DNA of 64,000 nucleotides, taken from Semisulcospira habei. Taxonomy: Eukaryota > Mollusca > Gastropoda > Semisulcospiridae. Shown in pieces: positions 1 through 64,000 of the stretch; positions within the stretch are counted from its first letter, which is position 1, and each line of letters starts with the position of its first letter. The translations under genes and the position numbers were made by a program. The DNA lies in the NCBI GenBank assembly GCA_036245525.1, contig BTPG01000004.1, positions 161,017,489-161,081,488 on the forward strand, given 5' to 3'. Below the pieces are notes generated by a model. It was not told where the DNA came from. It saw nothing but the letters and a program-made list of their open reading frames with translations, and searched no databases.

Positions 1-2370
1 AGCATCTTCCCACACAGAAGAATACACAAAGCAACTTGGGTCTCACCTGACCATACAACAGAGAACCAAATAGACCATATCTGCATTAGCAAGAAATTCA
101 GAAGATCCCTTCAAGATGTTCGAGTGAGGAGGGGAGCAGATGTCGCCTCAGACCACCATCTGCTTACCTTAAGAATGAAGCTCAAGCTAAAGAAAAGCCG
201 CACAGAGACAACAAGAAGACAGCGCTATAATGTAGGCCTCCTGAGAGAAACTGGAGTTAGAGAAGAGTTCAAACTGGTGCTGTCCAACCGGTTTCAAGGG
301 CTACAGGAGCTAGTAAATGAAGAGGAGGCGGTCACCACAGAGCAGCAGTGGAAGGCAGTTAGAGAGGCGCTGAACTCAACCTGCAAAGACACTGTAGGGT
401 TCAGGAAACACCATCACAAGGACTGGCTGTCGGCACAGACCTTGAAGAAGATAGAAGCGAGGAAGCAGAAGAAAGCAGCGGTCAACAACAGTCGCACGAG
501 AGCAGCCAAAGTAAGGGCACAGGGGGAATACTCGGAAGCCAACCGCGAGGTAAAGAGGAGTATCAGGGCAGACAAGAGGGCCTACACAGACAGCCTGGCA
601 GCAGAGGCAGAAAAGGCAGCAGGCAGCGGCAACATGAAACAGCTCTACGACATTACCAGAAGATTGTCAGGTAAGTATGGCCATACAGAAAGACCAGTAA
701 AAGACAAAGAAGGCAAGCCTATTGCAGACAGAGCAGACCAACTCGACAGATGGGCCGAGTATTTTGAAGAGTTACTGAACAGACCTAGCCCACCCGACCC
801 CCCCGACATCCAGCCGGCAGAGACCGACCTACCCATCAGCTGTGACAGACCCAGCCGGGAAGAGATCAGAAAAGCAGTGGCATTTTTGAAGAATGGCAAA
901 GCAGCAGGGCCAGATGGCATCCCAGCGGAGTCTCTGAAAGCAGACCTAGAGACAACAGTTGAGATGCTGTACCCACTGTTTGGAAAGATCTGGGAAGAGG
1001 AGGTGATGCCGGCTGACTGAAAGGAGGGGTACCTAATCAAGCTTCCCAAGAAAGGCGACCTCAGCAAGTGTGCCAACTACAGAGGAATCACCTTGCTGTC
1101 AGTACCAGGAAAGGTCTTCAACAGGATCATCCTAGAAAGAATGAAGAGCTCCGTTGACCCCCAGCTGAGAGACCAGCAAGCAGGATTCAGGAAGAACCGA
1201 TCATGTACAGACCAGATCGCCACTCTCCGCATCATCGTGGAACAGTCTCTGGAGTGGAGCTCCCCGCTGTACGTCAACTTTGTGGATTATGAGAAAGCAT
1301 TTGACAGCGTGGACCGAGAGACTCTGTGGAAACTCCTACGACACTATGGTGTACCCACAAAGCTCGTCCGCCTGATCAAGAGCAGCTATGATGGCATGAC
1401 ATGTCGCATGATCCACGAAGGGCAGTTCACCAGAGAGTTCCAGGTCAGAACTGGTGTCAGGCAGGGGTGTCTGCTGTCTCCGTTCCTCTTCCTACTGGCC
1501 ATAGACTGGGTCATGAAGATGACCACAGAGCACAGACGAAGTGGAATACAGTGGACACTGTGGACACAGCTTGACGACCTCGATTTTGCAGACGACTTGG
1601 CATTACTGTCCCACACTCATCAACAAATGCAGGACAAGACCACGAGGCTTGCTGACATCTCGTCCCAAGTGGGCCTCACCATTCACAAACAGAAAACAAA
1701 GACAATGAGGCTGAACGCAACCAGGGAAGAACCAGTCTTGCTTGCTGGCACCCCGTTGGAGGAGGTGGAGTCCTTCACCTATCTCGGGAGCATCATAGAC
1801 AAAAAAGGCGGCACTGATGCAGATGTCAGAGCACGAATCGGTAAAGCCAGAGCAGCCTTTCTCCAGTTGAAAAAAGTGTGGAGTTCCAGAGAGCTGTCAC
1901 AACACACCAAAGTCCGGATTTTCAACTCCAATGTAAAAGCAGTTCTCCTATATGGAGCAGAGACATGGAGATTGACAAAAACCACAGTCAACAGAGTACA
2001 GACCTTCATGAACAGTTGCCTTAGAAGAATTTTGAAAATCCACTGGCCAGAGAAGATCAGCAACGTCAGACTCTGGGAGAGAACAGAGCAGATAACAGCA
2101 GAGAATGAAATTGGGCGAAGAAGATGGGGATGGATCGGTCACAGTCTGAGAAAGCCAGCTTCCAGTATCACTAGGCAGGCATTGTCATGGAACCCCCAGG
2201 GAAAGAGGAAAAGAGGTAGGCCGAGAAACTCCTGGCATCGAGACCTCCAAGCAGACATCAAGAGACTGGGAACCACCTGGAGTAGAATCGAAGTAGAAGC
2301 ACAGGACAGGAGTTGCTGGAGGTCTCTCGTCGACGGCCTATACCCGGGTAGGGGTGACAGGCGTAAGTAA
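1..2370 (+). pseudogene. LINE ORF2 endonuclease-reverse transcriptase, one nonsense codon
   Basis: RT motifs are visible: FVDYEKAFDS (motif A, near 1278-1310), GVRQGCLLSP (motif B), FADD (catalytic motif C, near 1583-1594) and YLGSIIDK. The C-terminal tail has the RILKIHWPEKI block and a basic end (RGDRRK). Codon 1018-1020 is TGA where the copy at 30 kb reads TGG, so the frame is split into 1-1020 and 1021-2370. The product would nick target DNA and prime reverse transcription from it. A single nonsense change in an otherwise open frame implies a recent insertion. Confidence 0.9.
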
Positions 2371-2379
2371 GTAAGTAGT
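1..2379 (+). mobile_element. RTE-like non-LTR retrotransposon, 5' part outside the window
   Basis: The reading frame is open from base 1 and starts inside the C-terminal part of an APE-type endonuclease (NQIDHI, then SDHHL). It continues through a linker into a reverse transcriptase and ends with a (TAAG)n tail at about 2365-2379. Such a simple-repeat tail and the lack of an RNase H domain fit the RTE clade; the clade name is inference. The tail abuts P1 polymerase sequence at the position matching P2 base ~13935, so the LINE inserted into that gene. It is nearly identical to the copy at 30004-32318. Confidence 0.9.
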
Positions 2380-3451
2380 TGAGAAAATGAGTATGACGGG
2401 TAAAAAAGAAGACACAAAACTTGTGCCAAATTTGAATGACAAATTCAATTACGTTTGCCACTATTGCTTGTTACAGTTTTACATCAGACATGGGTTAGTA
2501 CTAAAGAAAGTTCACAGAGGCATTCAATTTGAGCAAAGTGCTTTTATGAAAGAGTACATAATGAAGAACACAACATTGCATGCCAGGGACAGCAACACTG
2601 CATTTGACAAAGACTTCTTTAAGCTTATGAACAATGCCTGTTTTGGTAAGACTATGGAAAATCCTCATCACCACAAAGATGTGAGACTGGTCACAACTGA
2701 ATCAGGTGCAATTAAACTTACAGGCAAGCCACAGTACACAGGGTATAAAGAGTTTCATTCATCATTGTATGCAGTGTCACTCAAAAAAAGGATTGTTAAA
2801 CTGGACAAGCCAGTATTCATTGGTATGGCAATACTTGAGTTACCAAAATTGCTGATGCTTGAATTTTACTATGATTACTTCAAACCAAAATATCCTGAGT
2901 GCCGTCTGTTAAACACTGACACTGACTCTATGATCATAGACGTGCCTACTGAAGACTTTTATGAAGACATGAAAACAGAACTGCATATGTATGACACGTC
3001 TGATTATCCTAAAGACCATCCACTGTTTAGCACACAGAATAAGAAAGTGCCTGGAAAGTTTAAGGACGAACTGAATGGTGTGCCTATAGTTGAGTATGTT
3101 GGACTGAGGTCAAAAATGTATTCTATACTGCATCAAAAGGGAAGTCAGTCGAAAGCCAAAGGTATAAAGAAAACAGCGATAAAAAATAAAGACATTTGCC
3201 ATGAACATTATAAGGAAGTATTAGATGGAGAACTGATGCCTGATTATCCAAACAAAACACTGAGATCAAATAGACACAATATTGAAATGATCCAAACACA
3301 TAAAAAGTCTCTAGCAGTTGGGGACACAAAATGAGTGTTTCACACTAAGGAAAAGGCTTATGCACCTGGACATTACAGGCTTAAGTTATCTGAAGAAATA
3401 GCTGATGAACTAATCGATGAATTAGTTGATGAAATGGTTAAAAATGCATAA
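2380..3451 (+). pseudogene. P1 family B DNA polymerase, 3' third
   Basis: The translation aligns with residues from about 783 to the end of the P2 polymerase. Motif B (KLMNNACFGKTMEN) is intact. Motif C reads NTDTDSM where P2 has YTDTDSM, losing the usual Tyr. A CGA-to-TGA change at 3332-3334 truncates the frame 38 codons before the normal stop at 3449-3451. The 5' end is cut by the LINE, so the upstream two thirds should lie left of this window. The end overlaps the integrase gene tail to tail, as in P2. Confidence 0.9.
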
Positions 3452-4393
3452 CAGTGTCTGGAGGAATAATTTGTAATTCTTCTCTGACAAATGCCCTCTG
3501 AGGCGCAGGCTCATAAGATAATAAATCGATGCATTAGCGGAAGGAACTATTTTTTTTATATTGTGGACAGACGTAGACCAAATTGGATCAGTTGCCCTGC
3601 GCCTGATGTCATTCTCAGCTTCACCGGGTTGATACAAATATCTCACCTGTTTTGTAAACAAGCTTGTGTCAGGTGCTTTTGTTTTTATTTATGACCCTGA
3701 TGGCACTGTTTTTAATTTAATAGCATCAACAGGTTTAGGGTGACCTTCATTATTCATTGCTTTTATAACAGACGGTAATCTCTTAACCCACTCAGTGTTC
3801 CAGGTGTCATGCATGAGTTCCTTAGAATACTGATAGCTGAAAAGTCTCTCCGATAATTGTTTATTGAAATTTTCTACAATTGCCTGTGATCTGTGCACAC
3901 CTGGAATACCGAGTCTAACCAGCACTCCATGCTTTGCAAATAATTGATTAACAGCCCCTTTAAATTCACTTCCATCATCGACTTGAACAAGCCTGGGAAA
4001 TTTTAAATGGCCTCGACTATATATTTTTGTTAACGCAGTGGCTACCGTGGTAGCATTCTTGTCAGTTATGGGTTCAGCTTCCTTATACCATGAAGCTATG
4101 TCAACAACAGTTAATGCATACTTGTATTGTTTCTTTCTTATTGTATCATGTGGTAGGAACAGGAGATCCATTTGATGGGTGTCATTAGGGATAGTGTTTA
4201 CAAAATGAGGTCTTGTTATTTTTCTTGGAACAGGAAGATATATTTCCCAAATTGCTTGTTTTTGTAGCCACTGTTTTATTTGTTCGAGTGTGACATCACT
4301 ACCCACAGCGGCATGTAATTTTTCTATTGCGGTTTTTCCTTTCCAGTAGCCAATAGGGGAGTAATATATTTTTGATAGTTTAGCGTCTGCCAT
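3438..4393 (-). pseudogene. P1 DDE integrase, frame-broken
   Basis: Same family as the P2 integrase at 15004-15963. The first 235 or so codons are open (4393 down to 3689) and keep the three acidic positions (MDLLFLP, VDDGSEF, IVENF). A stop at 3689 and a one-base loss near 3520 (where P2 reads YYLYEPAP) put the C-terminal chromodomain-like part in other frames. The start is taken at MADAKLSK, matching MAAENKLSK in P2; it lies inside the end of the next gene (4380-4811). Not expected to make active integrase. Confidence 0.88.
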
Positions 4394-4811
4394 TTCTTCT
4401 AGCAATATAAACTCCTGTAAAATATACTAATGTCATTCCTACTATAACAAATATTATTTCACCATTTATTTGTTCTGGGCTTGGTTGGTAATAGTCACTA
4501 AGTTTTGGTTGCGGAATGGTCATGTCTTCGGCAGTTACAAGATAGTATTCTTTGATCGCGTCATTGACATTTGAAAATGTATGCTGTGCGTGACCCTCAA
4601 GCCTGAGTTTTGAATTGATAAAATCAAGTTTCTCTATTCTTTGCTTCTCATAATCCTGTTGAGCTTGTGCCAGTTTTTCAGATGCCTCATTATGATGCTT
4701 CATTTCTTCTGCAGATTCCTCTCTACCCATTTTTGAAAAAAGAAGGTTTGATCCACTAAATGCCAATGCGTTAACAACTGCCCCACCAATCATAATAGCT
4801 ATTGTTGCCAT
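4380..4811 (-). CDS. P1 two-membrane-segment coiled-coil protein (143 aa)
   Basis: Open frame, homologous to 15947-16381 and 36162-36599. It has a hydrophobic N-terminus (residues 2-20), a charged Gln/Glu/Lys-rich helix around 35-75 that looks like a coiled coil, and a C-terminal membrane helix near 118-138 followed by a short basic tail. Its 3' end overlaps the integrase start by 14 bases. No known family recognised; a virion membrane or assembly role is a guess from context. Confidence 0.75.
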   Translation of the reverse strand: MATIAIMIGGAVVNALAFSGSNLLFSKMGREESAEEMKHHNEASEKLAQAQQDYEKQRIEKLDFINSKLRLEGHAQHTFSNVNDAIKEYYLVTAEDMTIPQPKLSDYYQPSPEQINGEIIFVIVGMTLVYFTGVYIARRNGRR

Positions 4812-4820
4812 ACTTTTTAT

Positions 4821-5054
4821 TTACATAGAAACATTTTCTGGAATAATTCCTTGCTTAACGAGAAGGTTTTTTGTGGCAATCGATGCTGTGACAACTGCTA
4901 CTAGCTTAGCACTATCTTAAAAGTCTAATCTACTCAGGTCTGCTGATTTCATTTTGAGAAGACTTTTCCCCAGCATAGAATAAGCAACGGTTAGTCCACT
5001 TATTATGGCAGAGTAATAGACAAGGTTCATGATATTATTATTTGCGTCGCTCAT
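4821..5054 (-). pseudogene. P1 copy of the 76-aa small protein, nonsense-broken
   Basis: Matches 16393-16623 and 35922-36152 (YHSAVISGL / SMLGK / KQGIIPENVS type sequence). A TAA at 4917-4919 interrupts the frame where the other copies have GAA or GAC. The N-terminal half is mildly hydrophobic. Function unknown. Confidence 0.75.
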
Positions 5055-5091
5055 TTTTTTTATACCACAAAAATTAAAATAATAAATTTAT

Positions 5092-5532
5092 TTACTGCAT
5101 GTAAAATGGGTCCAAAGGTTTTGACACTGCTGGTAATGTGGAGACTTCTTCTTTTATTTTTGGAGTGCTTGATTTTTTGGACACTGTTTGAGTCTGTGGT
5201 TTGTATTTTTTGTATAATTGGTAACCTACATAACAGAATCCTACAGCAAATCCAGCAACTAAATATTTTGTTGGTTTAGACTCAGTTGTTTGTCTCTCAC
5301 TTTGTGGGGGGTGTGAGGGTGTTGGTCCTGACGGTAGTAACACTGGTACTGTTGATGGTGTGTCAGTTACATGAGCCTTTTGTGTTAATGCCTGAAGCTG
5401 TAATTTTTTTTGTCTGTTATATTCAGCTAATTTTTTACCCGCCTCTATTCAACCTGGACTTTTAGTCTTAGTCACTGTTTGAACCTGTGTCAAGACAGGA
5501 CTCTGATGTGGAGTCGTCTGGATCTCGTCCAT
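5092..5532 (-). pseudogene. P1 basic, single-membrane-helix protein overlapping the 173-aa gene
   Basis: Starts with MDETQTTP inside the 3' end of the 173-aa gene, in a different frame, and runs to PFYMQ. It has a Lys/Arg-rich stretch (AEYNRQKK), a Ser/Thr/Pro linker and a Gly/aromatic membrane-like helix (VAGFAVGFCYVGYQLYKKY). TGA at 5449-5451 breaks it where P3 has CGA. The A-run here has 8 A, which keeps the downstream frame, whereas P2 and P3 have 9. Function unknown. Confidence 0.7.
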
Positions 5533-5989
5533 TTTCTTCTAATTTAAAATTTATTTTAGAAAAGTCAATATGACTACTAGTTACAAGCAAGGTTACCACA
5601 GGTGCAAGGTAATTGCCAAACTTGTAAAACATAAGGCATGCTAATTTACCTATTGAACTTGAAACTATGGGATTGCTTTCAAGGTCTTGTGATAGACTGT
5701 CACTATCAACAGGTAGGAAGTGACTCACAGCTTTTGTATATAGGCAGACAAGAGATCGACTCAAATCACGTGTCATTAGTGAACTAATGTGATTTTCATA
5801 TTTTGAATGTAGTTTGATTAGCTCGTCAGTGGTAAGAGATTCTATGTCTTCTGTCATGTATTGTTTACCAACAAAAGCTTTTGATTTTCTGGAAACAACA
5901 ACAGAGAGAAGGCGTTGTTTTTTCGAGTCTAAGTCTTTGTTTTCTACAGCACAGATATCACTTAGAAGAAGTAATTCGTCTTGGTTCAT
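5468..5989 (-). CDS. P1 conserved 173-aa element protein
   Basis: Starts MNQDELLLLSDICAVE; homologous to 17039-17566 and 34980-35501. Predominantly helical look with a moderately hydrophobic segment near residues 125-145 (LACLMFYKFGNYLAPVVTLL) and an acidic Ser/Asp-rich tail. The tail DNA also encodes the start of the next protein in another frame. Not recognised as any known family; the conservation of all three copies shows it is a real gene. Confidence 0.8.
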   Translation of the reverse strand: MNQDELLLLSDICAVENKDLDSKKQRLLSVVVSRKSKAFVGKQYMTEDIESLTTDELIKLHSKYENHISSLMTRDLSRSLVCLYTKAVSHFLPVDSDSLSQDLESNPIVSSSIGKLACLMFYKFGNYLAPVVTLLVTSSHIDFSKINFKLEENGRDPDDSTSESCLDTGSNSD

Positions 5990-6038
5990 TTTATGATGAA
6001 AAATAAAAAAATAACACAGCTTTGCTTGGACCTGTGAA

Positions 6039-6130
6039 GAACTTATGATCTTACTTGATAACTAATTTCAAAGTTACTTACAACTTACAAGTAACTTTGA
6101 GGTTAACTATGAAGTTAGTTATCATAAGTT
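6039..6130. repeat. P1 palindrome between the 173-aa and 211-aa genes
   Basis: Arms AACTTATGAT...AAAGTTAC and GTAACTTTGA...ATCATAAGTT are inverted copies. P2 has the equivalent palindrome at 17602-17680. In P3 this gene border is where the element starts and ends, so the palindrome marks the place of the alternative termini. Confidence 0.75.
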
Positions 6131-6198
6131 CTTAACCCAAGTCAATAAGACACTCGGACAGATTTCTCAAGTTACAAGGACAACAAGAAAACTTTTTT

Positions 6199-6300
6199 TT
6201 AGTAATAATCTGATGGTGGAGCTGATGGCGTCAAATGAGCAGGCATGACATCTCTTTGCGAAGAGTATGACAAAAATAATCAATTACCAAAACCTATCAT
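6199..6300 (-). pseudogene. P1 copy of small Pro-rich protein ending APPSDYY
   Basis: The frame begins ATG ATA GGT TTT GGT and ends in a SAPPSDYY-type tail; its ATG overlaps the stop of the 211-aa gene (TGATG). A TGA replaces the Pro codon at position 7. Homologues are at 17748-17849 and 49284-49394. Confidence 0.55.
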
Positions 6301-6924
6301 CAATTGTTTATAAGTCCTTTTACTTTTTTCATAGTTTCTTTCGCACCTATTTTTTTTCCTTGTTCTAAAAAAGATTTCTTTACCTCTTCAACATTTACAG
6401 CCCGACTACGCATCTTATTCTGTATTTCAGATTTCTGTTGTTTGTAATTGGCCAAATCATCCTGGACTCTCTTAAATTCGTTATCTTCAATTTCATTATC
6501 TTCCAAAGATTTACTAATAATAAGTTTCATACTCATCAGCTTAGCTCCAGCGAGCGTACTCAAGGCTTCATGCTTCTGCAACTTTGTATAAAATTTTTTG
6601 TTAAGGGCTTCCATACCAAAGCATGCCAGGCTTGTGACAAGGCCAACACCTTCAATAGCAATTCCTATGACACTTCCCACTCCCATTGCAAACAGATACA
6701 GATAATCCGGACAAAACCACCCCCATGGCCATTGATGTGTTGTGTACAGAATTGAAAACCGTTTTGTAGCGGCGTTTGCACCGAGAGTATTTTGCTTGTT
6801 CTCCTTCCAAATACTTCAACGCTTCTGTAATATTCATTAAACGGAATGAGTCTGTCTGTAATGTTTTATCACACTCAATAAGCTCAAGCGGCTCAGGTGG
6901 TATTTGTGGATACAGTGGTGGCAT
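6300..6924 (-). pseudogene. P1 211-aa glycine-rich membrane protein, frameshifted
   Basis: The N-terminal part (6924 down to 6652, MPPLYPQIPPEP) and the C-terminal part (6686 down to 6300) are in different frames; bases encoding the middle of the Gly-rich hydrophobic block are lost near 6690. Intact homologues are at 17849-18484 and 48649-49284. Confidence 0.85.
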
Positions 6925-6949
6925 TTTTTTAAAACAAATTTTTTTTTTA

Positions 6950-7823
6950 TTAATCTTCTAATTTATTTTGCAATTCTTCAAAGGTATACAATTTGCTAGC
7001 GTAATAAAATAAAACAAGATCTATGTGTTCCAGGTTTATGAAATTTAGATAAACTAGAGTTGTTTTATCAATCACTACATTAACAGCAGGAACACTACTC
7101 GAAACTTCAAAATCTGTATTGATTTTTCTAATAGCAATAACAACCTTTGTTGACTCTGCTACTGTGCTATCCCACATAAGTTTGATTCCCTGCACGATAT
7201 CTGCTTCTTTCGCAGCATCCACAGATCTCATGAGAATTTCAAAAACTATTGTCGCATCTCTATCTATAGTAAAATTTGTTGGTACAAATGAAATAGAAGT
7301 ATCTGTCCTACCTTTCCTATTTGTAAGAAGATACCTTCGTTTCCCATACTCTTGAAGTTTTAGTTTTTTCTCTGCTATTGGTTTTGGAATAGCTTGGCAC
7401 AAGACTTACAAGCATTGGCTCAGAGTTAACAACTTTTCTAAATACTAAGGCACCTTCATCAGTAAAATAAACATAAGGACTGATGAAAACAAACTTTATG
7501 TCCCATACAATGGGAATAGTTGCAAGCGGAACAGGGGTAGGAATAATTACCCATTTATTACCCACATGTTTTAAGCTGTAGAGCACATTACTTACAGGAG
7601 TAGGAACAGTAACATCACGAAGTTGACTAAGTTTAGGAAACGCGCCATCTTTCACATCTTCAATTGCCTTTCGTTTGTACAATCCAACGGACACAAGTTC
7701 AAGGCCATACACCTCTCCTATTTCACCTTCTTTTTCAAAATCTTGCAGGTCAGCCAAATCTTTCAACTCTATTGATGGACACGCAACTGGAATAATTCTT
7801 GGCTTTGGACCAAGACTGCTCAT
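6950..7823 (-). pseudogene. P1 copy of the 292-aa element protein, frameshifted
   Basis: Homologous to 18505-19383 and 47748-48623. Starts MSSLGPKPRIIPVACP. The frame shifts between 7317 and 7402, splitting it into 168- and 150-codon pieces. Beta-rich appearance with no recognised domain. Confidence 0.85.
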
Positions 7824-7845
7824 TTTTATAAAATAAAAATAAAAT

Positions 7846-8712
7846 TTATTTCACTTCCAACACAACATAAAAATCATGCATGACAACTGGTTTGTCATCC
7901 TGGTTAGTTACAGATAAGCACAATGATTCAAAGAAACTGGAGCCCAATTTTTTAAACTGTGAATTAGGAAATCTAACAACTACATTTTCACAATATGGGG
8001 CAGTTCCAATCGACACACATTTCAACAAAGTCGAAGGCTTTCCATTGTGAAGATTATCAGTAGTGCTTAGTTCTTTCAGTGACCTAGCAGGCGTGTTTAG
8101 GTTGATATTCCAAATCTGGTCACTTTTGTTTTTATTAATTAAACTGTGTCTTATCACACGGTCATAATAAATCGGCAGTCTTGACTGGTACTGATTTTGA
8201 ATAAGTCTAGCTAGTTCAGTATGTGTGACAATCTCATATTCCAAGGAAATGTTAGAGATCTTGTATGATGCATTGAGATCCGTTGATTTGATAACTTTGG
8301 AGTAGTCATTAAAGATTAGTTCAAAGCTCAGGCGGTCATTTAGTGCTCCTTGGTAATAAGGCAAATGTCCTGTTAGGATTTCAAACTCAAGTGGAATGCA
8401 AAACCTATTTCCATATGTTTCAGCCACAATAAGGTCCTTGGCTTCTGTTGTTTTATCACTTGCATTTATTCGAATTTTCATAATGCTATTTGACTGTATG
8501 CCTTGATAAATACGATCCTCTCGTTCTTCTTTTGTAAGCCACAAATCCTTGTAGCAGTACAACACATCAGCATCGTCAAGACTAAACACTTCATGTCCTT
8601 CAAGTTTAACTTTAATATTCTTAATAATTGCTCTACCTAGATTGTTAACTAGTGTTCTTTTGTCATCTGTGTCTGATGAAAGTTCAATATTAAATGCAAG
8701 GCGTGCAGTACG
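7846..8712 (-). pseudogene. Chimeric ORF: MCP N-terminal half fused in frame to mCP C-terminal part
   Basis: From 8712 the minus strand reads MCP sequence from the TARLAF block through NLNTPARSLK. It then switches to mCP sequence (ELSTTDNLHNGK to VVLEVK). The two genes lie on opposite strands in P2 and P3, so a plain deletion cannot make this. The junction falls on a CTTTCA shared by both parents at 8073-8078. The first MCP residues are missing, because the match to MCP stops at 8712 and unrelated repeat follows, with an in-frame stop just beyond. The frame is open across the junction. Confidence 0.9.
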
Positions 8713-8715
8713 TGT

Positions 8716-9385
8716 GGAGGCTGGCTATTTGAATATAATGAAAGAGTGAACACATAATTAAAAAAATTAAAAATTTCTTTTTGAATATTGTGATGGGTCT
8801 GGTACATATTTAAAAAAATAAAAAATTTCTTTATGAATATTGTGTAGCGCCTTGTACATATTGAGTCAAGTGGAGTGAATACCGAGACAAGTTCAGTACA
8901 TAACGATCTAATTTTTAAAAAAAAAATTGTTAACGGTTTCAAAAAGTGATCTCGTCTCCGACATGAAAATATGAATTGTAGGCCCTATGAATTTTTCAAA
9001 ACAGGTCTAATTATAACGCACCTGAATGAAGGTGGTTGTTTTTCAGAACCAGTCTGAGGTTATGTATGTAATAATATTTCCTGGAGTGAATCAGCGCACT
9101 GTTGATTGTGTCGCCGTGTGCTTGTCATTGTATGGTGGAGTGCGGAGGTAGGTGGGTGTGACGTTTAAAGGGGGGGGGGGGGTATGTGTGTGTGTGCAAG
9201 GTTGGTGGGGGGGTGGGGTGTGGGGGTAGGGGGGTGGGTGGCGTATACAGGATGTAGCCGCTATTTCTCAGGAACGCTAACAGTGACAGCATTGATATTT
9301 TAACTAGCCATTGTTTCCAAGGGGCAAGGTTGGTGGGGTGTGGGGGTAGGGGGGTGGGTGGTGCTCTAAACAGACTTGTCATTGG
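8716..9385. repeat. Flank repeat A, copy 1
   Basis: Begins GGCTATTTGAATATAATGAA. It contains two or three diverged units of about 60 bp (GAATATTGTGTAG..TGGTACATATT plus A-runs), then GT-rich sequence and a TTTTAACTAGCCATTGTTTC block near 9295-9315. The same series occurs at 24320-25165 behind P2. No coding content. Confidence 0.8.
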
Positions 9386-9387
9386 AG

Positions 9388-9874
9388 GCAGCATCTTCCC
9401 ACACAGAAGAATATACAAAGCAACTTGAGTCTCACCTGACCATACTACAGAGAACCAAATAGACCATATCTGCATTAGCAAGAAATTTAGAAGATCCCTT
9501 CAAGATGTTCGAGTGAGGAGGGGAGCAGATGTTGCCTCAGACCACCATCTGCTTACCTTAAGAATAAAGCTCAAGTTAAAGAAAAGCCGCACAGACACAA
9601 CAAGAAGACAGCGCTATAATACACAAAGCAACTTGAGTACGACTTTGGTATCAGATTCAGCCCACTTTATCAAATTTCAAATACAAACGATTTTGAATTT
9701 CCCAAAACTACAGTAGCTCGCTTGAGCTTGCCCTTAGCACCACGTCAATGTTCTGTGTTTATGTACAGTGTGTGAGTGAATGCGCGTGATTCACGTGAGT
9801 GTGCTTGTTGGGTTCAGTTCGCGACGGCGCTTTGAGCCGATTTTCAATTGGGATAAAGCGCCTATTTAATGCGC

Positions 9875-9932
<58 letters not shown>

Positions 9933-9990
9933 GTAGGCCTCCTGAGAGAGACTGGAGTGAGAGAAGATTTCAAACTGGTGCTGTCCAAGG
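9388..9990 (+). mobile_element. RTE-like LINE fragment interrupted by a SINE
   Basis: 9388-9620 and 9932-9990 match bases 1-235 and 233-290 of the LINE at the window start. The fragment lacks both LINE ends, so it was broken after insertion. Confidence 0.85.
9621..9931 (+). mobile_element. SINE with GCGCTTTGAG tail and (ATT)n end
   Basis: Inserted in the LINE fragment at GCGCTATAAT. It contains TTTATCAAATTTCAAATACAA, then a GCGCTTTGAG...AAAGCGCC hairpin-like 3' region and an (ATT)n tail at 9879-9931. A second copy lies at 28641-28890. Confidence 0.7.
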
Positions 9991-10276
9991 TCAGTCACTG
10001 AGGGCCGTCCATATGATTACACCCGAACTAACCACGGCCTGCGCATGAGGCATAAATTCTCATGAGCTGCTGCACTGAGTCGCAGGGCTTCGCATGAAAA
10101 TCTATGCCTCATGCTAGCCTACTACCCGTAACTCAGTCAACGCCTCCCGCACGTCAATCTCGCATCTGCTGTGCATGAGGCAATAGATTTCTCTGTCCCA
10201 CCCAAGGCATAACCCGCTCAGGGCCTCAGGGCCAGTCATGATCACGGCCTCGGTGCTGTGGACGAACGAACTATGT
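9991..10276. other. No gene seen; inverted repeat 10043-10064 / 10093-10114
   Basis: Left flank of P2. GCATGAGGCATAAATTCTCA and its inverted counterpart form a stem with about two mismatches; a third partial copy of the motif lies near 10171-10192. No target-site duplication could be matched between this flank and the sequence right of 24100. Confidence 0.6.
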
Positions 10277-10307
10277 TAGGCTAGTTTTGCCTGAAAGATT
10301 TTACAGT
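10277..10307 (+). repeat. P2 left terminal inverted repeat (31 bp)
   Basis: TAGGCTAGTTTTGCCTGAAA... is the exact reverse complement of 24070-24100 over all 31 bases. The next bases on either side do not match. Confidence 0.9.
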
Positions 10308-10470
10308 CATCTGTGTAGTCATTTTGAAAATGATGTGTTGAATGCAAGATGTGTTTTGCTAGGAAGGATTTATGTGTTTTGTTAAGAAACATCTTGTAAA
10401 CCAAAAGATAAGTTATGTTTTAATCATATTGCAGACGGTTACTTGTATTAAAATTATATTTTGTATTAAA
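10308..10470. other. P2 left subterminal spacer
   Basis: Noncoding AT-rich sequence. From about 10450 on (TATTAAAATTATA) it aligns with the gap between MCP and ATPase in P3; everything to the left of that does not, which places the permutation breakpoint within a few bases. Confidence 0.65.
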
Positions 10471-11076
10471 ATGGACTTAATGACGCACGATTCACATTGC
10501 GGCCTATTTTGTGGCGCCACTTCGTGTGGGAAGACTGAATTTGTTCTTAACCTCTTACAAACAAGATACCTTCATCATTTCGAAAACATTGTAATATTAT
10601 GTCCAACAATCAAACACAACAAAGCTTATCACAACCGTTTATTCATTTGGACTGACAACAACATATACTTAGTCGACCCTGAGAAAAAACTGAATGATTA
10701 CCTGCTATATTTTTACAAGCAATTTGAAGGACAGCCAACATTGTTCATAGTTGATGACTGTTCTGCAGAAAAAGACATTGTCAAGAAGAGAAACACTCTA
10801 GCAGAACTTGCCTTCAGTGGCAGACATGCAAACATAAGTGTATGGATTCTCACTCAGAAATATAATGCTGTACTGAAAGATTTTCGAGAACAGTTAAAGT
10901 TTATCTGTTTGTTTTACTGTAAGGACCGTGACAGCTTTGAAGACTGTCTCAGAGAGAACGATGTCATTCCAAATAAGCAAGAACGGGATGATGTAAAAAA
11001 TAAACTGAAATCAACTAAGCATCTAAAGCTCATTTTAAAGACAGATCAACCTACAGGGTATGGGTTAGTGAATTAA
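10471..11076 (+). CDS. Packaging ATPase, A32/FtsK-HerA-like (201 aa)
   Basis: Predicted genome-packaging motor that hydrolyses ATP to translocate DNA into the capsid. Walker A is GATSCGKT (residues 15-22), Walker B is LFIVDD (91-96), and a GRHANISVWILTQ block follows, typical of A32-like ATPases of Polintons and large DNA viruses. I start at MDLMTHD because P3 has a 201-aa protein from the matching ATG and the upstream frame is not conserved. The gene follows GTATTAAA and is the first gene inside the left terminus here, whereas in P3 it follows MCP directly. The 131-aa gene starts 27 bases after it on the same strand. Confidence 0.9.
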   Translation: MDLMTHDSHCGLFCGATSCGKTEFVLNLLQTRYLHHFENIVILCPTIKHNKAYHNRLFIWTDNNIYLVDPEKKLNDYLLYFYKQFEGQPTLFIVDDCSAEKDIVKKRNTLAELAFSGRHANISVWILTQKYNAVLKDFREQLKFICLFYCKDRDSFEDCLRENDVIPNKQERDDVKNKLKSTKHLKLILKTDQPTGYGLVN

Positions 11077-11103
11077 TTTATCTTTTGGGTTTGTCTATAA
11101 AAA

Positions 11104-11499
11104 ATGACAGACAGACAAGAAAATCAAAATTGGCCTATTGGTAAATTCATGGATATTACATCGAGTTTCAGGGATTTTATGCTTATTAGTGACTTAAAAA
11201 CACAAGTTAGACGCCCTTTTTCAGAACTCCCATCACCGATGAAGATGTACATGACATATAGTTTTTATCTTGGATATTCTAATACTTTTCCACTTTATAA
11301 TAATAGGACAGCAAATTTTTTAGTTTATGATGCTAAATCTGACTGGTTTAAGATTATGTGTTTAAACATACACTATCAAATAAAAAAAGAAAATAAAAAT
11401 GTTAAATTTATTACTGTCAGTAAAACGATATTACACATGCAAAAGCTTGAAAATGATACCACAGAAGACATATCAATGAAGTGGCTTATTAGTTGGTGA
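11104..11499 (+). CDS. Conserved 131-aa element protein, unknown function
   Basis: Lies between ATPase and PolB on the same strand, preceded by GTCTATAAAAA directly at the ATG (MTDRQENQ). Homologues in the same place in P3 (42140-42534, broken) and P4 (56224-56487) show it is part of the core set. It contains VYDAKSDWFKIMC, conserved as VYDANCDWFE in P3. No membrane segment and no recognised fold. Confidence 0.8.
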   Translation: MTDRQENQNWPIGKFMDITSSFRDFMLISDLKTQVRRPFSELPSPMKMYMTYSFYLGYSNTFPLYNNRTANFLVYDAKSDWFKIMCLNIHYQIKKENKNVKFITVSKTILHMQKLENDTTEDISMKWLISW

Positions 11500-11591
11500 T
11501 TAATTTTGTCTATTATATAGATTTTAGTCAATAAAGTGCCATTTTCATTATATAATTTTCTATTTATTTTTTTGTCGGACAAATAAAAAAG

Positions 11592-14500
11592 ATGGACAAC
11601 CATCAAAGATTAAGAAACGTGTTTCACACAACTGACTTACCTATATCTAATATTTACAATGTCTATGAATCAATAGAAAGATCTTTTTTAGTCATACAAA
11701 ATAACCTTCTTTCTGATAGTGTAAAGATTCAGATTGTTGCAAAAATAGAATTTGCCAGAGATGTTGGTGAAGTTATTGTAACGTATATCTCGACAAGGCA
11801 GCACACAGTTAATTCAAGAAGAGAACTAGAGAAAGTGTTTAGAGAAAGATTGTTACCAGACTTCCATGAAGCAATTGACAGAGCAGAAATGCAAGGGTCT
11901 GGCTGGCATGAAGGCCTTGTACATGAACTACAACTAAAGCAGTCAAGATATCATCCTATTTTAGGGAAATCATGGATACCACTACCAAAAGAGGTTGTAG
12001 ACAAAAAGGGTGTGGTCAATATTCAGAACAATGATAATTTCTGTTTTATGTGGTGTGTACTTGCCAAACTGCATTTTGTAAAAACAAAACCTGAACGTGT
12101 ATCTAACTATACCAATTTTATAAATGAACTCAACTTCAGTGGCATTGAGTTCCCTGTTAAAATAGAGGACATAGACTTGTTTGAAAAACTAAATCCTGGT
12201 ATATCTGTAAATGTGTTTGTGTGGGAAAATGAATCTGAGAATAAGTTACAGCCAATTAGAGTATCTCCAATTGCCCCAACCTATGGGCAGTCAGAAGATA
12301 AACATGTTGATATGTTACTAATAAGCTCTGGTGATAACTTTCAATACACAATTATTAGGAGTATGTCACGACTAATTCATAATCATGTATCAAAACACAA
12401 TGGCAAACAGGAAATATGTAAAAGATGCTTACAAAGGTTCTCCTGTATAAAAGTGGCACATAAGCATACCCAGCACTGTAGGTCGGCTGATGACATTCAA
12501 ACAATACTTAGGTATCCAGATCCTGGCAGCAAGGTTTATTTCAAGAACTATGTTAATCAACAAAAGCTGCCATTTGTAGTATACGCAGATTTTGAATCAC
12601 TCGTCGTTCCATATGAAGGTCCAGTTCCAGAGTCATTACCAAAGACTATAAAATTGAGTGACCAAGTGGTGTGTTCTTTTGGATACATTATTGTTAGGTC
12701 AGACGGTCTTCATTCAGAGCCTGTTATCTACAGAGGTGAAAATGCAGCATGCCTGTTTTTAATAGAAATGAGACAACTGTATAGTCAGGTAGTACAATAT
12801 CTCACAACATGTCAGATGCCTTTGGTGATGACAGAAGAAGACAAACTGAAATTTGATACAGCTGTGACGTGTTGGATTTGCGAACAGCCTCTGGGGGGTG
12901 ATAAAGTTCGTGACCATGATCACATAACTGGATGTTACAGAGGTGCTGCACATAACAATTGTAACTTGTTATTAAAAATAGATCCTAAGACATACAAGTT
13001 ACCAATCTTTTTCCACAATCTGAAGGGATATGATTCACACATTATCATGCAGGCTGTGGATGAGTCTTACAGAAACATAAGTTGTATTGCTCAGACAACT
13101 GAGAAATACTTGACTTTTAGGTTAGACAAATTATCATTTTATGACTCTATGCAACATCTGTCTTTAGGGTTGGCTAGTCTAGCAGAAGGACTGACTGAGT
13201 ATCCAATAACAAGTAAATATTTTGAGCCAGACTTGATTAAAAAAGGTGTTTATCCATATGAGTACATCAGTGACTGGGTAGTGTTTGAAGAAAGGAGACT
13301 GCCTCCAAAAGAGAAATTTTATTCTACACTAACTGGCAAAGGTATTTCTGACTCTGATTACCAGCACGCACTTGATGCATGGGGTAAACTAGGATGTCAG
13401 ACAATTGGTGACTACCATGACCAGTACTTGAAAGCTGACGTTTGCTTGCTAGCAGATGTATTTGAAAGTTACCGTGAGAAGGGTTTGTTACATTACAGTC
13501 TTGACCCAGCTTGCTACATCACTAGTCCTGGCATGACATGGGATGCATTTTTGAAATCCAGTAAGATATTTATAGACCTGTTGTCTGATCGTACGATGGG
13601 TGAAATGGTGGAACGCGGATTGAGGGGGGGCATTAGTTTAGCAGCAAATAATTATGCCAAGGCAAATAATAAATATCTTGACGACTTTGACCCCTCAATG
13701 TCAAGGTCATTTATTACGTACTTGGATGCTAATAATTTGTATGGATTTGCAATGTGTGAATTGTTGCCATTAAAAAACTTTTGTTTGTATGATTTGTCAC
13801 AGTATGGCATAAAAAAATTAACAAAATATATTATGGCTCGAGGTCAAAATGATGAAAAGGGTTGGATCTTTGAAGTAGACCTGGAGTACCCACACCATCT
13901 ACATGATTACCACAATGATTATCCATTAGCAGTTGAGAAAATGAGTATGACAGGGAAAAAAGAAGACACCAAACTAGTGCCAAATTTAAATGATAAATTC
14001 AATTACGTGTGTCACTATCGCTTGTTACAGTTTTACATCAGACATGGGTTAGTACTAAAGAAAGTTCACAGAGGTATTCAATTTGATCAGAGTGCTTTCA
14101 TGAAAGATTACATAATGAAGAACACCACATTGCGTGCCAGAGACGGCAACACTGCATTTGACAAAGACTTCTTTAAGCTTATGAACAATGCCTGTTTTGG
14201 CAAGACTATGGAAAATCCTCATCACCGCAAAGATGTGAGACTGGTCACAACTGAATCAGGTGCAATTAAACTTACAGGTAAGCCACAGTACACAGGGTAC
14301 AAAGAATTTCATTCATCATTGTACGCAGTGTCACTCAAAAAAAAGATTGTTAAACTAGACAAGCCAGTATTCATTGGTATGGCAATTCTTGAATTGTCAA
14401 AACTGTTGATGCTTGAATTTTATTATGATTACTTCAAACCAAAGTATCCTGAGTGTCGTCTGCTATACACTGACACTGACTCTATGATCATAGACGTGCC

Positions 14501-15017
14501 TACTGAAGACTTTTATGAAGACATGAAAACAGAGTTACACATGTATGACACATCTGATTACCCTAAAGACCATACACTGTTCAACACACAAAACAAGAAA
14601 GTGCCTGGTAAGTTTAAAGATGAACTAAATGGTGTGCCTATAGTTGAGTACGTTGGTCTGAGATCAAAAATGTATTCTATACTGCATCAAAAGGGAAGTC
14701 AATCCAAAGCCAAAGGTATCAAAAAAACAGCGATAAAAAATAAAGACATCCGTCATGAACATTACAAGAAAGTGTTAGATGGAGAACTGATGCCTGATTA
14801 TCCAAACAAAACACTGAGGTCAAATAGACACAATATTGAAATGATTCAAACACAAAAGAAGTCTCTAGCAGTAGGGGACACGAAACGAGTGTTTTTCAGT
14901 AAGGAGAAAGCTTATGCACCTGGTCATTACAGGCTCAAGTTATCTGAAGAAATAGCTGATGAACTGGTTGATGAACTAATCAATGAGTTAGTTGATGAAA
15001 TGATTAAAAATGCGTAA
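11592..15017 (+). CDS. Family B DNA polymerase, protein-primed type, with HNH insert (1141 aa)
   Basis: Replicative polymerase of the element. N-terminal region of unknown fold with DNFCFMWCVLAKLH (148-161); C2H2-like zinc motif CKRCL...H...C (276-296); exonuclease motif I YADFES (331-336), II HNLKGYDSH (475-483), III YLKADVCLLAD (612-622). Between exo I and II is CWIC...DHDHITG..RGAAH..CN (427-457), an endonuclease VII/HNH-type zinc motif. Polymerase motif A YLDANNLYGFAM (710-721), motif B KLMNNACFG (862-870), motif C YTDTDSM (959-965). All catalytic acids are present. The protein-primed subgroup is inferred from family resemblance and Polinton context. It ends tail to tail with the integrase, overlapping by 14 bases. 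Confidence 0.95.
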   Translation: MDNHQRLRNVFHTTDLPISNIYNVYESIERSFLVIQNNLLSDSVKIQIVAKIEFARDVGEVIVTYISTRQHTVNSRRELEKVFRERLLPDFHEAIDRAEMQGSGWHEGLVHELQLKQSRYHPILGKSWIPLPKEVVDKKGVVNIQNNDNFCFMWCVLAKLHFVKTKPERVSNYTNFINELNFSGIEFPVKIEDIDLFEKLNPGISVNVFVWENESENKLQPIRVSPIAPTYGQSEDKHVDMLLISSGDNFQYTIIRSMSRLIHNHVSKHNGKQEICKRCLQRFSCIKVAHKHTQHCRSADDIQTILRYPDPGSKVYFKNYVNQQKLPFVVYADFESLVVPYEGPVPESLPKTIKLSDQVVCSFGYIIVRSDGLHSEPVIYRGENAACLFLIEMRQLYSQVVQYLTTCQMPLVMTEEDKLKFDTAVTCWICEQPLGGDKVRDHDHITGCYRGAAHNNCNLLLKIDPKTYKLPIFFHNLKGYDSHIIMQAVDESYRNISCIAQTTEKYLTFRLDKLSFYDSMQHLSLGLASLAEGLTEYPITSKYFEPDLIKKGVYPYEYISDWVVFEERRLPPKEKFYSTLTGKGISDSDYQHALDAWGKLGCQTIGDYHDQYLKADVCLLADVFESYREKGLLHYSLDPACYITSPGMTWDAFLKSSKIFIDLLSDRTMGEMVERGLRGGISLAANNYAKANNKYLDDFDPSMSRSFITYLDANNLYGFAMCELLPLKNFCLYDLSQYGIKKLTKYIMARGQNDEKGWIFEVDLEYPHHLHDYHNDYPLAVEKMSMTGKKEDTKLVPNLNDKFNYVCHYRLLQFYIRHGLVLKKVHRGIQFDQSAFMKDYIMKNTTLRARDGNTAFDKDFFKLMNNACFGKTMENPHHRKDVRLVTTESGAIKLTGKPQYTGYKEFHSSLYAVSLKKKIVKLDKPVFIGMAILELSKLLMLEFYYDYFKPKYPECRLLYTDTDSMIIDVPTEDFYEDMKTELHMYDTSDYPKDHTLFNTQNKKVPGKFKDELNGVPIVEYVGLRSKMYSILHQKGSQSKAKGIKKTAIKNKDIRHEHYKKVLDGELMPDYPNKTLRSNRHNIEMIQTQKKSLAVGDTKRVFFSKEKAYAPGHYRLKLSEEIADELVDELINELVDEMIKNA

Positions 15018-15963
15018 CAGTGTCTGGGGGAATAATCTGTAATTCTTCTCTGACAAATGCCCTCTGAGGCGCAGGCTCATACAGATAATATATTGTTGCA
15101 TCTGGACCAGGGATTATTTTTTTTATATTATGAACAGATGTTGACCAGATGGGGTCTGTCGCCCTGCGTCTTATGTCATTTTCAGCTTCCCCTGGTTGAT
15201 ATAAATATCTCACCTGTTTGGTAAATAAACTTGTGTCTGGAGGTGGGGTTGGCCCTTTTTTTGGCTCTGCAATTGTTTTCAATTTAATAGCATCAGCAGG
15301 CTTAGGGTGTCCTTCATTATTCATTGCTTTTATCACATGTGGTAATCTCTTTACCCACTCAGTGTTACGGGTGTCATGCATGAGTTCCTTAGAATACTGG
15401 TAACTGAAAAGTCTCTCTGACAACTGTTTATTGAAATTTTCTACAATTGCCTGTGATCTGTGCACACCTGGAATACCGCGTCTGACCAGTACGCCATGCT
15501 TAGCAAATAACTGATTAACTGCACCTTTGAATTCTGATCCATCATCAACCTGCACTAGTCTGGGGTATCTTAAAGGGCCTCGACCATATATTTTTGTTAA
15601 AGAAGTAGCAACTGTACTGGCAGTTTTGTCAGATATGGGTTCAGCGTCTTTGTACCTTGAAGCTATGTCTACGACAGTTAATGCATACTTGTATCGTTTC
15701 TTTCTTATTGTGTCATGTGGTAAGAACAAAAGGTCCATTTGGTGTGTGTCATTTGGGGTAGTGTTTTCAAAATGGGGTCTTGTTATTTTTCTTGGAGCAG
15801 GAAGATATATCTGCCAAATTGCCTGTCTCTGTAACCATTGCTTGACTTTATTGAGTGTTATATCTCCGCCCACAGCGGCATGTAATTTCTGAATAGCTGT
15901 TGCTCCTTTCCAATAGCCTGATGGAGAGTAATATATTTTTGATAATTTATTTTCGGCTGCCAT
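15004..15963 (-). CDS. Retroviral-type DDE integrase (319 aa)
   Basis: Inserts the element into host DNA, producing the 6-bp target duplication seen for P3. Acidic triad: Asp77 (HQMDLLFLP), Asp140 (VQVDDGSEF) and Glu175 (QAIVENF), spacing 62 and 34. The N-terminal part (YYSPSGYWKG...KQWLQRQAIW) looks like a helix-turn-helix region, and the C-terminal YQPGEAENDIRRRATDPIW block is chromodomain/SH3-like as in Polinton integrases. Start chosen at MAAENKLSK; it lies 17 bases inside the end of the 144-aa gene. Fully open and probably functional. Confidence 0.93.
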   Translation of the reverse strand: MAAENKLSKIYYSPSGYWKGATAIQKLHAAVGGDITLNKVKQWLQRQAIWQIYLPAPRKITRPHFENTTPNDTHQMDLLFLPHDTIRKKRYKYALTVVDIASRYKDAEPISDKTASTVATSLTKIYGRGPLRYPRLVQVDDGSEFKGAVNQLFAKHGVLVRRGIPGVHRSQAIVENFNKQLSERLFSYQYSKELMHDTRNTEWVKRLPHVIKAMNNEGHPKPADAIKLKTIAEPKKGPTPPPDTSLFTKQVRYLYQPGEAENDIRRRATDPIWSTSVHNIKKIIPGPDATIYYLYEPAPQRAFVREELQIIPPDTVTHF

Positions 15964-16381
15964 TTTTTCTAGCAATGAAAACTCCTGTAAAATAAACAAA
16001 TGTCATTCCCACTAGAACAAAGATTATCTCCCCGTTTCTTTGTTCTGTACTCGGTTTGTAATAGTCACTTAGTTTTGGTTTTGGGATAGACATGTCTTCA
16101 CCCGTGACAAGAAAATATTCCCTGATTGCTTCGTCTGTATTTGAAAACGTATGCTGTGCGTGACCTTCAAGCCTGAGTTTTTCATTGATGAAATCAAGTT
16201 TCTCAATTCTATTCTTTTCATAATCTTGCTGGGCTTGAGCAAGTTTTTCAGATGCTTCATTATGACGTTTTAATTCTTCTGCAGATTCTTCTCTACCCAT
16301 TTTTGAAAAGAGATAATTAGAGCCACTAAATGCCAGAGCATTAACCATAGCACCTCCTATCATAATAGCTATCGTCGCCAT
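15947..16381 (-). CDS. Two-membrane-segment coiled-coil protein (144 aa)
   Basis: MATIAIMIGGAMVNAL opens a hydrophobic N-terminal segment (2-20). A Glu/Lys/Gln-rich helix follows (35-75), then FVLVGMTFVYFTGVFIARK near 119-138 as a C-terminal membrane helix with a basic tail. Conserved in P1 and P3. Its 3' end overlaps the integrase start. Role unknown; virion membrane or assembly protein is an inference. Confidence 0.8.
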   Translation of the reverse strand: MATIAIMIGGAMVNALAFSGSNYLFSKMGREESAEELKRHNEASEKLAQAQQDYEKNRIEKLDFINEKLRLEGHAQHTFSNTDEAIREYFLVTGEDMSIPKPKLSDYYKPSTEQRNGEIIFVLVGMTFVYFTGVFIARKNGSRK

Positions 16382-16392
16382 ATTATTTTTAT

Positions 16393-16623
16393 TTACATAG
16401 AAACATTTTCGGGAATAATTCCCTGCTTGACAAGAAAGTCTTTTGTCGCAATCGACGCTGTAACAACTACAATTAGCTTAGTGCTGTCTTCGAAATCGAG
16501 TCTACTGAGGTCTGCTGATTTCATTTTGAGTAGACTTTTTCCCAGCATAGAATAAGCTACTGCTAATCCGCTGATTACGGCAGAGTGATACACAAGGTTC
16601 ATTAAATTTTTTGAGTCGTTCAT
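16393..16623 (-). CDS. Conserved 76-aa small protein
   Basis: MNDSKNLMNLVYHSAVISGL start, hydrophobic in residues 8-30, ending KQGIIPENVSM. Open in P2 and P3, nonsense-broken in P1. Eleven bases separate it from the 144-aa gene on the same strand. Function unknown. Confidence 0.75.
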   Translation of the reverse strand: MNDSKNLMNLVYHSAVISGLAVAYSMLGKSLLKMKSADLSRLDFEDSTKLIVVVTASIATKDFLVKQGIIPENVSM

Positions 16624-16658
16624 TTCTTAGGCAAGAAAAATTAAAATAATATTTTTAT

Positions 16659-17109
16659 TTACTGCATAAAAAATGGGTCAACGGCTTTGGATGTTACTGG
16701 TAATGTGGCGACTTCTGGTTTTGTTTTTGGAGTGTCTGATATTTTGGTCACTGTACGAGTCTGTGGTTTGTATTTTTTGTATAATTGATAACCTACGTAA
16801 CCAAATCCGACAACAAATCCGGCAACTACATATTTTGTTGTTTGAGGTTAGGGGTCAGGGTCAGACTTAGTTGTTTGTCTCTCACTTTCATGAAGGTGTG
16901 ACGGTACTGACACAGGTCCTGATGATCCTGACGGTGGATCAGTTACATGAGTCTTTTCTGTTTGTGCCTTAAGCTGTAATTTTTTTTTGCCTATTATATT
17001 CAGCTAATCTTTTTCCAGCATCAACACGGCCTGGACTTTTAGTCTTCGTCACAGTTTGAACCTGTGTCAAAACAGGGTTCAGTTGTGGAGTCGCCTGGGT
17101 TTCGTCCAT
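16659..17109 (-). pseudogene. P2 basic, single-membrane-helix protein, frame-broken
   Basis: Start MDETQATP lies in another frame inside the 3' end of the 175-aa gene. An A9 run near 16980-16988 shifts the frame compared with A8 in P1, and a TAA interrupts it further on. Beyond that VAGFVVGFGYVGYQLYKKY and the ending PFFMQ are still readable. The plus-strand frame over 16673-16870 is only a shadow of this gene. Confidence 0.65.
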
Positions 17110-17566
17110 TTTCTTCTGCAGTAAAATTTATTTTCGAAAAATCAATATGGCTACCAGTAACTAGTAATGTTACCACAGGTGCAAGGTAATTTCCAAACTT
17201 GTAAAACATGACACATGCTAATTTACCAATTGAACTTGAAACAATAGGATTGCTTTCAAGGTCGTGTGATAGACTGTCACTATCCACAGGTAGAAAGTGA
17301 CTCACTGCTTTTGTGTATAGGCATACTAGAGATCGACTCAAATCACGTGTCATTAGTGAGGCAATGTGGTTTTCATATTTAGAATGAAGCTTGATTAGCT
17401 CGTCAGAGGTTAGAGATTCAATATCCTCTGTCATGTATTGTCTTCCTAGATAAGTCTTTGATTTGCCTGAGACAATTACAGACAAAAGCCGCTGTTTTTT
17501 GGAGTCTACGTCTTTGTTCTCTACAGCACAGATATCGTTTAGAAGAAGTAATTCGTCTTGATTCAT
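17039..17566 (-). CDS. Conserved 175-aa element protein
   Basis: MNQDELLLLNDICAVE start; open in P1, P2 and P3. Helical look, a hydrophobic stretch around 125-145, and an acidic tail (GRNPGDSTTEPC). The last 71 bases are dual coding with the next gene. In P3 this is the first gene inside the left terminus; here it is internal. No family recognised. Confidence 0.82.
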   Translation of the reverse strand: MNQDELLLLNDICAVENKDVDSKKQRLLSVIVSGKSKTYLGRQYMTEDIESLTSDELIKLHSKYENHIASLMTRDLSRSLVCLYTKAVSHFLPVDSDSLSHDLESNPIVSSSIGKLACVMFYKFGNYLAPVVTLLVTGSHIDFSKINFTAEENGRNPGDSTTEPCFDTGSNCDED

Positions 17567-17601
17567 TTTTATAATGAAAAAAAAAAACTTTGCCTGTGAA
17601 T

Positions 17602-17680
17602 AACTTATGATCTTACTTGATAACTAATTTCAAAGTTACCTACAACTTACAAGTAACTTTGACGTTAGTTATCATAAGTT
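17602..17680. repeat. P2 palindrome between the 175-aa gene and the small Pro-rich gene
   Basis: AACTTATGAT...CAAAGTTAC and GTAACTTTG...ATCATAAGTT form an imperfect hairpin; the first arm carries an extra 7-8 bases. P1 has the same structure (6039-6130). P3 has its element ends here instead. Confidence 0.8.
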
Positions 17681-17747
17681 CTTAACCCAAGTCATAAGAC
17701 ACTCGGACAGATTTCTCAAGTTACAAGGACAATAAGAAAACTTTTTT

Positions 17748-17849
17748 TTAGTAATAATCTGGTGGTGGAGCTGATGGCGTCAAATGAGCAGGCATGACAT
17801 CTCTTTGCGAAGTGTATGACAAAAATAATGGATTACCAAAACCTATCGT
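17748..17849 (-). CDS. Small conserved Pro-rich peptide ending APPPDYY (33 aa)
   Basis: The frame runs from ACG ATA GGT TTT GGT to a SAPPPDYY end, which includes a PPxY motif (PPDY). The ACG overlaps the stop of the 211-aa gene by one base. In P1 the same position is ATG. The reading is conserved across P1, P2 and P3, with mostly silent or conservative changes. It may start at a non-AUG codon, by reinitiation, or by a -1 shift from the 211-aa frame, which stays open through this region. PPxY motifs bind WW-domain ubiquitin ligases; that link is inference. Confidence 0.55.
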   Translation of the reverse strand, partial: TIGFGNPLFLSYTSQRDVMPAHLTPSAPPPDYY

Positions 17850-18484
17850 TACTTGCTTGTAAGTTCTCGAACTTTTTTCATAGTTTCTTCTACGCCTATC
17901 TTTTTTCCTTGTTCTAAAAAAGATTTCTTTAGCTCTTCAACATTTACAGCCTGACTACGCATCTTATTCTGTATTTCAGATTTCTGTTGTTTATAGTTAG
18001 CCAAATCATCCTGGACTCGCTTAAATTCTTCGTCATCAATTTCATTATCATTTAAAGCCTTACTAATAATAAGTTTCATACTCGTCAGCTTAGCTGCTGC
18101 GAGCGTACTTAATGCTTCATGCTTCTGCAACTTAGTATAAAATTTTTTGTTAAGGGCTTCCATACCAAAGCATGCTAGACTTGTGACAAGACCAATACCT
18201 TCAACAGCAATTCCTATAACACTTCCCACCCCCGTTGCAAAAAGAGTTATACCTCCTACAGATAATCCGGCCGAAACCACCCCCATGGCCATTGATGTGT
18301 TGTGTACAGAATTGAAAACCGTATTGTAACGGCGTTTACACCTCGAGTATTTTGCTTGTTCTTCTTCCAAATACTTCAACGCTTCTGTAATATTCATTAA
18401 ACGGAATGAATCTGCCTTTAATGTTTTATCACGCTCAATAGACTCAAGCTGCTCAGGTGGTATTTGTGGATACAAGTTCACCAT
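17849..18484 (-). CDS. Glycine-rich membrane protein (211 aa)
   Basis: N-terminal Pro-rich head (LYPQIPPEQ), helix to residue 60, then a Gly/Ala-rich hydrophobic block (about 67-110; GVGSVIGIAVEGIG, LVTSLACFG). This is followed by a long charged helix (FKRVQDDLANYKQQKSEIQN) and a Lys-rich end. A membrane-active or membrane-anchored virion protein is plausible, but no family is recognised. Open in P2 and P3. Confidence 0.8.
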   Translation of the reverse strand: MVNLYPQIPPEQLESIERDKTLKADSFRLMNITEALKYLEEEQAKYSRCKRRYNTVFNSVHNTSMAMGVVSAGLSVGGITLFATGVGSVIGIAVEGIGLVTSLACFGMEALNKKFYTKLQKHEALSTLAAAKLTSMKLIISKALNDNEIDDEEFKRVQDDLANYKQQKSEIQNKMRSQAVNVEELKKSFLEQGKKIGVEETMKKVRELTSK

Positions 18485-18504
18485 TTTTTATGACAAATAT
18501 TTTT

Positions 18505-19383
18505 TTAATCAGCAATTACATTTTGCAACTCTTCAAAAGTATACAATTTGCTGGCATAATAAAATGCAACAAGATCAATGTGTTCAAGGTTTATGTAAGT
18601 TAGACGAACAAAAGTTGTTTTGTCGACCACCACCTTGACAGTGGGAATACTGCTTGAAACATTAATAACATCATTATTTTTTGTAATAGCAATAAAGACT
18701 TTTGATGATTCTGTTACTGTTTCATTCCATGTAAGTTTAATTCCTTGTGCAATTTGAGCCTCTTTAGCAGTAGCAACAGATTTCATGATAATTTCAAATA
18801 CTATTGTCGCTTCTCTAGCCACGACTAAGCTTGCTGGCATAAACACAACAGAAGTATCTGATCTACCCTTTCTAGTTGTAAGAAGATATCTCCGTCTCTC
18901 ATAATTTTCAACTTTCAGTTTTTCTCTGCTATTGTTGTCTGGGGCAAAACTTGGAACAAGGCTTACAATAAGCGGCCCAGAATTAACAACCTTCCTAAAC
19001 ACTAAGGCGCCTTCATCATCAGTGTATACATAAGAACTAATAAATTCAATCTTTATGTCCCAGTCAATTGTGGGTGGTGGTGCCGGTACAGGCGAAACAA
19101 CCCACTTACTACCTACATGTATTAAGTTGTAAGGCGCATTATTTACAGGTGGAGTAGGTACAGTAACATCACGTAGCTGACCAAGTTTAGGAATCTGTTT
19201 TTCACCGTCTTTTATGTCAACAATTACTTTCCTCTTGTACATGCCATTTGAATCAAGTTCAAAACCATATATTTCTCCAATTTCCCCTTCCTTCTCAAAA
19301 TCCTGTACGTCTGCCAAATCTTTCAACTCTGTTACTGGACACGCAACTGGTATGATTCTAGGCTTTGGACCAAGACCACTCAT
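18505..19383 (-). CDS. Conserved 292-aa element protein, beta-rich
   Basis: MSGLGPKPRIIPVACP start; conserved blocks include YERRRYLLTTRKGRSDTSV and INLEHIDLVAFYYASKLYTF near the end. Alternating hydrophobic pattern suggests beta structure; no membrane helix. It sits next to mCP on the same strand, so a minor structural role is plausible. Start chosen at the ATG preceded by an ATAAA run, as in P3. Confidence 0.82.
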   Translation of the reverse strand: MSGLGPKPRIIPVACPVTELKDLADVQDFEKEGEIGEIYGFELDSNGMYKRKVIVDIKDGEKQIPKLGQLRDVTVPTPPVNNAPYNLIHVGSKWVVSPVPAPPPTIDWDIKIEFISSYVYTDDEGALVFRKVVNSGPLIVSLVPSFAPDNNSREKLKVENYERRRYLLTTRKGRSDTSVVFMPASLVVAREATIVFEIIMKSVATAKEAQIAQGIKLTWNETVTESSKVFIAITKNNDVINVSSSIPTVKVVVDKTTFVRLTYINLEHIDLVAFYYASKLYTFEELQNVIAD

Positions 19384-19404
19384 TTTTATAAACAAAAATA
19401 AAAT

Positions 19405-20119
19405 TTATTTAACTTCCAAAACAACACTAAAATCATGCATAAGAACTGGTTTGTCATCCTGATTAGTTACAGATAAGCACAATGATTCAAAGAAACTAGA
19501 ACCTAATTTTTTAAACTGAGAATTAGGAAATCTAACAACCACACTTTCACAATAGGGAGCAGTTCCAGTCGGCAAGCATCTTAACAAAGTTGAAGGCTTT
19601 CCATTGTGTACATTTTCAGTAGTGTTCAGTTCTTTCAAATGAACATTTAGCACTGTGTGTACTGACAAATGAACAGGATATCTGCCAGTTATTCTTGGTT
19701 TTTTTGGTGATAGTAGACTACCAACTGATTGTGACCAATCTTCATCTAGATGTGTTATTGTTTTTAAAAAATCCAAGTAATAATAAAAGACTAATTGATA
19801 AAGAAAACTGACCACTTTTCGGAAAATCAATTGTAACAAGTAAATTAGCTGGGTTTAAAGTTGCTTTAATTTTAAATTCATTTTGAAGCCATTCAGCTAA
19901 AGTACAAAAGTCATAATACCCAGCTCGTAAAGTATCACCCTTCTCAATACCATCAAGAGTTCCACTTACAGAATAATTTTCATCATCCGTTACATTAAAC
20001 CACTTTACTGTGTAGAACATTTCATGGATAGCTACAGCCTTGCTACCATCACGATTATCAATCCCATTAGTTAACCACACTGGTTTGCTTGTGTCAAGAT
20101 TTGTTAAGGTAATAAACAT
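19405..20119 (-). pseudogene. P2 penton-like minor capsid protein candidate (mCP), frameshifted
   Basis: The N-terminal part (20119 down to about 19765, MFITLTNLDTSKP...) carries the AGYYDFCTLAEWLQNEF and ISLLLLLGF blocks characteristic of Polinton/adintovirus penton-type jelly-roll proteins. The rest (from about 19765 down to 19405) is in another frame and ends SVTNQDDKPVLMHDF..VLEVK. The break is in a T/A run near 19755-19770. P3 has it open. Assignment rests on family resemblance I recall, not on a search. Confidence 0.75.
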
Positions 20120-20143
20120 TTTTATTATCACATAAAAAAAAGG
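20120..20143. promoter_or_regulatory. Divergent start region between mCP and the 408-aa gene
   Basis: Only 24 bases separate the two opposite start codons: TTATCACATAAAAAAAAGG toward 408, and an ATAATAAAA motif toward mCP. P3 keeps the arrangement (46981-47006). Leaders must be extremely short. Confidence 0.5.
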
Positions 20144-21370
20144 ATGGAATTTAAATCACCAACCATTACCACTACAAACGCATTTCAATTTAATGTAGAT
20201 GCTAAATATAATGTCGCCCCTACTTATGAACAGAAAATAATTCAACTAAATCAACTCGACATAGCTGTAAGCGAACAAGATTTATTTCAAGTCAAAGTAC
20301 CCAACCCTTTTGATCATTACCTAAACCCTCCAATAACAGACGATGCTACTGCAAGAAAGTGGTCTTCAAGTCCACTACAGATGTTTCAAAACCAACTCAA
20401 CTTTGCTATACTGTGTAGTACTACAGGCTGTGGTGTTTCATTCACAGACCATTTGAATCACTCAAACAAACTGATTAGGTCTGTGTATCGTTTTCATGTT
20501 TATTACCAGCTTAGACGTATACTGTCAGAACTGCATACACCACTACCCACTGAATCCAGTTTTAACAGGTTTAACAACCCCATGGATATGAAAGCATTTG
20601 AACGCATCTGTAATGAATTTAACATGAGTACAAAGTATGACTTTACACAAAAACTTGATGATCACCACGGCATTGGTACATTATATTATGCTTTGAGTCA
20701 CAGACAATACCCTCAAGATTACTGGCCTCCCTACACTTCATTCTCATCAAAATCTGAAGTGTGGTTAGGCTCAATAGAACAGAAACAGTCTAACGCCTGG
20801 ACCACATTTGTCTTGGACAGGAGTGACGGATTTACTCAAGCGGGAGTCGAGCGCATCAATGAGTCTATCAGAACATATGTCTGGTGTATACTAGGTGCAC
20901 AATCATTAACAAAATCTAATATTCTGAATGGAAGTGGAATTTTCGATTCGCAAAAACAGTTTCTCGCTAATCTTGAAGATTCAGTAAATTCATCAGTTGA
21001 TCTCCCATCTAGCATACAACGCTACCAAGACGTTTTAAGATATGCCAAATCAAAAGTTGACTTTGTAGTTGGCACTGGGTTATACATGTTACCATCTGAC
21101 CTTCAACTCCAAATGGGTACAATAACAAATTATAATAATGAAATCATTGTTGCTGGGAGTGATCAGAAATTAGGCCTCAATAAATCTGTAAATTTAGGAG
21201 GAACAACTGTGCATGTTCAGTTGAAAAAAACATTACAAGTGATTACTTCCCTTGCTCCAACAGCTATACAACCAGTACAGTCAACCCCTGACACACATGA
21301 ATCCGAGAGAACTGCATTGACAATAGGATTAACAGGATTAGGAATATTACTTCTTTACCTGTTTCATTAA
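20144..21370 (+). CDS. 408-aa element protein with C-terminal membrane anchor
   Basis: MEFKSPTITTTNAFQFN start; a large soluble region rich in Asn, Gln, Tyr and Phe, then a short Pro/Thr linker (VQSTPDTHESE), then ALTIGLTGLGILLLYLFH as a C-terminal membrane helix. This topology suits a surface or membrane-attached virion protein. The linker is much longer and repetitive in P3 and P5. Its end overlaps the 407-aa gene by 24 bases, tail to tail. No family recognised. Confidence 0.85.
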   Translation: MEFKSPTITTTNAFQFNVDAKYNVAPTYEQKIIQLNQLDIAVSEQDLFQVKVPNPFDHYLNPPITDDATARKWSSSPLQMFQNQLNFAILCSTTGCGVSFTDHLNHSNKLIRSVYRFHVYYQLRRILSELHTPLPTESSFNRFNNPMDMKAFERICNEFNMSTKYDFTQKLDDHHGIGTLYYALSHRQYPQDYWPPYTSFSSKSEVWLGSIEQKQSNAWTTFVLDRSDGFTQAGVERINESIRTYVWCILGAQSLTKSNILNGSGIFDSQKQFLANLEDSVNSSVDLPSSIQRYQDVLRYAKSKVDFVVGTGLYMLPSDLQLQMGTITNYNNEIIVAGSDQKLGLNKSVNLGGTTVHVQLKKTLQVITSLAPTAIQPVQSTPDTHESERTALTIGLTGLGILLLYLFH

Positions 21371-22570
21371 ATAACCTATCATTAACCCTCCTACTGTCAC
21401 CAAAAAGACCCACACATGTTCTGCCATAAACCCTACTACCTTTGCCGCTGTACTAATCAGCCAACTGACAACCGTGCCTAAAATGCCAGGCAACGAGTCT
21501 ACTGCTTTCAGAGCCAATTTCTTAAGCAAGTCTGATATGTGTGACAGTTGTTTCTTTACCCACGACTGTAAGTCTTTTGGATCTGTGGGGACTGGGGTTG
21601 GTGGTGCTGGAGGTGGAGAACCACCACCCGTTACAGCCAACACAACTGTACTGATAATAAACCCCAGAGCAGTAATTAAACTGGCAATTGTGATACCCTG
21701 TTCTCTGAAAAGTGTTTTAAGTCTCTCAGCCAGAGTAGTGTCTTCGTGAAGTATTTTTTGAATAGTTTCTCTAATCCTGTTGACCTGTGATTTCAGTTTT
21801 TCCCTTCCAATACTAATCGCTTCTAACCTCGCTGATCTTTCTATCTGCAAATCATTTAATCTGTGTTGGATTCTTTCTTTCATTTCTGTGTCAAGATTCC
21901 CATTGTCTGCGGTAGCCAGTTTCTCTTTTTCACGTTCTATGTGTTTATCAAGCTCTCCCAGTTTGGCAAGATTATTAACCATCTCACCTCTTATTGTCTG
22001 CAGTGATTTATCTAACCCTATAATCTCCCGCATTGACAAAGGTGGATCATCTATTGTTTTCATAACATCATTTATTTGTCCTTCAGTAAATGAGGTTTCT
22101 TGTATCACTGTGTTTGCTATTTCTGGTAGGCTTGTTACTGGTGCCATTTCAATTTCTTGCCCTGTTGGTAACTTTGTTTGCGTGTCTTGAAGCACACTAA
22201 CCAGTCTTGGCGTGACAGGAGACCCACCAATACCAAGTTGACGCAAGGCACTAACACCACCTTCATTTTTTATTGTACTTAAAGCCCTAAACCTACTAGG
22301 GTCTTTTTTGTTAGTCAATAGTACTTTTCCTTTGTCAACAGTATTTAAATATAAATGACCCTTGACATTAAGTTCAAACTGGTTAGGGTCTATGTTGTCT
22401 GGGCGGCCACCAACATGATCATAAAATGAGTTCACTTTGGTTTCTAAAAGTTCGTGACGTAAACTGTAAATATTTCTTGTACCAGTCATATCTGCCATAT
22501 CTGTTGTATTACCAAAATCATACATGCCATCCATTTCAAAATCTTCATGATTAAATCCTCCCGCGGCCAT
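21347..22570 (-). CDS. Coiled-coil membrane protein (407 aa)
   Basis: MAAGGFNHEDFEMDG start. Residues about 170-285 form a long heptad-like charged helix (ERIQHRLNDLQIERSARLEA). ITIASLITALGFIISTVVLA is a membrane helix, followed by a Gly/Pro linker (GGGSPPPAPPTPVPTDP). The C-terminus is hydrophobic (VVSWLISTAAKVVGFMAEH, VFLVTVGGLMIGYLMK). Divergent from MCP with a 41-base gap in P2. Probable structural or membrane-modifying protein; no family recognised. Confidence 0.85.
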   Translation of the reverse strand: MAAGGFNHEDFEMDGMYDFGNTTDMADMTGTRNIYSLRHELLETKVNSFYDHVGGRPDNIDPNQFELNVKGHLYLNTVDKGKVLLTNKKDPSRFRALSTIKNEGGVSALRQLGIGGSPVTPRLVSVLQDTQTKLPTGQEIEMAPVTSLPEIANTVIQETSFTEGQINDVMKTIDDPPLSMREIIGLDKSLQTIRGEMVNNLAKLGELDKHIEREKEKLATADNGNLDTEMKERIQHRLNDLQIERSARLEAISIGREKLKSQVNRIRETIQKILHEDTTLAERLKTLFREQGITIASLITALGFIISTVVLAVTGGGSPPPAPPTPVPTDPKDLQSWVKKQLSHISDLLKKLALKAVDSLPGILGTVVSWLISTAAKVVGFMAEHVWVFLVTVGGLMIGYLMKQVKK

Positions 22571-22611
22571 TGTTTTTATTAATTTAATTTTTTTTATTGT
22601 GCATAATAAAA
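22571..22611. promoter_or_regulatory. Divergent start region between the 407-aa gene and MCP
   Basis: 41 bases, almost pure A/T, with GTGCATAATAAAA directly before the MCP ATG. P3 (44470-44507) and P4 (55646-55684) keep the same divergent pair with 38-39 bases. Confidence 0.55.
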
Positions 22612-23895
22612 ATGACACAGTCATACGGATCAAAGTTAGACCCACACAGAAAACTACGTGAACCTTTCGGTGTTAAAGCAGTTAGACAATCGATTGTCAT
22701 CACAAACAATCCTAGTACTATAGACCAAAACCAGACTCTTACTGTCAAGTTTCCAAACCTAGGCCCCAGTGACGTTATTGTTCCTGGTACTGCTCGTCTT
22801 GCTTTTAATATTGAACTTTCATCGGACGCAGATGACAAAAGAACACTAGTTAACAATCTAGGTAGAGCAATTATTAAGAATATTAAAGTTAAACTTGAAG
22901 GACAGGAAGTGTTTAGTCTTGACGATGCTGATGTGTTCTACTGCTACACGGATTTGTGGCTTACAAGAGAAGAACGAGAAGATCGTATTTACCAAGGCAT
23001 ACAGTCAGATAGCATTATGAAAATTCGAATAAATGCATCAGACAAAACAACCACAGAAGGCAAGGACGTTATTGTGGCCGAAACATATGGAAATAGGTTT
23101 TGCATTCCACTCGAATTTGAAATCCTAACAGGACATTCGCCTTATTACCAAGGGGCACTAAATGACCGCCTGAGTTTTGAACTAACCTTCAATGATTACT
23201 CCAAAGTTATAAAATCATCTGCCACAGATGCATCATACAAGATCTCTAACATTTCTTTGGAATATGAGATTGTCACGCATACTGAACTAGCCAGACTCAT
23301 TCAAAATCAGTACCAGTCAAGACTTCCAATTTATTATGATCGAGTGATTAGACACAGTTTATTACCCAAAGACAAGAGCGACCAAATTTGGAATATAAAC
23401 CTAAACACGCCTGCTAGGTCACTAAAAGGCGTTCTTATGTTATTTGTTGAACCAAAAAGTCCTTACCAAGGAGATTCAGAAAAATTCTATAATCCGAAAA
23501 TTACACATTTATCCTGTACAATCGAAGGCCGACCTAATCAAATTTTTGCATCTGGAATGATGGGATATCAGCACTATGATGAGATCACAAAGTATTTTGC
23601 TGGGGGAAGACTTAGAGAAAAATCAGCAAATATTGCGTGCAAAGATCTGCATCTGTATGACGTAAGAATCGGTGAATACCTGACAGACAAGTACGCACTG
23701 TGGCTAGATCTGCGTTCTACGGAGGATAATTTCCTTCATGGTTCTGGCCGTATTATCGAAAACGGTAGTGACGGAATCTCAATTCAAATACAGAAAAAAA
23801 CAGAAACCGATGGATTAATAAATATATATCTATATCTGATTTTTGACGCTCAGTTAAACATAGCTGAGAGCAGGCTAAGTAGTCACATATATTAA
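22612..23895 (+). CDS. Major capsid protein candidate, double-jelly-roll type (427 aa)
   Basis: Predicted main shell protein. MTQSYGSKLDPHRKLR start. The block VNNLGRAIIKNIKVKLEGQE followed by DADVFYCYTDLW resembles the N-terminal jelly-roll signature of Polinton MCPs and their invertebrate relatives; FCIPLEFEILTGHSPYYQG and GSGRIIENGSDGI are further conserved blocks. Length is at the short end for this group. Start fixed by an ATAATAAAA motif and agreement with P3 and P4. The stop is followed at once by non-P3 sequence, because this is the permutation breakpoint. Confidence 0.8.
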   Translation: MTQSYGSKLDPHRKLREPFGVKAVRQSIVITNNPSTIDQNQTLTVKFPNLGPSDVIVPGTARLAFNIELSSDADDKRTLVNNLGRAIIKNIKVKLEGQEVFSLDDADVFYCYTDLWLTREEREDRIYQGIQSDSIMKIRINASDKTTTEGKDVIVAETYGNRFCIPLEFEILTGHSPYYQGALNDRLSFELTFNDYSKVIKSSATDASYKISNISLEYEIVTHTELARLIQNQYQSRLPIYYDRVIRHSLLPKDKSDQIWNINLNTPARSLKGVLMLFVEPKSPYQGDSEKFYNPKITHLSCTIEGRPNQIFASGMMGYQHYDEITKYFAGGRLREKSANIACKDLHLYDVRIGEYLTDKYALWLDLRSTEDNFLHGSGRIIENGSDGISIQIQKKTETDGLINIYLYLIFDAQLNIAESRLSSHIY

Positions 23896-24069
23896 AAGTA
23901 TTCACTTAGCTTGGTTTTAATCCTTCACAGCCCATTTTGAATACCGAAATCACTATAAAATCCGAACGTATTAGTAGGCACGTCACGCTTGTGCTGAAAC
24001 ACGGACTAAACTGAAAATAAAAGGCGTCGTTTCACTGAGGTAACCGTTTCAACCTTCCTGGTCATAAGC
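23896..24069. other. P2 right subterminal spacer
   Basis: Noncoding sequence between the MCP stop and the right inverted repeat. It has no counterpart in P3, where ATPase follows MCP after 19 bases. Confidence 0.6.
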
Positions 24070-24100
24070 ACTGTAAAATCTTTCAGGCAAAACTAGCCTA
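24070..24100 (-). repeat. P2 right terminal inverted repeat (31 bp)
   Basis: ACTGTAAAATCTTTCAGGCA... is the exact reverse complement of 10277-10307. Confidence 0.9.
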
Positions 24101-24319
24101 TCACACACCACCCTTTGTCAGTGCATGTGTCACAAGTCCTGTTAGGGCTGGCCTGCGCAGAAGTCAACACTAAACACCCTTTAGTCTACTCACAAGAAGG
24201 GCCTTATCTTAAAGCTTTCTCTGTTTTCCAACAGGTTGCAAACTCATTTTGGTTCTGTGTGTGTGAAGACTTCATGGTGTTTATACATAGAGTGGGTTTT
24301 TTTCCCCTGCCCACATTGT

Positions 24320-25165
24320 GGGTGTGTGAAGCCGCTGGCTATTTGAATATATGAAAGAAAACCATAGGGTCTGGTACATATTTAAAAAAAATTATAAATT
24401 CCTGTATGAATATTGTGTAGGGTCTGGTACATATTAAAAAAAATTAAAAATTAATTTATGATTATTGTGTTTGGTCTCGTACATATTGACTCAAGTAGGG
24501 TGCATACCGAGACAAGTTCGGTGCATATTTTTCAGAACAGGTCCAATCATAACGCGCTTGAACGAAGGTGGCTGTTTACTAGTCTGAGGTTATATATATA
24601 TTTCCTGGTGCGCACTGTCGATTGTGTGGCCATGTCAATTGTATGGTGGACTGTGAAAGTAGGTCAGTTTGTTTAGAAGTGAATCGGCGCATTGTCTATT
24701 GTGAAATTGTATGGATGAGTGTGGAGGGTGGTGACGTTTAAGGGGGAAGGGGGTGTATTACGCAGTTTGTTTAGTAGTGAATCAGCTCACTGTCGCCGCG
24801 TGCTTGTCTATTGTTTATTGTGACATTGTATGGCTGAGTGCAGAGGTAGGTGGGTGGTGACGTTTTAAGGGGAGGGGGGAGGTGTATTATGCAGTTTGTT
24901 AAGAGGGCATTATGCGGTGAATCAGATACATTCTTTGCACTGAGAATTGGGATAACGGGAGATTGGAAATTCTGAAAAGTAGCCTATGTAATTTACCCTG
25001 ATTTAAAACTATCGATACGGTATTACTGACATAGGTGTCATTAGCGTAATTACGTATGTAATTTACCCTGATTTAGAAGTATCGATACGGTATTACTGAC
25101 ATAGGTGTCGCAGGGCTCTCTCTTTTATAAGATATTTTAACTAGCCTTTTGTTTCCAAGGGGTTG
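24320..25165. repeat. Flank repeat A, copy 2
   Basis: Same series as 8716-9385: GGCTATTTGAATAT, TGGTACATATT units, two GTGACGTTTAAGGGG units, ending with a TTTTAACTAGCCTTTTGTTT block. It also holds two 55-base units with a 70-base period (24985-25039 and 25055-25109). The 220 bases between 24101 and 24319 show no feature. Confidence 0.8.
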
Positions 25166-25374
25166 GGGGACCTGACTGGGCAGATAAATCTGTTAAATGT
25201 ATTTGGTCAAGTGCGTTTGTTTATTTACGGAAAGGATTAAATAAATCAATTGTTTCTTAAATGGGTGGGGTTGTATTCTCCTATATACTATCTCTAAAGC
25301 ATATTAGGCTACAATGCACATAGGCACCCATACAAAAGTAACTACCTCAAATACAAAATGTTAAATGTTTAGGG

Positions 25375-25522
25375 CTTAACATCTTTCGTCCATAAAAGGT
25401 GATTTCAAAGATGGGTCACAGAAATAGGGTCTGAACAAATTTTGACCCAAGCTGTATTCGAACCCAGGACCTTTGGGATACGAGTCAAACACACTACCAC
25501 CGAGCCACCCAGCTCCCCCTCA
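25375..25522 (-). mobile_element. tRNA-derived SINE
   Basis: On the minus strand the head has an A-box-like TGGCTCGGTGGTAG (about 25495-25507) and a B-box-like GGTTCGAAT (about 25456-25465), spaced as in a tRNA, followed by unrelated body sequence. The acceptor ends do not pair well, so it is a SINE head and not a tRNA gene. Confidence 0.6.
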
Positions 25523-25890
25523 AAATACAGCTTTACTGTGGAACAACATATTTCAACTACATTATTCACATTTACATTGACAAAGTGCTGACTTTATACA
25601 AGCTAGTGGGTGGAGAACAGTGGAGCTGATGTCATTTTCAGTTGTGTGCATGCCAACCGAGACTGACACCGGCAACCACTTGCTCATGAGGTATTTATTT
25701 GGGAGCCAACTACACAGTATATAAAAGAAGGGGGATAGGAGAGAAGGAATGACAGACTTATCATTTAGAGCCTTCCACTACATATATTATTTCCCTCATA
25801 TATATATATAACACGAAGAGTTTTTGCGTTCCCGGCTGACGGCCATCTTATTCTGTATTAAAATTTCACTGATAACACGGAATGCTTAAC

Positions 25891-26054
<164 letters not shown>

Positions 26055-26433
26055 ATCACTGAAGTCCTGATATAACTCAACATTGCACATCCCACTACGT
26101 TATAACAGTGAAATTCAGTGTCCAGCCACCATTACACTACACACATAGCACATACTGTGCACAATGTTGGCATGAAAATCAAACAATACTGTTACCAGTA
26201 CCACACTCTGTCCCATTGCAGCACAACGAAGTGAAATGCAGTCTCACGCCCCATAACATATACTGCACAATGCTGATGTCAACACAAAATACCGTAACAA
26301 CAGCATAACAAGGGTAAAATGCACTGTGTCACCTAGTCTGCAGAATATAGGCATGCACACCAAACAATACTTTTACTGCTCTTGATACAAAGTCTGTGCT
26401 GTCGACCATATCACAACACTGCAAAATACATCA

Positions 26434-26667
26434 GTGCTACGCTGGCAGAGTGCCTACAATACAACCCGAAACTCTGAAGGTAAAATCTTTGTAAGGCACT
26501 GCAACACTAACCTGCGAAAGTTTTGTTTTTCTAACAGAGTTGCCATTGTTTGGAATGAGTTACCAGTTTCATTAAAAAAAGCACCTAACATAAATTCTTT
26601 AAAAACCAGCTGGACGAATTACCAAAATTTAAAGAGTTTTTCTATTCATATGATGAATGATTTATAG
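26434..26667 (+). pseudogene. C-terminal end of a CR1/Jockey-type LINE reverse transcriptase ORF
   Basis: The translation contains FCFSNRVAIVWNELPVSLKK followed by NINSLKTSW, the familiar C-terminal motif of CR1/L2/Jockey-group LINE ORF2 proteins. Only this tail is left. Confidence 0.6.
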
Positions 26668-27920
26668 GAAAATTGCATGAATAGCAGACTCATAAGTTAA
26701 CTTAAGAAATAAAGGACATTTGCAAAGGCCTCATGGCCTATTTTGTCCTCACACTACTACAGTCTGCACCATGCCGGCCATTAATATAAGCAATGCTCTT
26801 CAAAAACTCAACATGGTGCAGGATATCGTGTCACAACTGATTGCACATTGCATAGCACTGACCACACACAACCTGGTACTGTTCACAATGTTGGCTTCAG
26901 TTTTACTTTATTTAATTTTGAGAAAAATCACAAAAGAACTTACATGATTGCGCTCAAAATTAACTATTACTCATATTACTACACTGTACACATGTTCCTT
27001 AGACAGCACAAATGACTTGTATGGACACAGATCATAGGTCATTCTGTTTGCTGGTATGTGTCATGTACAGTACGTCTGGAAAACGTGTGAAATGAACCAT
27101 GTGATTAGCAATTCTGATACGATAAGTAAAGCTACACAGCTGAAAGTCAACGATTGACAGAGGAAGAAAAAATAATAAAACAAACAAACAAAGTACTGTA
27201 CATTATATGCCTATGATCAGTTATCACCCAACCACTGAAATCTGCTGTGACAGATGGAGGGTAATGCAAGAACTACATGGTCAACTCACTCTTTAGAAGT
27301 ATTGCGATTTTCATTGACCAAGTCCACATTTGGTATATTTTGAGCAGAGGGTTTAATGACATATATGTATATATATACTACATACCTACCCCCCCCCCAC
27401 CCCCCCTGGCTGCATATCTATATTTTGGCACCCCCCCCCCCCCTCTTCAGAAAGGACCCATGGGTGTTATACTCTGAGGCCAATGACCATTTTCAGAATG
27501 TATATCATTTATAATCATGCAAAGCGGAGCAGTGATAAGTTTTCTCCTTGTTTCACACCGACGCTGCAAAAAAATCTATCTGTACCACTGTTTCCTAACC
27601 CATAAGAGTCAGCTGTGGAGTACATATTTTGAATGACTGATGTATGCCAGTATTTCGGAACTTGTCACAAAAAAGACCTGTTTATATGCTGATATGTCTT
27701 CGAAAAATGAACAGATTGGCAGTAAAGGGGGTTTCCCTGGATAATCAAAAACTAATACAAATTAAGCTGCGTTTCCAAATCGTGACATGACAGGAGAGTG
27801 CAGTAAGGCAAAGGCGTTTGCTGCATTGCGAAGGATGTGACTGTCCAAAACCTTGGCATTGTGGCCAGCATTGTGGATGGACAGCAAAATAACAGGACGT
27901 TTGCCCACAGGACAATCAGT
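26668..27920. other. No gene recognised
   Basis: Unassigned host sequence. Poly-C tracts at about 27390-27441 give spurious Pro-rich frames. Confidence 0.5.
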
Positions 27921-28001
27921 TCACTTCCTTTGCCTTCCTGTCGGTTGGCCATCCCGGTGAGACGTACCCGCTGAACTCTTCTTCAATGTGGCTATTGCAA
28001 C
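27921..28001 (-). CDS. Candidate terminal exon of a host gene
   Basis: On the minus strand a pyrimidine-rich acceptor (TTATCTTTTGCAG) precedes an 81-base open stretch ending in TGA, coding for a 26-residue basic C-terminus (VAIATLKKSS..., ending GRQRK). Its frame continues directly from the candidate exon at 29182-29403. No protein family recognised. Confidence 0.4.
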   Translation of the reverse strand, partial: VAIATLKKSSAGTSHRDGQPTGRQRK

Positions 28002-28640
28002 CTGCAAAAGATAATTTAGAATCAAAAAAAAGTTTTGAAATGCACATTATGCGTGCATATATATGTGTTTGCAAGTATTTTTACAAAGCACATACATGCA
28101 TAATAATTATGACAGTATTCAGAGCAAGAACAAGAAAGACAATGAATGTCCTTATGGTTTACGTGTATGACCAATCCACATAATACGTCCAACCTGTGTG
28201 ACCTTGTGTGAGGAGAAACAATTTGTGTCAAAATCTGACCATTTTTTACCCCTTTCTGGACCCCCCCCCCTTCCCCCCGTGACCCTGACCTTTGAAAGGT
28301 CACAGCAGTTGGTATTTTAGAAAGATTGTACCACAAAGTACCCTGGTGCCAAGTTGGACGTCTGAGGCTTAAATAGTCTCTGAGGAAATACCAATGTTAA
28401 AGTTGCCCACAGATAACAGTCGACGGACGACCCATTACAAACACTTAGTTTTGCTATCACACGTGAGCCACATATGAGACACAACTGAGCTTTAAATGAC
28501 CACAATGGGTGTATAAATATATCTAGAATCAGCATCAAAGTGTAACTTGCAGAAAATGTTTCATACAGGACACGTTTAAAATATTGCTGTTTAGCAACAG
28601 TACACACTGGACCAAAAACCCACCCCACCACCCCCACACT

Positions 28641-28890
28641 TTGGTACCGGTCTCAGGACACTTTACAAATTTCAAATACAAGCGATCACAAATCTCAGTA
28701 ACTTCAGTAGCTGAACTGGCCCTTTGTCTGTCTTGTACTGTGTTCGTACTGTGTTTGTCTTAAATGGCGTAAATCCGTGTCTGTTTCATGAGTGTGTGTG
28801 TTGGGTTTCAGGCGCGGCGCTTTGAGTTGATTTCGCCAAAATTGAGAAAAAGCGCCTATATAATAACGGTATTATTATTATTTATTATTA
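28641..28890 (+). mobile_element. SINE, second copy of the GCGCTTTGAG family
   Basis: Shares ACTTTACAAATTTCAAATAC, the GCGCTTTGAG...AAAGCGCC region and an ATT-rich tail with 9621-9931. Confidence 0.6.
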
Positions 28891-29181
28891 AAAGGTGGTA
28901 TTCAGTGTTTTCTTGTCATTCTGTGTGCACTAAGTGCTTATTAAAGAAAATGACAGTATTTGCAGACTTGCACAAGCCTCTAGTTTCCAAATCAAATGCA
29001 ATATGGTACCACTTGTTGACAGCAAGTGATTTTAGCATTCGGTGTTGTAGAAAATGCTGGTACTGTACTACACCATCTTCAAAATGAAAGAAAGCATTAT
29101 TACAGTATGATGTGTTTATTCACACCAGTTGTGTTTTGTTATGAACCTGATTCTATTCACAAATCAACCGGTATGATTTAC

Positions 29182-29403
29182 CTCGAGTCCAGGAGAATAA
29201 GTGTCGCCTTCTCTCACTTTAGTTGATCCACTGGAACTGGCATTGCCTGCTTTCAGCTGTGACCTTCTCCTTTTGAGCAAACATGACCTGACTAGCTCCT
29301 GCCTCTTCTTGGTGTAGGCGTCATACTTCTGTGTTCTGTGCTTGTTTTGAAAGTATACCCTCTGGGTGCGACTCTGCAGTGCGACGTCAACAGCAGCATT
29401 GAC
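29182..29403 (-). CDS. Candidate internal exon of a host gene (74 codons)
   Basis: On the minus strand, TTTCATTTCAG acceptor, 222 bases open in one frame, then a GTAAATC donor after CTCGAG. The encoded segment is basic (TQKYDAYTKKRQELVRS, then LLKRRRSQLKA) and ends GDTYSPGLE. Length is divisible by three, and it splices in frame to the 27921-28001 exon. A degenerate duplicate lies at 32462-32611. Gene identity unknown. Confidence 0.5.
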
Positions 29404-29991
29404 CTGAAATGAAATACATGTTTATTAACGTGTTGTTTAGCAGCATGCCAATTTCACGTCTGATCTTATTTCAGGGTGAGTTGGTTCCAAACTCCCCAAA
29501 AAGGGACTTGTGCATTATAAACAATTCGGGGCCAGGGCGGGAGGGCTCCCCCCCACCCCACCCCCCTGCCCAATATGCCCCTACATTTAGTTTACGCATT
29601 ACTACTTTCAAACTAAAGTGAAATAAACTGTAAACACCACAAACAACAATGGTGAAGCCTGGATCGCTCATGTGCATTTAAAACTGATCATTTACATAAT
29701 CTGAACTGTGTGACCTTTCCAAAAGGTGACTGAAATTTAAGTGCCATGAGTCTCCGCATCAGTAAAGGGCTGGCTTTTGTACTTGTGAATAATATTTGAG
29801 AAAAAATATCTGTTGTCAAAATATGGCTATTTTTTACCTATTTCTTGATTTCTCATGACCCTTGGTCTTAACTCAAACTGGTATGCTAAGACAGGTCTTG
29901 CCACAAAGTATCCTTGGGCCACATTGAAGACTGTGGTTTGAATAGTCTCCAAGAAAATGCCAACATTACCATTTACCATGGACGACCAATG
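29404..29991. other. Intron-like sequence, part of a diverged tandem duplication
   Basis: Segments around 29700-29990 resemble 28200-28450 and 32810-33050 (CTGTGTGACCTTTCC, CCACAAAGTATCCTTGGGCC and so on). No coding content seen. Confidence 0.45.
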
Positions 29992-30003
29992 GCCCAGAAC
30001 ATA

Positions 30004-32318
30004 CTTACTTACTTACTTACGCCTGTCACCCCTACCCGGGTATAGGCCGTCGACGAGAGACCTCCAGCAACTCCTGTCCTGTGCTTCTCCTTCGATTCTA
30101 CTCCAGGTGGTTCCCAGTCTCTTGATGTCTGCTTGGAGGTCTCGACGCCAGGAGTTTCTCGGCCTACCTCTTTTCCTCTTTCCCTGGGGGTTCCATGACA
30201 ATGCCTGCCTAGTGATACTGGAAGCTGGCTTTCTCAGACTGTGACCGATCCATCCCCATCTTCTTCGCCCAATTTCATTCTCTGCTGTTATCTGCTCTGT
30301 TCTCTCCCAGAGTCTGACGTTGCTGATCTTCTCTGGCCAGTGGATTTTCAAAATTCTTCTAAGGCAACGGTTCATGAAGGTCTGTACTCTGTTGACTGTG
30401 GTTTTTGTCAATCTCCATGTCTCTGCTCCATATAGGAGAACTGCTTTTACATTGGAGTTGAAAATCCGGACTTTGGTGTGTTGTGACAGCTCTCTGGAAC
30501 TCCATACTTTTTTCAACTGGAGAAAGGCTGCTCTGGCTTTACCGATTCGTGCTCTGACATCTGCATCAGTGCCGCCTTTTTTGTCTATGATGCTCCCGAG
30601 ATAGGTGAAGGACTCCACCTCCTCCAACGGGGTGCCAGCAAGCAAGACTGGTTCTTCCCTGGTTGCGTTCAGCCTCATTGTCTTTGTTTTCTGTTTGTGA
30701 ATGGTGAGGCCCACTTGGCACGAGATGTCAGCAAGCCTCGTGGTCTTGTCCTGCATTTGTTGATGAGTGTGGGACAGTAATGCCAAGTCGTCTGCAAAAT
30801 CGAGGTCGTCAAGCTGTGTCCACAGTGTCCACTGTATTCCACTTCGTCTGTGCTCTGTGGTCATCTTCATGACCCAGTCTATGGCCAGTAGGAAGAGGAA
30901 CGGAGACAGCAGACACCCCTGCCTGACACCAGTTCTGACCTGGAGCTCTCTGGTGAACTGCCCTTCGTGGATCACGCGACATGTCATGCCATCATAGCTG
31001 CTCTTGATCAGGCGGACGAGCTTTGTGGGTACACCGTAGTGTCGTAGGAGTTTCCACAGAGTCTCTCGGTCCACGCTGTCAAATGCTTTCTCATAATCCA
31101 CAAAGTTGACGTACAGCGGGGAGCTCCACTCCAGAGACTGTTCCACGATGATGCGGAGAGTGGCGATCTGGTCTGTACATGATCGGTTCTTCCTGAATCC
31201 TGCTTGCTGGTCTCTCAGCTGGGGGTTAACGGAGCTCTTCATTCTTTCTAGGATGATCCTGTTGAAGACCTTTCCTGGTACTGACAGCAAGGTGATTCCT
31301 CTGTAGTTGGAACACTTGCTGAGGTCGCCTTTCTTGGGAAGCTTGATTAGGTACCCCTCCTTCCAGTCAGCCGGCATCACCTCCTCTTCCCAGATCTTTC
31401 CAAACAGTGGGTACAGCATCTCAACTGTTGTCTCTAGGTCTGCTTTCAGAGACTCCGCTGGGATGCCATCTGGCCCTGCTGCTTTGCCATTCTTCAAAAA
31501 TGCCACTGCTTTTCTGATCTCTTCCCGGCTGGGTCTGTCACAGCTGATGGGTAGGTCGGTCTCTGCCGGCTGGATGTCGGGGGGGTCGGGTGGGCTAGGT
31601 CTGTTCAGTAACTCTTCAAAATACTCGGCCCATCTGTCGAGTTGGTCTGCTCTGTCTGCAATAGGCTTGCCTTCTTTGTCTTTTACTGGTCTTTCTGTAT
31701 GGCCATACTTACCCGACAATCTTCTGGTAATGTCGTAGAGCTGTTTCATGTTGCCGCTGCCTGCTGCCTTTTCTGCCTCTGCTGCCAGGCTTTCTGTGTA
31801 GGCCCTCTTGTCTGCCCTGATACTCCTCTTCACCTCGCGGTTGGCTTCCGAGTATTCCCCCTGTGCCCTTACTTTGGCTGCTCTCGTGCGACTGTTGTTG
31901 ACCACTGCTTTCTTCTGCTTCCTCGCTTCTATCTTCTTCAAGGTCTGTGCCGACAGCCAGTCCTTGTGGTGGTGTTTCCTGAACCCTACAGTGTCTTTGC
32001 AGGTTGAGTTCAGCGCCTCTCTAACTGCCTTCCACTGCTGCTCTGTGGTGACCGCCTCCTCTTCATTTACTAGCTCCTGTAGCGCTTGAAACCGGTTGGA
32101 CAGCACCAGTTTGAACTCTTCTCTAACTCCAGTTTCTCTCAGGAGGCCTACATTATAGCGCTGTCTTCTTGTTGTCTCTGTGCGGCTTTTCTTTAGCTTG
32201 AGCTTCATTCTTAAGGTAAGCAGATGGTGGTCTGAGGCGACATCTGCTCCCCTCCTCACTCGAACATCTTGAAGGGATCTTCTGAATTTCTTGCTAATGC
32301 AGATATGGTCTATTTGGT
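30004..32318 (-). mobile_element. RTE-like LINE, 5'-truncated, 12-bp target-site duplication
   Basis: Minus-strand element with a (TAAG)n tail at 30004-30019 and a 5' truncation at 32318 inside the endonuclease domain. GCCCAGAACATA occurs on both sides (29992-30003 and 32319-32330). An intact duplication and an uninterrupted coding frame show a recent insertion. Confidence 0.93.
30013..32318 (-). CDS. LINE endonuclease (C-terminal part)-reverse transcriptase, open frame
   Basis: About 768 codons without a stop, starting at QIDHICISKKF in the endonuclease. RT motifs A (FVDYEKAFDS), B (GVRQGCLLSP) and C (FADD) are intact, as is the C-terminal WPEKISNVRLWERTEQ region. The endonuclease N-terminus is missing, so it cannot be autonomous. 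The frame runs on past 32318 into flanking DNA by chance. Opposite-strand frames here are shadows. Confidence 0.9.
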
Positions 32319-32461
32319 GCCCAGAACATAGCCTCACACTTGCTGCACACATGAGCCAATGACAGAAAGCATTACAGTATGATGTGTTCATTCACAATCA
32401 CACCATAGTTGTGTTTTGTTCTGCACCTGATTCTAGTCACAGATCTACCGGTATGATTTAC

Positions 32462-32611
32462 CTTGAGTCCAGGAGAATAAGTGTCGCCTTCCTTCACTTC
32501 ACTTGAGCTGTGGCCTTGGTGTAGGCGTCATACTTATGCGCTTGTTTGCAAGTAAGTCCTCTGGGTGAGAGTACTGAGACTCCACAGTGAGAGGTCAACA
32601 GCAGTATTGGC
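32462..32611 (-). pseudogene. Degenerate duplicate of the 29182-29403 exon
   Basis: Keeps the TTTCATTTCAG acceptor, the GTAAATC donor and the matching ends (GCTGTTGAC; GGCGACACTTATTCTCCTGG), but lost internal bases and has an in-frame TAA. Confidence 0.5.
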
Positions 32612-34535
32612 CTGAAATGAAATACACGATTATTACTGTGTTGTTCGGCAGCATGACAATTTCACTTTGTGTGAACTAAATGCAGGAGCAGATTATTACT
32701 TTTAAAATAAATGTGACATAAACTGTGTACACCGCAAAGAACAAACAAGAATTGCAAAGTCTGTACGCCTCATGTGCATAACTAATTCACATATAAGTAT
32801 AAACTGTGTGACCTTTCCAAAACTGAGGTAGCTGACATAAGTGTCACAAGTCTCAACATAAAGGCTTGCTTTTGTACTAGTGAAATTTGTATTTTCTCTA
32901 CAAATTACAATTATGCATTTTTCTAACGTTTGTCAACCTTCTGTGACTCTTGACCTGTGTAAGGAGTCAACCAAATTAGAATCTATATGATGAGGAAGAT
33001 TTCATCATCAGCTACCCTTGTGCCAAATTTGATAGGGAAATTGCAAAAACTTTGATACAAACCGCAATCATACAATGAAAAAATAAATGAGCATTATATC
33101 ACACATTCCAAGGTCATCCAAAATGGTAGTCAACAAATATTAGGGGTTCAGTCAAAGTAGCGTAGGTTTAATTTAACATACATACATACCTATAAAGTAC
33201 TAGGTAACCCTTTTACTCCTGATACACCCATTGCTTGACATAAATGTGACTATGATAGTTCAAGGGTGGTGCCAAAATCGATCGGCGTCTCATCCGCCAA
33301 GCTATTCTGGCACCATCCTTGAACAAAAAAAAAGAAAAAATGCTGGACATATATCCTAATCTGTAATATAGCCTTTATAAGACAGCAAGGGAATGGATGA
33401 GCAAATTACGTTACTAAGTACTGGAAGCAGTTACTGAGTTAGAGGTTCATAATGCCAAATTCTCCCTTAGCAGGACTTTTTTTCTACACACAGTATGTTT
33501 TCCTAGATAATAAGCACTGACACTGGTTTAATATAACTACAATGTCGACTACATACCCTCCACCGTATTAGTAAAGGCTCTCCGAAAATGTATGGAAATG
33601 TTCTACTTCTAGGTGGTGATTGACATGGCCGGAATGCCCCCCCCCCCCCCCCCTCGATAAAATGTAGTCTTCTTCATTGCAGGTTGGCAGTGGCGATGGC
33701 ACTAGTACTGTGGGGACTTAAATTTCCATGCATACACGGACAGTTAGCTATGGGGGTTTTACGCCGTGCAGGTGATATCTCACGGCGGTGCATAAAAGGG
33801 TTGGACGCTGAACCAGTGAGATATGCCACTTATATTACGACATTTTGCTTCTGCTAGTACCTCGTGTTCTAGTCGCTTAGCAAACACCACCACCCTTTTT
33901 TCTAATTTAGTTTACCTTTTTGTTGCTGATGTCTGAAGAGATTTTGTTGTTTCCTGGCTGCCACGTAGACTGCTTCCCGTTTGGTTGGCCCGTTCTTTTT
34001 TGTAAAACTTCAGATTCAGAAATTGCGTGTTGTTTGGTGCTATCCTTTAGCACAGGTTATGCCTTACGCTCGATGACTTGTCGCAACTTATGCAAAAGTA
34101 TCTTATTTCTGAGGAAACAAAACATTTTATGCATAGAAACAGTCAGCGTACACACCTATTTCAGACAGTATATCTCTTTTATCAATTATCGATAAATTGA
34201 GCTTGTTTGCAATACGACCTGACATACGGCGTTTTTTTTTCCGGTGAACTCCAGTCTCAGGTCACGGCAGACGCAAGATAGCGGTATCTAAATGCGCAGA
34301 AAAGATGCGCGAAAGAGGTGTGTCCTACAACCTTAAAGGGGCACACCTGAACTTTTTAAAGGCTTCAGTTGGCAAAAGGCTTTTACTGGGCTTCAGTATA
34401 CATAACCACTTAGTGACCACCCTATTGTCCCACAAAATGCTTTCTTTCGTCTGTTAAAAGCGAAAAGAAGCCACCGGAATCTTGTGACTGGACACCATCA
34501 AAAGATTGCTTGAGATAGGCGATGGCAGCTGACGT
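32612..34535. other. No gene seen; one small hairpin
   Basis: 33259-33279 (GTTCAAGGGTGGTGCCAAAA) and 33304-33324 are inverted copies with about two mismatches around a 24-base loop. A poly-C run lies near 33637-33652. The rest shows no recognisable feature. Confidence 0.5.
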
Positions 34536-34613
34536 CATAACTAGTCTATACGACCTTAGGTCATCTGCATAAATAATTATGCAGATGACCTAAGGTCGTA
34601 TAGACTAGTTATG
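34536..34613. repeat. Perfect palindrome, 37-bp arms, 4-base loop
   Basis: 34536-34572 (CATAACTAGTCTATACGACC...) is the exact reverse complement of 34577-34613, with loop ATAA. It lies 99 bases left of P3 and 12 bases before an ATG. Confidence 0.95.
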
Positions 34614-34625
34614 ATCAGAGACAAG

Positions 34626-34712
34626 ATGGCAGATAAACCAGCAAAGAAAAAAAAAGTATCGACTCACGCCGAAAATGATAGACTCCGAATTGAAGAGAAG
34701 AAAGAGGAAGAG
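34626..34712 (+). other. Host ORF start interrupted by P3
   Basis: ACAAGATGGC resembles a Kozak start. The frame MADKPAKKKKVSTHAEN... reads 29 codons of Lys/Glu-rich sequence up to GAAGAG, which is the left target-site duplication; it then enters the P3 terminus and stops at 34722-34724. Whether it was ever a gene is unknown. Confidence 0.35.
34707..34712. repeat. P3 target-site duplication, left
   Basis: GAAGAG, identical to 50032-50037. Six bases is the characteristic Polinton duplication length. Confidence 0.9.
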
Positions 34713-34958
34713 AGAGATAGATAATTAGACAGGTGATGGGCACCCATCCCCCAATCAATTGATTTATACTAATTAGCTCGGTAATTATACAAGCCCATGA
34801 CAACCAAGACAGACAATGCCTTTATTACCTAGCCATTTTAGTTTCATTCCAGAAATCATTCAAGCAACGATTTTTTATCAGCTGCCAACCCGTGATCATT
34901 AAGGCAGATCCCCACCCCACCTAAATAATTAATGCTGCCATTGACTTCTTTAAACAAA
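34713..34958 (+). repeat. P3 left terminal inverted repeat
   Basis: Matches the reverse complement of 49785-50031 through TTGACTTCTTTAAACAAA with few differences. It ends 21 bases before the 175-aa gene start. Confidence 0.95.
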
Positions 34959-34979
34959 ATTATTATATTACATTTTAAA

Positions 34980-35501
34980 ATGAACCAAGACGAATTACTT
35001 CTTCTAAGCGATATCTGTGCTGTAGAGAACAGAGACTTAGACTCAAAAGAACAACGCCTTCTCTCTGTAGTTGTTTCTGGAAAATCAAAAGCTTTTCTCG
35101 GAAAACAATACATGACAGAAGACATAGAATCTCTCACCGCTGACGAGCTAATCAAACTTCATGCTAAATATGAAAATCACATTGCTTCACTAATGACACG
35201 TGATTTGAGTCGATCTCTTGTCTGCCTATACACAAAAGCTGTGAGTCACTTCCTACCTGTAGATACTGACAGCCTTTCACATGATCTAGAAAGCAACCCC
35301 ATAGTTTCAAGTTCAATAGGCAAATTAGCATGTCTTATGTTTTACAAGTTTGGGAATTACTTTGCACCTGTGGTAACCTTACTTGTTACTAGTAGTCATA
35401 TTGATTTTTCTAAAATAAATTTTAAATTAGAAGAAAATGGACGAGACCCAGACGACTCCACATCAGAGTCCTGTCTTGACACAAGTTCAAATGGTGACTA
35501 A
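34980..35501 (+). CDS. P3 conserved element protein (173 aa)
   Basis: Homologue of 17039-17566, open throughout; start MNQDELLLLSDICAVE after CATTTTAAA. It is the first gene inside the left terminus. The last 65 bases are shared with the next gene in another frame. Confidence 0.82.
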   Translation: MNQDELLLLSDICAVENRDLDSKEQRLLSVVVSGKSKAFLGKQYMTEDIESLTADELIKLHAKYENHIASLMTRDLSRSLVCLYTKAVSHFLPVDTDSLSHDLESNPIVSSSIGKLACLMFYKFGNYFAPVVTLLVTSSHIDFSKINFKLEENGRDPDDSTSESCLDTSSNGD

Positions 35502-35885
35502 GGTTAAAAGCCCAGGTCGAATAGAGGCTGGGAAAAGATTAGCTGAATATAACAGACAAAAAAAAATTACAGCTTCAAGCATTAACAGAAAAGACTCAAG
35601 TAACTGACACACCATCAACAGTGCCAGTGTCACTACCGTCAGGACCAACACCCTCACACCCCCAACAAAGTGAGAGACAAACAACTGAGTCTAAACCAAA
35701 AATATCAAATTATATAGTTGCTGGATTTGTTTTTGGATTTGGTTATGTAGGTTACCAATTATACAAAAAAATACAAACCACAGACTCAAACAGTGTCCAA
35801 AAAATCAAACACTCCAAAAACAAAAGAAGAAGTCTCCACATTACCAGCAACACCCAAAGCCGTGGACCCATTTTACATGCAGTAA
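35437..35885 (+). pseudogene. P3 basic, single-membrane-helix protein, frameshifted
   Basis: Start MDETQTTPHQSP inside the 173-aa gene. An A9 run near 35558-35566 (A8 in P1) and a longer A-run near 35765 shift the frame. The membrane-like YIVAGFVFGFGYVGYQLYKK is readable in between. End PFYMQ homologue at 35883-35885. Confidence 0.65.
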
Positions 35886-35921
35886 ATAAATTTATTATTT
35901 TAATTTTTGTGGAATAAGAAA

Positions 35922-36152
35922 ATGAGCGACACAAAGAACATAATGAACCTTGTCTATCACTCTGCTGTAATAAGTGGGCTAACAGTTGCTTATTCTATGC
36001 TGGGAAAAAGACTTCTCAAAATGAAATCGGCAGACTTGAGTAGATTAGACTTTGAAGACAGTGCTAAGCTAGTAGCTGTTGTCACAGCATCGATTGCCAC
36101 AAAAGACTTTCTAGTCAAGCAAGGAATTATTCCAGAAAATGTTTCTAAGTAA
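35922..36152 (+). CDS. P3 conserved small protein (76 aa)
   Basis: MSDTKNIMNLVYHSAVISGL start, open; homologue of 16393-16623. Followed nine bases later by the 145-aa gene. Confidence 0.75.
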   Translation: MSDTKNIMNLVYHSAVISGLTVAYSMLGKRLLKMKSADLSRLDFEDSAKLVAVVTASIATKDFLVKQGIIPENVSK

Positions 36153-36161
36153 ATAAAAAAT

Positions 36162-36599
36162 ATGGCAACAATAGCTATTATGATTGGTGGGGCAGTTGTT
36201 AATGCATTGGCATTTAGTGGATCAAACTATCTCTTTTCAAAAATGGGAAGAGAGGAATCAGCAGAAGAAATGAAGCATCACAATGAGACATCTGAAAAAC
36301 TGGTACAAGCTCAACAGGATTATGAGAAGCAAAGAATAGAGAAACTTGATTTTATCAATGAAAAACTCAGGCTTGAAGGTCACACACAGCATACATTTTC
36401 AAATGTCGATGACGCGATCAAAGAATATTTTCTTGTTACTGGCGAAAACATGACCATCCCACAACCAAAACTTAGTGACTACTACCAGCCAAGCCCAGAA
36501 CAAAGAAATGGAGAAATAATATTTGTTCTAGTAGGAATGTCATTTGTATATTTTACAGGAGTTTTTATTGCTAGAAGAAATGATCGACGTTGGAGCTAA
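36162..36599 (+). CDS. P3 two-membrane-segment coiled-coil protein (145 aa)
   Basis: Homologue of 15947-16381 with the same N-terminal hydrophobic segment, charged helix and C-terminal membrane helix. Overlaps the integrase start at 36580. Confidence 0.8.
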   Translation: MATIAIMIGGAVVNALAFSGSNYLFSKMGREESAEEMKHHNETSEKLVQAQQDYEKQRIEKLDFINEKLRLEGHTQHTFSNVDDAIKEYFLVTGENMTIPQPKLSDYYQPSPEQRNGEIIFVLVGMSFVYFTGVFIARRNDRRWS

Positions 36600-38621
36600 A
36601 CTATCAAAAATATATTACTCCCCTATTGGCTACTGGAAAGGGAAAACTGCAATAGAAAAATTACATGCTGCTGTGGGTGGGGATGTCACACTTGAACAAA
36701 TAAAACAGTGGCTACAAAAACAAGCAATTTAGCAAATATATCTTCCTGCTCCAAGAAAAATAACAAGACCTCATTTTGTAAATACTATCCCTAACGACAC
36801 CCATCAAATGAATGAATGAATGAATGAATGAACTTTATTGTTCCAAATACATGTTGCCACGTACAGGAAAATTTGTTTCGCCACCTCAGGTGCAACTCGC
36901 AATCACCCAAACTCACACAACAGTTTACACACAACACTGAAATTTGACAATGGCTCGGGACGGGTGAAGCCCGTCGCCAAGGCGTCTCATGGCCAGCGCC
37001 AGTGGCCCCAACCCGACCTGAACCTCCCTAACACAAAGCAAACTAAGGACAGCCCTATCTTAGTATCTCTTAAACACGTAATATAATGTTTTTAAACTTT
37101 CTGCTTGGCTGATACTAGTTACACAAATGAGAGATACGCATCAACAAAACAAAAAGACGAACTATACTTTCACAGTTGCTACCTGGGGGCCTGTCACCAT
37201 AAGAACAGCGCCGGCTATTAGACAGTCGCTCCGGCACAAACAGTCACCACTATAACTTAACTAATATATAACCTCACACCTACTTATTTTTTAGCAATAA
37301 TAGTAAAACTACAGCATTAACGTAAAAGTGGCAGTCCAAATATGTTTCTAAAGCACAGTAAACTGACATGCACACGCTGTTAAGTCAGTGTTGTAATAAA
37401 CACAGTCACTGTGTCCATCATCACGTCCCTCGGCTGGAATGTTGGGGCCCGAAGCCTGCCGGCAATCGCCTCACTGCACACACTCACGCTACTCCTCAGG
37501 CAGTGATGTTGAGCGTGGCGTGGGAAGACGGCCACTCCTGAGATGCTTGAAAAAGGAGAAAAGCACGTTGGTTTTTTGCCACAGCATAATGCGGCGCGCT
37601 GTTCTTCAGTTCTGAGATCGGAATTCCAATGGCACTAACAAAAATCGGCCGGCGTGTATAAACTAGCATTGCACTGACGGCGTAGGAAACTACTGAGAAT
37701 CCAATTAACAGCAACAGCACAACAAATTCCCAAATGTCATCCAAAAGAAACACCAGTCATTATGTAGCATTGCAGGGTCCGACATCATATATCAAAACGA
37801 AGGCCCACTGACTGCTAGACTGCGGGTGGCGACCGTTTCTACCGGAGAGGGCGGCCTGGCGAGGTGTTGTATGGCCGCCATCTTGTCTTGTGTCTGGATC
37901 TTCTGTTCTTGCCACACGATACAATAAGAAAGAAACGATACAAGTATGCATTAACTGTTGTTGACATAGCTTCAAGGTATACCCATAACTGACAAAAATG
38001 CTGTAACAGTGGCCACTGCGTTAACAAAAATATATAGTCGTGGTCCTTTAAAATTTCCTAGGCTTGTGTAAGTCGATGACGGATCTGAATTTAAAGGCGC
38101 TGTTAATCAGCTATTTGCAAAGCATGGAGTGCTAGTGCGGCGAGGCATACCAGGCGTGCATAGATCACAGGCTATTGTTGAGAACTTTAACAAACAATTA
38201 TCAGAGAGACTTTTCAGCTATCAGTATTCTAAGGAACTCATGCATGACGCACGTAACACTGAGTGGGTAATAAGATTGCCATCTGTAATTAAAGCAATGA
38301 ATAATGAAGGTCACCCTAAACCTGTTGATGCTATTAAATTGAAAATAATACCATCAGGGTCAGAAATGAAAACAAAAGCGCCTGACACAAGCTTGTTTAC
38401 AAAACAGGTGAGATATTTGTATCAACCTGGCGAAGCCGAAAATGACGTCAGACGTAGGGCAACTGATCCAATTTGGTCTACTACGTCTGTCCACAATATA
38501 TAAAAAAATAGTTCCTTCCGCTAATGCATCGATTTATTATCTGTATGAGCCTGCGCCTCAGAGGGCGTTTGTTAGAGAAGAATTACAGATTATTCCCCCA
38601 GACACTGTTACGCATTTTTAA
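36580..38621 (+). pseudogene. P3 integrase, interrupted by a 1.1-kb insertion
   Basis: The N-terminal part (MIDVGAKLSKIYYSP...) has TAG at 36730-36732 where P2 has TGG. Sequence after CACCCATCAAATG is displaced by foreign DNA from about 36811 to 37896. The rest resumes at the LPHDTIRKKRYKYAL block with small deletions and frameshifts; VHRSQAIVENFNKQ and the C-terminal part (38129-38503) are readable. Nonfunctional, so P3 could now move only with integrase supplied by another copy. Confidence 0.88.
36811..37896 (-). mobile_element. Retro-inserted sequence with (CATT)n end inside the integrase
   Basis: Read on the minus strand it opens with ACAAGATGGCGGCC, contains an 85-codon frame with a membrane-like segment (IWEFVVLLLLIGFSVVSYA), and ends with AATAAAGTT followed by (CATT)n. 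An mRNA-like start plus AATAAA and a simple-repeat tail suggest a processed transcript or non-autonomous retroelement. No target-site duplication was found. Confidence 0.5.
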
Positions 38622-41600
38622 CCATTTCATCAACTAATTCATTGATTAGTTCATCAACCAGTTCATCAGCTATTTCTTCAGATAACTTAAGCGCATAATG
38701 CCCATGTGCATAAGCCTTTTCCTTTGTGTGAAACACTCGTTTTGTGTCCCCTACTGCTAGAGACTTTTTATGTGTTTGGATCATTTCAATATTGTGTCTA
38801 TTTGATCTCAGTGTCTTGTTTGGATAATCAGGCATCAGTTCTCCATCTAATACTTGCTTGTAATGTTCATGGCGAATGTCTTTATTTTTTATGGGTGTTT
38901 TTGTTATACCTTTGGCTTTTGACTGACTGCCTTTTTGGTGTAGTATAGAATACATTTTTGATCTCAGTCCAACGTACTCAACTATTGGCACACCATTTAG
39001 TTCATCTTTAAATTTACCAGGCACTTTCTTGTTTTGTGTGCTAAACAGTGGATGATCTTTAGGGTAGTCAGATGTGTCATACATAATATGCAGTTCTGTT
39101 TTCATGTCTTCATAAAAGTCTTCAGTAGGCACATCTATGATCATAGAGTCAGTGTCAGTGTATAACAGACGGCACTCAGGATACTTTGGTTTGAAGTAAT
39201 CATAGTAAAATTCAAGCATCAGCAATTTTTATAACTCAAGTATTGACATACCAATGAATACTGGCTTGTCCAGTTTAACAATCTTTTTTTTAGTGAAACT
39301 GCATACAATGATGAATGAAACTCTTTGTACCGTGTGTACTGTGGCTTACCTGTAAGTTTAATTGCACCCAATTCAGTTGTGACCAGTCTCACATCTTTGC
39401 GGTGATGAGGATTTTCCATTGTCTTACCAAAACAGGCATTGTTCATAAGCTTAAAAAAGTCTTTGTCAGATGCAGTGTTGCCATCTCTTGCATGCAATGT
39501 TGTGTTTTTCATTATGTAATCTTTCATGAAAGCACTTTGGTCAAATTGAATACCTCTGTGAACTTTCTTTAGTACTAACCCATTTCTGATGTAAAACTGT
39601 AACAAGCGATAGTGGCAAACGTAATTGAATTTGTCATTCAAATTTGGCACAAGTTTGGTGTCTTCTTTTTTACCCATCATACTCATTTTCTCAACTGTTA
39701 ATGGATAATAATTGTGGTAATCATGTAGGTGGTGTGGGTACTCCAGGTCGACTTCAAAGATCCAACCCTTTTTGTGATTCCGGTCATGACTCATAATATT
39801 GTTTGTTAACTCTGTTATGTCATACTGTGACAAATCATACAGACAAAAGTTTTCAAGGGCAATAACTCACACATTGCAAATCCATAAAGGTTATTAGCGT
39901 CCAAGTATGTAATGAATGACCTTGGCCTTGAGGGGTCAAAGTCATCAAGATATTTGTTGTTGGCTTTGGCATAGTTGTTTGCGGCTATACTAATACCTCC
40001 CCTCAAACCACATTCCACCATTTCACCCATTGTACGATCAGACAACAGGTCTATAAATATCTTGCTGGATTTCAAAAATGCATCCCATGTCATGCCAGGA
40101 CTAGTTATGTAGCAAGCAGGGTCAAGACTGTAGTGCAACAAACCCTTTTCACGGTAACTTTCAAATACGTCTGCTAGCAAACAAACGTCAGCCTTTAAGT
40201 ACTGGTCATGATAGTCACCAATTGTTTGACACCCTAATTTATCCCACGCATCAAGTGCATGTTGATAATCAGAGTCAGAAATACCTTTACCATTTAGTGT
40301 AGAATAAAATTTCTCTTTTGGTGGCAGTCTCCTTTCCTCAAACACAACCCAGTCACTGATGTACTCGTACGGATACACTCCTTTCTTGATCAAGTCTGGC
40401 TCAAAATATTTACTTGTTATTGGAAACGATGTCAGTCCATCTGCCAGACTAGCAAGCCCTAAAGACAAATGTTGCATAGAGTCATAAAATGCTAATTTAT
40501 CCAACCTAAAAGTCAAGTATTTCTCAGTTGTCTGGGCAATGCAACAAATTTTTTTGTAAGACCTGCATGATAATATGTGAATCATACCCCTTGAGATTGT
40601 GGAAAAAGATAGGCAACTTATATGCCTTGGGATCAATTTTTAGTTTCAAGTTGCAATCACCATGTGCAGCACCTCTGTAACGCCCAGTTATGTGGTCATG
40701 ATCGCGAACTTTATCACCATCAACGGCTTGTTCACAAATCCAACACATCACTGCTGCATCAAAATTTAGTTTGTCTTTTTCTGTCATCAACAAAGGCATC
40801 TGACAGTTTTCCAAATACTGTACTACTTGACTATACAGTTGTCTCATTTCTGTTAAAAACTCAGCTGCTGCATTTTCACCTCTGTAGATAACAGGTTCTG
40901 TATGCTGACCGTCTGACCTAACAAGAATGTATCCAAAAGAACACACCACTTGGTCACTCAACTTTATTGTCTTTGGTAATGATTCTGGAACAGGACCATC
41001 ATATGGAACAACCAGTGATTCAAAATCAGCATACACTACAAACGGCAGCTTTTGTTGATTCCCATGGTTTTTAAAATAAACCTTGCTACCAGGATCTGGA
41101 TACCTAAGTATTGTTTGAATGTCATCAGCTGACCTGCAGTGCTGGACATGTTTGTGTGCTACTTTAATAGAGGAAAACCTCTGTAAACATTTTTTACAAA
41201 ATTCCTGTTTACCATCATGTTTTGTTGTATGATGAATTAGTCTTGACATACTTCTGATAATTGTGTAGTGAAAGTTATCACCAGAACTTATTAGTAACAT
41301 GTCAACATGCTTATCTTCTGACTGTCCATAGGTTGGGGCAATTGGTGATACTCTAATTGGTTGTAACTTGTTCTCAGACTCATTATCCCATACATACACA
41401 TTTACAGATATACCAGGATTTAGTTTTTCAAACAAATCTATATCATCCACCTTAACAGGAAACTCTATGCCACTAAGGTTGAGTTCATTTACAAATTTGG
41501 TATAGTTAGATATGCGATCAGGTCTTGTTTTTTTTCAAAGTGTAGTTTAGCAAGCACACACCACATAAAACATAAATTATCATTGTTCTGAATATTGACT

Positions 41601-42039
41601 ACAGCCTTTTTGTCTGCAACCTATTTTGGTAGAGGCAGCCATGATTTGCCTAAAATAGGATGATACCTTGACTGCTTCAGTTGCAGTTCATGTACACGAC
41701 CTTCATGCCAACCAGACCCCCGCATTTTTGCTCTGTCAATTGCTTCGAGAAAGTCAGGCAACAGTCTTTCTCTAAACACTTTTTCCAATTCTCTTCTCAA
41801 ATTAACTGTGTGTTGTCTTGTTGAGATATACGAAACAATCACTTCACCATCTACCCTTGTAAATTCTATTTTTGCAACAATCTGAATCTTTACACTGCCA
41901 GAAAGAAGGTTATCTTGTATGACATAAAAAGACCTTTCTATCGATTCATAGACACTGTAAGTGTTCGATATAGGCAAATCTGTTGTGTAAAACACGTTTC
42001 TTAAGCTTGATGGGCTTTGGGCATTGTCTGCCCTTTTTA
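38608..42039 (-). pseudogene. P3 family B DNA polymerase, multiply frameshifted
   Basis: Homologous over its length to the 1141-aa P2 polymerase, but split into at least five frames (breaks near 39220, 39820, 40530-40630, 41450-41620) and the start codon is lost (GGCAGAC instead of ATGGAC). Exonuclease I (YADFES), the HNH-type DHDHITGRYRG, motif A (YLDANNLYGFAM), motif B and motif C (YTDTDSM) can all still be read. Confidence 0.9.
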
Positions 42040-42139
42040 TTTGTCCGACAAAATAATAAATATAAAAATTACACCTTGTGTAATACCACTTTATTGACTG
42101 TAACACCTACAATAAACAGATTCAGTTTATATAGTTCAC

Positions 42140-42534
42140 TCACCAACAAATCAACCACTTTCCTGGTATGTGTCTTAAGGTCTTGTGCTCATGCTGCAGG
42201 TGTAATATCACTTTATTGACAGTAACAAATTCAATATAATCATGTTGTTTACTTAGATGGTAGAATATGTGTAAACACATACTCTCAAACCAGTCACAGT
42301 TAGCATCATAAACTATAAAATCTTGTGTCTTAAGATCAACAGTCTTGTAATTATAACATGGTGAACTATTAGAATATCCAAAAAGTTACATTAAATGTTA
42401 TGTATTGTTGGTGTTGAGAGTTTTATCAAAGGCTCAAACGGATGTTTAACTTGTGTTTTTAAGTCATTAAAATGCACAACACCTCTGAAGCTCTCTGTGA
42501 TATCAAATGCTCGCCCGCTTTGTCTGTCTGTCAT
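42140..42534 (-). pseudogene. P3 copy of the 131-aa protein, frameshifted
   Basis: Start MTDRQSGRAFDITESF after a GTCCATAAAAA motif; a one-base loss near 42390 breaks the frame. IVYDANCDWFESMCLHIF and the KWLICW end are recognisable. Confidence 0.7.
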
Positions 42535-42561
42535 TTTTTATGGACAAACCATAAGTATAAA

Positions 42562-43167
42562 TTAATTCACTAATCCATACCCTGTGGGCTGATCTGTCTT
42601 TAAAATAAGCTTTAGATGCTTAGTTGATTTCAGTTTGTGTTTTACGCCATCTCGTTCATGTTTATTTGGGATGACATCGTTTTCTCTGAGACAGTCTTCA
42701 AAGCTGTCATGATCCTTACAGTAAAACAAACAGATAAACTTTAACTGCTCACGAAAATCTTTCAGTACAGCATTATATGTTTGAGTGAGAATCCATACAC
42801 TGATATTTGCATGCCTGCCACTAAAAGCAAGTTCTGCTAATGTGTTTCTCTTCTTAACAATATCTTTTTCTGCAGAGCAATCATCAACAATAAACAAAGT
42901 TGACTGTCCTTCAAATTGCTTGTAAAAATACAGCAGGTAGTCATTCAGTTTTTTCTCAGGGTCAACTAAGTAAATGTTGCTGTCAGTCCAAATGAATAAA
43001 CGGTTGTGATAAGCTTTGTTGTGTTTGATCGTAGGACAAAATATCACAATGTTTTCGAAATGATAGATGTATCTTGTTTGTAAGAGATTAAGAACAAATT
43101 CAGTTTTTCCACAGCCTGTGGCACCGCAAAACAAACCACAGTGTGGGTCAAGTGTCATCAAGTTCAT
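42562..43167 (-). CDS. P3 packaging ATPase (201 aa)
   Basis: Homologue of 10471-11076, open, with Walker A GATGCGKT and Walker B LFIVDD. Starts 19 bases after the MCP stop on the same strand, so MCP and ATPase form a tandem pair in P3. The gap (AATTATAATTAGTATTAAA) is the point where P2 is cut. Confidence 0.9.
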   Translation of the reverse strand: MNLMTLDPHCGLFCGATGCGKTEFVLNLLQTRYIYHFENIVIFCPTIKHNKAYHNRLFIWTDSNIYLVDPEKKLNDYLLYFYKQFEGQSTLFIVDDCSAEKDIVKKRNTLAELAFSGRHANISVWILTQTYNAVLKDFREQLKFICLFYCKDHDSFEDCLRENDVIPNKHERDGVKHKLKSTKHLKLILKTDQPTGYGLVN

Positions 43168-43186
43168 TTTAATACTAATTATAATT

Positions 43187-44469
43187 TTAATATATGTGTC
43201 CACTCAGTCTGCTTTCTGCAATATTGAGTTGAGCATCATAAATCAGATACAAATATATATTAATTGCACCAGCGGTTTCAGTCTTTTTTTTAATTTGGAT
43301 TGTAATTCCGTCACTACCGTTTTCAACAGTATGACCTGACCCATGTAGATAGTCATCGTCTGTACTACGCAGGTCTAGCCATAGTGCATACTTGTCTGTC
43401 AGGTATTGAGCAATTCTTACGTCATACAGATGCAGATCTTTACATGCTATGTTTGCTGGTTTTTCTCTAAGCCTTCCGCCTGCAAAATATTTTGTGATCT
43501 CGTCATAGTGCTGGTAAGGTAGCATACCCGAAGCATACACTTGATTAGGACGGCCTTCAATAGTACAAGACAAATGGTTAATCTTTGGATTGTAAAATTT
43601 TTCTGAATCCCTTTGGTATGGACTTCCCGGTTCAACAAACAGCATAAGAATGCCTTTCAGTGACGTAGCAGGTGTGTTCAAGTTGATGTTCCACATTGGG
43701 TCGCTTTTGTCTTCATGAATCAAACTGTGTCTTAACACACGATCATAATAAATCGGCAGTCTTGACTGGTACTGATTTTGAATTAGAGTAGCTAAATGAG
43801 CATGTGTGACAATTTCATATTCCAAAGAGATGTTAGAGATCTTGTATGTTGCGTCTGTGTCAGTTGCTTTAATAACTTTGGAGTGGTCATTGAAAATTAG
43901 TTCAAAACTCAGACGGTCATTCAGTGCGCCTTGATAATAAGGCAAATGCGCTGTTAGGATTTCAAATTCAAGTGGAATGCAAAATCTATTTCCATATGTT
44001 TCTGCCACAATAACGTCCTTGACTTCTGTTGTTGATGTATCTGATGCATTGATTCTGAGTTTGGCAACATTATCAGCCTGTATGCCTTGGTAAATACGGT
44101 CTTCTCTTTCTTCACTTGTAAGCCACAGATCTTTGTAACAGTAGAATACATCAGCATCATCAAGACTAAACACTTCCTGTCCTTCAAGTTTAACTTTAAT
44201 AGTCTTAATAATTGCTCTGCCAAGGTTGCCAACTAGTGTTCTTTTGTCATCTGTGTTTGATGAAAGTTCAATATTAAAAGCAAGGCGAGCAGTACCAGGA
44301 ACAATAACGTCACTGGGGCCTAGGTTACGAAACTTGACAGTAAGGGTTTGGTTCGGGTCTATAGTACTTGGATTGTTTGTGATAACATTCATTGTCTAAT
44401 GCCCTTAACACCAAGAGGCTCACGTAGTTTTCTGTATGGGTCTAACTTTGATCCGTAGGACTGTGTCAT
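43187..44469 (-). pseudogene. P3 major capsid protein, one early frameshift
   Basis: Homologue of 22612-23895. From 44392 the frame is open to the end for 400 codons. The first 25 or so codons (MTQSYGSKLDPYRKLR) are separated by a one-base loss near 44393. Either a recent inactivating change or a base error. Confidence 0.82.
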
Positions 44470-44507
44470 TTTATTATGCACAATAAAAATATTAAATTCA
44501 TAAAACA

Positions 44508-45730
44508 ATGGCAGCGGGAGGATTTAACCATGAAGATTTTAAAATGGATGACATGAATGACTATGATACTGGTGCAACAGATATGACTGGAATGGTAACT
44601 ACTTCTAGTATGCATCGCGAACTGTTAAAAGACAAAGTAAACTCGTTTTATGATAGTGTTGGTGACCGCCCAGATGAAATAGATCCTAACCAGTTTGAAT
44701 ATGAAAAAGGTCATTTATATTTAAACACTTTTGATAAAGGAAAAGTAAAATTGACTAACAAAAGAGACCCCGGCAAATTTAGAGCTTTAAGTACAATCAA
44801 AAGTGAAGGTGGTGTTGGTGCCTTGCGTCAACTTGGTATTGGAGATAAAAAGTTGCCACCTAGACTTGCTAGTACCCTTCATGACGTACAAACAAGATTG
44901 CCAACTGGTCAAGAAATTGAAATGACTGAAGTAAAAAGGCTTCCAGAAATAGCAGACAAGGTATTACACGAAACTTCATTTGCAGAAGGGCAAATAAATG
45001 AGGTTATGAAAACAATAGAAGACTCTCCTTTGACAATGCAGGAGTTAGTGGGCTTGGATAAAACACTGCAGTCAATAAGAGGTGAGATTGTAAATAATGT
45101 AGCCAAACTAGGGGAGCTTGATAATCACATAGAAAGAGAAAAAGAAAAATTAGCTAAAGCTGAGGATGAGAATTATGACACAGAAATGAAAGAAAGAATA
45201 CAACACAGATTAAATGATTTGCAGATAGAAAGATCAGCGCGACTAGAAGTAGTTGAAATAGGAAAAGAAAAACTGAAAACACAGGTCAACAGGATTAGAG
45301 AAACTATTCAAAAAATACTTCACGAAGACACAACTTTGGCTGAAAGATTGAAAACACTTTTCAGAGAGCAGGGTATTACTATTGCAAGTTTAATTACTGC
45401 TCTTGGATTTATTATTAGTACTGTAGTGTTAGCTGTAACGGGTGGACCAGGTGGTAGCACCCCGGCCCCTCCAGCTCCTCCAGTTCCATCAGACCCAAAA
45501 GATTTACAGTCGTGGGTAAAAAAAAACAGTTGTCTCATATATCAGACTTGCTTCAGAAATTGGCTGTAAAAGCAATGGATGCTTTGCCTGGCATAATAGG
45601 GAGTGTTGTCAGTTGGCTGATAGGTACAGCAGCAAAGGTAGTAGGGTTTATGGCAGAGCATGTATGGGTCTTTTTGGTGACAGTAGGAGGGTTAATAGTG
45701 GGTTATTTAATGAAACAGGTAAAGAAGTAA
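44508..45730 (+). pseudogene. P3 coiled-coil membrane protein, frameshift in A-run
   Basis: Homologue of 21347-22570. Open for 353 codons; a run of nine A at 45518-45526 shifts the frame after WVKK, and the C-terminal membrane segments continue in the next frame to 45730. Confidence 0.85.
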
Positions 45731-45739
45731 TATTCCTAA

Positions 45740-46980
45740 TCCAGTAAGGCCAATTACCAATGCAGTTCTCTCTGACTCATGTGTGTTTACTGGGGTTATG
45801 GCTGTGCTGGTACCGGTGCAGGTGCCGATGCTGGGGCTGTTACTGACATTACTATCTGTACAGGTGATGATGATGTTACTGGTGTTATTAATGGTTTTAA
45901 TGGTTGTAGGTGAGTGGTTGTTGGGCTCAAGTTTACAGATTGATTGAGTCCTAATTTTTGATCATGCCCAGCAACAATTATTTAATTATTATAATTTGTT
46001 ATTGTCCCCATTTGGAGTTGAAGGTCAGATGGTAACATGTATAACCCAATGCCAACTACAAAGTCAACTTTCGATCTAGCATATCTGAGAACGTCTTGGT
46101 AGTGTTGTATGCTTGATGGGAGATCTACTACTGAGTTAATTGAATCTTCTAAGTTTGCAAGAAACTGTTTTTGAGATTCAAACTTTCCACTTCCATTCAA
46201 AATGTTTGATTTTGTTTGAGCTTGTGCTCCTAGAATACACCACACATACGTTCTGATAGACTCATTAATGCGTTCGACTCCCGCTTGAGTAAACCCGTCA
46301 CTTTTGTCTAAGACAAATGTGGTCCAGGCATTAGACTGTTTCTGTTCAATTAAGCCTAACCAGACTTCTGATTTTGATGAGAATGAAGAGTAGGGAGGCC
46401 AGTAATCTTGAGGGTATTGTCTGTGACTCATAGCATAATACAATGTACCCATGCCTTTGTGATCATCAAATTTTTGTGTGAAGTCATACTTTGTACTGAT
46501 GTTAAATTCATTACAGATGCGTTCAAATGCTTTCAAATCCATGGGATTGTTAAACTGATTAAACCTGGATTCAGTGGGCAGTGGGGTATGCAGTTCTGAC
46601 AGTATTCTTCTAAGCTGGTAATATGTGTGGAAACGATAGACAGACTTAATCAGTTTGTTTGGATGATTCAAATGGTCTGTAAAAGAAACGCCACAGCCAG
46701 TAGTTGAGCATAGTATAGCAAAGTTAAGCTGGTTTTGAAACATCTGTAGTGGGCTTGAGGACCACTTTCTTGCAGTTGCATCATCTGTTATTGGAGGGTT
46801 TAGGTAATGCTCATATGGATTTGGCACTTTCACTTGAAATAAATCTGCTTCGGACAAAGCTATATCGAGCTCATGTAGCTGAATTATTTTCTGATCATAA
46901 GTTGGTGCGACATTGTATTTGGCATTCACGTTCAATTGAAACGCGTTTACAGTGGCAATTGTTGGTGATTTAAATTCCAT
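45740..46980 (-). pseudogene. P3 copy of the 408-aa protein, truncated by nonsense
   Basis: Open from 46980 to 45982, where TAA stands in place of GAA. Downstream, the Pro/Ala/Val-rich linker DNA (45800-45950, GGTGCTGG-like repeats) and the THESERTAL plus membrane-anchor region are still present but out of frame. Confidence 0.82.
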
Positions 46981-47006
46981 TATGCTTTTTTTATGTGATA
47001 ATAAAA

Positions 47007-47723
47007 ATGTTTATAACTTTATCAAATCTTGATACAAGCAAACCAGTGTGGTTAACTAATGGAATTGATAATCGAGATGGTAGCAAGGCTGTAGCTATCC
47101 ACGAAATGTTCTACACTGTAAAGTGGTTTAATGTAACAGATGATAAAAATTATTCTGTAAGTGGAACTCTCGATGGTATTGAGAAGGGCGATATTTTACG
47201 AGCTGGGTATTATGACTTTTGTACTTTAGCTGATTGGCTTCAAAATGAATTTAAAATTAAAGCAACTTTAAACCCAGCTAATTTACTTGTTACAATTGAA
47301 TTTCCGAAAAGTGGAAACTTTTCTTTATCAATAAGTCTTTTATTACTACTTGGATTTTTAGGTAAAAAACTTATACATCCAAATGAAGATTGGACATCGT
47401 CAGTCGGGCGTCTACTTTCACCAAGAAAATCAAGAATAACTGGCAGATATCCTGTTCATTTGTCAGTACACACAGTGCTAAATGTTCATTTGAAAGAACT
47501 AAGCACTACTGATAATCTTCACAATGGAAAGCCTTCGACTTTGCTGAAATGCGTGTCAACTGGAACTGCTCCTTATTGCGAAAATGTAGTTGTTAGATTT
47601 CCTAATTCACAGTTTAAAAAATTAGGCTCCAGTTTCTTTGAATCATTGTGCATATCTGTAACTAACCAGGATGACAAACCAGTTGTCATGCATGATTTTT
47701 ATGTTGTGTTGGAAGTTAAATAA
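47007..47723 (+). CDS. P3 penton-like minor capsid protein candidate (238 aa)
   Basis: Open version of the mCP gene, MFITLSNLDTSKPVWL start after GATAATAAAA. Contains AGYYDFCTLADWLQNEF, ISLLLLLGF and a beta-rich C-terminus ending FYVVLEVK. Likely forms capsid vertices if the Polinton comparison holds. Followed by the 291-aa gene after 24 bases. Confidence 0.78.
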   Translation: MFITLSNLDTSKPVWLTNGIDNRDGSKAVAIHEMFYTVKWFNVTDDKNYSVSGTLDGIEKGDILRAGYYDFCTLADWLQNEFKIKATLNPANLLVTIEFPKSGNFSLSISLLLLLGFLGKKLIHPNEDWTSSVGRLLSPRKSRITGRYPVHLSVHTVLNVHLKELSTTDNLHNGKPSTLLKCVSTGTAPYCENVVVRFPNSQFKKLGSSFFESLCISVTNQDDKPVVMHDFYVVLEVK

Positions 47724-47747
47724 ATTTTATTTTTGCAAAATAAAAAA

Positions 47748-48623
47748 ATGAGCGGTCTTGGTCCAAAGCCGAGAATTATTCCAGTTGCATGTCCGTCAAT
47801 AGAGTTGAAAGATTTGGCTGACGTGCAAGATTTTGATAAAGAAGGTGAGGTAGGAGAGGTGTATGGCCTTGAACTTGTTTCCGTTGGATTGTACAAACGA
47901 AAGGCAATTGATGATGTAAAAGATGGCGCGTTTCCTAAACTTAGTCAACTTCGTGATGTTACTGTTCCTACTCCTGTAAATAATGTGCTCTACAGCTTAA
48001 AACATGTGGCTAATAAGTGGGTAATTATTCCTACCCCTGTTCCGCTTGCACCTATTCCCATTGTATGGGATGTAAAGTTTGTTTTCATCAGTCCTTCTGT
48101 TTATTTTACTGATGAAGGAGCCTTAGTATTTAGAAAAGTTGTTAACTCTGAGCCAATGCTTGTAAGTCTTGTGCCAAGCTATTTCGCAGAAACCAATAGC
48201 AGAGAAAAACTAAAACTTCAAGAGTATGGAAAACGAAGGTATTTTCTTACAAATAGAAAGGGTAGAACAGATACTTCTATTTCGTTCGTACCAGCAAATT
48301 TTACCATAGATAGAGAAGCGACAATAGTTTTTGAAATTCTCATGAGATCTGTGGAAGCTGTGAAAGAAACAGATATCGCACAGGGAATCAAACTTACATG
48401 GGATAGCTCAGTAGCAGAGTCAACAAAGGTTGTTATTGCTATTAGAAAAACCAATACAGATTTTGAAGTTTTGAGTAGTGTCCCTGCTGTTAAGGTAGTG
48501 ATTGATAAAACAATTTTTGTTCGTCTAAGTTTGATAAACCTGGAACATATAGATCTTGTTTCATTTTATTATGCTAGCAAATTGTATACCTTTGAAGAGT
48601 TGCAAAATAAATTAGAAGATTAA
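47748..48623 (+). CDS. P3 conserved beta-rich element protein (291 aa)
   Basis: Homologue of 18505-19383; MSGLGPKPRIIPVACP start after GCAAAATAAAAAA. Open throughout. Conserved YGKRRYFLTNRKGRTDTSIS and INLEHIDLVSFYYASKLYTF. Function unknown, probably structural by position. Confidence 0.82.
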   Translation: MSGLGPKPRIIPVACPSIELKDLADVQDFDKEGEVGEVYGLELVSVGLYKRKAIDDVKDGAFPKLSQLRDVTVPTPVNNVLYSLKHVANKWVIIPTPVPLAPIPIVWDVKFVFISPSVYFTDEGALVFRKVVNSEPMLVSLVPSYFAETNSREKLKLQEYGKRRYFLTNRKGRTDTSISFVPANFTIDREATIVFEILMRSVEAVKETDIAQGIKLTWDSSVAESTKVVIAIRKTNTDFEVLSSVPAVKVVIDKTIFVRLSLINLEHIDLVSFYYASKLYTFEELQNKLED

Positions 48624-48648
48624 TTAAAAAAATATTTGTCATAAAAAA

Positions 48649-49284
48649 ATGCCACCACTTTATCCACAAATACCACCTGAGCCACTTGAGCCTATTGAGC
48701 GTGATAAAACATTACAGGCAGACTCATTCCATTTAATAAATATTACAGACGCGTTGAAGTATTTGGAAGGAGACCAAACAAAATACTCCCGGTGCAAAAG
48801 ACGATATAAAATGGTTTTCAATTCTGTGCACAACACTTCAATGGCTGTGGGTGTGGTTTCAGCCGGATTATCTGTAGGATGTATAGCTCTGTTTGCAACA
48901 GGAGTGGGAAGTGTCATAGGAATTGCTATTGAAGGTGTTGGTCTTGCCACAAGCCTGGCATGCTTTGGTATGGAAGCCCTTAACAAAAGATTTTATATGA
49001 AGTTGCAGAAGCATGAAGCATTGAGTACGCTCGCAGCAGCTAAGCTGAGCAGTATGAAACTTATTATCAGTAAATCTTTGGAAGATAATAAAATTGATGA
49101 TCACGAATTTAAGAGAGTCCAGGATGATTTGGCCAATTACAAACAACAGAAATCTGAAGTACAAAATAAGATGCGTAATCAACCCGTGAACGTTGAAGAG
49201 CTAAAAAAATCTTTTTTAGAACAAGGGAAAAAGATAGGCGTAGAAGAAACTATGAAAAAGGTTCAAGGACTTATAAGCAATTAA
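48649..49284 (+). CDS. P3 glycine-rich membrane protein (211 aa)
   Basis: Homologue of 17849-18484, open. MPPLYPQIPPEPLEP start after GTCATAAAAAA; Gly/Ala membrane block, then a charged helix. In P3 it is the next-to-last gene before the right terminus. Confidence 0.8.
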   Translation: MPPLYPQIPPEPLEPIERDKTLQADSFHLINITDALKYLEGDQTKYSRCKRRYKMVFNSVHNTSMAVGVVSAGLSVGCIALFATGVGSVIGIAIEGVGLATSLACFGMEALNKRFYMKLQKHEALSTLAAAKLSSMKLIISKSLEDNKIDDHEFKRVQDDLANYKQQKSEVQNKMRNQPVNVEELKKSFLEQGKKIGVEETMKKVQGLISN

Positions 49285-49394
49285 CGATAGGTTTTGGTAA
49301 TCCATTATTTTTGTCATACTCTTCACAAAGAGATGTCATGCCTTTCACGCCTGCCTATTTGATGCCATCAGCTCCACCACCAGACTATTACTAA
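49284..49394 (+). CDS. P3 small conserved Pro-rich peptide ending APPPDYY (36 aa)
   Basis: Overlaps the 211-aa stop by one base (TAACG). Frame GFGNPLFLSYSSQRDVMP... ends SAPPPDYY, including PPDY. Three codons longer than in P2 near FTPAYLMP. No ATG at its start. Confidence 0.55.
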   Translation, partial: TIGFGNPLFLSYSSQRDVMPFTPAYLMPSAPPPDYY

Positions 49395-49784
49395 AAAAAA
49401 GGTTTTTTATTGACCTTGTAACTTGGGAAATCTGTCCGAGTATCTTAATGACTTGGGTTAAGAACTTGTTAAGAACTTGTTAAGACACTTATAAAAACTT
49501 GTTTTAAGTCACTTGAAAGAACTTATGGCAACTAACTTCAAAGTTACTTACAAAGTTACTTACAGGTTTATAAAGTACCTTATTAAGTACTTGTAATTTA
49601 CTTAGAAACATCCAGAAAGTAACATAAACAGTACCTTGATAATTTTACCCATGACATTGACCATGACCTTGCTGACCTTGACCTTGGTGACCTTGACCTT
49701 GGTGACCTTGACCTTGGTGGCCTTGACCTTGGTGACCTTAATCTTGGTCTGTGACTTTATCTTAACCCTTGACCTTAAAAAGCC
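49395..49784. repeat. P3 right subterminal spacer with 15-bp minisatellite
   Basis: 49395-49600 starts like the P1/P2 spacer (GGTTAAGAACTT) and then diverges into AACTT/GTTACTTAC-rich sequence. 49666-49740 is a tandem array of a 15-base unit (GACCTTGACCTTGGT). Open frames here on either strand are repeat artefacts. Confidence 0.75.
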
Positions 49785-50031
49785 TTTGTTTAAAGAAGTC
49801 AATGGCAGCATTATTTATTTAGGTGGGGGTGGGGATCTGCCTTAATGATCACGGGTTGGCAGCTGATCAAAAATCGTTGCTTGAATGATTTCTGGAATGA
49901 AACTAAAATGGCTAGGTAATAAAGACATTGACTGTCTTGGTTGGCATGGGCTTGTATAATTACCGAGTTAATTAGTATAAATCAATTGATTGGGGGATGG
50001 GTGCCCATCACCTGTCTAATTATCTATCTCT
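49785..50031 (-). repeat. P3 right terminal inverted repeat
   Basis: Reverse complement of 34713-34958. The last bases CTATCTCT mirror the AGAGATAG start. Confidence 0.95.
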
Positions 50032-50037
50032 GAAGAG
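50032..50037. repeat. P3 target-site duplication, right
   Basis: GAAGAG, identical to 34707-34712. Confidence 0.9.
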
Positions 50038-50621
50038 AGACAAGATACCCCTAAGTGGAATTGACATCGGACAAGGAAATATGGACATCAGTGTGGCAAC
50101 ACGTAAAGCAAGAGTTTGGCTTGACCGCCCATCCGGAATTTGTCGCTTTCCTGCTCTGTGAATCAGTAAGTAATCTACGATTTTTGTCGATCTTCCTACA
50201 GTTCCGCGAGCATTAGTGATTTTCAAAATCCATGATCTTCAGTAGAATTTATCTTTTACTGATTTCGCAAGATTTTAAATCTGTTCTATTATAAAGTTTT
50301 ACGAGCTAGTTATCAGATTTTATGCTGCAAGGATCTGAAAACTATGGTGTGTGTCAACTTGAAATCATGTTGCACATCGCTGGTCGTGACACGTTTTTGT
50401 CTGTGCAGGCTCTCATTCACTCAGATTTACAGAGGTAGTGTTTCTGCTGCGATGGTGCATTTGTCCTTCCAGTGATGCTTTCAGTTACGTAGACTTTGAT
50501 GTGTGAGATGTGAAATTGACTGCCGCAGTGCAGAACGTGGGTATAATTACCAATGTTCTGTTTCATGTTTCCGAGGGATAAAGGATCAAAGGTCAAATTA
50601 GACATCATAGACGTATAACTT
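50038..50621. other. Right flank of P3; no gene recognised
   Basis: Host sequence. A short frame at 50039-50160 is open but in a different phase from the ORF left of P3, so no gene model could be joined across the insertion. Confidence 0.45.
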
Positions 50622-51520
50622 TAAAGGATTTGCAGATAGAAATATCAGCACGGCTAGAAGTAGTTGAAATTGGGAAGCTACACTAGGTCAACAGAATTAG
50701 AGAAAATACTTCATGAAGACACAACTTTGGCTGAGAGATTGAAAACACTTTTCAGAGAGCAGATTATGACAATTGCAAGTTTAATTACTGCTCTTGGATG
50801 TATTATTAGTACTGTAGTGTTGGCTGTAAACGGACCCGGGGGTCGTGGTAGCTCCTCCGAATCCACCGTCAGACCCAAAAGACTTAGTCGTGGGTAAAAA
50901 AGCAGTTGTCACATATTTCAGACTTGCTTAACAAATTGGCTTGTTCGTGTCTGTGAGCCGAATTGCTTGTTCATGTCTATGAGCCGAAGACAAATTTCCA
51001 TTTTATATAATATATTTAATGGACAATAAAGATTTCTGAATTTGAATTTGAATTAAAAGCAATGGATGCTTTGCCTGGGATAATAGGGAGTGTTGTCAGG
51101 TGGTTGATCAGTACAGCAGGGAAAGTAGTAGGGTTTATGGCAGAGCATGTGTGGGTCTTTCTGGGGACAGTAGGTGCATTAATCACAGGGCATTGAATAA
51201 AACAGGTAAAGAAGTAATATCCCTAGTCCAGTAAGGCCTATTACCAAGAGTTATTATTAGAGTTCTCTCTGACTCATGCGTGTTTGGATGTGGCTCAAGT
51301 GGTTGTTCTGGTGTAACTGGCACTGGTGTTGGTCTAACTGGTGCTGGCATTGGTGTAACTGGTGCTGGCATAACTGGTGCTGGTACTGGTGTTGGTGCTG
51401 GTAATGGTGCTACTGGCATTATTAGTGCCGACGGATTCTGTGTGGTTGTTGGACTTAAGTTTACTGATTGATTCAGTCTTAGTTTCTGATCACGTCCTGC
51501 AACAACTATTTATCGGGCCA
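50622..51520. pseudogene. P5: remnant of the 407-aa and 408-aa gene ends
   Basis: 50622-50935 and 51056-51210 (+) match the coiled-coil and C-terminal membrane part of the 407-aa gene with frame breaks. 51183-51510 (-) matches the C-terminal end of the 408-aa gene, with a long Pro/Ala/Val repeat linker before PNTHESERT. The tail-to-tail order is as in P2 and P3. Confidence 0.85.
50939..51055 (+). mobile_element. Short insertion ending GGACAATAAAG...GAATTTGAATT
   Basis: Interrupts the 407-aa gene remnant between ACAAATTGGCT and AAAGCAATGG. Contains GGACAATAAAGATTTCTGAA and a repeated GAATTT end, like the 3' end of a SINE or LINE. Confidence 0.5.
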
Positions 51521-51736
51521 GACTCCCTGACTGATGAAGACACTGGAATCCACACATACATTTTCATTCATTCTGCTGGACTGCCCTGCCACATTCAGTC
51601 GCACTTTGGAAGCACACAGCTACCTACAGAAAGTCTAAAAAGGTAAGTTCTCTTTTAAATAAATATCTACTACTTCAAATAAGTAAATTTAGTATATTAA
51701 CACATACAATCATGAAAAAATAGCCATTCATTAAGA

Positions 51737-51843
<107 letters not shown>

Positions 51844-53002
51844 CACTCGGCACCGGCCTCCACGTGGCCTGGGTAGTCTCCTCAGTCACTGACTGAGTGG
51901 GCTAGCGAAGAGGGTGCCATCTTTGTACAGGATTAGGACTTGATGTCAGCAGATATGTTGTTCAATCATTTTCACTGATCCGGTTTTTAAGGAGATGTGC
52001 TAACCCAGGTCCTACCTTGTTGGATTGGTCCTTTAAAATACTCGTGATACCTTAAAATACCTTAAGTCGCAGGGGGGGTGACTTATGTCAGGCGCTTCGC
52101 TTCCAAGCGAGGTGGTGGGGAGATACGTCTCCCTACCATCATCCTGACGTTTGGCACTCCCACCCCTCCTACTACCATCTGGGGAGGTTATTACTCCTTG
52201 AAAGTGAAGAAGTACGTCCCTCTCCCCCTCCGGTGCTTTAAGTGCGAAAAGTATGGCCATGGGCAGAAGACATGCCGCCAGGCAGAGGCTTCATGCGCCC
52301 GTTGCACTCTAGTAAGCCCGGACACTCTGCTGAGTCCTGCACAGCCACCCCCCTGTGTTTGAATTGTCAGGGGGGGGGGGGAGGGGCGCATATAGCTTCG
52401 GACAAGAAATGCCCTCGTTGGATATCCGAGTGCAGGATTCAGCAGGTGCGCGTGGAGAAGGGGCTGTCCTTTGCGGGCGCAAAAAAAAATGGTTGACGGC
52501 CCTGGTGCAGCTGAGGCTGCCCCAAACTCTAACACCTCTGTGTATAAATTCAGTGCTGCGGTGGCAGGGAAGCGCCCCACCAAAGATTTCTCATGTCAAA
52601 CCCAACTTCTTGGTTGGGGGCGGAAAAACTCAGCCCCCACACAAGCCTCTCAGTTTGTCTACTCCAAAAGCTTCTGGCTCTGGTCAGCCTTCTAAGGCCG
52701 CTAACTCTAGCGGCAGAAAGGCTGCCCAGGACCAGAAGTCTAATAAAAAGCTATGGGGCCGCTGTGCGCACGGGCCCAGAAAGGAAACACTGATGTCCCC
52801 CTTCAAAACAAATATGCTGCATTGGAGGAGCGGATGGAGGGAGTGGAAGTTGTCGTTGATGGTGCTGCGGCAGATCACTCCCTTCATCTCCGAAGAACCA
52901 GAGAAGGCCCGGGAGCCGGCACCCCCCCCCCCCCTCTGTTTCTTCAACTCCTTCCAAGGCAAAGGAAAAGGCGGGGGAAAAATCTTCACCCCCAGATAAG
53001 AT

Positions 53003-53371
53003 ATGATCATGTACTCTCTGCTTCAGTGGAATTGTCGTGGTATTCAAGCTAACTTTGAGAAATTACGTCTTTTAGTCAAGTTCTATAACCCCTCGGTAAT
53101 ATCTCTTCAGGAGAATTACCTGAAGACTTCTGACCCTGTGTCTTTTAATGGTTTTAACGCTATACATAAAGGCTCTGATTCTGAGAGGCGCTCGGGTGGA
53201 GTGGCTCTTCTCATTAGTAGCCAAATTTTATGTAGCCCCGTTAGCATCGACACCTGTCTTCAGGCTGTCGCAGCTCGGGTTACCTTGAAGAAGACCATAA
53301 CCATATGCAATGTTTACCTGCCATCATCTCTGCGGGTCTGTAGTAATTATATTTTTAACTTAGTAGATTAG
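53003..53371 (+). pseudogene. LINE APE-type endonuclease N-terminal part
   Basis: LQWNCRGIQANF and SLQENYLK correspond to the Asn- and Glu-containing catalytic motifs of APE endonucleases; GGVALLISSQ follows. TAG at 53369-53371 ends it early; the frame resumes further on with MVDFNGHAHLWG-like sequence. Confidence 0.8.
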
Positions 53372-54272
53372 CTGCCCCCTCCCTTTATTCTCATGGTGGA
53401 TTTTAACGGTCACGCTCACCTTTGGGGTAGTGACCACTCTGATGGCAGAGGTCAGATGTTAGAAGATGTTTTTTCTCAACTTAACATGTGTCTTTAATGA
53501 TGGCTCACCTACGTACTCTAACCCAGGTTCAGGATTTAGTTCTGTTTTAGACCTCACTGTGTGTGATCCTTCTCTCATGCATGACTTTGACTGGACGGTT
53601 CACGACGACTTGTGTGGTAGTGACCACTTCCCAGTAGTTCTGTCATCGGACAGCTGTGGGGAGGATTCGCCAGTGGGGCGCTGGAATCTCAAGAAAGCTA
53701 ACTGGCCTCTCTTCGCCTCCCTCTGTCAGTCTCGTATTACAGAGGAGGTGGTGATGTCAGCTGAAGAACCTGTTTCTTGTTTTACTTCTATTTTGTTGGA
53801 CGTAGCAGGTGAAACCACCCCTAGAACTTCCACATCAGTCCCTCGCAAGCCAAGAGTACCATGGTTCAATGAAGAGTGCTGCAAGGCCCCCAAAAACTCG
53901 CAAATCTGCTCAGCGACGTGCTTATCGTAATCCGCCGCAAGCGAATATTTTAACCTTTAAAAGACAGAGGGCGAAAGCCCGTTACATTCTTAAACGTGAA
54001 CGATGTTCTTCATGGAGACGTTTCGTCTCATCTTTATCTTCTAGGACTCCATCCCAGAAAGTCTGGAAGGCTGTTCGAGGAATTAGGGGCAGGGGTGGCT
54101 CGGCTTCTGTCGGCCATCTTAGAGATGGTGCCGATTTGGTCACAGATAAAAAGGTTGTTGCCAATTTGCTTGCCTCCACCATTGCCCATAATTCTTCGAC
54201 AGAGCTTCACCCTTCTTCCAGAGAGAGAAGGAGAAGCGAGAGTCTTGTACTTGTGATTTTAAATCGGATAAC

Positions 54273-54713
54273 TTGGAAGACTATAATGCCCCTTTTTCAT
54301 TTTCAGAATTGCAGCAAGCCATGCAGAAACGTAATGACTCTGCTGCTGGACTAGATACCATCCACTATCAGCTCCTAACACATCTGCCTGAGGATTCACT
54401 CCTTGTACTTCTCAAGGCCTTTAACCATATTTGGATAACAGGTCATTTTCCGCCATCTTGGCACCAGGCTGTGGTTGTGCCAATCCCCAAGCCGGATAAG
54501 GATCCTTGGAACCCGGGCAACTACAGGCCAATCGCTTTGATATTGTGTTTATGTAAAACTATGGAACGCTTTGTCAACGCCCGCCTGGTGTGGCATCTTG
54601 AGTCACGTGGTCTCATCACAGACCTCCAGTGCGGTTTCCGGCGCTTGCGTAGTACAACTGACCATCTAGTCCGCCTTGATTCATTTATCCGATATGCTTT
54701 TGTCAACAAGTGA
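54273..54713 (+). pseudogene. LINE reverse transcriptase fragment
   Basis: Contains AAGLDTIHYQLL, WHQAVVVPIPKPDKDPWNPG, NYRPIAL and GLITDLQCGFRRLRSTTDHL, the fingers and palm blocks of Jockey-group RTs. The stop at 54711-54713 precedes the motif A sequence (FFDLEKAYDTTW), which is in the next frame. MDDFALCARG at about 55000 is motif C. Confidence 0.85.
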
Positions 54714-54910
54714 CATGTCTATGCAATTTTCTTCGATCTTGAGAAGGCATATGACACTACCTGGAAGTATGGTATAATGTCTGATTTGGCGGACATGGGT
54801 TTAAAGGGCACCTGCCCGTTTTTATTCGCAATTTGTTGTCTAACCGGTTGTTCCTTGTCCGTGTGGGCTCCACCCTCTCCGACTCCTTCGAACAGAAGAT
54901 GGGTGTCCCG

Positions 54911-55526
54911 CAGGGCAGCATTCTATTTCCTGTTTTATTTAGCATTAAAATTAATAACATTGTAAAGGCCGTCAAGGGTGATTCTGAATGCTCTTTGTTT
55001 ATGGACGACTTTGCTTTGTGTGCAAGAGGTTGAGGGCTTGCGTCCCTTGAGAGGCGCTTGCAGCTGTGCGTTGATCGCATCCAGGGGTGGGTGTCTCTCA
55101 ACGGATTCAAGTTCTCGCCGTCCAAGACAGTCTGTGTGCATTTTCTAACCAGACGAATTTTTTCCAGAACCAAGCCTGAGCATTGCTGGAGTGCCAATTA
55201 AGGTGGCCGAGGAGGCAAAGCTTCGGGGGGGTCATGTTTGACAAAAGACTGACCTTCTGCAACCATATTAATTACCTTAGAACCTCTTGTCAGAAGGCCC
55301 TCGACGTTCTTCGTGTCGTTGGTCGTACTGACTGGGGTGCAGACCGCATTGACCGGATGCGATCAACGCACAGCTGCAAGCGCCTCTCAAGGGACGCAAG
55401 TCCTCAACCTCTTGCACACAAAGCAAAGTCGTCCATAAACAAAGAGCATTCAGAATCACCCTTGACGGCCTTTACAATGTTATTAATTTTAATGCTAAAT
55501 AAAACAGGAAATAGAATGCTGCCCTG
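54911..55526. repeat. Foldback: 172-bp inverted repeat inside the LINE RT
   Basis: 54911-55082 is the reverse complement of 55355-55526 with one mismatch near 55036, around a 272-base spacer. The second arm ends right at the start of P4. Confidence 0.93.
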
Positions 55527-55527
55527 A

Positions 55528-55645
55528 ATGCTTTCTAAAAGTTGTGGCGTAAACTAAAAGTATTCCTTGTACCAGACATATCTGTTGCACTGTTATCATA
55601 GTCAATATCCTTTTCAATATCATGATCAAATCCCCACGCTGCCAT
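55528..55645 (-). pseudogene. P4: N-terminal end of the 407-aa gene
   Basis: Minus-strand sequence from an ATG at 55643-55645 resembles MAAGGFNHEDFEMDG and the SLRHELL region, with changes. It faces the MCP fragment across 39 bases, as in P2 and P3. Confidence 0.7.
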
Positions 55646-55684
55646 TGTTTTTATTAATTTTTTTGTTTTGTTTTGCAAAATAAA

Positions 55685-56200
55685 ATGACATCGTCCTACG
55701 GATCGAAGTTAGACCCATACAGAAAACTACGTGAACCTCCAGGTGTTAAGGGCATTAGGCAATCAATTGTTATCACAAACATTCCTAGCACCATACATCA
55801 AAACCAAACTCTTACTGTCAAGTTTCCGAACCTTGGTCCCAGTGATGTTATTGTTCCTGGTACTGCACGTCTTGTATTTAATATTGAACTTTCATCAGAT
55901 GATGACACAAACAGAACACTAGTTGACAACCTTGGCAGAGTTATTATTAAAACTATTAAAGTTAAACTTTCAATGTGGCAGACACACAAACATCAGTGTA
56001 TGGATTCTCACTCAAAAATATAACGCTTTACTGAAAGATTTTCGAGAGCAACTAAAGTTTATGTTTGTTTTACTGTAAGGATCGTGACAGCTTTGAAGAC
56101 ATAAACGTCACGATGTGAAAAACAAACTAAAATCAACTAAGCATCTAAAGCTTATTGTAAAGACAGATCAGCCTGTGGGTATGGATTAGTAAAATAAGTT
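55685..56200 (+). pseudogene. P4: MCP N-terminal part joined to ATPase C-terminal part
   Basis: 55685-55968 encodes MTSSYGSKLDPYRKLREP to IIKTIKVKL of MCP. Directly after, the sequence switches to the ATPase region around SVWILTQKYNA and continues, frame-broken, to the ATPase end near 56190. MCP upstream of ATPase on one strand is the P3 order (or a P2 head-to-tail junction), with about 1.3 kb deleted. Confidence 0.8.
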
Positions 56201-56223
56201 ATACTTTTGTTTTGGTCATAAAA

Positions 56224-56487
56224 ATGACGGACGGACAAACCATTGATATCACAAACTGCTTCAAAGTTGTTGAGTACTTTTACACCAACATAGCATATAT
56301 AGCATATAATGTGACTTCGGGATATTTTGATGGTCCACCATGCTACGAGTACAAAGATCTTAGGACACATAACTTTAAAGTTTATGATGCTAACTGTTAC
56401 TGGTTTGAGGCACTGTGTGAACACATATTTCGTCAACTATATTTCGTTAACTTGATCTACAAGATTGTATTTAATTTATTACTGTAA
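56224..56487 (+). pseudogene. P4 copy of the 131-aa protein
   Basis: Start MTDGQTIDITNCFKVVEYF after GGTCATAAAA, with KVYDANCYWFEALCEHIF near the end. Shorter and diverged, but in the expected place after ATPase. Confidence 0.6.
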
Positions 56488-56574
56488 ATAAGGTGATGTT
56501 ACACATACAGCACCAGCAGCGCCAGAGGCGTCAGAGGCATCAGCGATGTTGGTGGTAATATTTTACTATTTATT

Positions 56575-56700
56575 ATTTTGTCTGACAATAAAAAACGATG
56601 GACAAAACTGCTTAAGATATATCCAGCACTTTGATCAAGTGGCAAGTGGCGATACTCTAATTGGTTGTAACTTGTTCTCAGACTCATTATCCCATACATC
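56575..56700. pseudogene. P4: polymerase start (+) followed by an inverted polymerase piece (-)
   Basis: 56575-56610 resembles the PolB leader and start (TCTGACAATAAAAAACGATG). 56640-56700 matches PolB codons for WDNESENKLQPIRVSP on the opposite strand. Confidence 0.65.
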
Positions 56701-57179
56701 TCTCTCTTTTCTTGACTTGGCGAACGAAGATTCTATAGGGCTTTCCCATGTCGTCAATGGTCCTTGAGCGTTTTCTAAAGCCTGCGCGGTAGAGCGTTTT
56801 GGTGGAGTGCAGTGTGCGCAGTACTGGCCTTTAAACCCTTGGTTCGTCTGCCATGGCCTAGCAAGCTTGGACGGTGGCATCGAGGTCCTCGGGTCGTAGG
56901 TTTTATATCATACTGTCTTTGTCCTAGTCCCTGGCTCAAAAATCTTCCCCGGAGACATGGGGGCTTTGATGTCAGGGTTTTCCTCCCTTAGCCTTTCCGC
57001 AGCCAAGTGGCCAGGCCTGCAAGGCAGCCGGACAATGATTTATTTTCGAGGTTTTCTCCTCTAGATCCGCCGTGTTTAGCCTGGTGCCCAGATTTTGGGG
57101 TCACCTCGGAGAGGATGTGGCCAGGGACCACGCACTGACGGTACACACAGTGTGTGTCTGTGTGTAGAAAATCCCCCCC

Positions 57180-57232
<53 letters not shown>
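56701..57232 (+). mobile_element. Probable polyadenylated retro-insert, poly(A) of about 52
   Basis: GC-richer than its surroundings and ending in an uninterrupted A-run at 57181-57232 after a C-run. A 3' poly(A) of this length suggests reverse transcription of an RNA. Source not recognised; start uncertain. Confidence 0.4.
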
Positions 57233-57233
<1 letters not shown>

Positions 57234-58430
57234 ATGCTTAGAATAGACAGTCACAAAACAATTTATTCAATCCTTATATCTGGAGCACCCAAATTTTATA
57301 ATTTGCTGGGAATAGTCTTTCTAAAAGTGGTTCTTTCCTCAGAATTGTATCTCCAGTATACTAGTTTCAACTCTATTTATGTTATCTTGACAATAAAATA
57401 CATAAAACGTGTGTATTTGGGTTATGTGCATAGACCATATATATGATTTGATGAGGACACAAACAGCAACAAGTCAGACTCTCGGCACAACAGAGGGATC
57501 CAGGTGCCTGGAAAGTCTTCATGCAACAGAAGTTACGAGGAGAAATTAAAGGTAGAAATATAATGTGCACCACCAAAGTAAAAACAACAGGACACTTATT
57601 CAATACAGAACACACCAAAAATCCATTGTGGCTTGAACTGCTTTCACTAACATGAATTGCTTGGTGACGTTCATTGTTGACTTCTTTCAGACTGTTTAGA
57701 CTTGTTCTCATTGGCGTAGCTCCTTTTTTCCCCTTCAAGGCTAGTGGAGGTTGCATATCACATATTACCACGCCAACTTGTGATAATATAGTCTCAACTT
57801 ATCACATTTCCCAATGACACATTTTCCAATGATAATGTACTTTCTGAGAAAAAAACAGTCTTCCCCCAATATGTCTTTGGCCAGTCACATTTCTTTGTGT
57901 GAACAAACCCTAATCTCCATTGATTCAAACTGCCAGGCACCAAAATGCAGTGAAATAAGCAAAATCGCGTCTTTATTTTGTGCATGGATGATGTCACGGG
58001 GCAAACAACTGTATGCAGGTGTTGCCAATGTCTTACCAAAAATAACTGACAAAGGCATTCAGTTGGATAACGTCATACACTAAACATACGAAGCACAGAA
58101 GTACGCTACATCATTGTAAGCTACATCAGCGTAACTGAAAATGATGCAATCACAAAAAGCCAGCTAAATAAAAAGTGAGAGGTTTTATACAACAAAATAA
58201 CTATGTGCATGTCTTGCGTACAACCTATGGTACCAGTTTCATACCCCCCAAAAAATACCTCCAACTTTTACATTTGATAATACCTCTTGGCTGAAAGAAA
58301 TATTGAGATTTGTGTCCTGAATTTCTAGGTCAAACGTACCAAGCATGGGTTCTTTGATAGGGATACTTGATGCTTACATATTTTTTATTGTTGTATTATG
58401 TTTTATTATTTGTATTCATTATATTACGAG
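57233..58430. other. No gene recognised
   Basis: Unassigned host sequence. ATGCTTAGAATAGAC..ACAATTTATT at 57233-57265 resembles 62880-62915. Confidence 0.4.
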
Positions 58431-58554
58431 TTAGACTTTGCCATTGGTTCTTGTCATCTACAGGGTCTGACCAGGGAGTACAATGTCAGAGGTACCTCTG
58501 ACATTGAACTCCTTGATTGGATCCTAGAAGACAACAACCAATGGCAAAGTCTAA
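58431..58554. repeat. Imperfect palindrome with about 62-base arms
   Basis: TTAGACTTTGCCATTGGTTC...CAATGTCAGAG and its inverted partner share roughly 80 percent identity with no loop; the central CAATGTCAGAGGTACCTCTG core is perfect over 26 bases (58481-58506). Confidence 0.85.
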
Positions 58555-58977
58555 TTTGGAATACAGCTGATAATATCACACTCTGAGGGGAAACGTGGTT
58601 GCAAGTAAGTTCAGTAACAGCTATGGCAGGCCATACTAATTCTGCAGTGCTTATATAATGGAAGTTAAGAGCCAGTGTAGGTCCCATCTTCACTTCGAAA
58701 TCTCCTATGTATTTTCGCCCACACACATGAAGGCGGGCCCCAAGACACCCTCCATCCACAAAATAAAAAACTGATAAGCTTGACTGTGGAATTTATCACC
58801 TAAGTATTCAGCAGACACTCCATGCATACAACAAGCAATTTCAACATTTCAATTCAAACATGTGGGTTCATTTGTGACACTGAGAGCATATTTATAAATA
58901 CCATGTAATAATGTAATAAATAAATATTTGGCGCCTCTGTTCTGCCTAAAATACACAGTGGCCATAATTACACCAAC

Positions 58978-59045
58978 CTGGTACTGGCTCAGCCTGCTCA
59001 GGTCCTTAGATGTTGTCTCAACACTCCCATGTTGTTCAACATGTT
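58978..59045 (-). CDS. Candidate host exon (68 nt)
   Basis: Minus strand: TTGTATTTATTTATCAG acceptor, 68 bases coding for HVEQHGSVETTSKDLSRLSQ and YQ, then a GTTGGTG donor. Not recognised. Confidence 0.3.
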
Positions 59046-59355
59046 CTGATAAATAAATACAACAGGACAATTATATAGATACCTATATAAATATTTACCT
59101 TTTCAGCTGGTAAACAATACCAGTGGTCAGTTAATATGGCCAACCTAACATTTTACACAAATTTACACAAAGCTAAAAACAATGTTAGTGTCCGACAATT
59201 TACACACAAATAATTATGCACAATCAACAAGGTAGACAATGTTTCCATTTGAGAAAATGATAAACGTTCTAGGCATCGAAATGCAGAATACTGATTTATA
59301 CCTTGAAACCATTGCTCATTGGAGAGAAAAAAAAAAATGTCAAATTCAAACTTAC

Positions 59356-59391
59356 ACGTCAAAAAAAAAAAAAAAAAAGAAATAAAGAAAA

Positions 59392-59426
<35 letters not shown>

Positions 59427-59428
59427 AA
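59356..59428. repeat. A-rich and (AAAT)n simple repeat
   Basis: A-run at 59360-59377 followed by about nine AAAT units. Confidence 0.85.
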
Positions 59429-59524
59429 ATAATAATGAGATGCTATATTTGAAAGGCAGTAATCTTAACTTTACTTTGGGAAGACCCATTGGCAGCAGTC
59501 TTGTACTAATCTCTGCCGCTCACA

Positions 59525-59679
59525 TTTCATTTGCTGATTTGCTCCTGTCTGCAGCAGACTCAATCTCCTGCAAGAGGTTCGCACCTGATGTGTTCCGATG
59601 TGAACCAAACCTGCCCCGAGATGCCTTTCCACTGGATTGGGAAGAACATGAGGTAGAGGCTTGCATGCTCCTCAATGGA
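59525..59679 (-). CDS. Candidate host exon
   Basis: Minus strand: a frame with Ser-rich then acidic sequence (LLQEIESAADRSKSANEM) ends at TGA, or at a GTGAGC donor at the same spot. The acceptor may be the TAG or CAG near 59680-59695. It may belong with 58978-59045, but the phases do not join directly. Confidence 0.25.
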
Positions 59680-59724
59680 TTCTACATGTTCATTCTGTAC
59701 AAATCAAAAACATTTGTGACATGA

Positions 59725-61089
59725 CACATGTGGCACAGTGGATTCTGCTTTGTGTGTAATGAGCTGAATATTTGCACTTACATGCCATGAGGTGCTTGTT
59801 TGTTATGAGTGTGACAAAAGCATATACTTTACATATAGACATAAATTGCATACACCTTTATGTGTTATGCATCAGGGCCTACTGACTTACTGATATCTAT
59901 CACATTGAAGTTTTTATGATTGTTTGTTTTTGGGTGTTTTGGTTTTCTTCTGTCCTTTTTTGTTTGAGGGGTGGGGGGAGGGGGAGGGGGGAACTTTGCA
60001 GCATTGGATGTCACTAATGTTAAAACTGTAGTTTAATTCTCTAGTATATACAGTGCGAATGAAGCACAAATTATGTGTTCAATTTTCATACATATGGCAA
60101 ATAATTAAAGAAGTCTTGTTCATTTATTGTTTGTTGTTTGGACTAGAATTGGACTAGTTATTGGTCATAACAAAGTGCTTTTCAGTCCATAATTAAATTG
60201 TTTACATATACAGGTAGTAAATTTCCAATATAAGGTATTGCCAGAGTACAAACCTGAGAGGGTATGTGCCAAGTTTATCAGAAGCAAAGTAATTTACTTT
60301 GAGTACAAACAAAGTAATTTACTTTGAGTACAAAACTTTGCCCAACAAAGTGTTATTGCGTGCACATTTTGTAATATATGCAGGTTTGATATATACATGA
60401 ATTTGAGTGTATAATAGCACCAAAAATACTAAATGGCAACAAGCAAAGAAACACACTTCACTTATCAATCCAGTGTTTACACAGGCCCATGTGTGCAGAC
60501 AGACAGTCTTTTGTGGCACAGGCAACATTTGGACATTTGATGAAAAAAAAAAAATAAAATGAAAACAAAGTAACATGATGCTAACAAGCTGTAATACAAA
60601 ATTGTTGTAATACAAAAGGGTTGTGTTTGCATGTACGCATGCATCATTAGATCAGACAACATCACAACTGTCCCACAATATAATACTCTTCTATTTTGCT
60701 AAAGTCGGCAGAAAAAAAACACTGAAATGTGCGAGAGAAATAACTACATAATAAAAAGCAAACATACACAATGGAAAGGAAATGAAAACGGCTGCTAAAA
60801 CTGTAAATTGTATGAAGTGCAACTTATCTGATAGCCCATTTTACTTTACAAGATCAGCCGTCAGAAGCAGCTGCAGCTGCTTGTTTTTTTTTTTTTTTTC
60901 TCAGACTAATTATTTGCAGCGTAAGAATTCATTCTGTATGAATGTGATCGCTAGCATTTTTCCCCATCGAAACCAGTGCGTACATTTGACCGCCTTCGTG
61001 CATATCCAAGGTAACCAATCACTCCGAGTAGCTTCCCCTGTTTTCCCACAAGGCCTCGTTGGCGATGGCGACTAGCGGCTGCTCAATAA
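59725..61089. other. No gene recognised; short tandem repeat at 60287-60332
   Basis: A 23-base unit (CAAAGTAATTTACTTTGAGT...) occurs twice; each contains the near-palindrome AAAGTAATTTACTTT. Otherwise unassigned. Confidence 0.5.
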
Positions 61090-61479
61090 GTGGCGTGCAT
61101 GGTAACTGTACACCTGCACTGTTATGTACAATATCATGGACTGGATGTACGTGTGGGAAAAAAATTCGTTCACAACTACAAAGTGTCAGGAGTCATACTT
61201 ACAGCTTGTACCGTCGCACATTCTGCCATCCGACCCCAGCGCGTAAAAATCCGTGGCAGTGCCGGTCAGTTTCAAAGTGTCACAGAACTTCGTCTGCTGT
61301 TGTCCGATCTGCTAATCGCGATGATTTCCGTGCAACAGGAAGTGGCCTGTCTTTTCCCGAGAGTTTTGCCTGCTCGGGAGACGCAGTTGCAAACTCCGTC
61401 AACTGAGTTACGAACCGATTTGACCCACTTAGGGGCGGCTTACAACAGGGCCCAAGCTGGGTCCTGTAAAGTCTTTTAA
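61090..61479 (+). other. Hypothetical 129-codon frame, GC-richer than its surroundings
   Basis: Open frame with no recognised domain; alternative frames on both strands are also open over parts of it (61059-61406 +, 61280-61507 -), so coding status is undecided. It directly precedes P6. Confidence 0.2.
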
Positions 61480-61504
61480 AAACACGCGCTGGGCGGGTTT
61501 TTCT

Positions 61505-62010
61505 CATTGCACCTCAGCTTTAACAGGGAATTGTATGTCACTGAAGTTGAGTTCGTTTACAAATTTGGTGTAGTTAGATACACGCTCAGATTTTGTTTTT
61601 ACAAAGTGTAGTTTGGCAAGCACACACCACATAAAACAGAGATTATCTTTGTTCTGAATATTGACAACAGCCCTTTTGTTTTTAACCTCAGTTGGCAGTT
61701 CCAACCATAATTTTCCTAATATGGGATGATATCTTGACTGTCATTCTTGCCCTGCAATTGCTTCAAGAAAGTCAGGCAACATTTTGTTTCTAAACACTTT
61801 CTCCAGTTCCCTTTTTAAATAAACAATCTTGTCGAGATATATGATTCAAAATTAAATTGTTAAATTGTTAAATTCTATTTTAGCAAACTACCATCAAGAA
61901 TATTTTATTGTATTACAGAAAAAGAGTTTTCTATTGATTCATAGACATTGTAAGTGTTGGATATAGGCAAGTTTGTTGTGTGAAACACGCTATGAACATT
62001 GTCTGTCATT
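61505..62010 (-). pseudogene. P6: polymerase N-terminal fragment
   Basis: Matches P2 polymerase residues 1 to about 190: HTTNLPISNTYNVYESIE near 61950-61990 and VVNIQNKDNLCFMWCVLAKL at 61510-61680, with internal deletions and frameshifts. Confidence 0.85.
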
Positions 62011-62284
62011 TTTAGTTGTCCGATAAAATAATAAATAGAAAAATTACACTTGATGTAATACCACTTTATTGACCAACAATAAACAGATTCAGTTCGCATA
62101 GTTGTCTGAATAATATTTGTTCACTGTCTCAAACCAGCACAAACCATCAATTTCAAAAGTATGTTAACAGGCATGTTCTTTACAAATGGTAGCTCTCCAA
62201 ATATTTCTAAAGTCATTTGATATGACACGTATATCATCGCTGGTGTTGATATTGGCGTTATGTCTGAAATCTGTTCTTAACCTA
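62011..62284 (-). pseudogene. P6: 131-gene remnant
   Basis: TACCACTTTATTGACC, TCAAACCAGCAC and flanking pieces match the P3 131-gene region (42090-42530) in fragmented form. Confidence 0.5.
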
Positions 62285-62600
62285 CGGACAGTCAGAAGAT
62301 AAGCATGTTGACATAATTTCCGGCGATAACTTTCACTACACAATTATCAGGAGTATGTCACGTCTAATTCATGAACATACAACAAACTATGGCAGGAAAC
62401 AGGAATTTTGTAAGAGATGTTTACAAAAGGTTTTCTTCTATTGAAGCAGCACACAAACATGCTAAACATTGTAGGTCACCTGATGTCATTCAAACAATAC
62501 TTCAGTACCCAGATCCTGGTAGCAAAGTATATTTTAAGAACTATGGGAATCAACAAAAGATGCTGTTTATAGTGTATGCTAATTTTGAATCTACCAAAAG
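62285..62600 (+). pseudogene. P6: polymerase middle fragment, inverted relative to its N-terminus
   Basis: Matches P2 polymerase residues about 231-337 (YGQSEDKHVD to YANFES), including the Cys/His zinc motif region, with frameshifts. It is on the opposite strand from 61505-62010. Confidence 0.8.
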
Positions 62601-62820
62601 ACTTATGACGTCCTGTGGTGAAAGCCGGAAGTCTTCGGAAGCCACAGGACCGAGCCGCCTCTCTCTATCCAGGGATACAACCATGGGCACATGGAACGTC
62701 AAGACCATGTACCAGAGCGGCAAGGCCGCCAGATAGCAGCGGAAATGCAAAAGTACAACCTTTCCCTGCTAGGTATCAGTGAAGCCAGATGGACGCAGTC
62801 TGGCCAGAAAAGCAATCCAG
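62601..62820 (+). mobile_element. RTE-like LINE 5' fragment (endonuclease N-terminus)
   Basis: MGTWNVKTMYQSGKAA and LLGISEARWTQSGQ are the opening catalytic motifs of the RTE endonuclease, the part missing from the copies at 1 and 30 kb. It interrupts P6 right after the polymerase exonuclease I motif. A TAG follows GKAAR. Confidence 0.75.
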
Positions 62821-62869
62821 ACCAAAAAGGTGACTGCCAAGCGTGTAAAATGCAAAGAAGTACCCAACG

Positions 62870-62960
62870 GAGAAAGAAACACGCTTAGAAAAGACGGGTA
62901 CAACACAATTTATTAATATTTCGGGTAAATACCCTTTGTCAAAATAGACAAACAAACAAA
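62870..62960. mobile_element. Possible Penelope-like element end
   Basis: ATATTTCGGGTAAATACCCT TTGTC contains a short inverted repeat (GGGTAAATACCC) of the kind seen at Penelope-like element termini. Family assignment is tentative. Confidence 0.3.
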
Positions 62961-63187
62961 TAGAGAGATTAGCCGCTACTTATCTTCATTGGCAGAAGGA
63001 ATGTGGCAACTGAAGGAGGTGACGTAAAATAAAAGAAAAGAAAAGGAAGAACAAAAGTGCGGGAAAAGTAAAAATGACGTCAACGAAAAATCGTGAGAGA
63101 GACTCGGAAAGAACCTGAACACGAGAGACAAGAGTATGTGCAAGCACGTGCAGGAGCGAGCGAAAGAAAAGGCGTGTAGATGAGGCC

Positions 63188-63311
<124 letters not shown>

Positions 63312-63599
63312 CGAACGGGGATTACCCTTGGGCACGAAGTAGGCTGAGTGTCTAATACACAAAGCCTGCTAAACACCAACCCGAAGGCAAACTTTATATC
63401 ACCTTCAAGTTGAGGACTACCTCGGGGAAAAACGGGAGGACCCCGGGGAAAAAAAAAAAACCAGCAGTTAGCACGGTACACAACAAGGAATAAGTCATGA
63501 AAACAAAGCAAAAAATCAAATTCAGTAAGAGAATAATTAGGTGTAAGTGGAGAGTAGGTAGTTGTGAAACCGTCTTCAAGGGTAACTAAAAAAATAATA

Positions 63600-63766
63600 A
63601 TAAAAATAATAAGGGGGGAGAGAAAGAGAGAGAGACGGGGGCGGGGGGGGGGGAGGGAGGGGGGAGGGAGGGGGGGGAGGAAGGGGAAGAAAGGAAAAGG
63701 AAAAAGCGTAAAGAGAGAAAGAGGGCTAGAGAGAAGTGTTAAGTGGGGGAAGAAAGAGGGAGAGAG

Positions 63767-63845
<79 letters not shown>
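63600..63845. repeat. Purine-rich low-complexity region with (GA)n at 63768-63843
   Basis: GGGGA/GGAAA-rich stretch followed by about 76 bases of GA. 63846-64000 has no feature. Confidence 0.9.
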
Positions 63846-63847
<2 letters not shown>

Positions 63848-64000
63848 AAAAGAAAAAGGGGTGGGATGGGGGCGGAAGACAACCAGCCAGAGCCACCAGC
63901 CCCACCCAACAAACACCCACCAGCTCACAGAAAAACACACAGGCACGCAACAAGACGACCACATACATCCCCAAGGGATGCACACGAACGCCCCGCCCCA

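Follow-up and report, generated by a model that had tools for sequence, protein, structure and literature searches.

In the 64,000-nucleotide window analyzed here, from contig BTPG01000004.1 of the gastropod Semisulcospira habei, the elements P2 and P3 belong to two sister families of Polintons (Mavericks) bounded by terminal inverted repeats (TIRs), and their gene maps are exact circular permutations of each other. We put at about 60% the probability that the permuted maps arose as gene blocks were reversed in situ while the ends of the element were kept. Polintons are usually pictured as having, among other features, protein-primed ends and a gene map that is linear and conserved.

Gene Maps of P2 and P3

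By blastn, P2 10446–17592 matched P3 43192–34955 and P2 17651–23901 matched P3 49549–43181, both on the minus strand, with 83–85% identity across the long pieces. Together, the two matches make up one unit, and they abut to within 12 bp at the boundary between the major capsid protein (MCP) and ATPase genes of P3, which excludes a chance permutation. A sequence-only reading of this DNA had proposed the gene orders, strands, and circular relation; these were borne out by blastn and tblastn for every named gene but one, with MCP, 432, 408, minor capsid protein (mCP), 296, 211, 175, 76, 144, integrase (INT), PolB, 131, and ATPase placed as proposed. The exception was a "membrane" gene between 175 and 76: no ATG frame of at least 35 aa was found there in P2 and a single one of 38 aa in P3, so an ATG-started gene did not hold up, while the open reading frame list for P3 does contain a 98-aa frame that starts with GTG (35621–35917).

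P2, which has the order that we call map B, spans 9990–25295. Its left TIR has been lost, similarity to other copies ending at 9990, and its right TIR (TIR-B, ∼1.2 kb, terminal motif AGAGATAG) occupies 24120–25295, corresponding to the 1173-bp TIR (99.5%) of a complete map-B copy elsewhere in the genome. The ends had been read at 10277 and 24100, but the repeat there is internal, an inverted 30-mer with its left copy at 10278–10307 (+) and its right copy at 24070–24099 (−), neither of them a terminus. A 34-bp repeat at 10274/24070 as the boundary of P2 was likewise rejected, since the outer flanks of its 30-mer are conserved in other copies. From left to right, P2 encodes the ATPase (Pox_A32; 10372–11076, +), the 131-aa protein (11104–11499, +), a PolB-type DNA polymerase of 1141 aa (11592–15017, +), the integrase (rve; 15004–15999, −), and the 144-aa (15947–16381, −), 76-aa (16393–16623, −), and 175-aa (17039–17566, −) proteins. 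The 211–175 join of map B (17567–17848) follows, holding an imperfect palindrome at 17596–17686. Beyond it lie the 211-aa (17849–18484, −) and 296-aa (18505–19395, −) proteins, the minor capsid protein in two frames (19405–20131, −), the 408-aa protein (20144–21370, +), the 432-aa protein (21347–22645, −; the 407 of the sequence-only reading), and the MCP (22597–23895, +), with a predicted fold like that of viral capsid proteins.

P3, the map A element, spans 34713–50031 between copies of a target site duplication (TSD), GAAGAG, at 34707–34712 and 50032–50037. Its TIR (TIR-A) is about 247 bp long and 97.2% identical between the left copy, adjoining 175 (34713–34958, +), and the right copy on the 211 side (49785–50031, −). 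The genes 175, 76, 145, and integrase run on the plus strand (34980–38618), the integrase being split by an insertion of ∼1.1 kb (36813–37895). PolB, 131, ATPase, and MCP follow on the minus strand (38608–44472), with MCP and ATPase adjacent, and 44436–49284 holds 432 (+), 408 (−), the minor capsid gene (+), 296 (+), and 211 (+).

Two further elements share the window. P1 (2374–9324) is rearranged and mosaic in sequence between A and B; it contains a 211–175 join and a fragment of MCP in inverted orientation, and carries part of TIR-B at its right end (8712–9324). The matching right flanks of P1 and P2 had raised one duplicated host locus as a candidate, which was rejected, the common flank being TIR-B. 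P4 (50621–62592) is a fourth, older rearranged element, in which MCP aa 5–101 are followed directly by ATPase aa 150–229 (55682–56180).

Polinton/Maverick Membership and Relatives

The elements combine a family-B polymerase, an rve integrase, an A32/FtsK-type ATPase, a predicted double-jelly-roll MCP, and TIRs. The 1141-aa PolB aligned with relatives of which some are named DNA-directed DNA polymerase; PF03175 was present in 4 of 20 aligned members and absent from the window protein. The integrase matched PF00665 (E = 2.3e-10) and the ATPase PF04665 (E = 1.2e-12 and 3.2e-15). The structural model of the MCP (pLDDT 79) retrieved with Foldseek the capsid proteins of PBCV-1, iridovirus, mavirus, and Sputnik (best E = 3e-17, TM about 0.5–0.6), which we take to be double jelly rolls, pointing to the same fold for the MCP. 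By sequence, the MCP profile had hits in the PDB at chance level only. The minor capsid protein, whose name is that of the sequence-only reading, had no Pfam match, the 408-, 432-, 296-, 211-, and 175-aa proteins had none above the cut-off, and no protease family was detected among 17 proteins scanned at E 0.1. We presume that the A and B elements belong with the animal Polinton/Mavericks, as MELD/adintovirus-like members. They resemble these in PolB, rve integrase, A32-type ATPase, double-jelly-roll capsid protein, TIRs, and, in the copies tested, a TSD of 5–6 bp, and differ in that no protease was recognized and that maps vary within one genome.

In the MCP tree (12 A rows representing 10 copies, with L073/L074 being one copy and L075/L076 another; C left out), A and B copies were sisters, with support of 0.92 for B, only 0.31 for A, and 0.57 for P1 with B. 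The ATPase tree, midpoint-rooted without an outgroup, had an A clade (0.99) and B as no resolved group. The gene trees therefore give no polarity to the change between A and B. IMG/VR scans with the MCP (single sequence and alignment), a single PolB, the ATPase, and the integrase recovered no relative, and a scan with the PolB alignment recovered one distant contig, L002; among GTDB genomes, contig L001 was the sole relative recovered.

Maps A, B, and C Across the Genome

We scanned the genome (1.98 Gb) for repeat matches with up to 3 mismatches and found 313 for the sequence that opens the P3 terminal repeat (map A) and 267 for the internal 30-mer near the P2 ends (map B). Candidate copies at first look numbered 8989 for the ATPase and 10571 for the MCP, and a small, unevenly chosen sample of 80 loci (L003–L082) was drawn from the genome. 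The map A order was repeated in two further copies, and the map B order in one complete copy on another contig, with no gene duplicated. Among the first 30 map-B termini listed (from the 267 30-mer matches), all on contig C1, the first gene inside was the ATPase at 16 and the MCP or a piece of it at 14; the first 30 map-A ends listed had 175 first in 15 and 211 first in 3. Facing pairs of the map-B 30-mer, hand-picked from the listing, were spaced 13.5–14.8 kb apart in 17 of 32 cases. The order and ends of P2, whose absence elsewhere the sequence-only reading had named as grounds against itself, are thus present in other copies, and its view of two sister elements with permuted maps and different end genes was right, the arrangement being heritable: the maps of P2 and P3 mark two sister families.

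Both families begin with the motif AGAGATA; the element ends, AGAGAT, amount to two AG repeats followed by AT and were compared with the (AG)3-type Polinton end motif. A TSD of 5–6 bp was found in 9 of 9 A pairs (6 bp, the length expected of a Polinton, in three, and 5 bp in six) compared to none among 72 wrong pairings; in the single B copy tested, the TSD was 5 bp long. The common terminal motif, together with TSDs in the copies tested, gives no support to the earlier suggestion that the integrase can use internal ends.

A third order, map C (131 PolB INT 144 76 175 / ATPase MCP 432 408 mCP 296 211), differs from A by one block reversal. It was found in full in one copy, the ends of which were searched for and not found, which counts against reversal. 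The outgroup contig L001, a distant relative, has the same order as map C over the part covered. MCP–ATPase spacing was equal in all 13 A and C copies measured, P3 included, and the two genes are also adjacent in locus L080, P4, and L001; the pair is therefore old and was split by B. The gene 131 adjoins the ATPase in both A and B, but not in C.

Loci L036 and L073 combine both kinds of end. Locus L036 (C1:223.90 Mb), covered for 1.5 kb inside its end only, has TIR-B, the 30-mer, the B spacer, MCP aa 408–432, and then 211 reversed. In L073, the block with 211 lies between the tail of the MCP gene itself and a second, inverted MCP tail close to the 211 end, and a complete MCP adjoins the ATPase; instead of being the remnant of a flip, the inverted tail may derive from capture of a B end. 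Among the 15 map-A ends without 175 first, six bear a TIR-B piece (32–111 nt, 95–98% identical). No copy with a single A-to-B reversal, recognizable by 211–ATPase or MCP–175 neighbors, occurred among the 80 loci.

TIR-A and the outer TIR-B are collinear across the whole of TIR-A, at 57–58% identity over all columns and 72–73% without gaps; 4 and 0 of 1000 shuffles reached the score, compared to 407 of 1000 in the reverse-complement control. The outer 70 bp were weaker (2 and 9 of 1000 shuffles), and the likeness could in part reflect common terminal signals. No TIR remnants were detected in three 211–175 joins, that of P2 included, at least 133 of 500 shuffles reaching the score of each of 24 alignments to TIR-A and TIR-B. 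The palindrome of the join is strong (z = −6.9 and −6.3) and might have been left by the joining of inverted ends, and P2/P3 homology on the 175 side ends at most 3 bp away from the inner TIR-A edge.

Origin of the Permuted Maps

We infer an order of events in which reversal of the block 131–175 would have turned map C into map A, and reversal of both [175…ATPase] and [MCP…211] would have turned map A into map B. The latter two reversals together would equal a circular permutation, with no circle and no new ends needed. A likely agent would be recombination or template switching between inverted copies, for which the TIRs of up to 1.2 kb and the inverted MCP and 175 pieces that some A copies have close to their 211 end are candidates. 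Reversal in place is better supported than a circle given that this genome also has a one-block reversal (map C, one copy), that the A and B TIRs align end to end, and that the map-B join has no detectable TIR; L036, in which a B-type end carries the next block reversed, also favors it, as do the paired MCP tails of L073, if left by a flip, and the module flips published for vertebrate Mavericks (PMC8097293). A single rotation would, however, be more economical than two reversals with common boundaries.

The sequence-only reading had proposed, as one option, that a circular or concatemeric form was opened again at a different point, which is possible but not required. On this account, an A-type element circularized or joined head to tail via its inverted ends, lost its TIRs, leaving the 211–175 palindrome, and was re-opened at the MCP–ATPase gap, where terminal repeats were gained. 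We regard this as a possible, though rather unlikely, origin of map B. A single event would account for the whole permutation, the strongly palindromic join and the stop of 175-side homology next to the TIR-A inner edge agree with it, and the available portions of PMC5636890 and PMC7805220 report circular mapping genomes in virophages and PLVs, which are Polinton relatives. However, the new MCP–ATPase ends would have to bear a TIR collinear with TIR-A, both old TIRs would have to be lost from the join, and the one-block reversal shows another process at work in the same genome. Unlike the circular virophages and PLVs, families A and B are TIR-bounded and integrated, with TSDs in the copies tested. 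That Polintons here pass through a circular or concatemeric form, joined at inverted ends and re-openable at another gene boundary, is in our view doubtful; if true, whole lineages with rotated maps would arise in one step and take over as new families, each having TIRs of its own.

Stepwise exchange between A and B, with ends captured by recombination, could also have built map B or parts of map A with neither a circle nor clean inversions. The P1 mosaic shows that exchange is real, and the TIR-B pieces at six of the 15 A ends and the mixed ends of L036 and L073 are in keeping with it. We nevertheless consider it improbable, as the complete B copy has the listed genes in permuted order with none duplicated, and captures made independently would be unlikely to converge on one boundary to within 12 bp. 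Finally, P2 as two partial elements joined by chance or misassembly gains little from its lost left TIR and is refuted by a complete copy with the P2 order on another contig and by the first 30 termini listed, which have the P2 end genes, to which the 267 genome-wide 30-mer matches and the spacing of the picked facing pairs add, so that its probability is negligible.

Comparison With Known Systems

The sequence-only reading had assumed a fixed order within a lineage. In the portion of PMC8097293 available, this holds for vertebrate Mavericks in general, whose two gene modules between TIRs mostly run toward the center, but not throughout, since relative direction varies by lineage: in Rhinella marina the modules face away from one another, and in Xenopus tropicalis both are on the same strand. 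That portion does not present these module flips as permutations, and here, unlike in vertebrate Mavericks, the alternative maps occur in sister families at ∼84% DNA identity in one genome, beside a third map and mixed ends that are possible intermediates. Endogenous mavirus-like elements of Cafeteria are similar in that gene order is poorly conserved between types, and their TIRs are said to be regenerated after truncation; within a type they are syntenic, however, and the available part of that source describes no circular permutation between close sisters (PMC8547959). We found no report of circularly permuted sister Polinton families in the accessible portions of the Polinton/adintovirus literature, including PMC5636890, PMC11071296, and PMC12721341.

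Sister families with rotated maps, a one-block reversal, and mixed ends, among thousands of candidate copies, make this genome a dense natural experiment on how linear virus-like elements rearrange.

Results

Four related elements, P1 to P4, lie within the window (C4:161017489-161081488 of the 1.98-Gb genome). Given that their genes encode PolB, an rve integrase (INT), and an A32-type ATPase, and that one protein has a predicted fold like viral major capsid proteins (MCP), these elements are Polintons (Mavericks). Further proteins lacked a Pfam match above its cut-off, and no protease was recognised among the element proteins of the window. P3 (34713-50031) has terminal inverted repeats (TIRs) of ~247 bp (97.2%) and a 6-bp target site duplication (TSD), GAAGAG; the P2 genes occupy 10372-23895, and P1 (2374-9324) and P4 (50621-62592) are rearranged remnants. 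The P3 integrase carries a ~1.1-kb insertion (36813-37895) with similarity nowhere else in the window. Copies or pieces of a single LINE (RVT_1), 93-99% identical where matched, lie at 1-2377, 9390-9988, and 30006-32391, one abutting PolB of P1.

The sequence-only reading had proposed circularly permuted gene maps for P3 (map A) and P2 (map B), and blastn bore this out with two blocks, each inverted: P2 10446-17592 matched P3 43192-34955, and P2 17651-23901 matched P3 49549-43181, at 83-85% identity across long pieces. The permutation is exact, since the blocks sum to exactly one unit and meet at the MCP/ATPase boundary to within 12 bp. The "membrane" gene in that reading was not confirmed. 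Nor did its boundaries for P2 hold: the 34-bp repeat at 10274-10307/24070-24103 was rejected as the TIR because its outer flanks are conserved in other copies as well, making it internal, with the true TIR further out. Its 30-bp core has 267 genome matches with at most three mismatches (132 forward, 135 reverse). A complete map-B copy (L072/L071; C1:213.486-213.502 Mb) has a 1173-bp TIR (99.5% identical) and a 5-bp TSD, TCCCA, and its gene order is identical to that of P2: MCP- 432+ 408- mCP+ 296+ 211+ 175+ 76+ 144+ INT+ PolB- 131- ATPase- (numbers are protein lengths in aa; mCP, minor capsid). The equivalent TIR-B of P2 lies on the right at 24120-25295; the left one is absent beyond 9990, and a TIR-B piece (8712-9324) forms the right flank of P1.

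Genome-wide first-look candidates numbered 8989 for ATPase and 10571 for MCP, and all 150 ATPase hits among the matches listed were free of internal stops, indicating a very large family in this genome. The first 32 nt of TIR-A had 313 genome matches (at most three mismatches). Among the first 30 map A termini of those listed, the first gene was 175 in 15, 211 in three, and an MCP fragment in three, and nine had no element gene within 1.5 kb. TSDs of 5-6 bp were found in 9/9 A end pairs versus 0/72 wrong pairings; these pairs had 175 at one end and, opposite, 211 (two) or nothing within 1.5 kb (seven). Two more A copies, read in separate stretches, had the P3 order, with TIR-to-211 distances of 1.9 and 3.0 kb. 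The first 30 map B termini among those listed, all on C1, began with ATPase (16) or MCP (14, as a piece only in L020 and L036). Facing pairs of the 30-mer were 13.5-14.8 kb apart in 17 of 32 cases, hand-picked from ~100 places among the matches listed. In five of the 16 B-type ATPase ends (L013, L023, L027, L029, L033), PolB, from ~aa 757-767 onward, came immediately after ATPase; this form, with its internal deletion, is recurrent. Pair spacing was ~12 kb for L013 and L023 and 21 kb for L029. The 131-aa protein shared ~28-35% identity with that of P2 in L071, L078, L080, and L081, though neighbouring genes were alike, 43-50% in L003/L004, and 85-96% in several other copies; the unlike forms look like allele replacement.

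A distant MCP query, with 97 hits listed of the first-look MCP candidates, gave a 447-aa frame in 78/97. The first of these (C4:109.07-109.09 Mb) revealed a third order, map C: 131+ PolB+ INT- 144- 76- 175- ATPase- MCP- 432+ 408- mCP+ 296+ 211+. This is map A with block 131-175 reversed, its full order known from one copy, whose ends were searched for and not found. A second hit examined (L080; 431-aa frame) was A-like in that region. The order of map C recurs for MCP, ATPase, 175, and reversed PolB in L001, a contig, probably of contaminating animal DNA, from a Diapherotrites MAG. Polinton proteins or contigs P0042, P0093, and L001 occur in MAGs of Thiodiazotropha and Diapherotrites, and are probably animal DNA binned with prokaryotes.

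Discussion

MCP-ATPase spacing was identical in 13/13 A/C copies measured, and the two genes adjoin in P4 and L001, indicating an old pair that was split by B. The 131-ATPase adjacency is common to A and B and missing from map C; the simplest series starts with C and reaches B by way of A. MCP trees place A and B as sisters, A being weakly supported, so this polarity rests on P4, L001, and map C.

In-place reversal of [175...ATPase] and of [MCP...211] in A would yield B read on the opposite strand. Formally, this double reversal is a rotation of a circle, and the ends and the 211-175 join tell the two apart. Over its whole length, TIR-A aligned collinearly with TIR-B, in which the match covered the outer ~225 bp (scores 58 and 66, reached by 4/1000 and 0/1000 dinucleotide shuffles; 407/1000 in a reverse-complement control on one pair only), at 57-58% identity over all columns and 72-73% with gaps left out; scores for the outer 70 bp alone were reached by 2/1000 and 9/1000 shuffles. 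On this alignment, B seems to have retained the old ends, and no TIR sequence was detectable in the joins of P1, P2, and L072 (24 comparisons), both of which speak against a circle or concatemer. We therefore favour block flips between retained ends as the route from A to B, with a probability of about 0.6. A circular or concatemeric intermediate nevertheless retains appreciable probability, given that one rotation is more economical than two flips, that no copy with just one of the two flips was seen in our small, uneven sample, and that polarity depends on P4, L001, and map C. A ~90-100 bp palindrome in the join (z -6.9 in P1, -6.3 in P2), absent from the matching P3 stretch (z -0.07), has arms matched by the region beside 211 in P3 and fits both models alike.

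Two copies look like stages of the flips from A to B. Read inward from its outer end, L036 has a TIR-A piece, TIR-B, the 30-mer, B spacer, and MCP aa 408-432; 211 comes next, and its outward direction is opposite to that in map B. L073 is an A copy in which complete MCP adjoins ATPase and an inverted MCP tail lies near the 211 end, so that this tail and that of MCP itself lie in inverted orientation on either side of block 211-MCP; recombination between such tails would flip exactly this block. Alternatively, L073 may have acquired the inverted tail from a B end, which slightly lowers our confidence in the flips. TIR-B pieces of 32-111 nt occurred in 6/15 non-175 A ends, and P1 has mosaic sequence: PolB-175 (with two 200-bp windows nearer P2 and one tied) and 296-mCP are mostly A-like, the stretch around 211 is near-equal, and MCP is B-like. 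A and B thus exchange sequence. In P1, itself an element with the 211-175 join, inversion was accompanied by deletion at 8073-8711, where a reversed MCP fragment (aa 65-277) abuts the minor capsid gene at ~aa 166.

Circular virophage and PLV genomes have been reported (PMC5636890, PMC7805220). In Cafeteria EMALEs, gene order is described as poorly conserved between types, and TIRs are said to be regenerated after truncation (PMC8547959). In the parts of the literature searched, largely as listings of papers, no description of circularly permuted sister families was found. In vertebrate Mavericks, two gene modules are described as generally facing the centre, pointing apart in Rhinella marina and lying on the same strand in Xenopus tropicalis (PMC8097293), and both double and single flips seem to exist there. 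Module flips as such were thus already known; what would be new is their capture between sister families sharing one genome.
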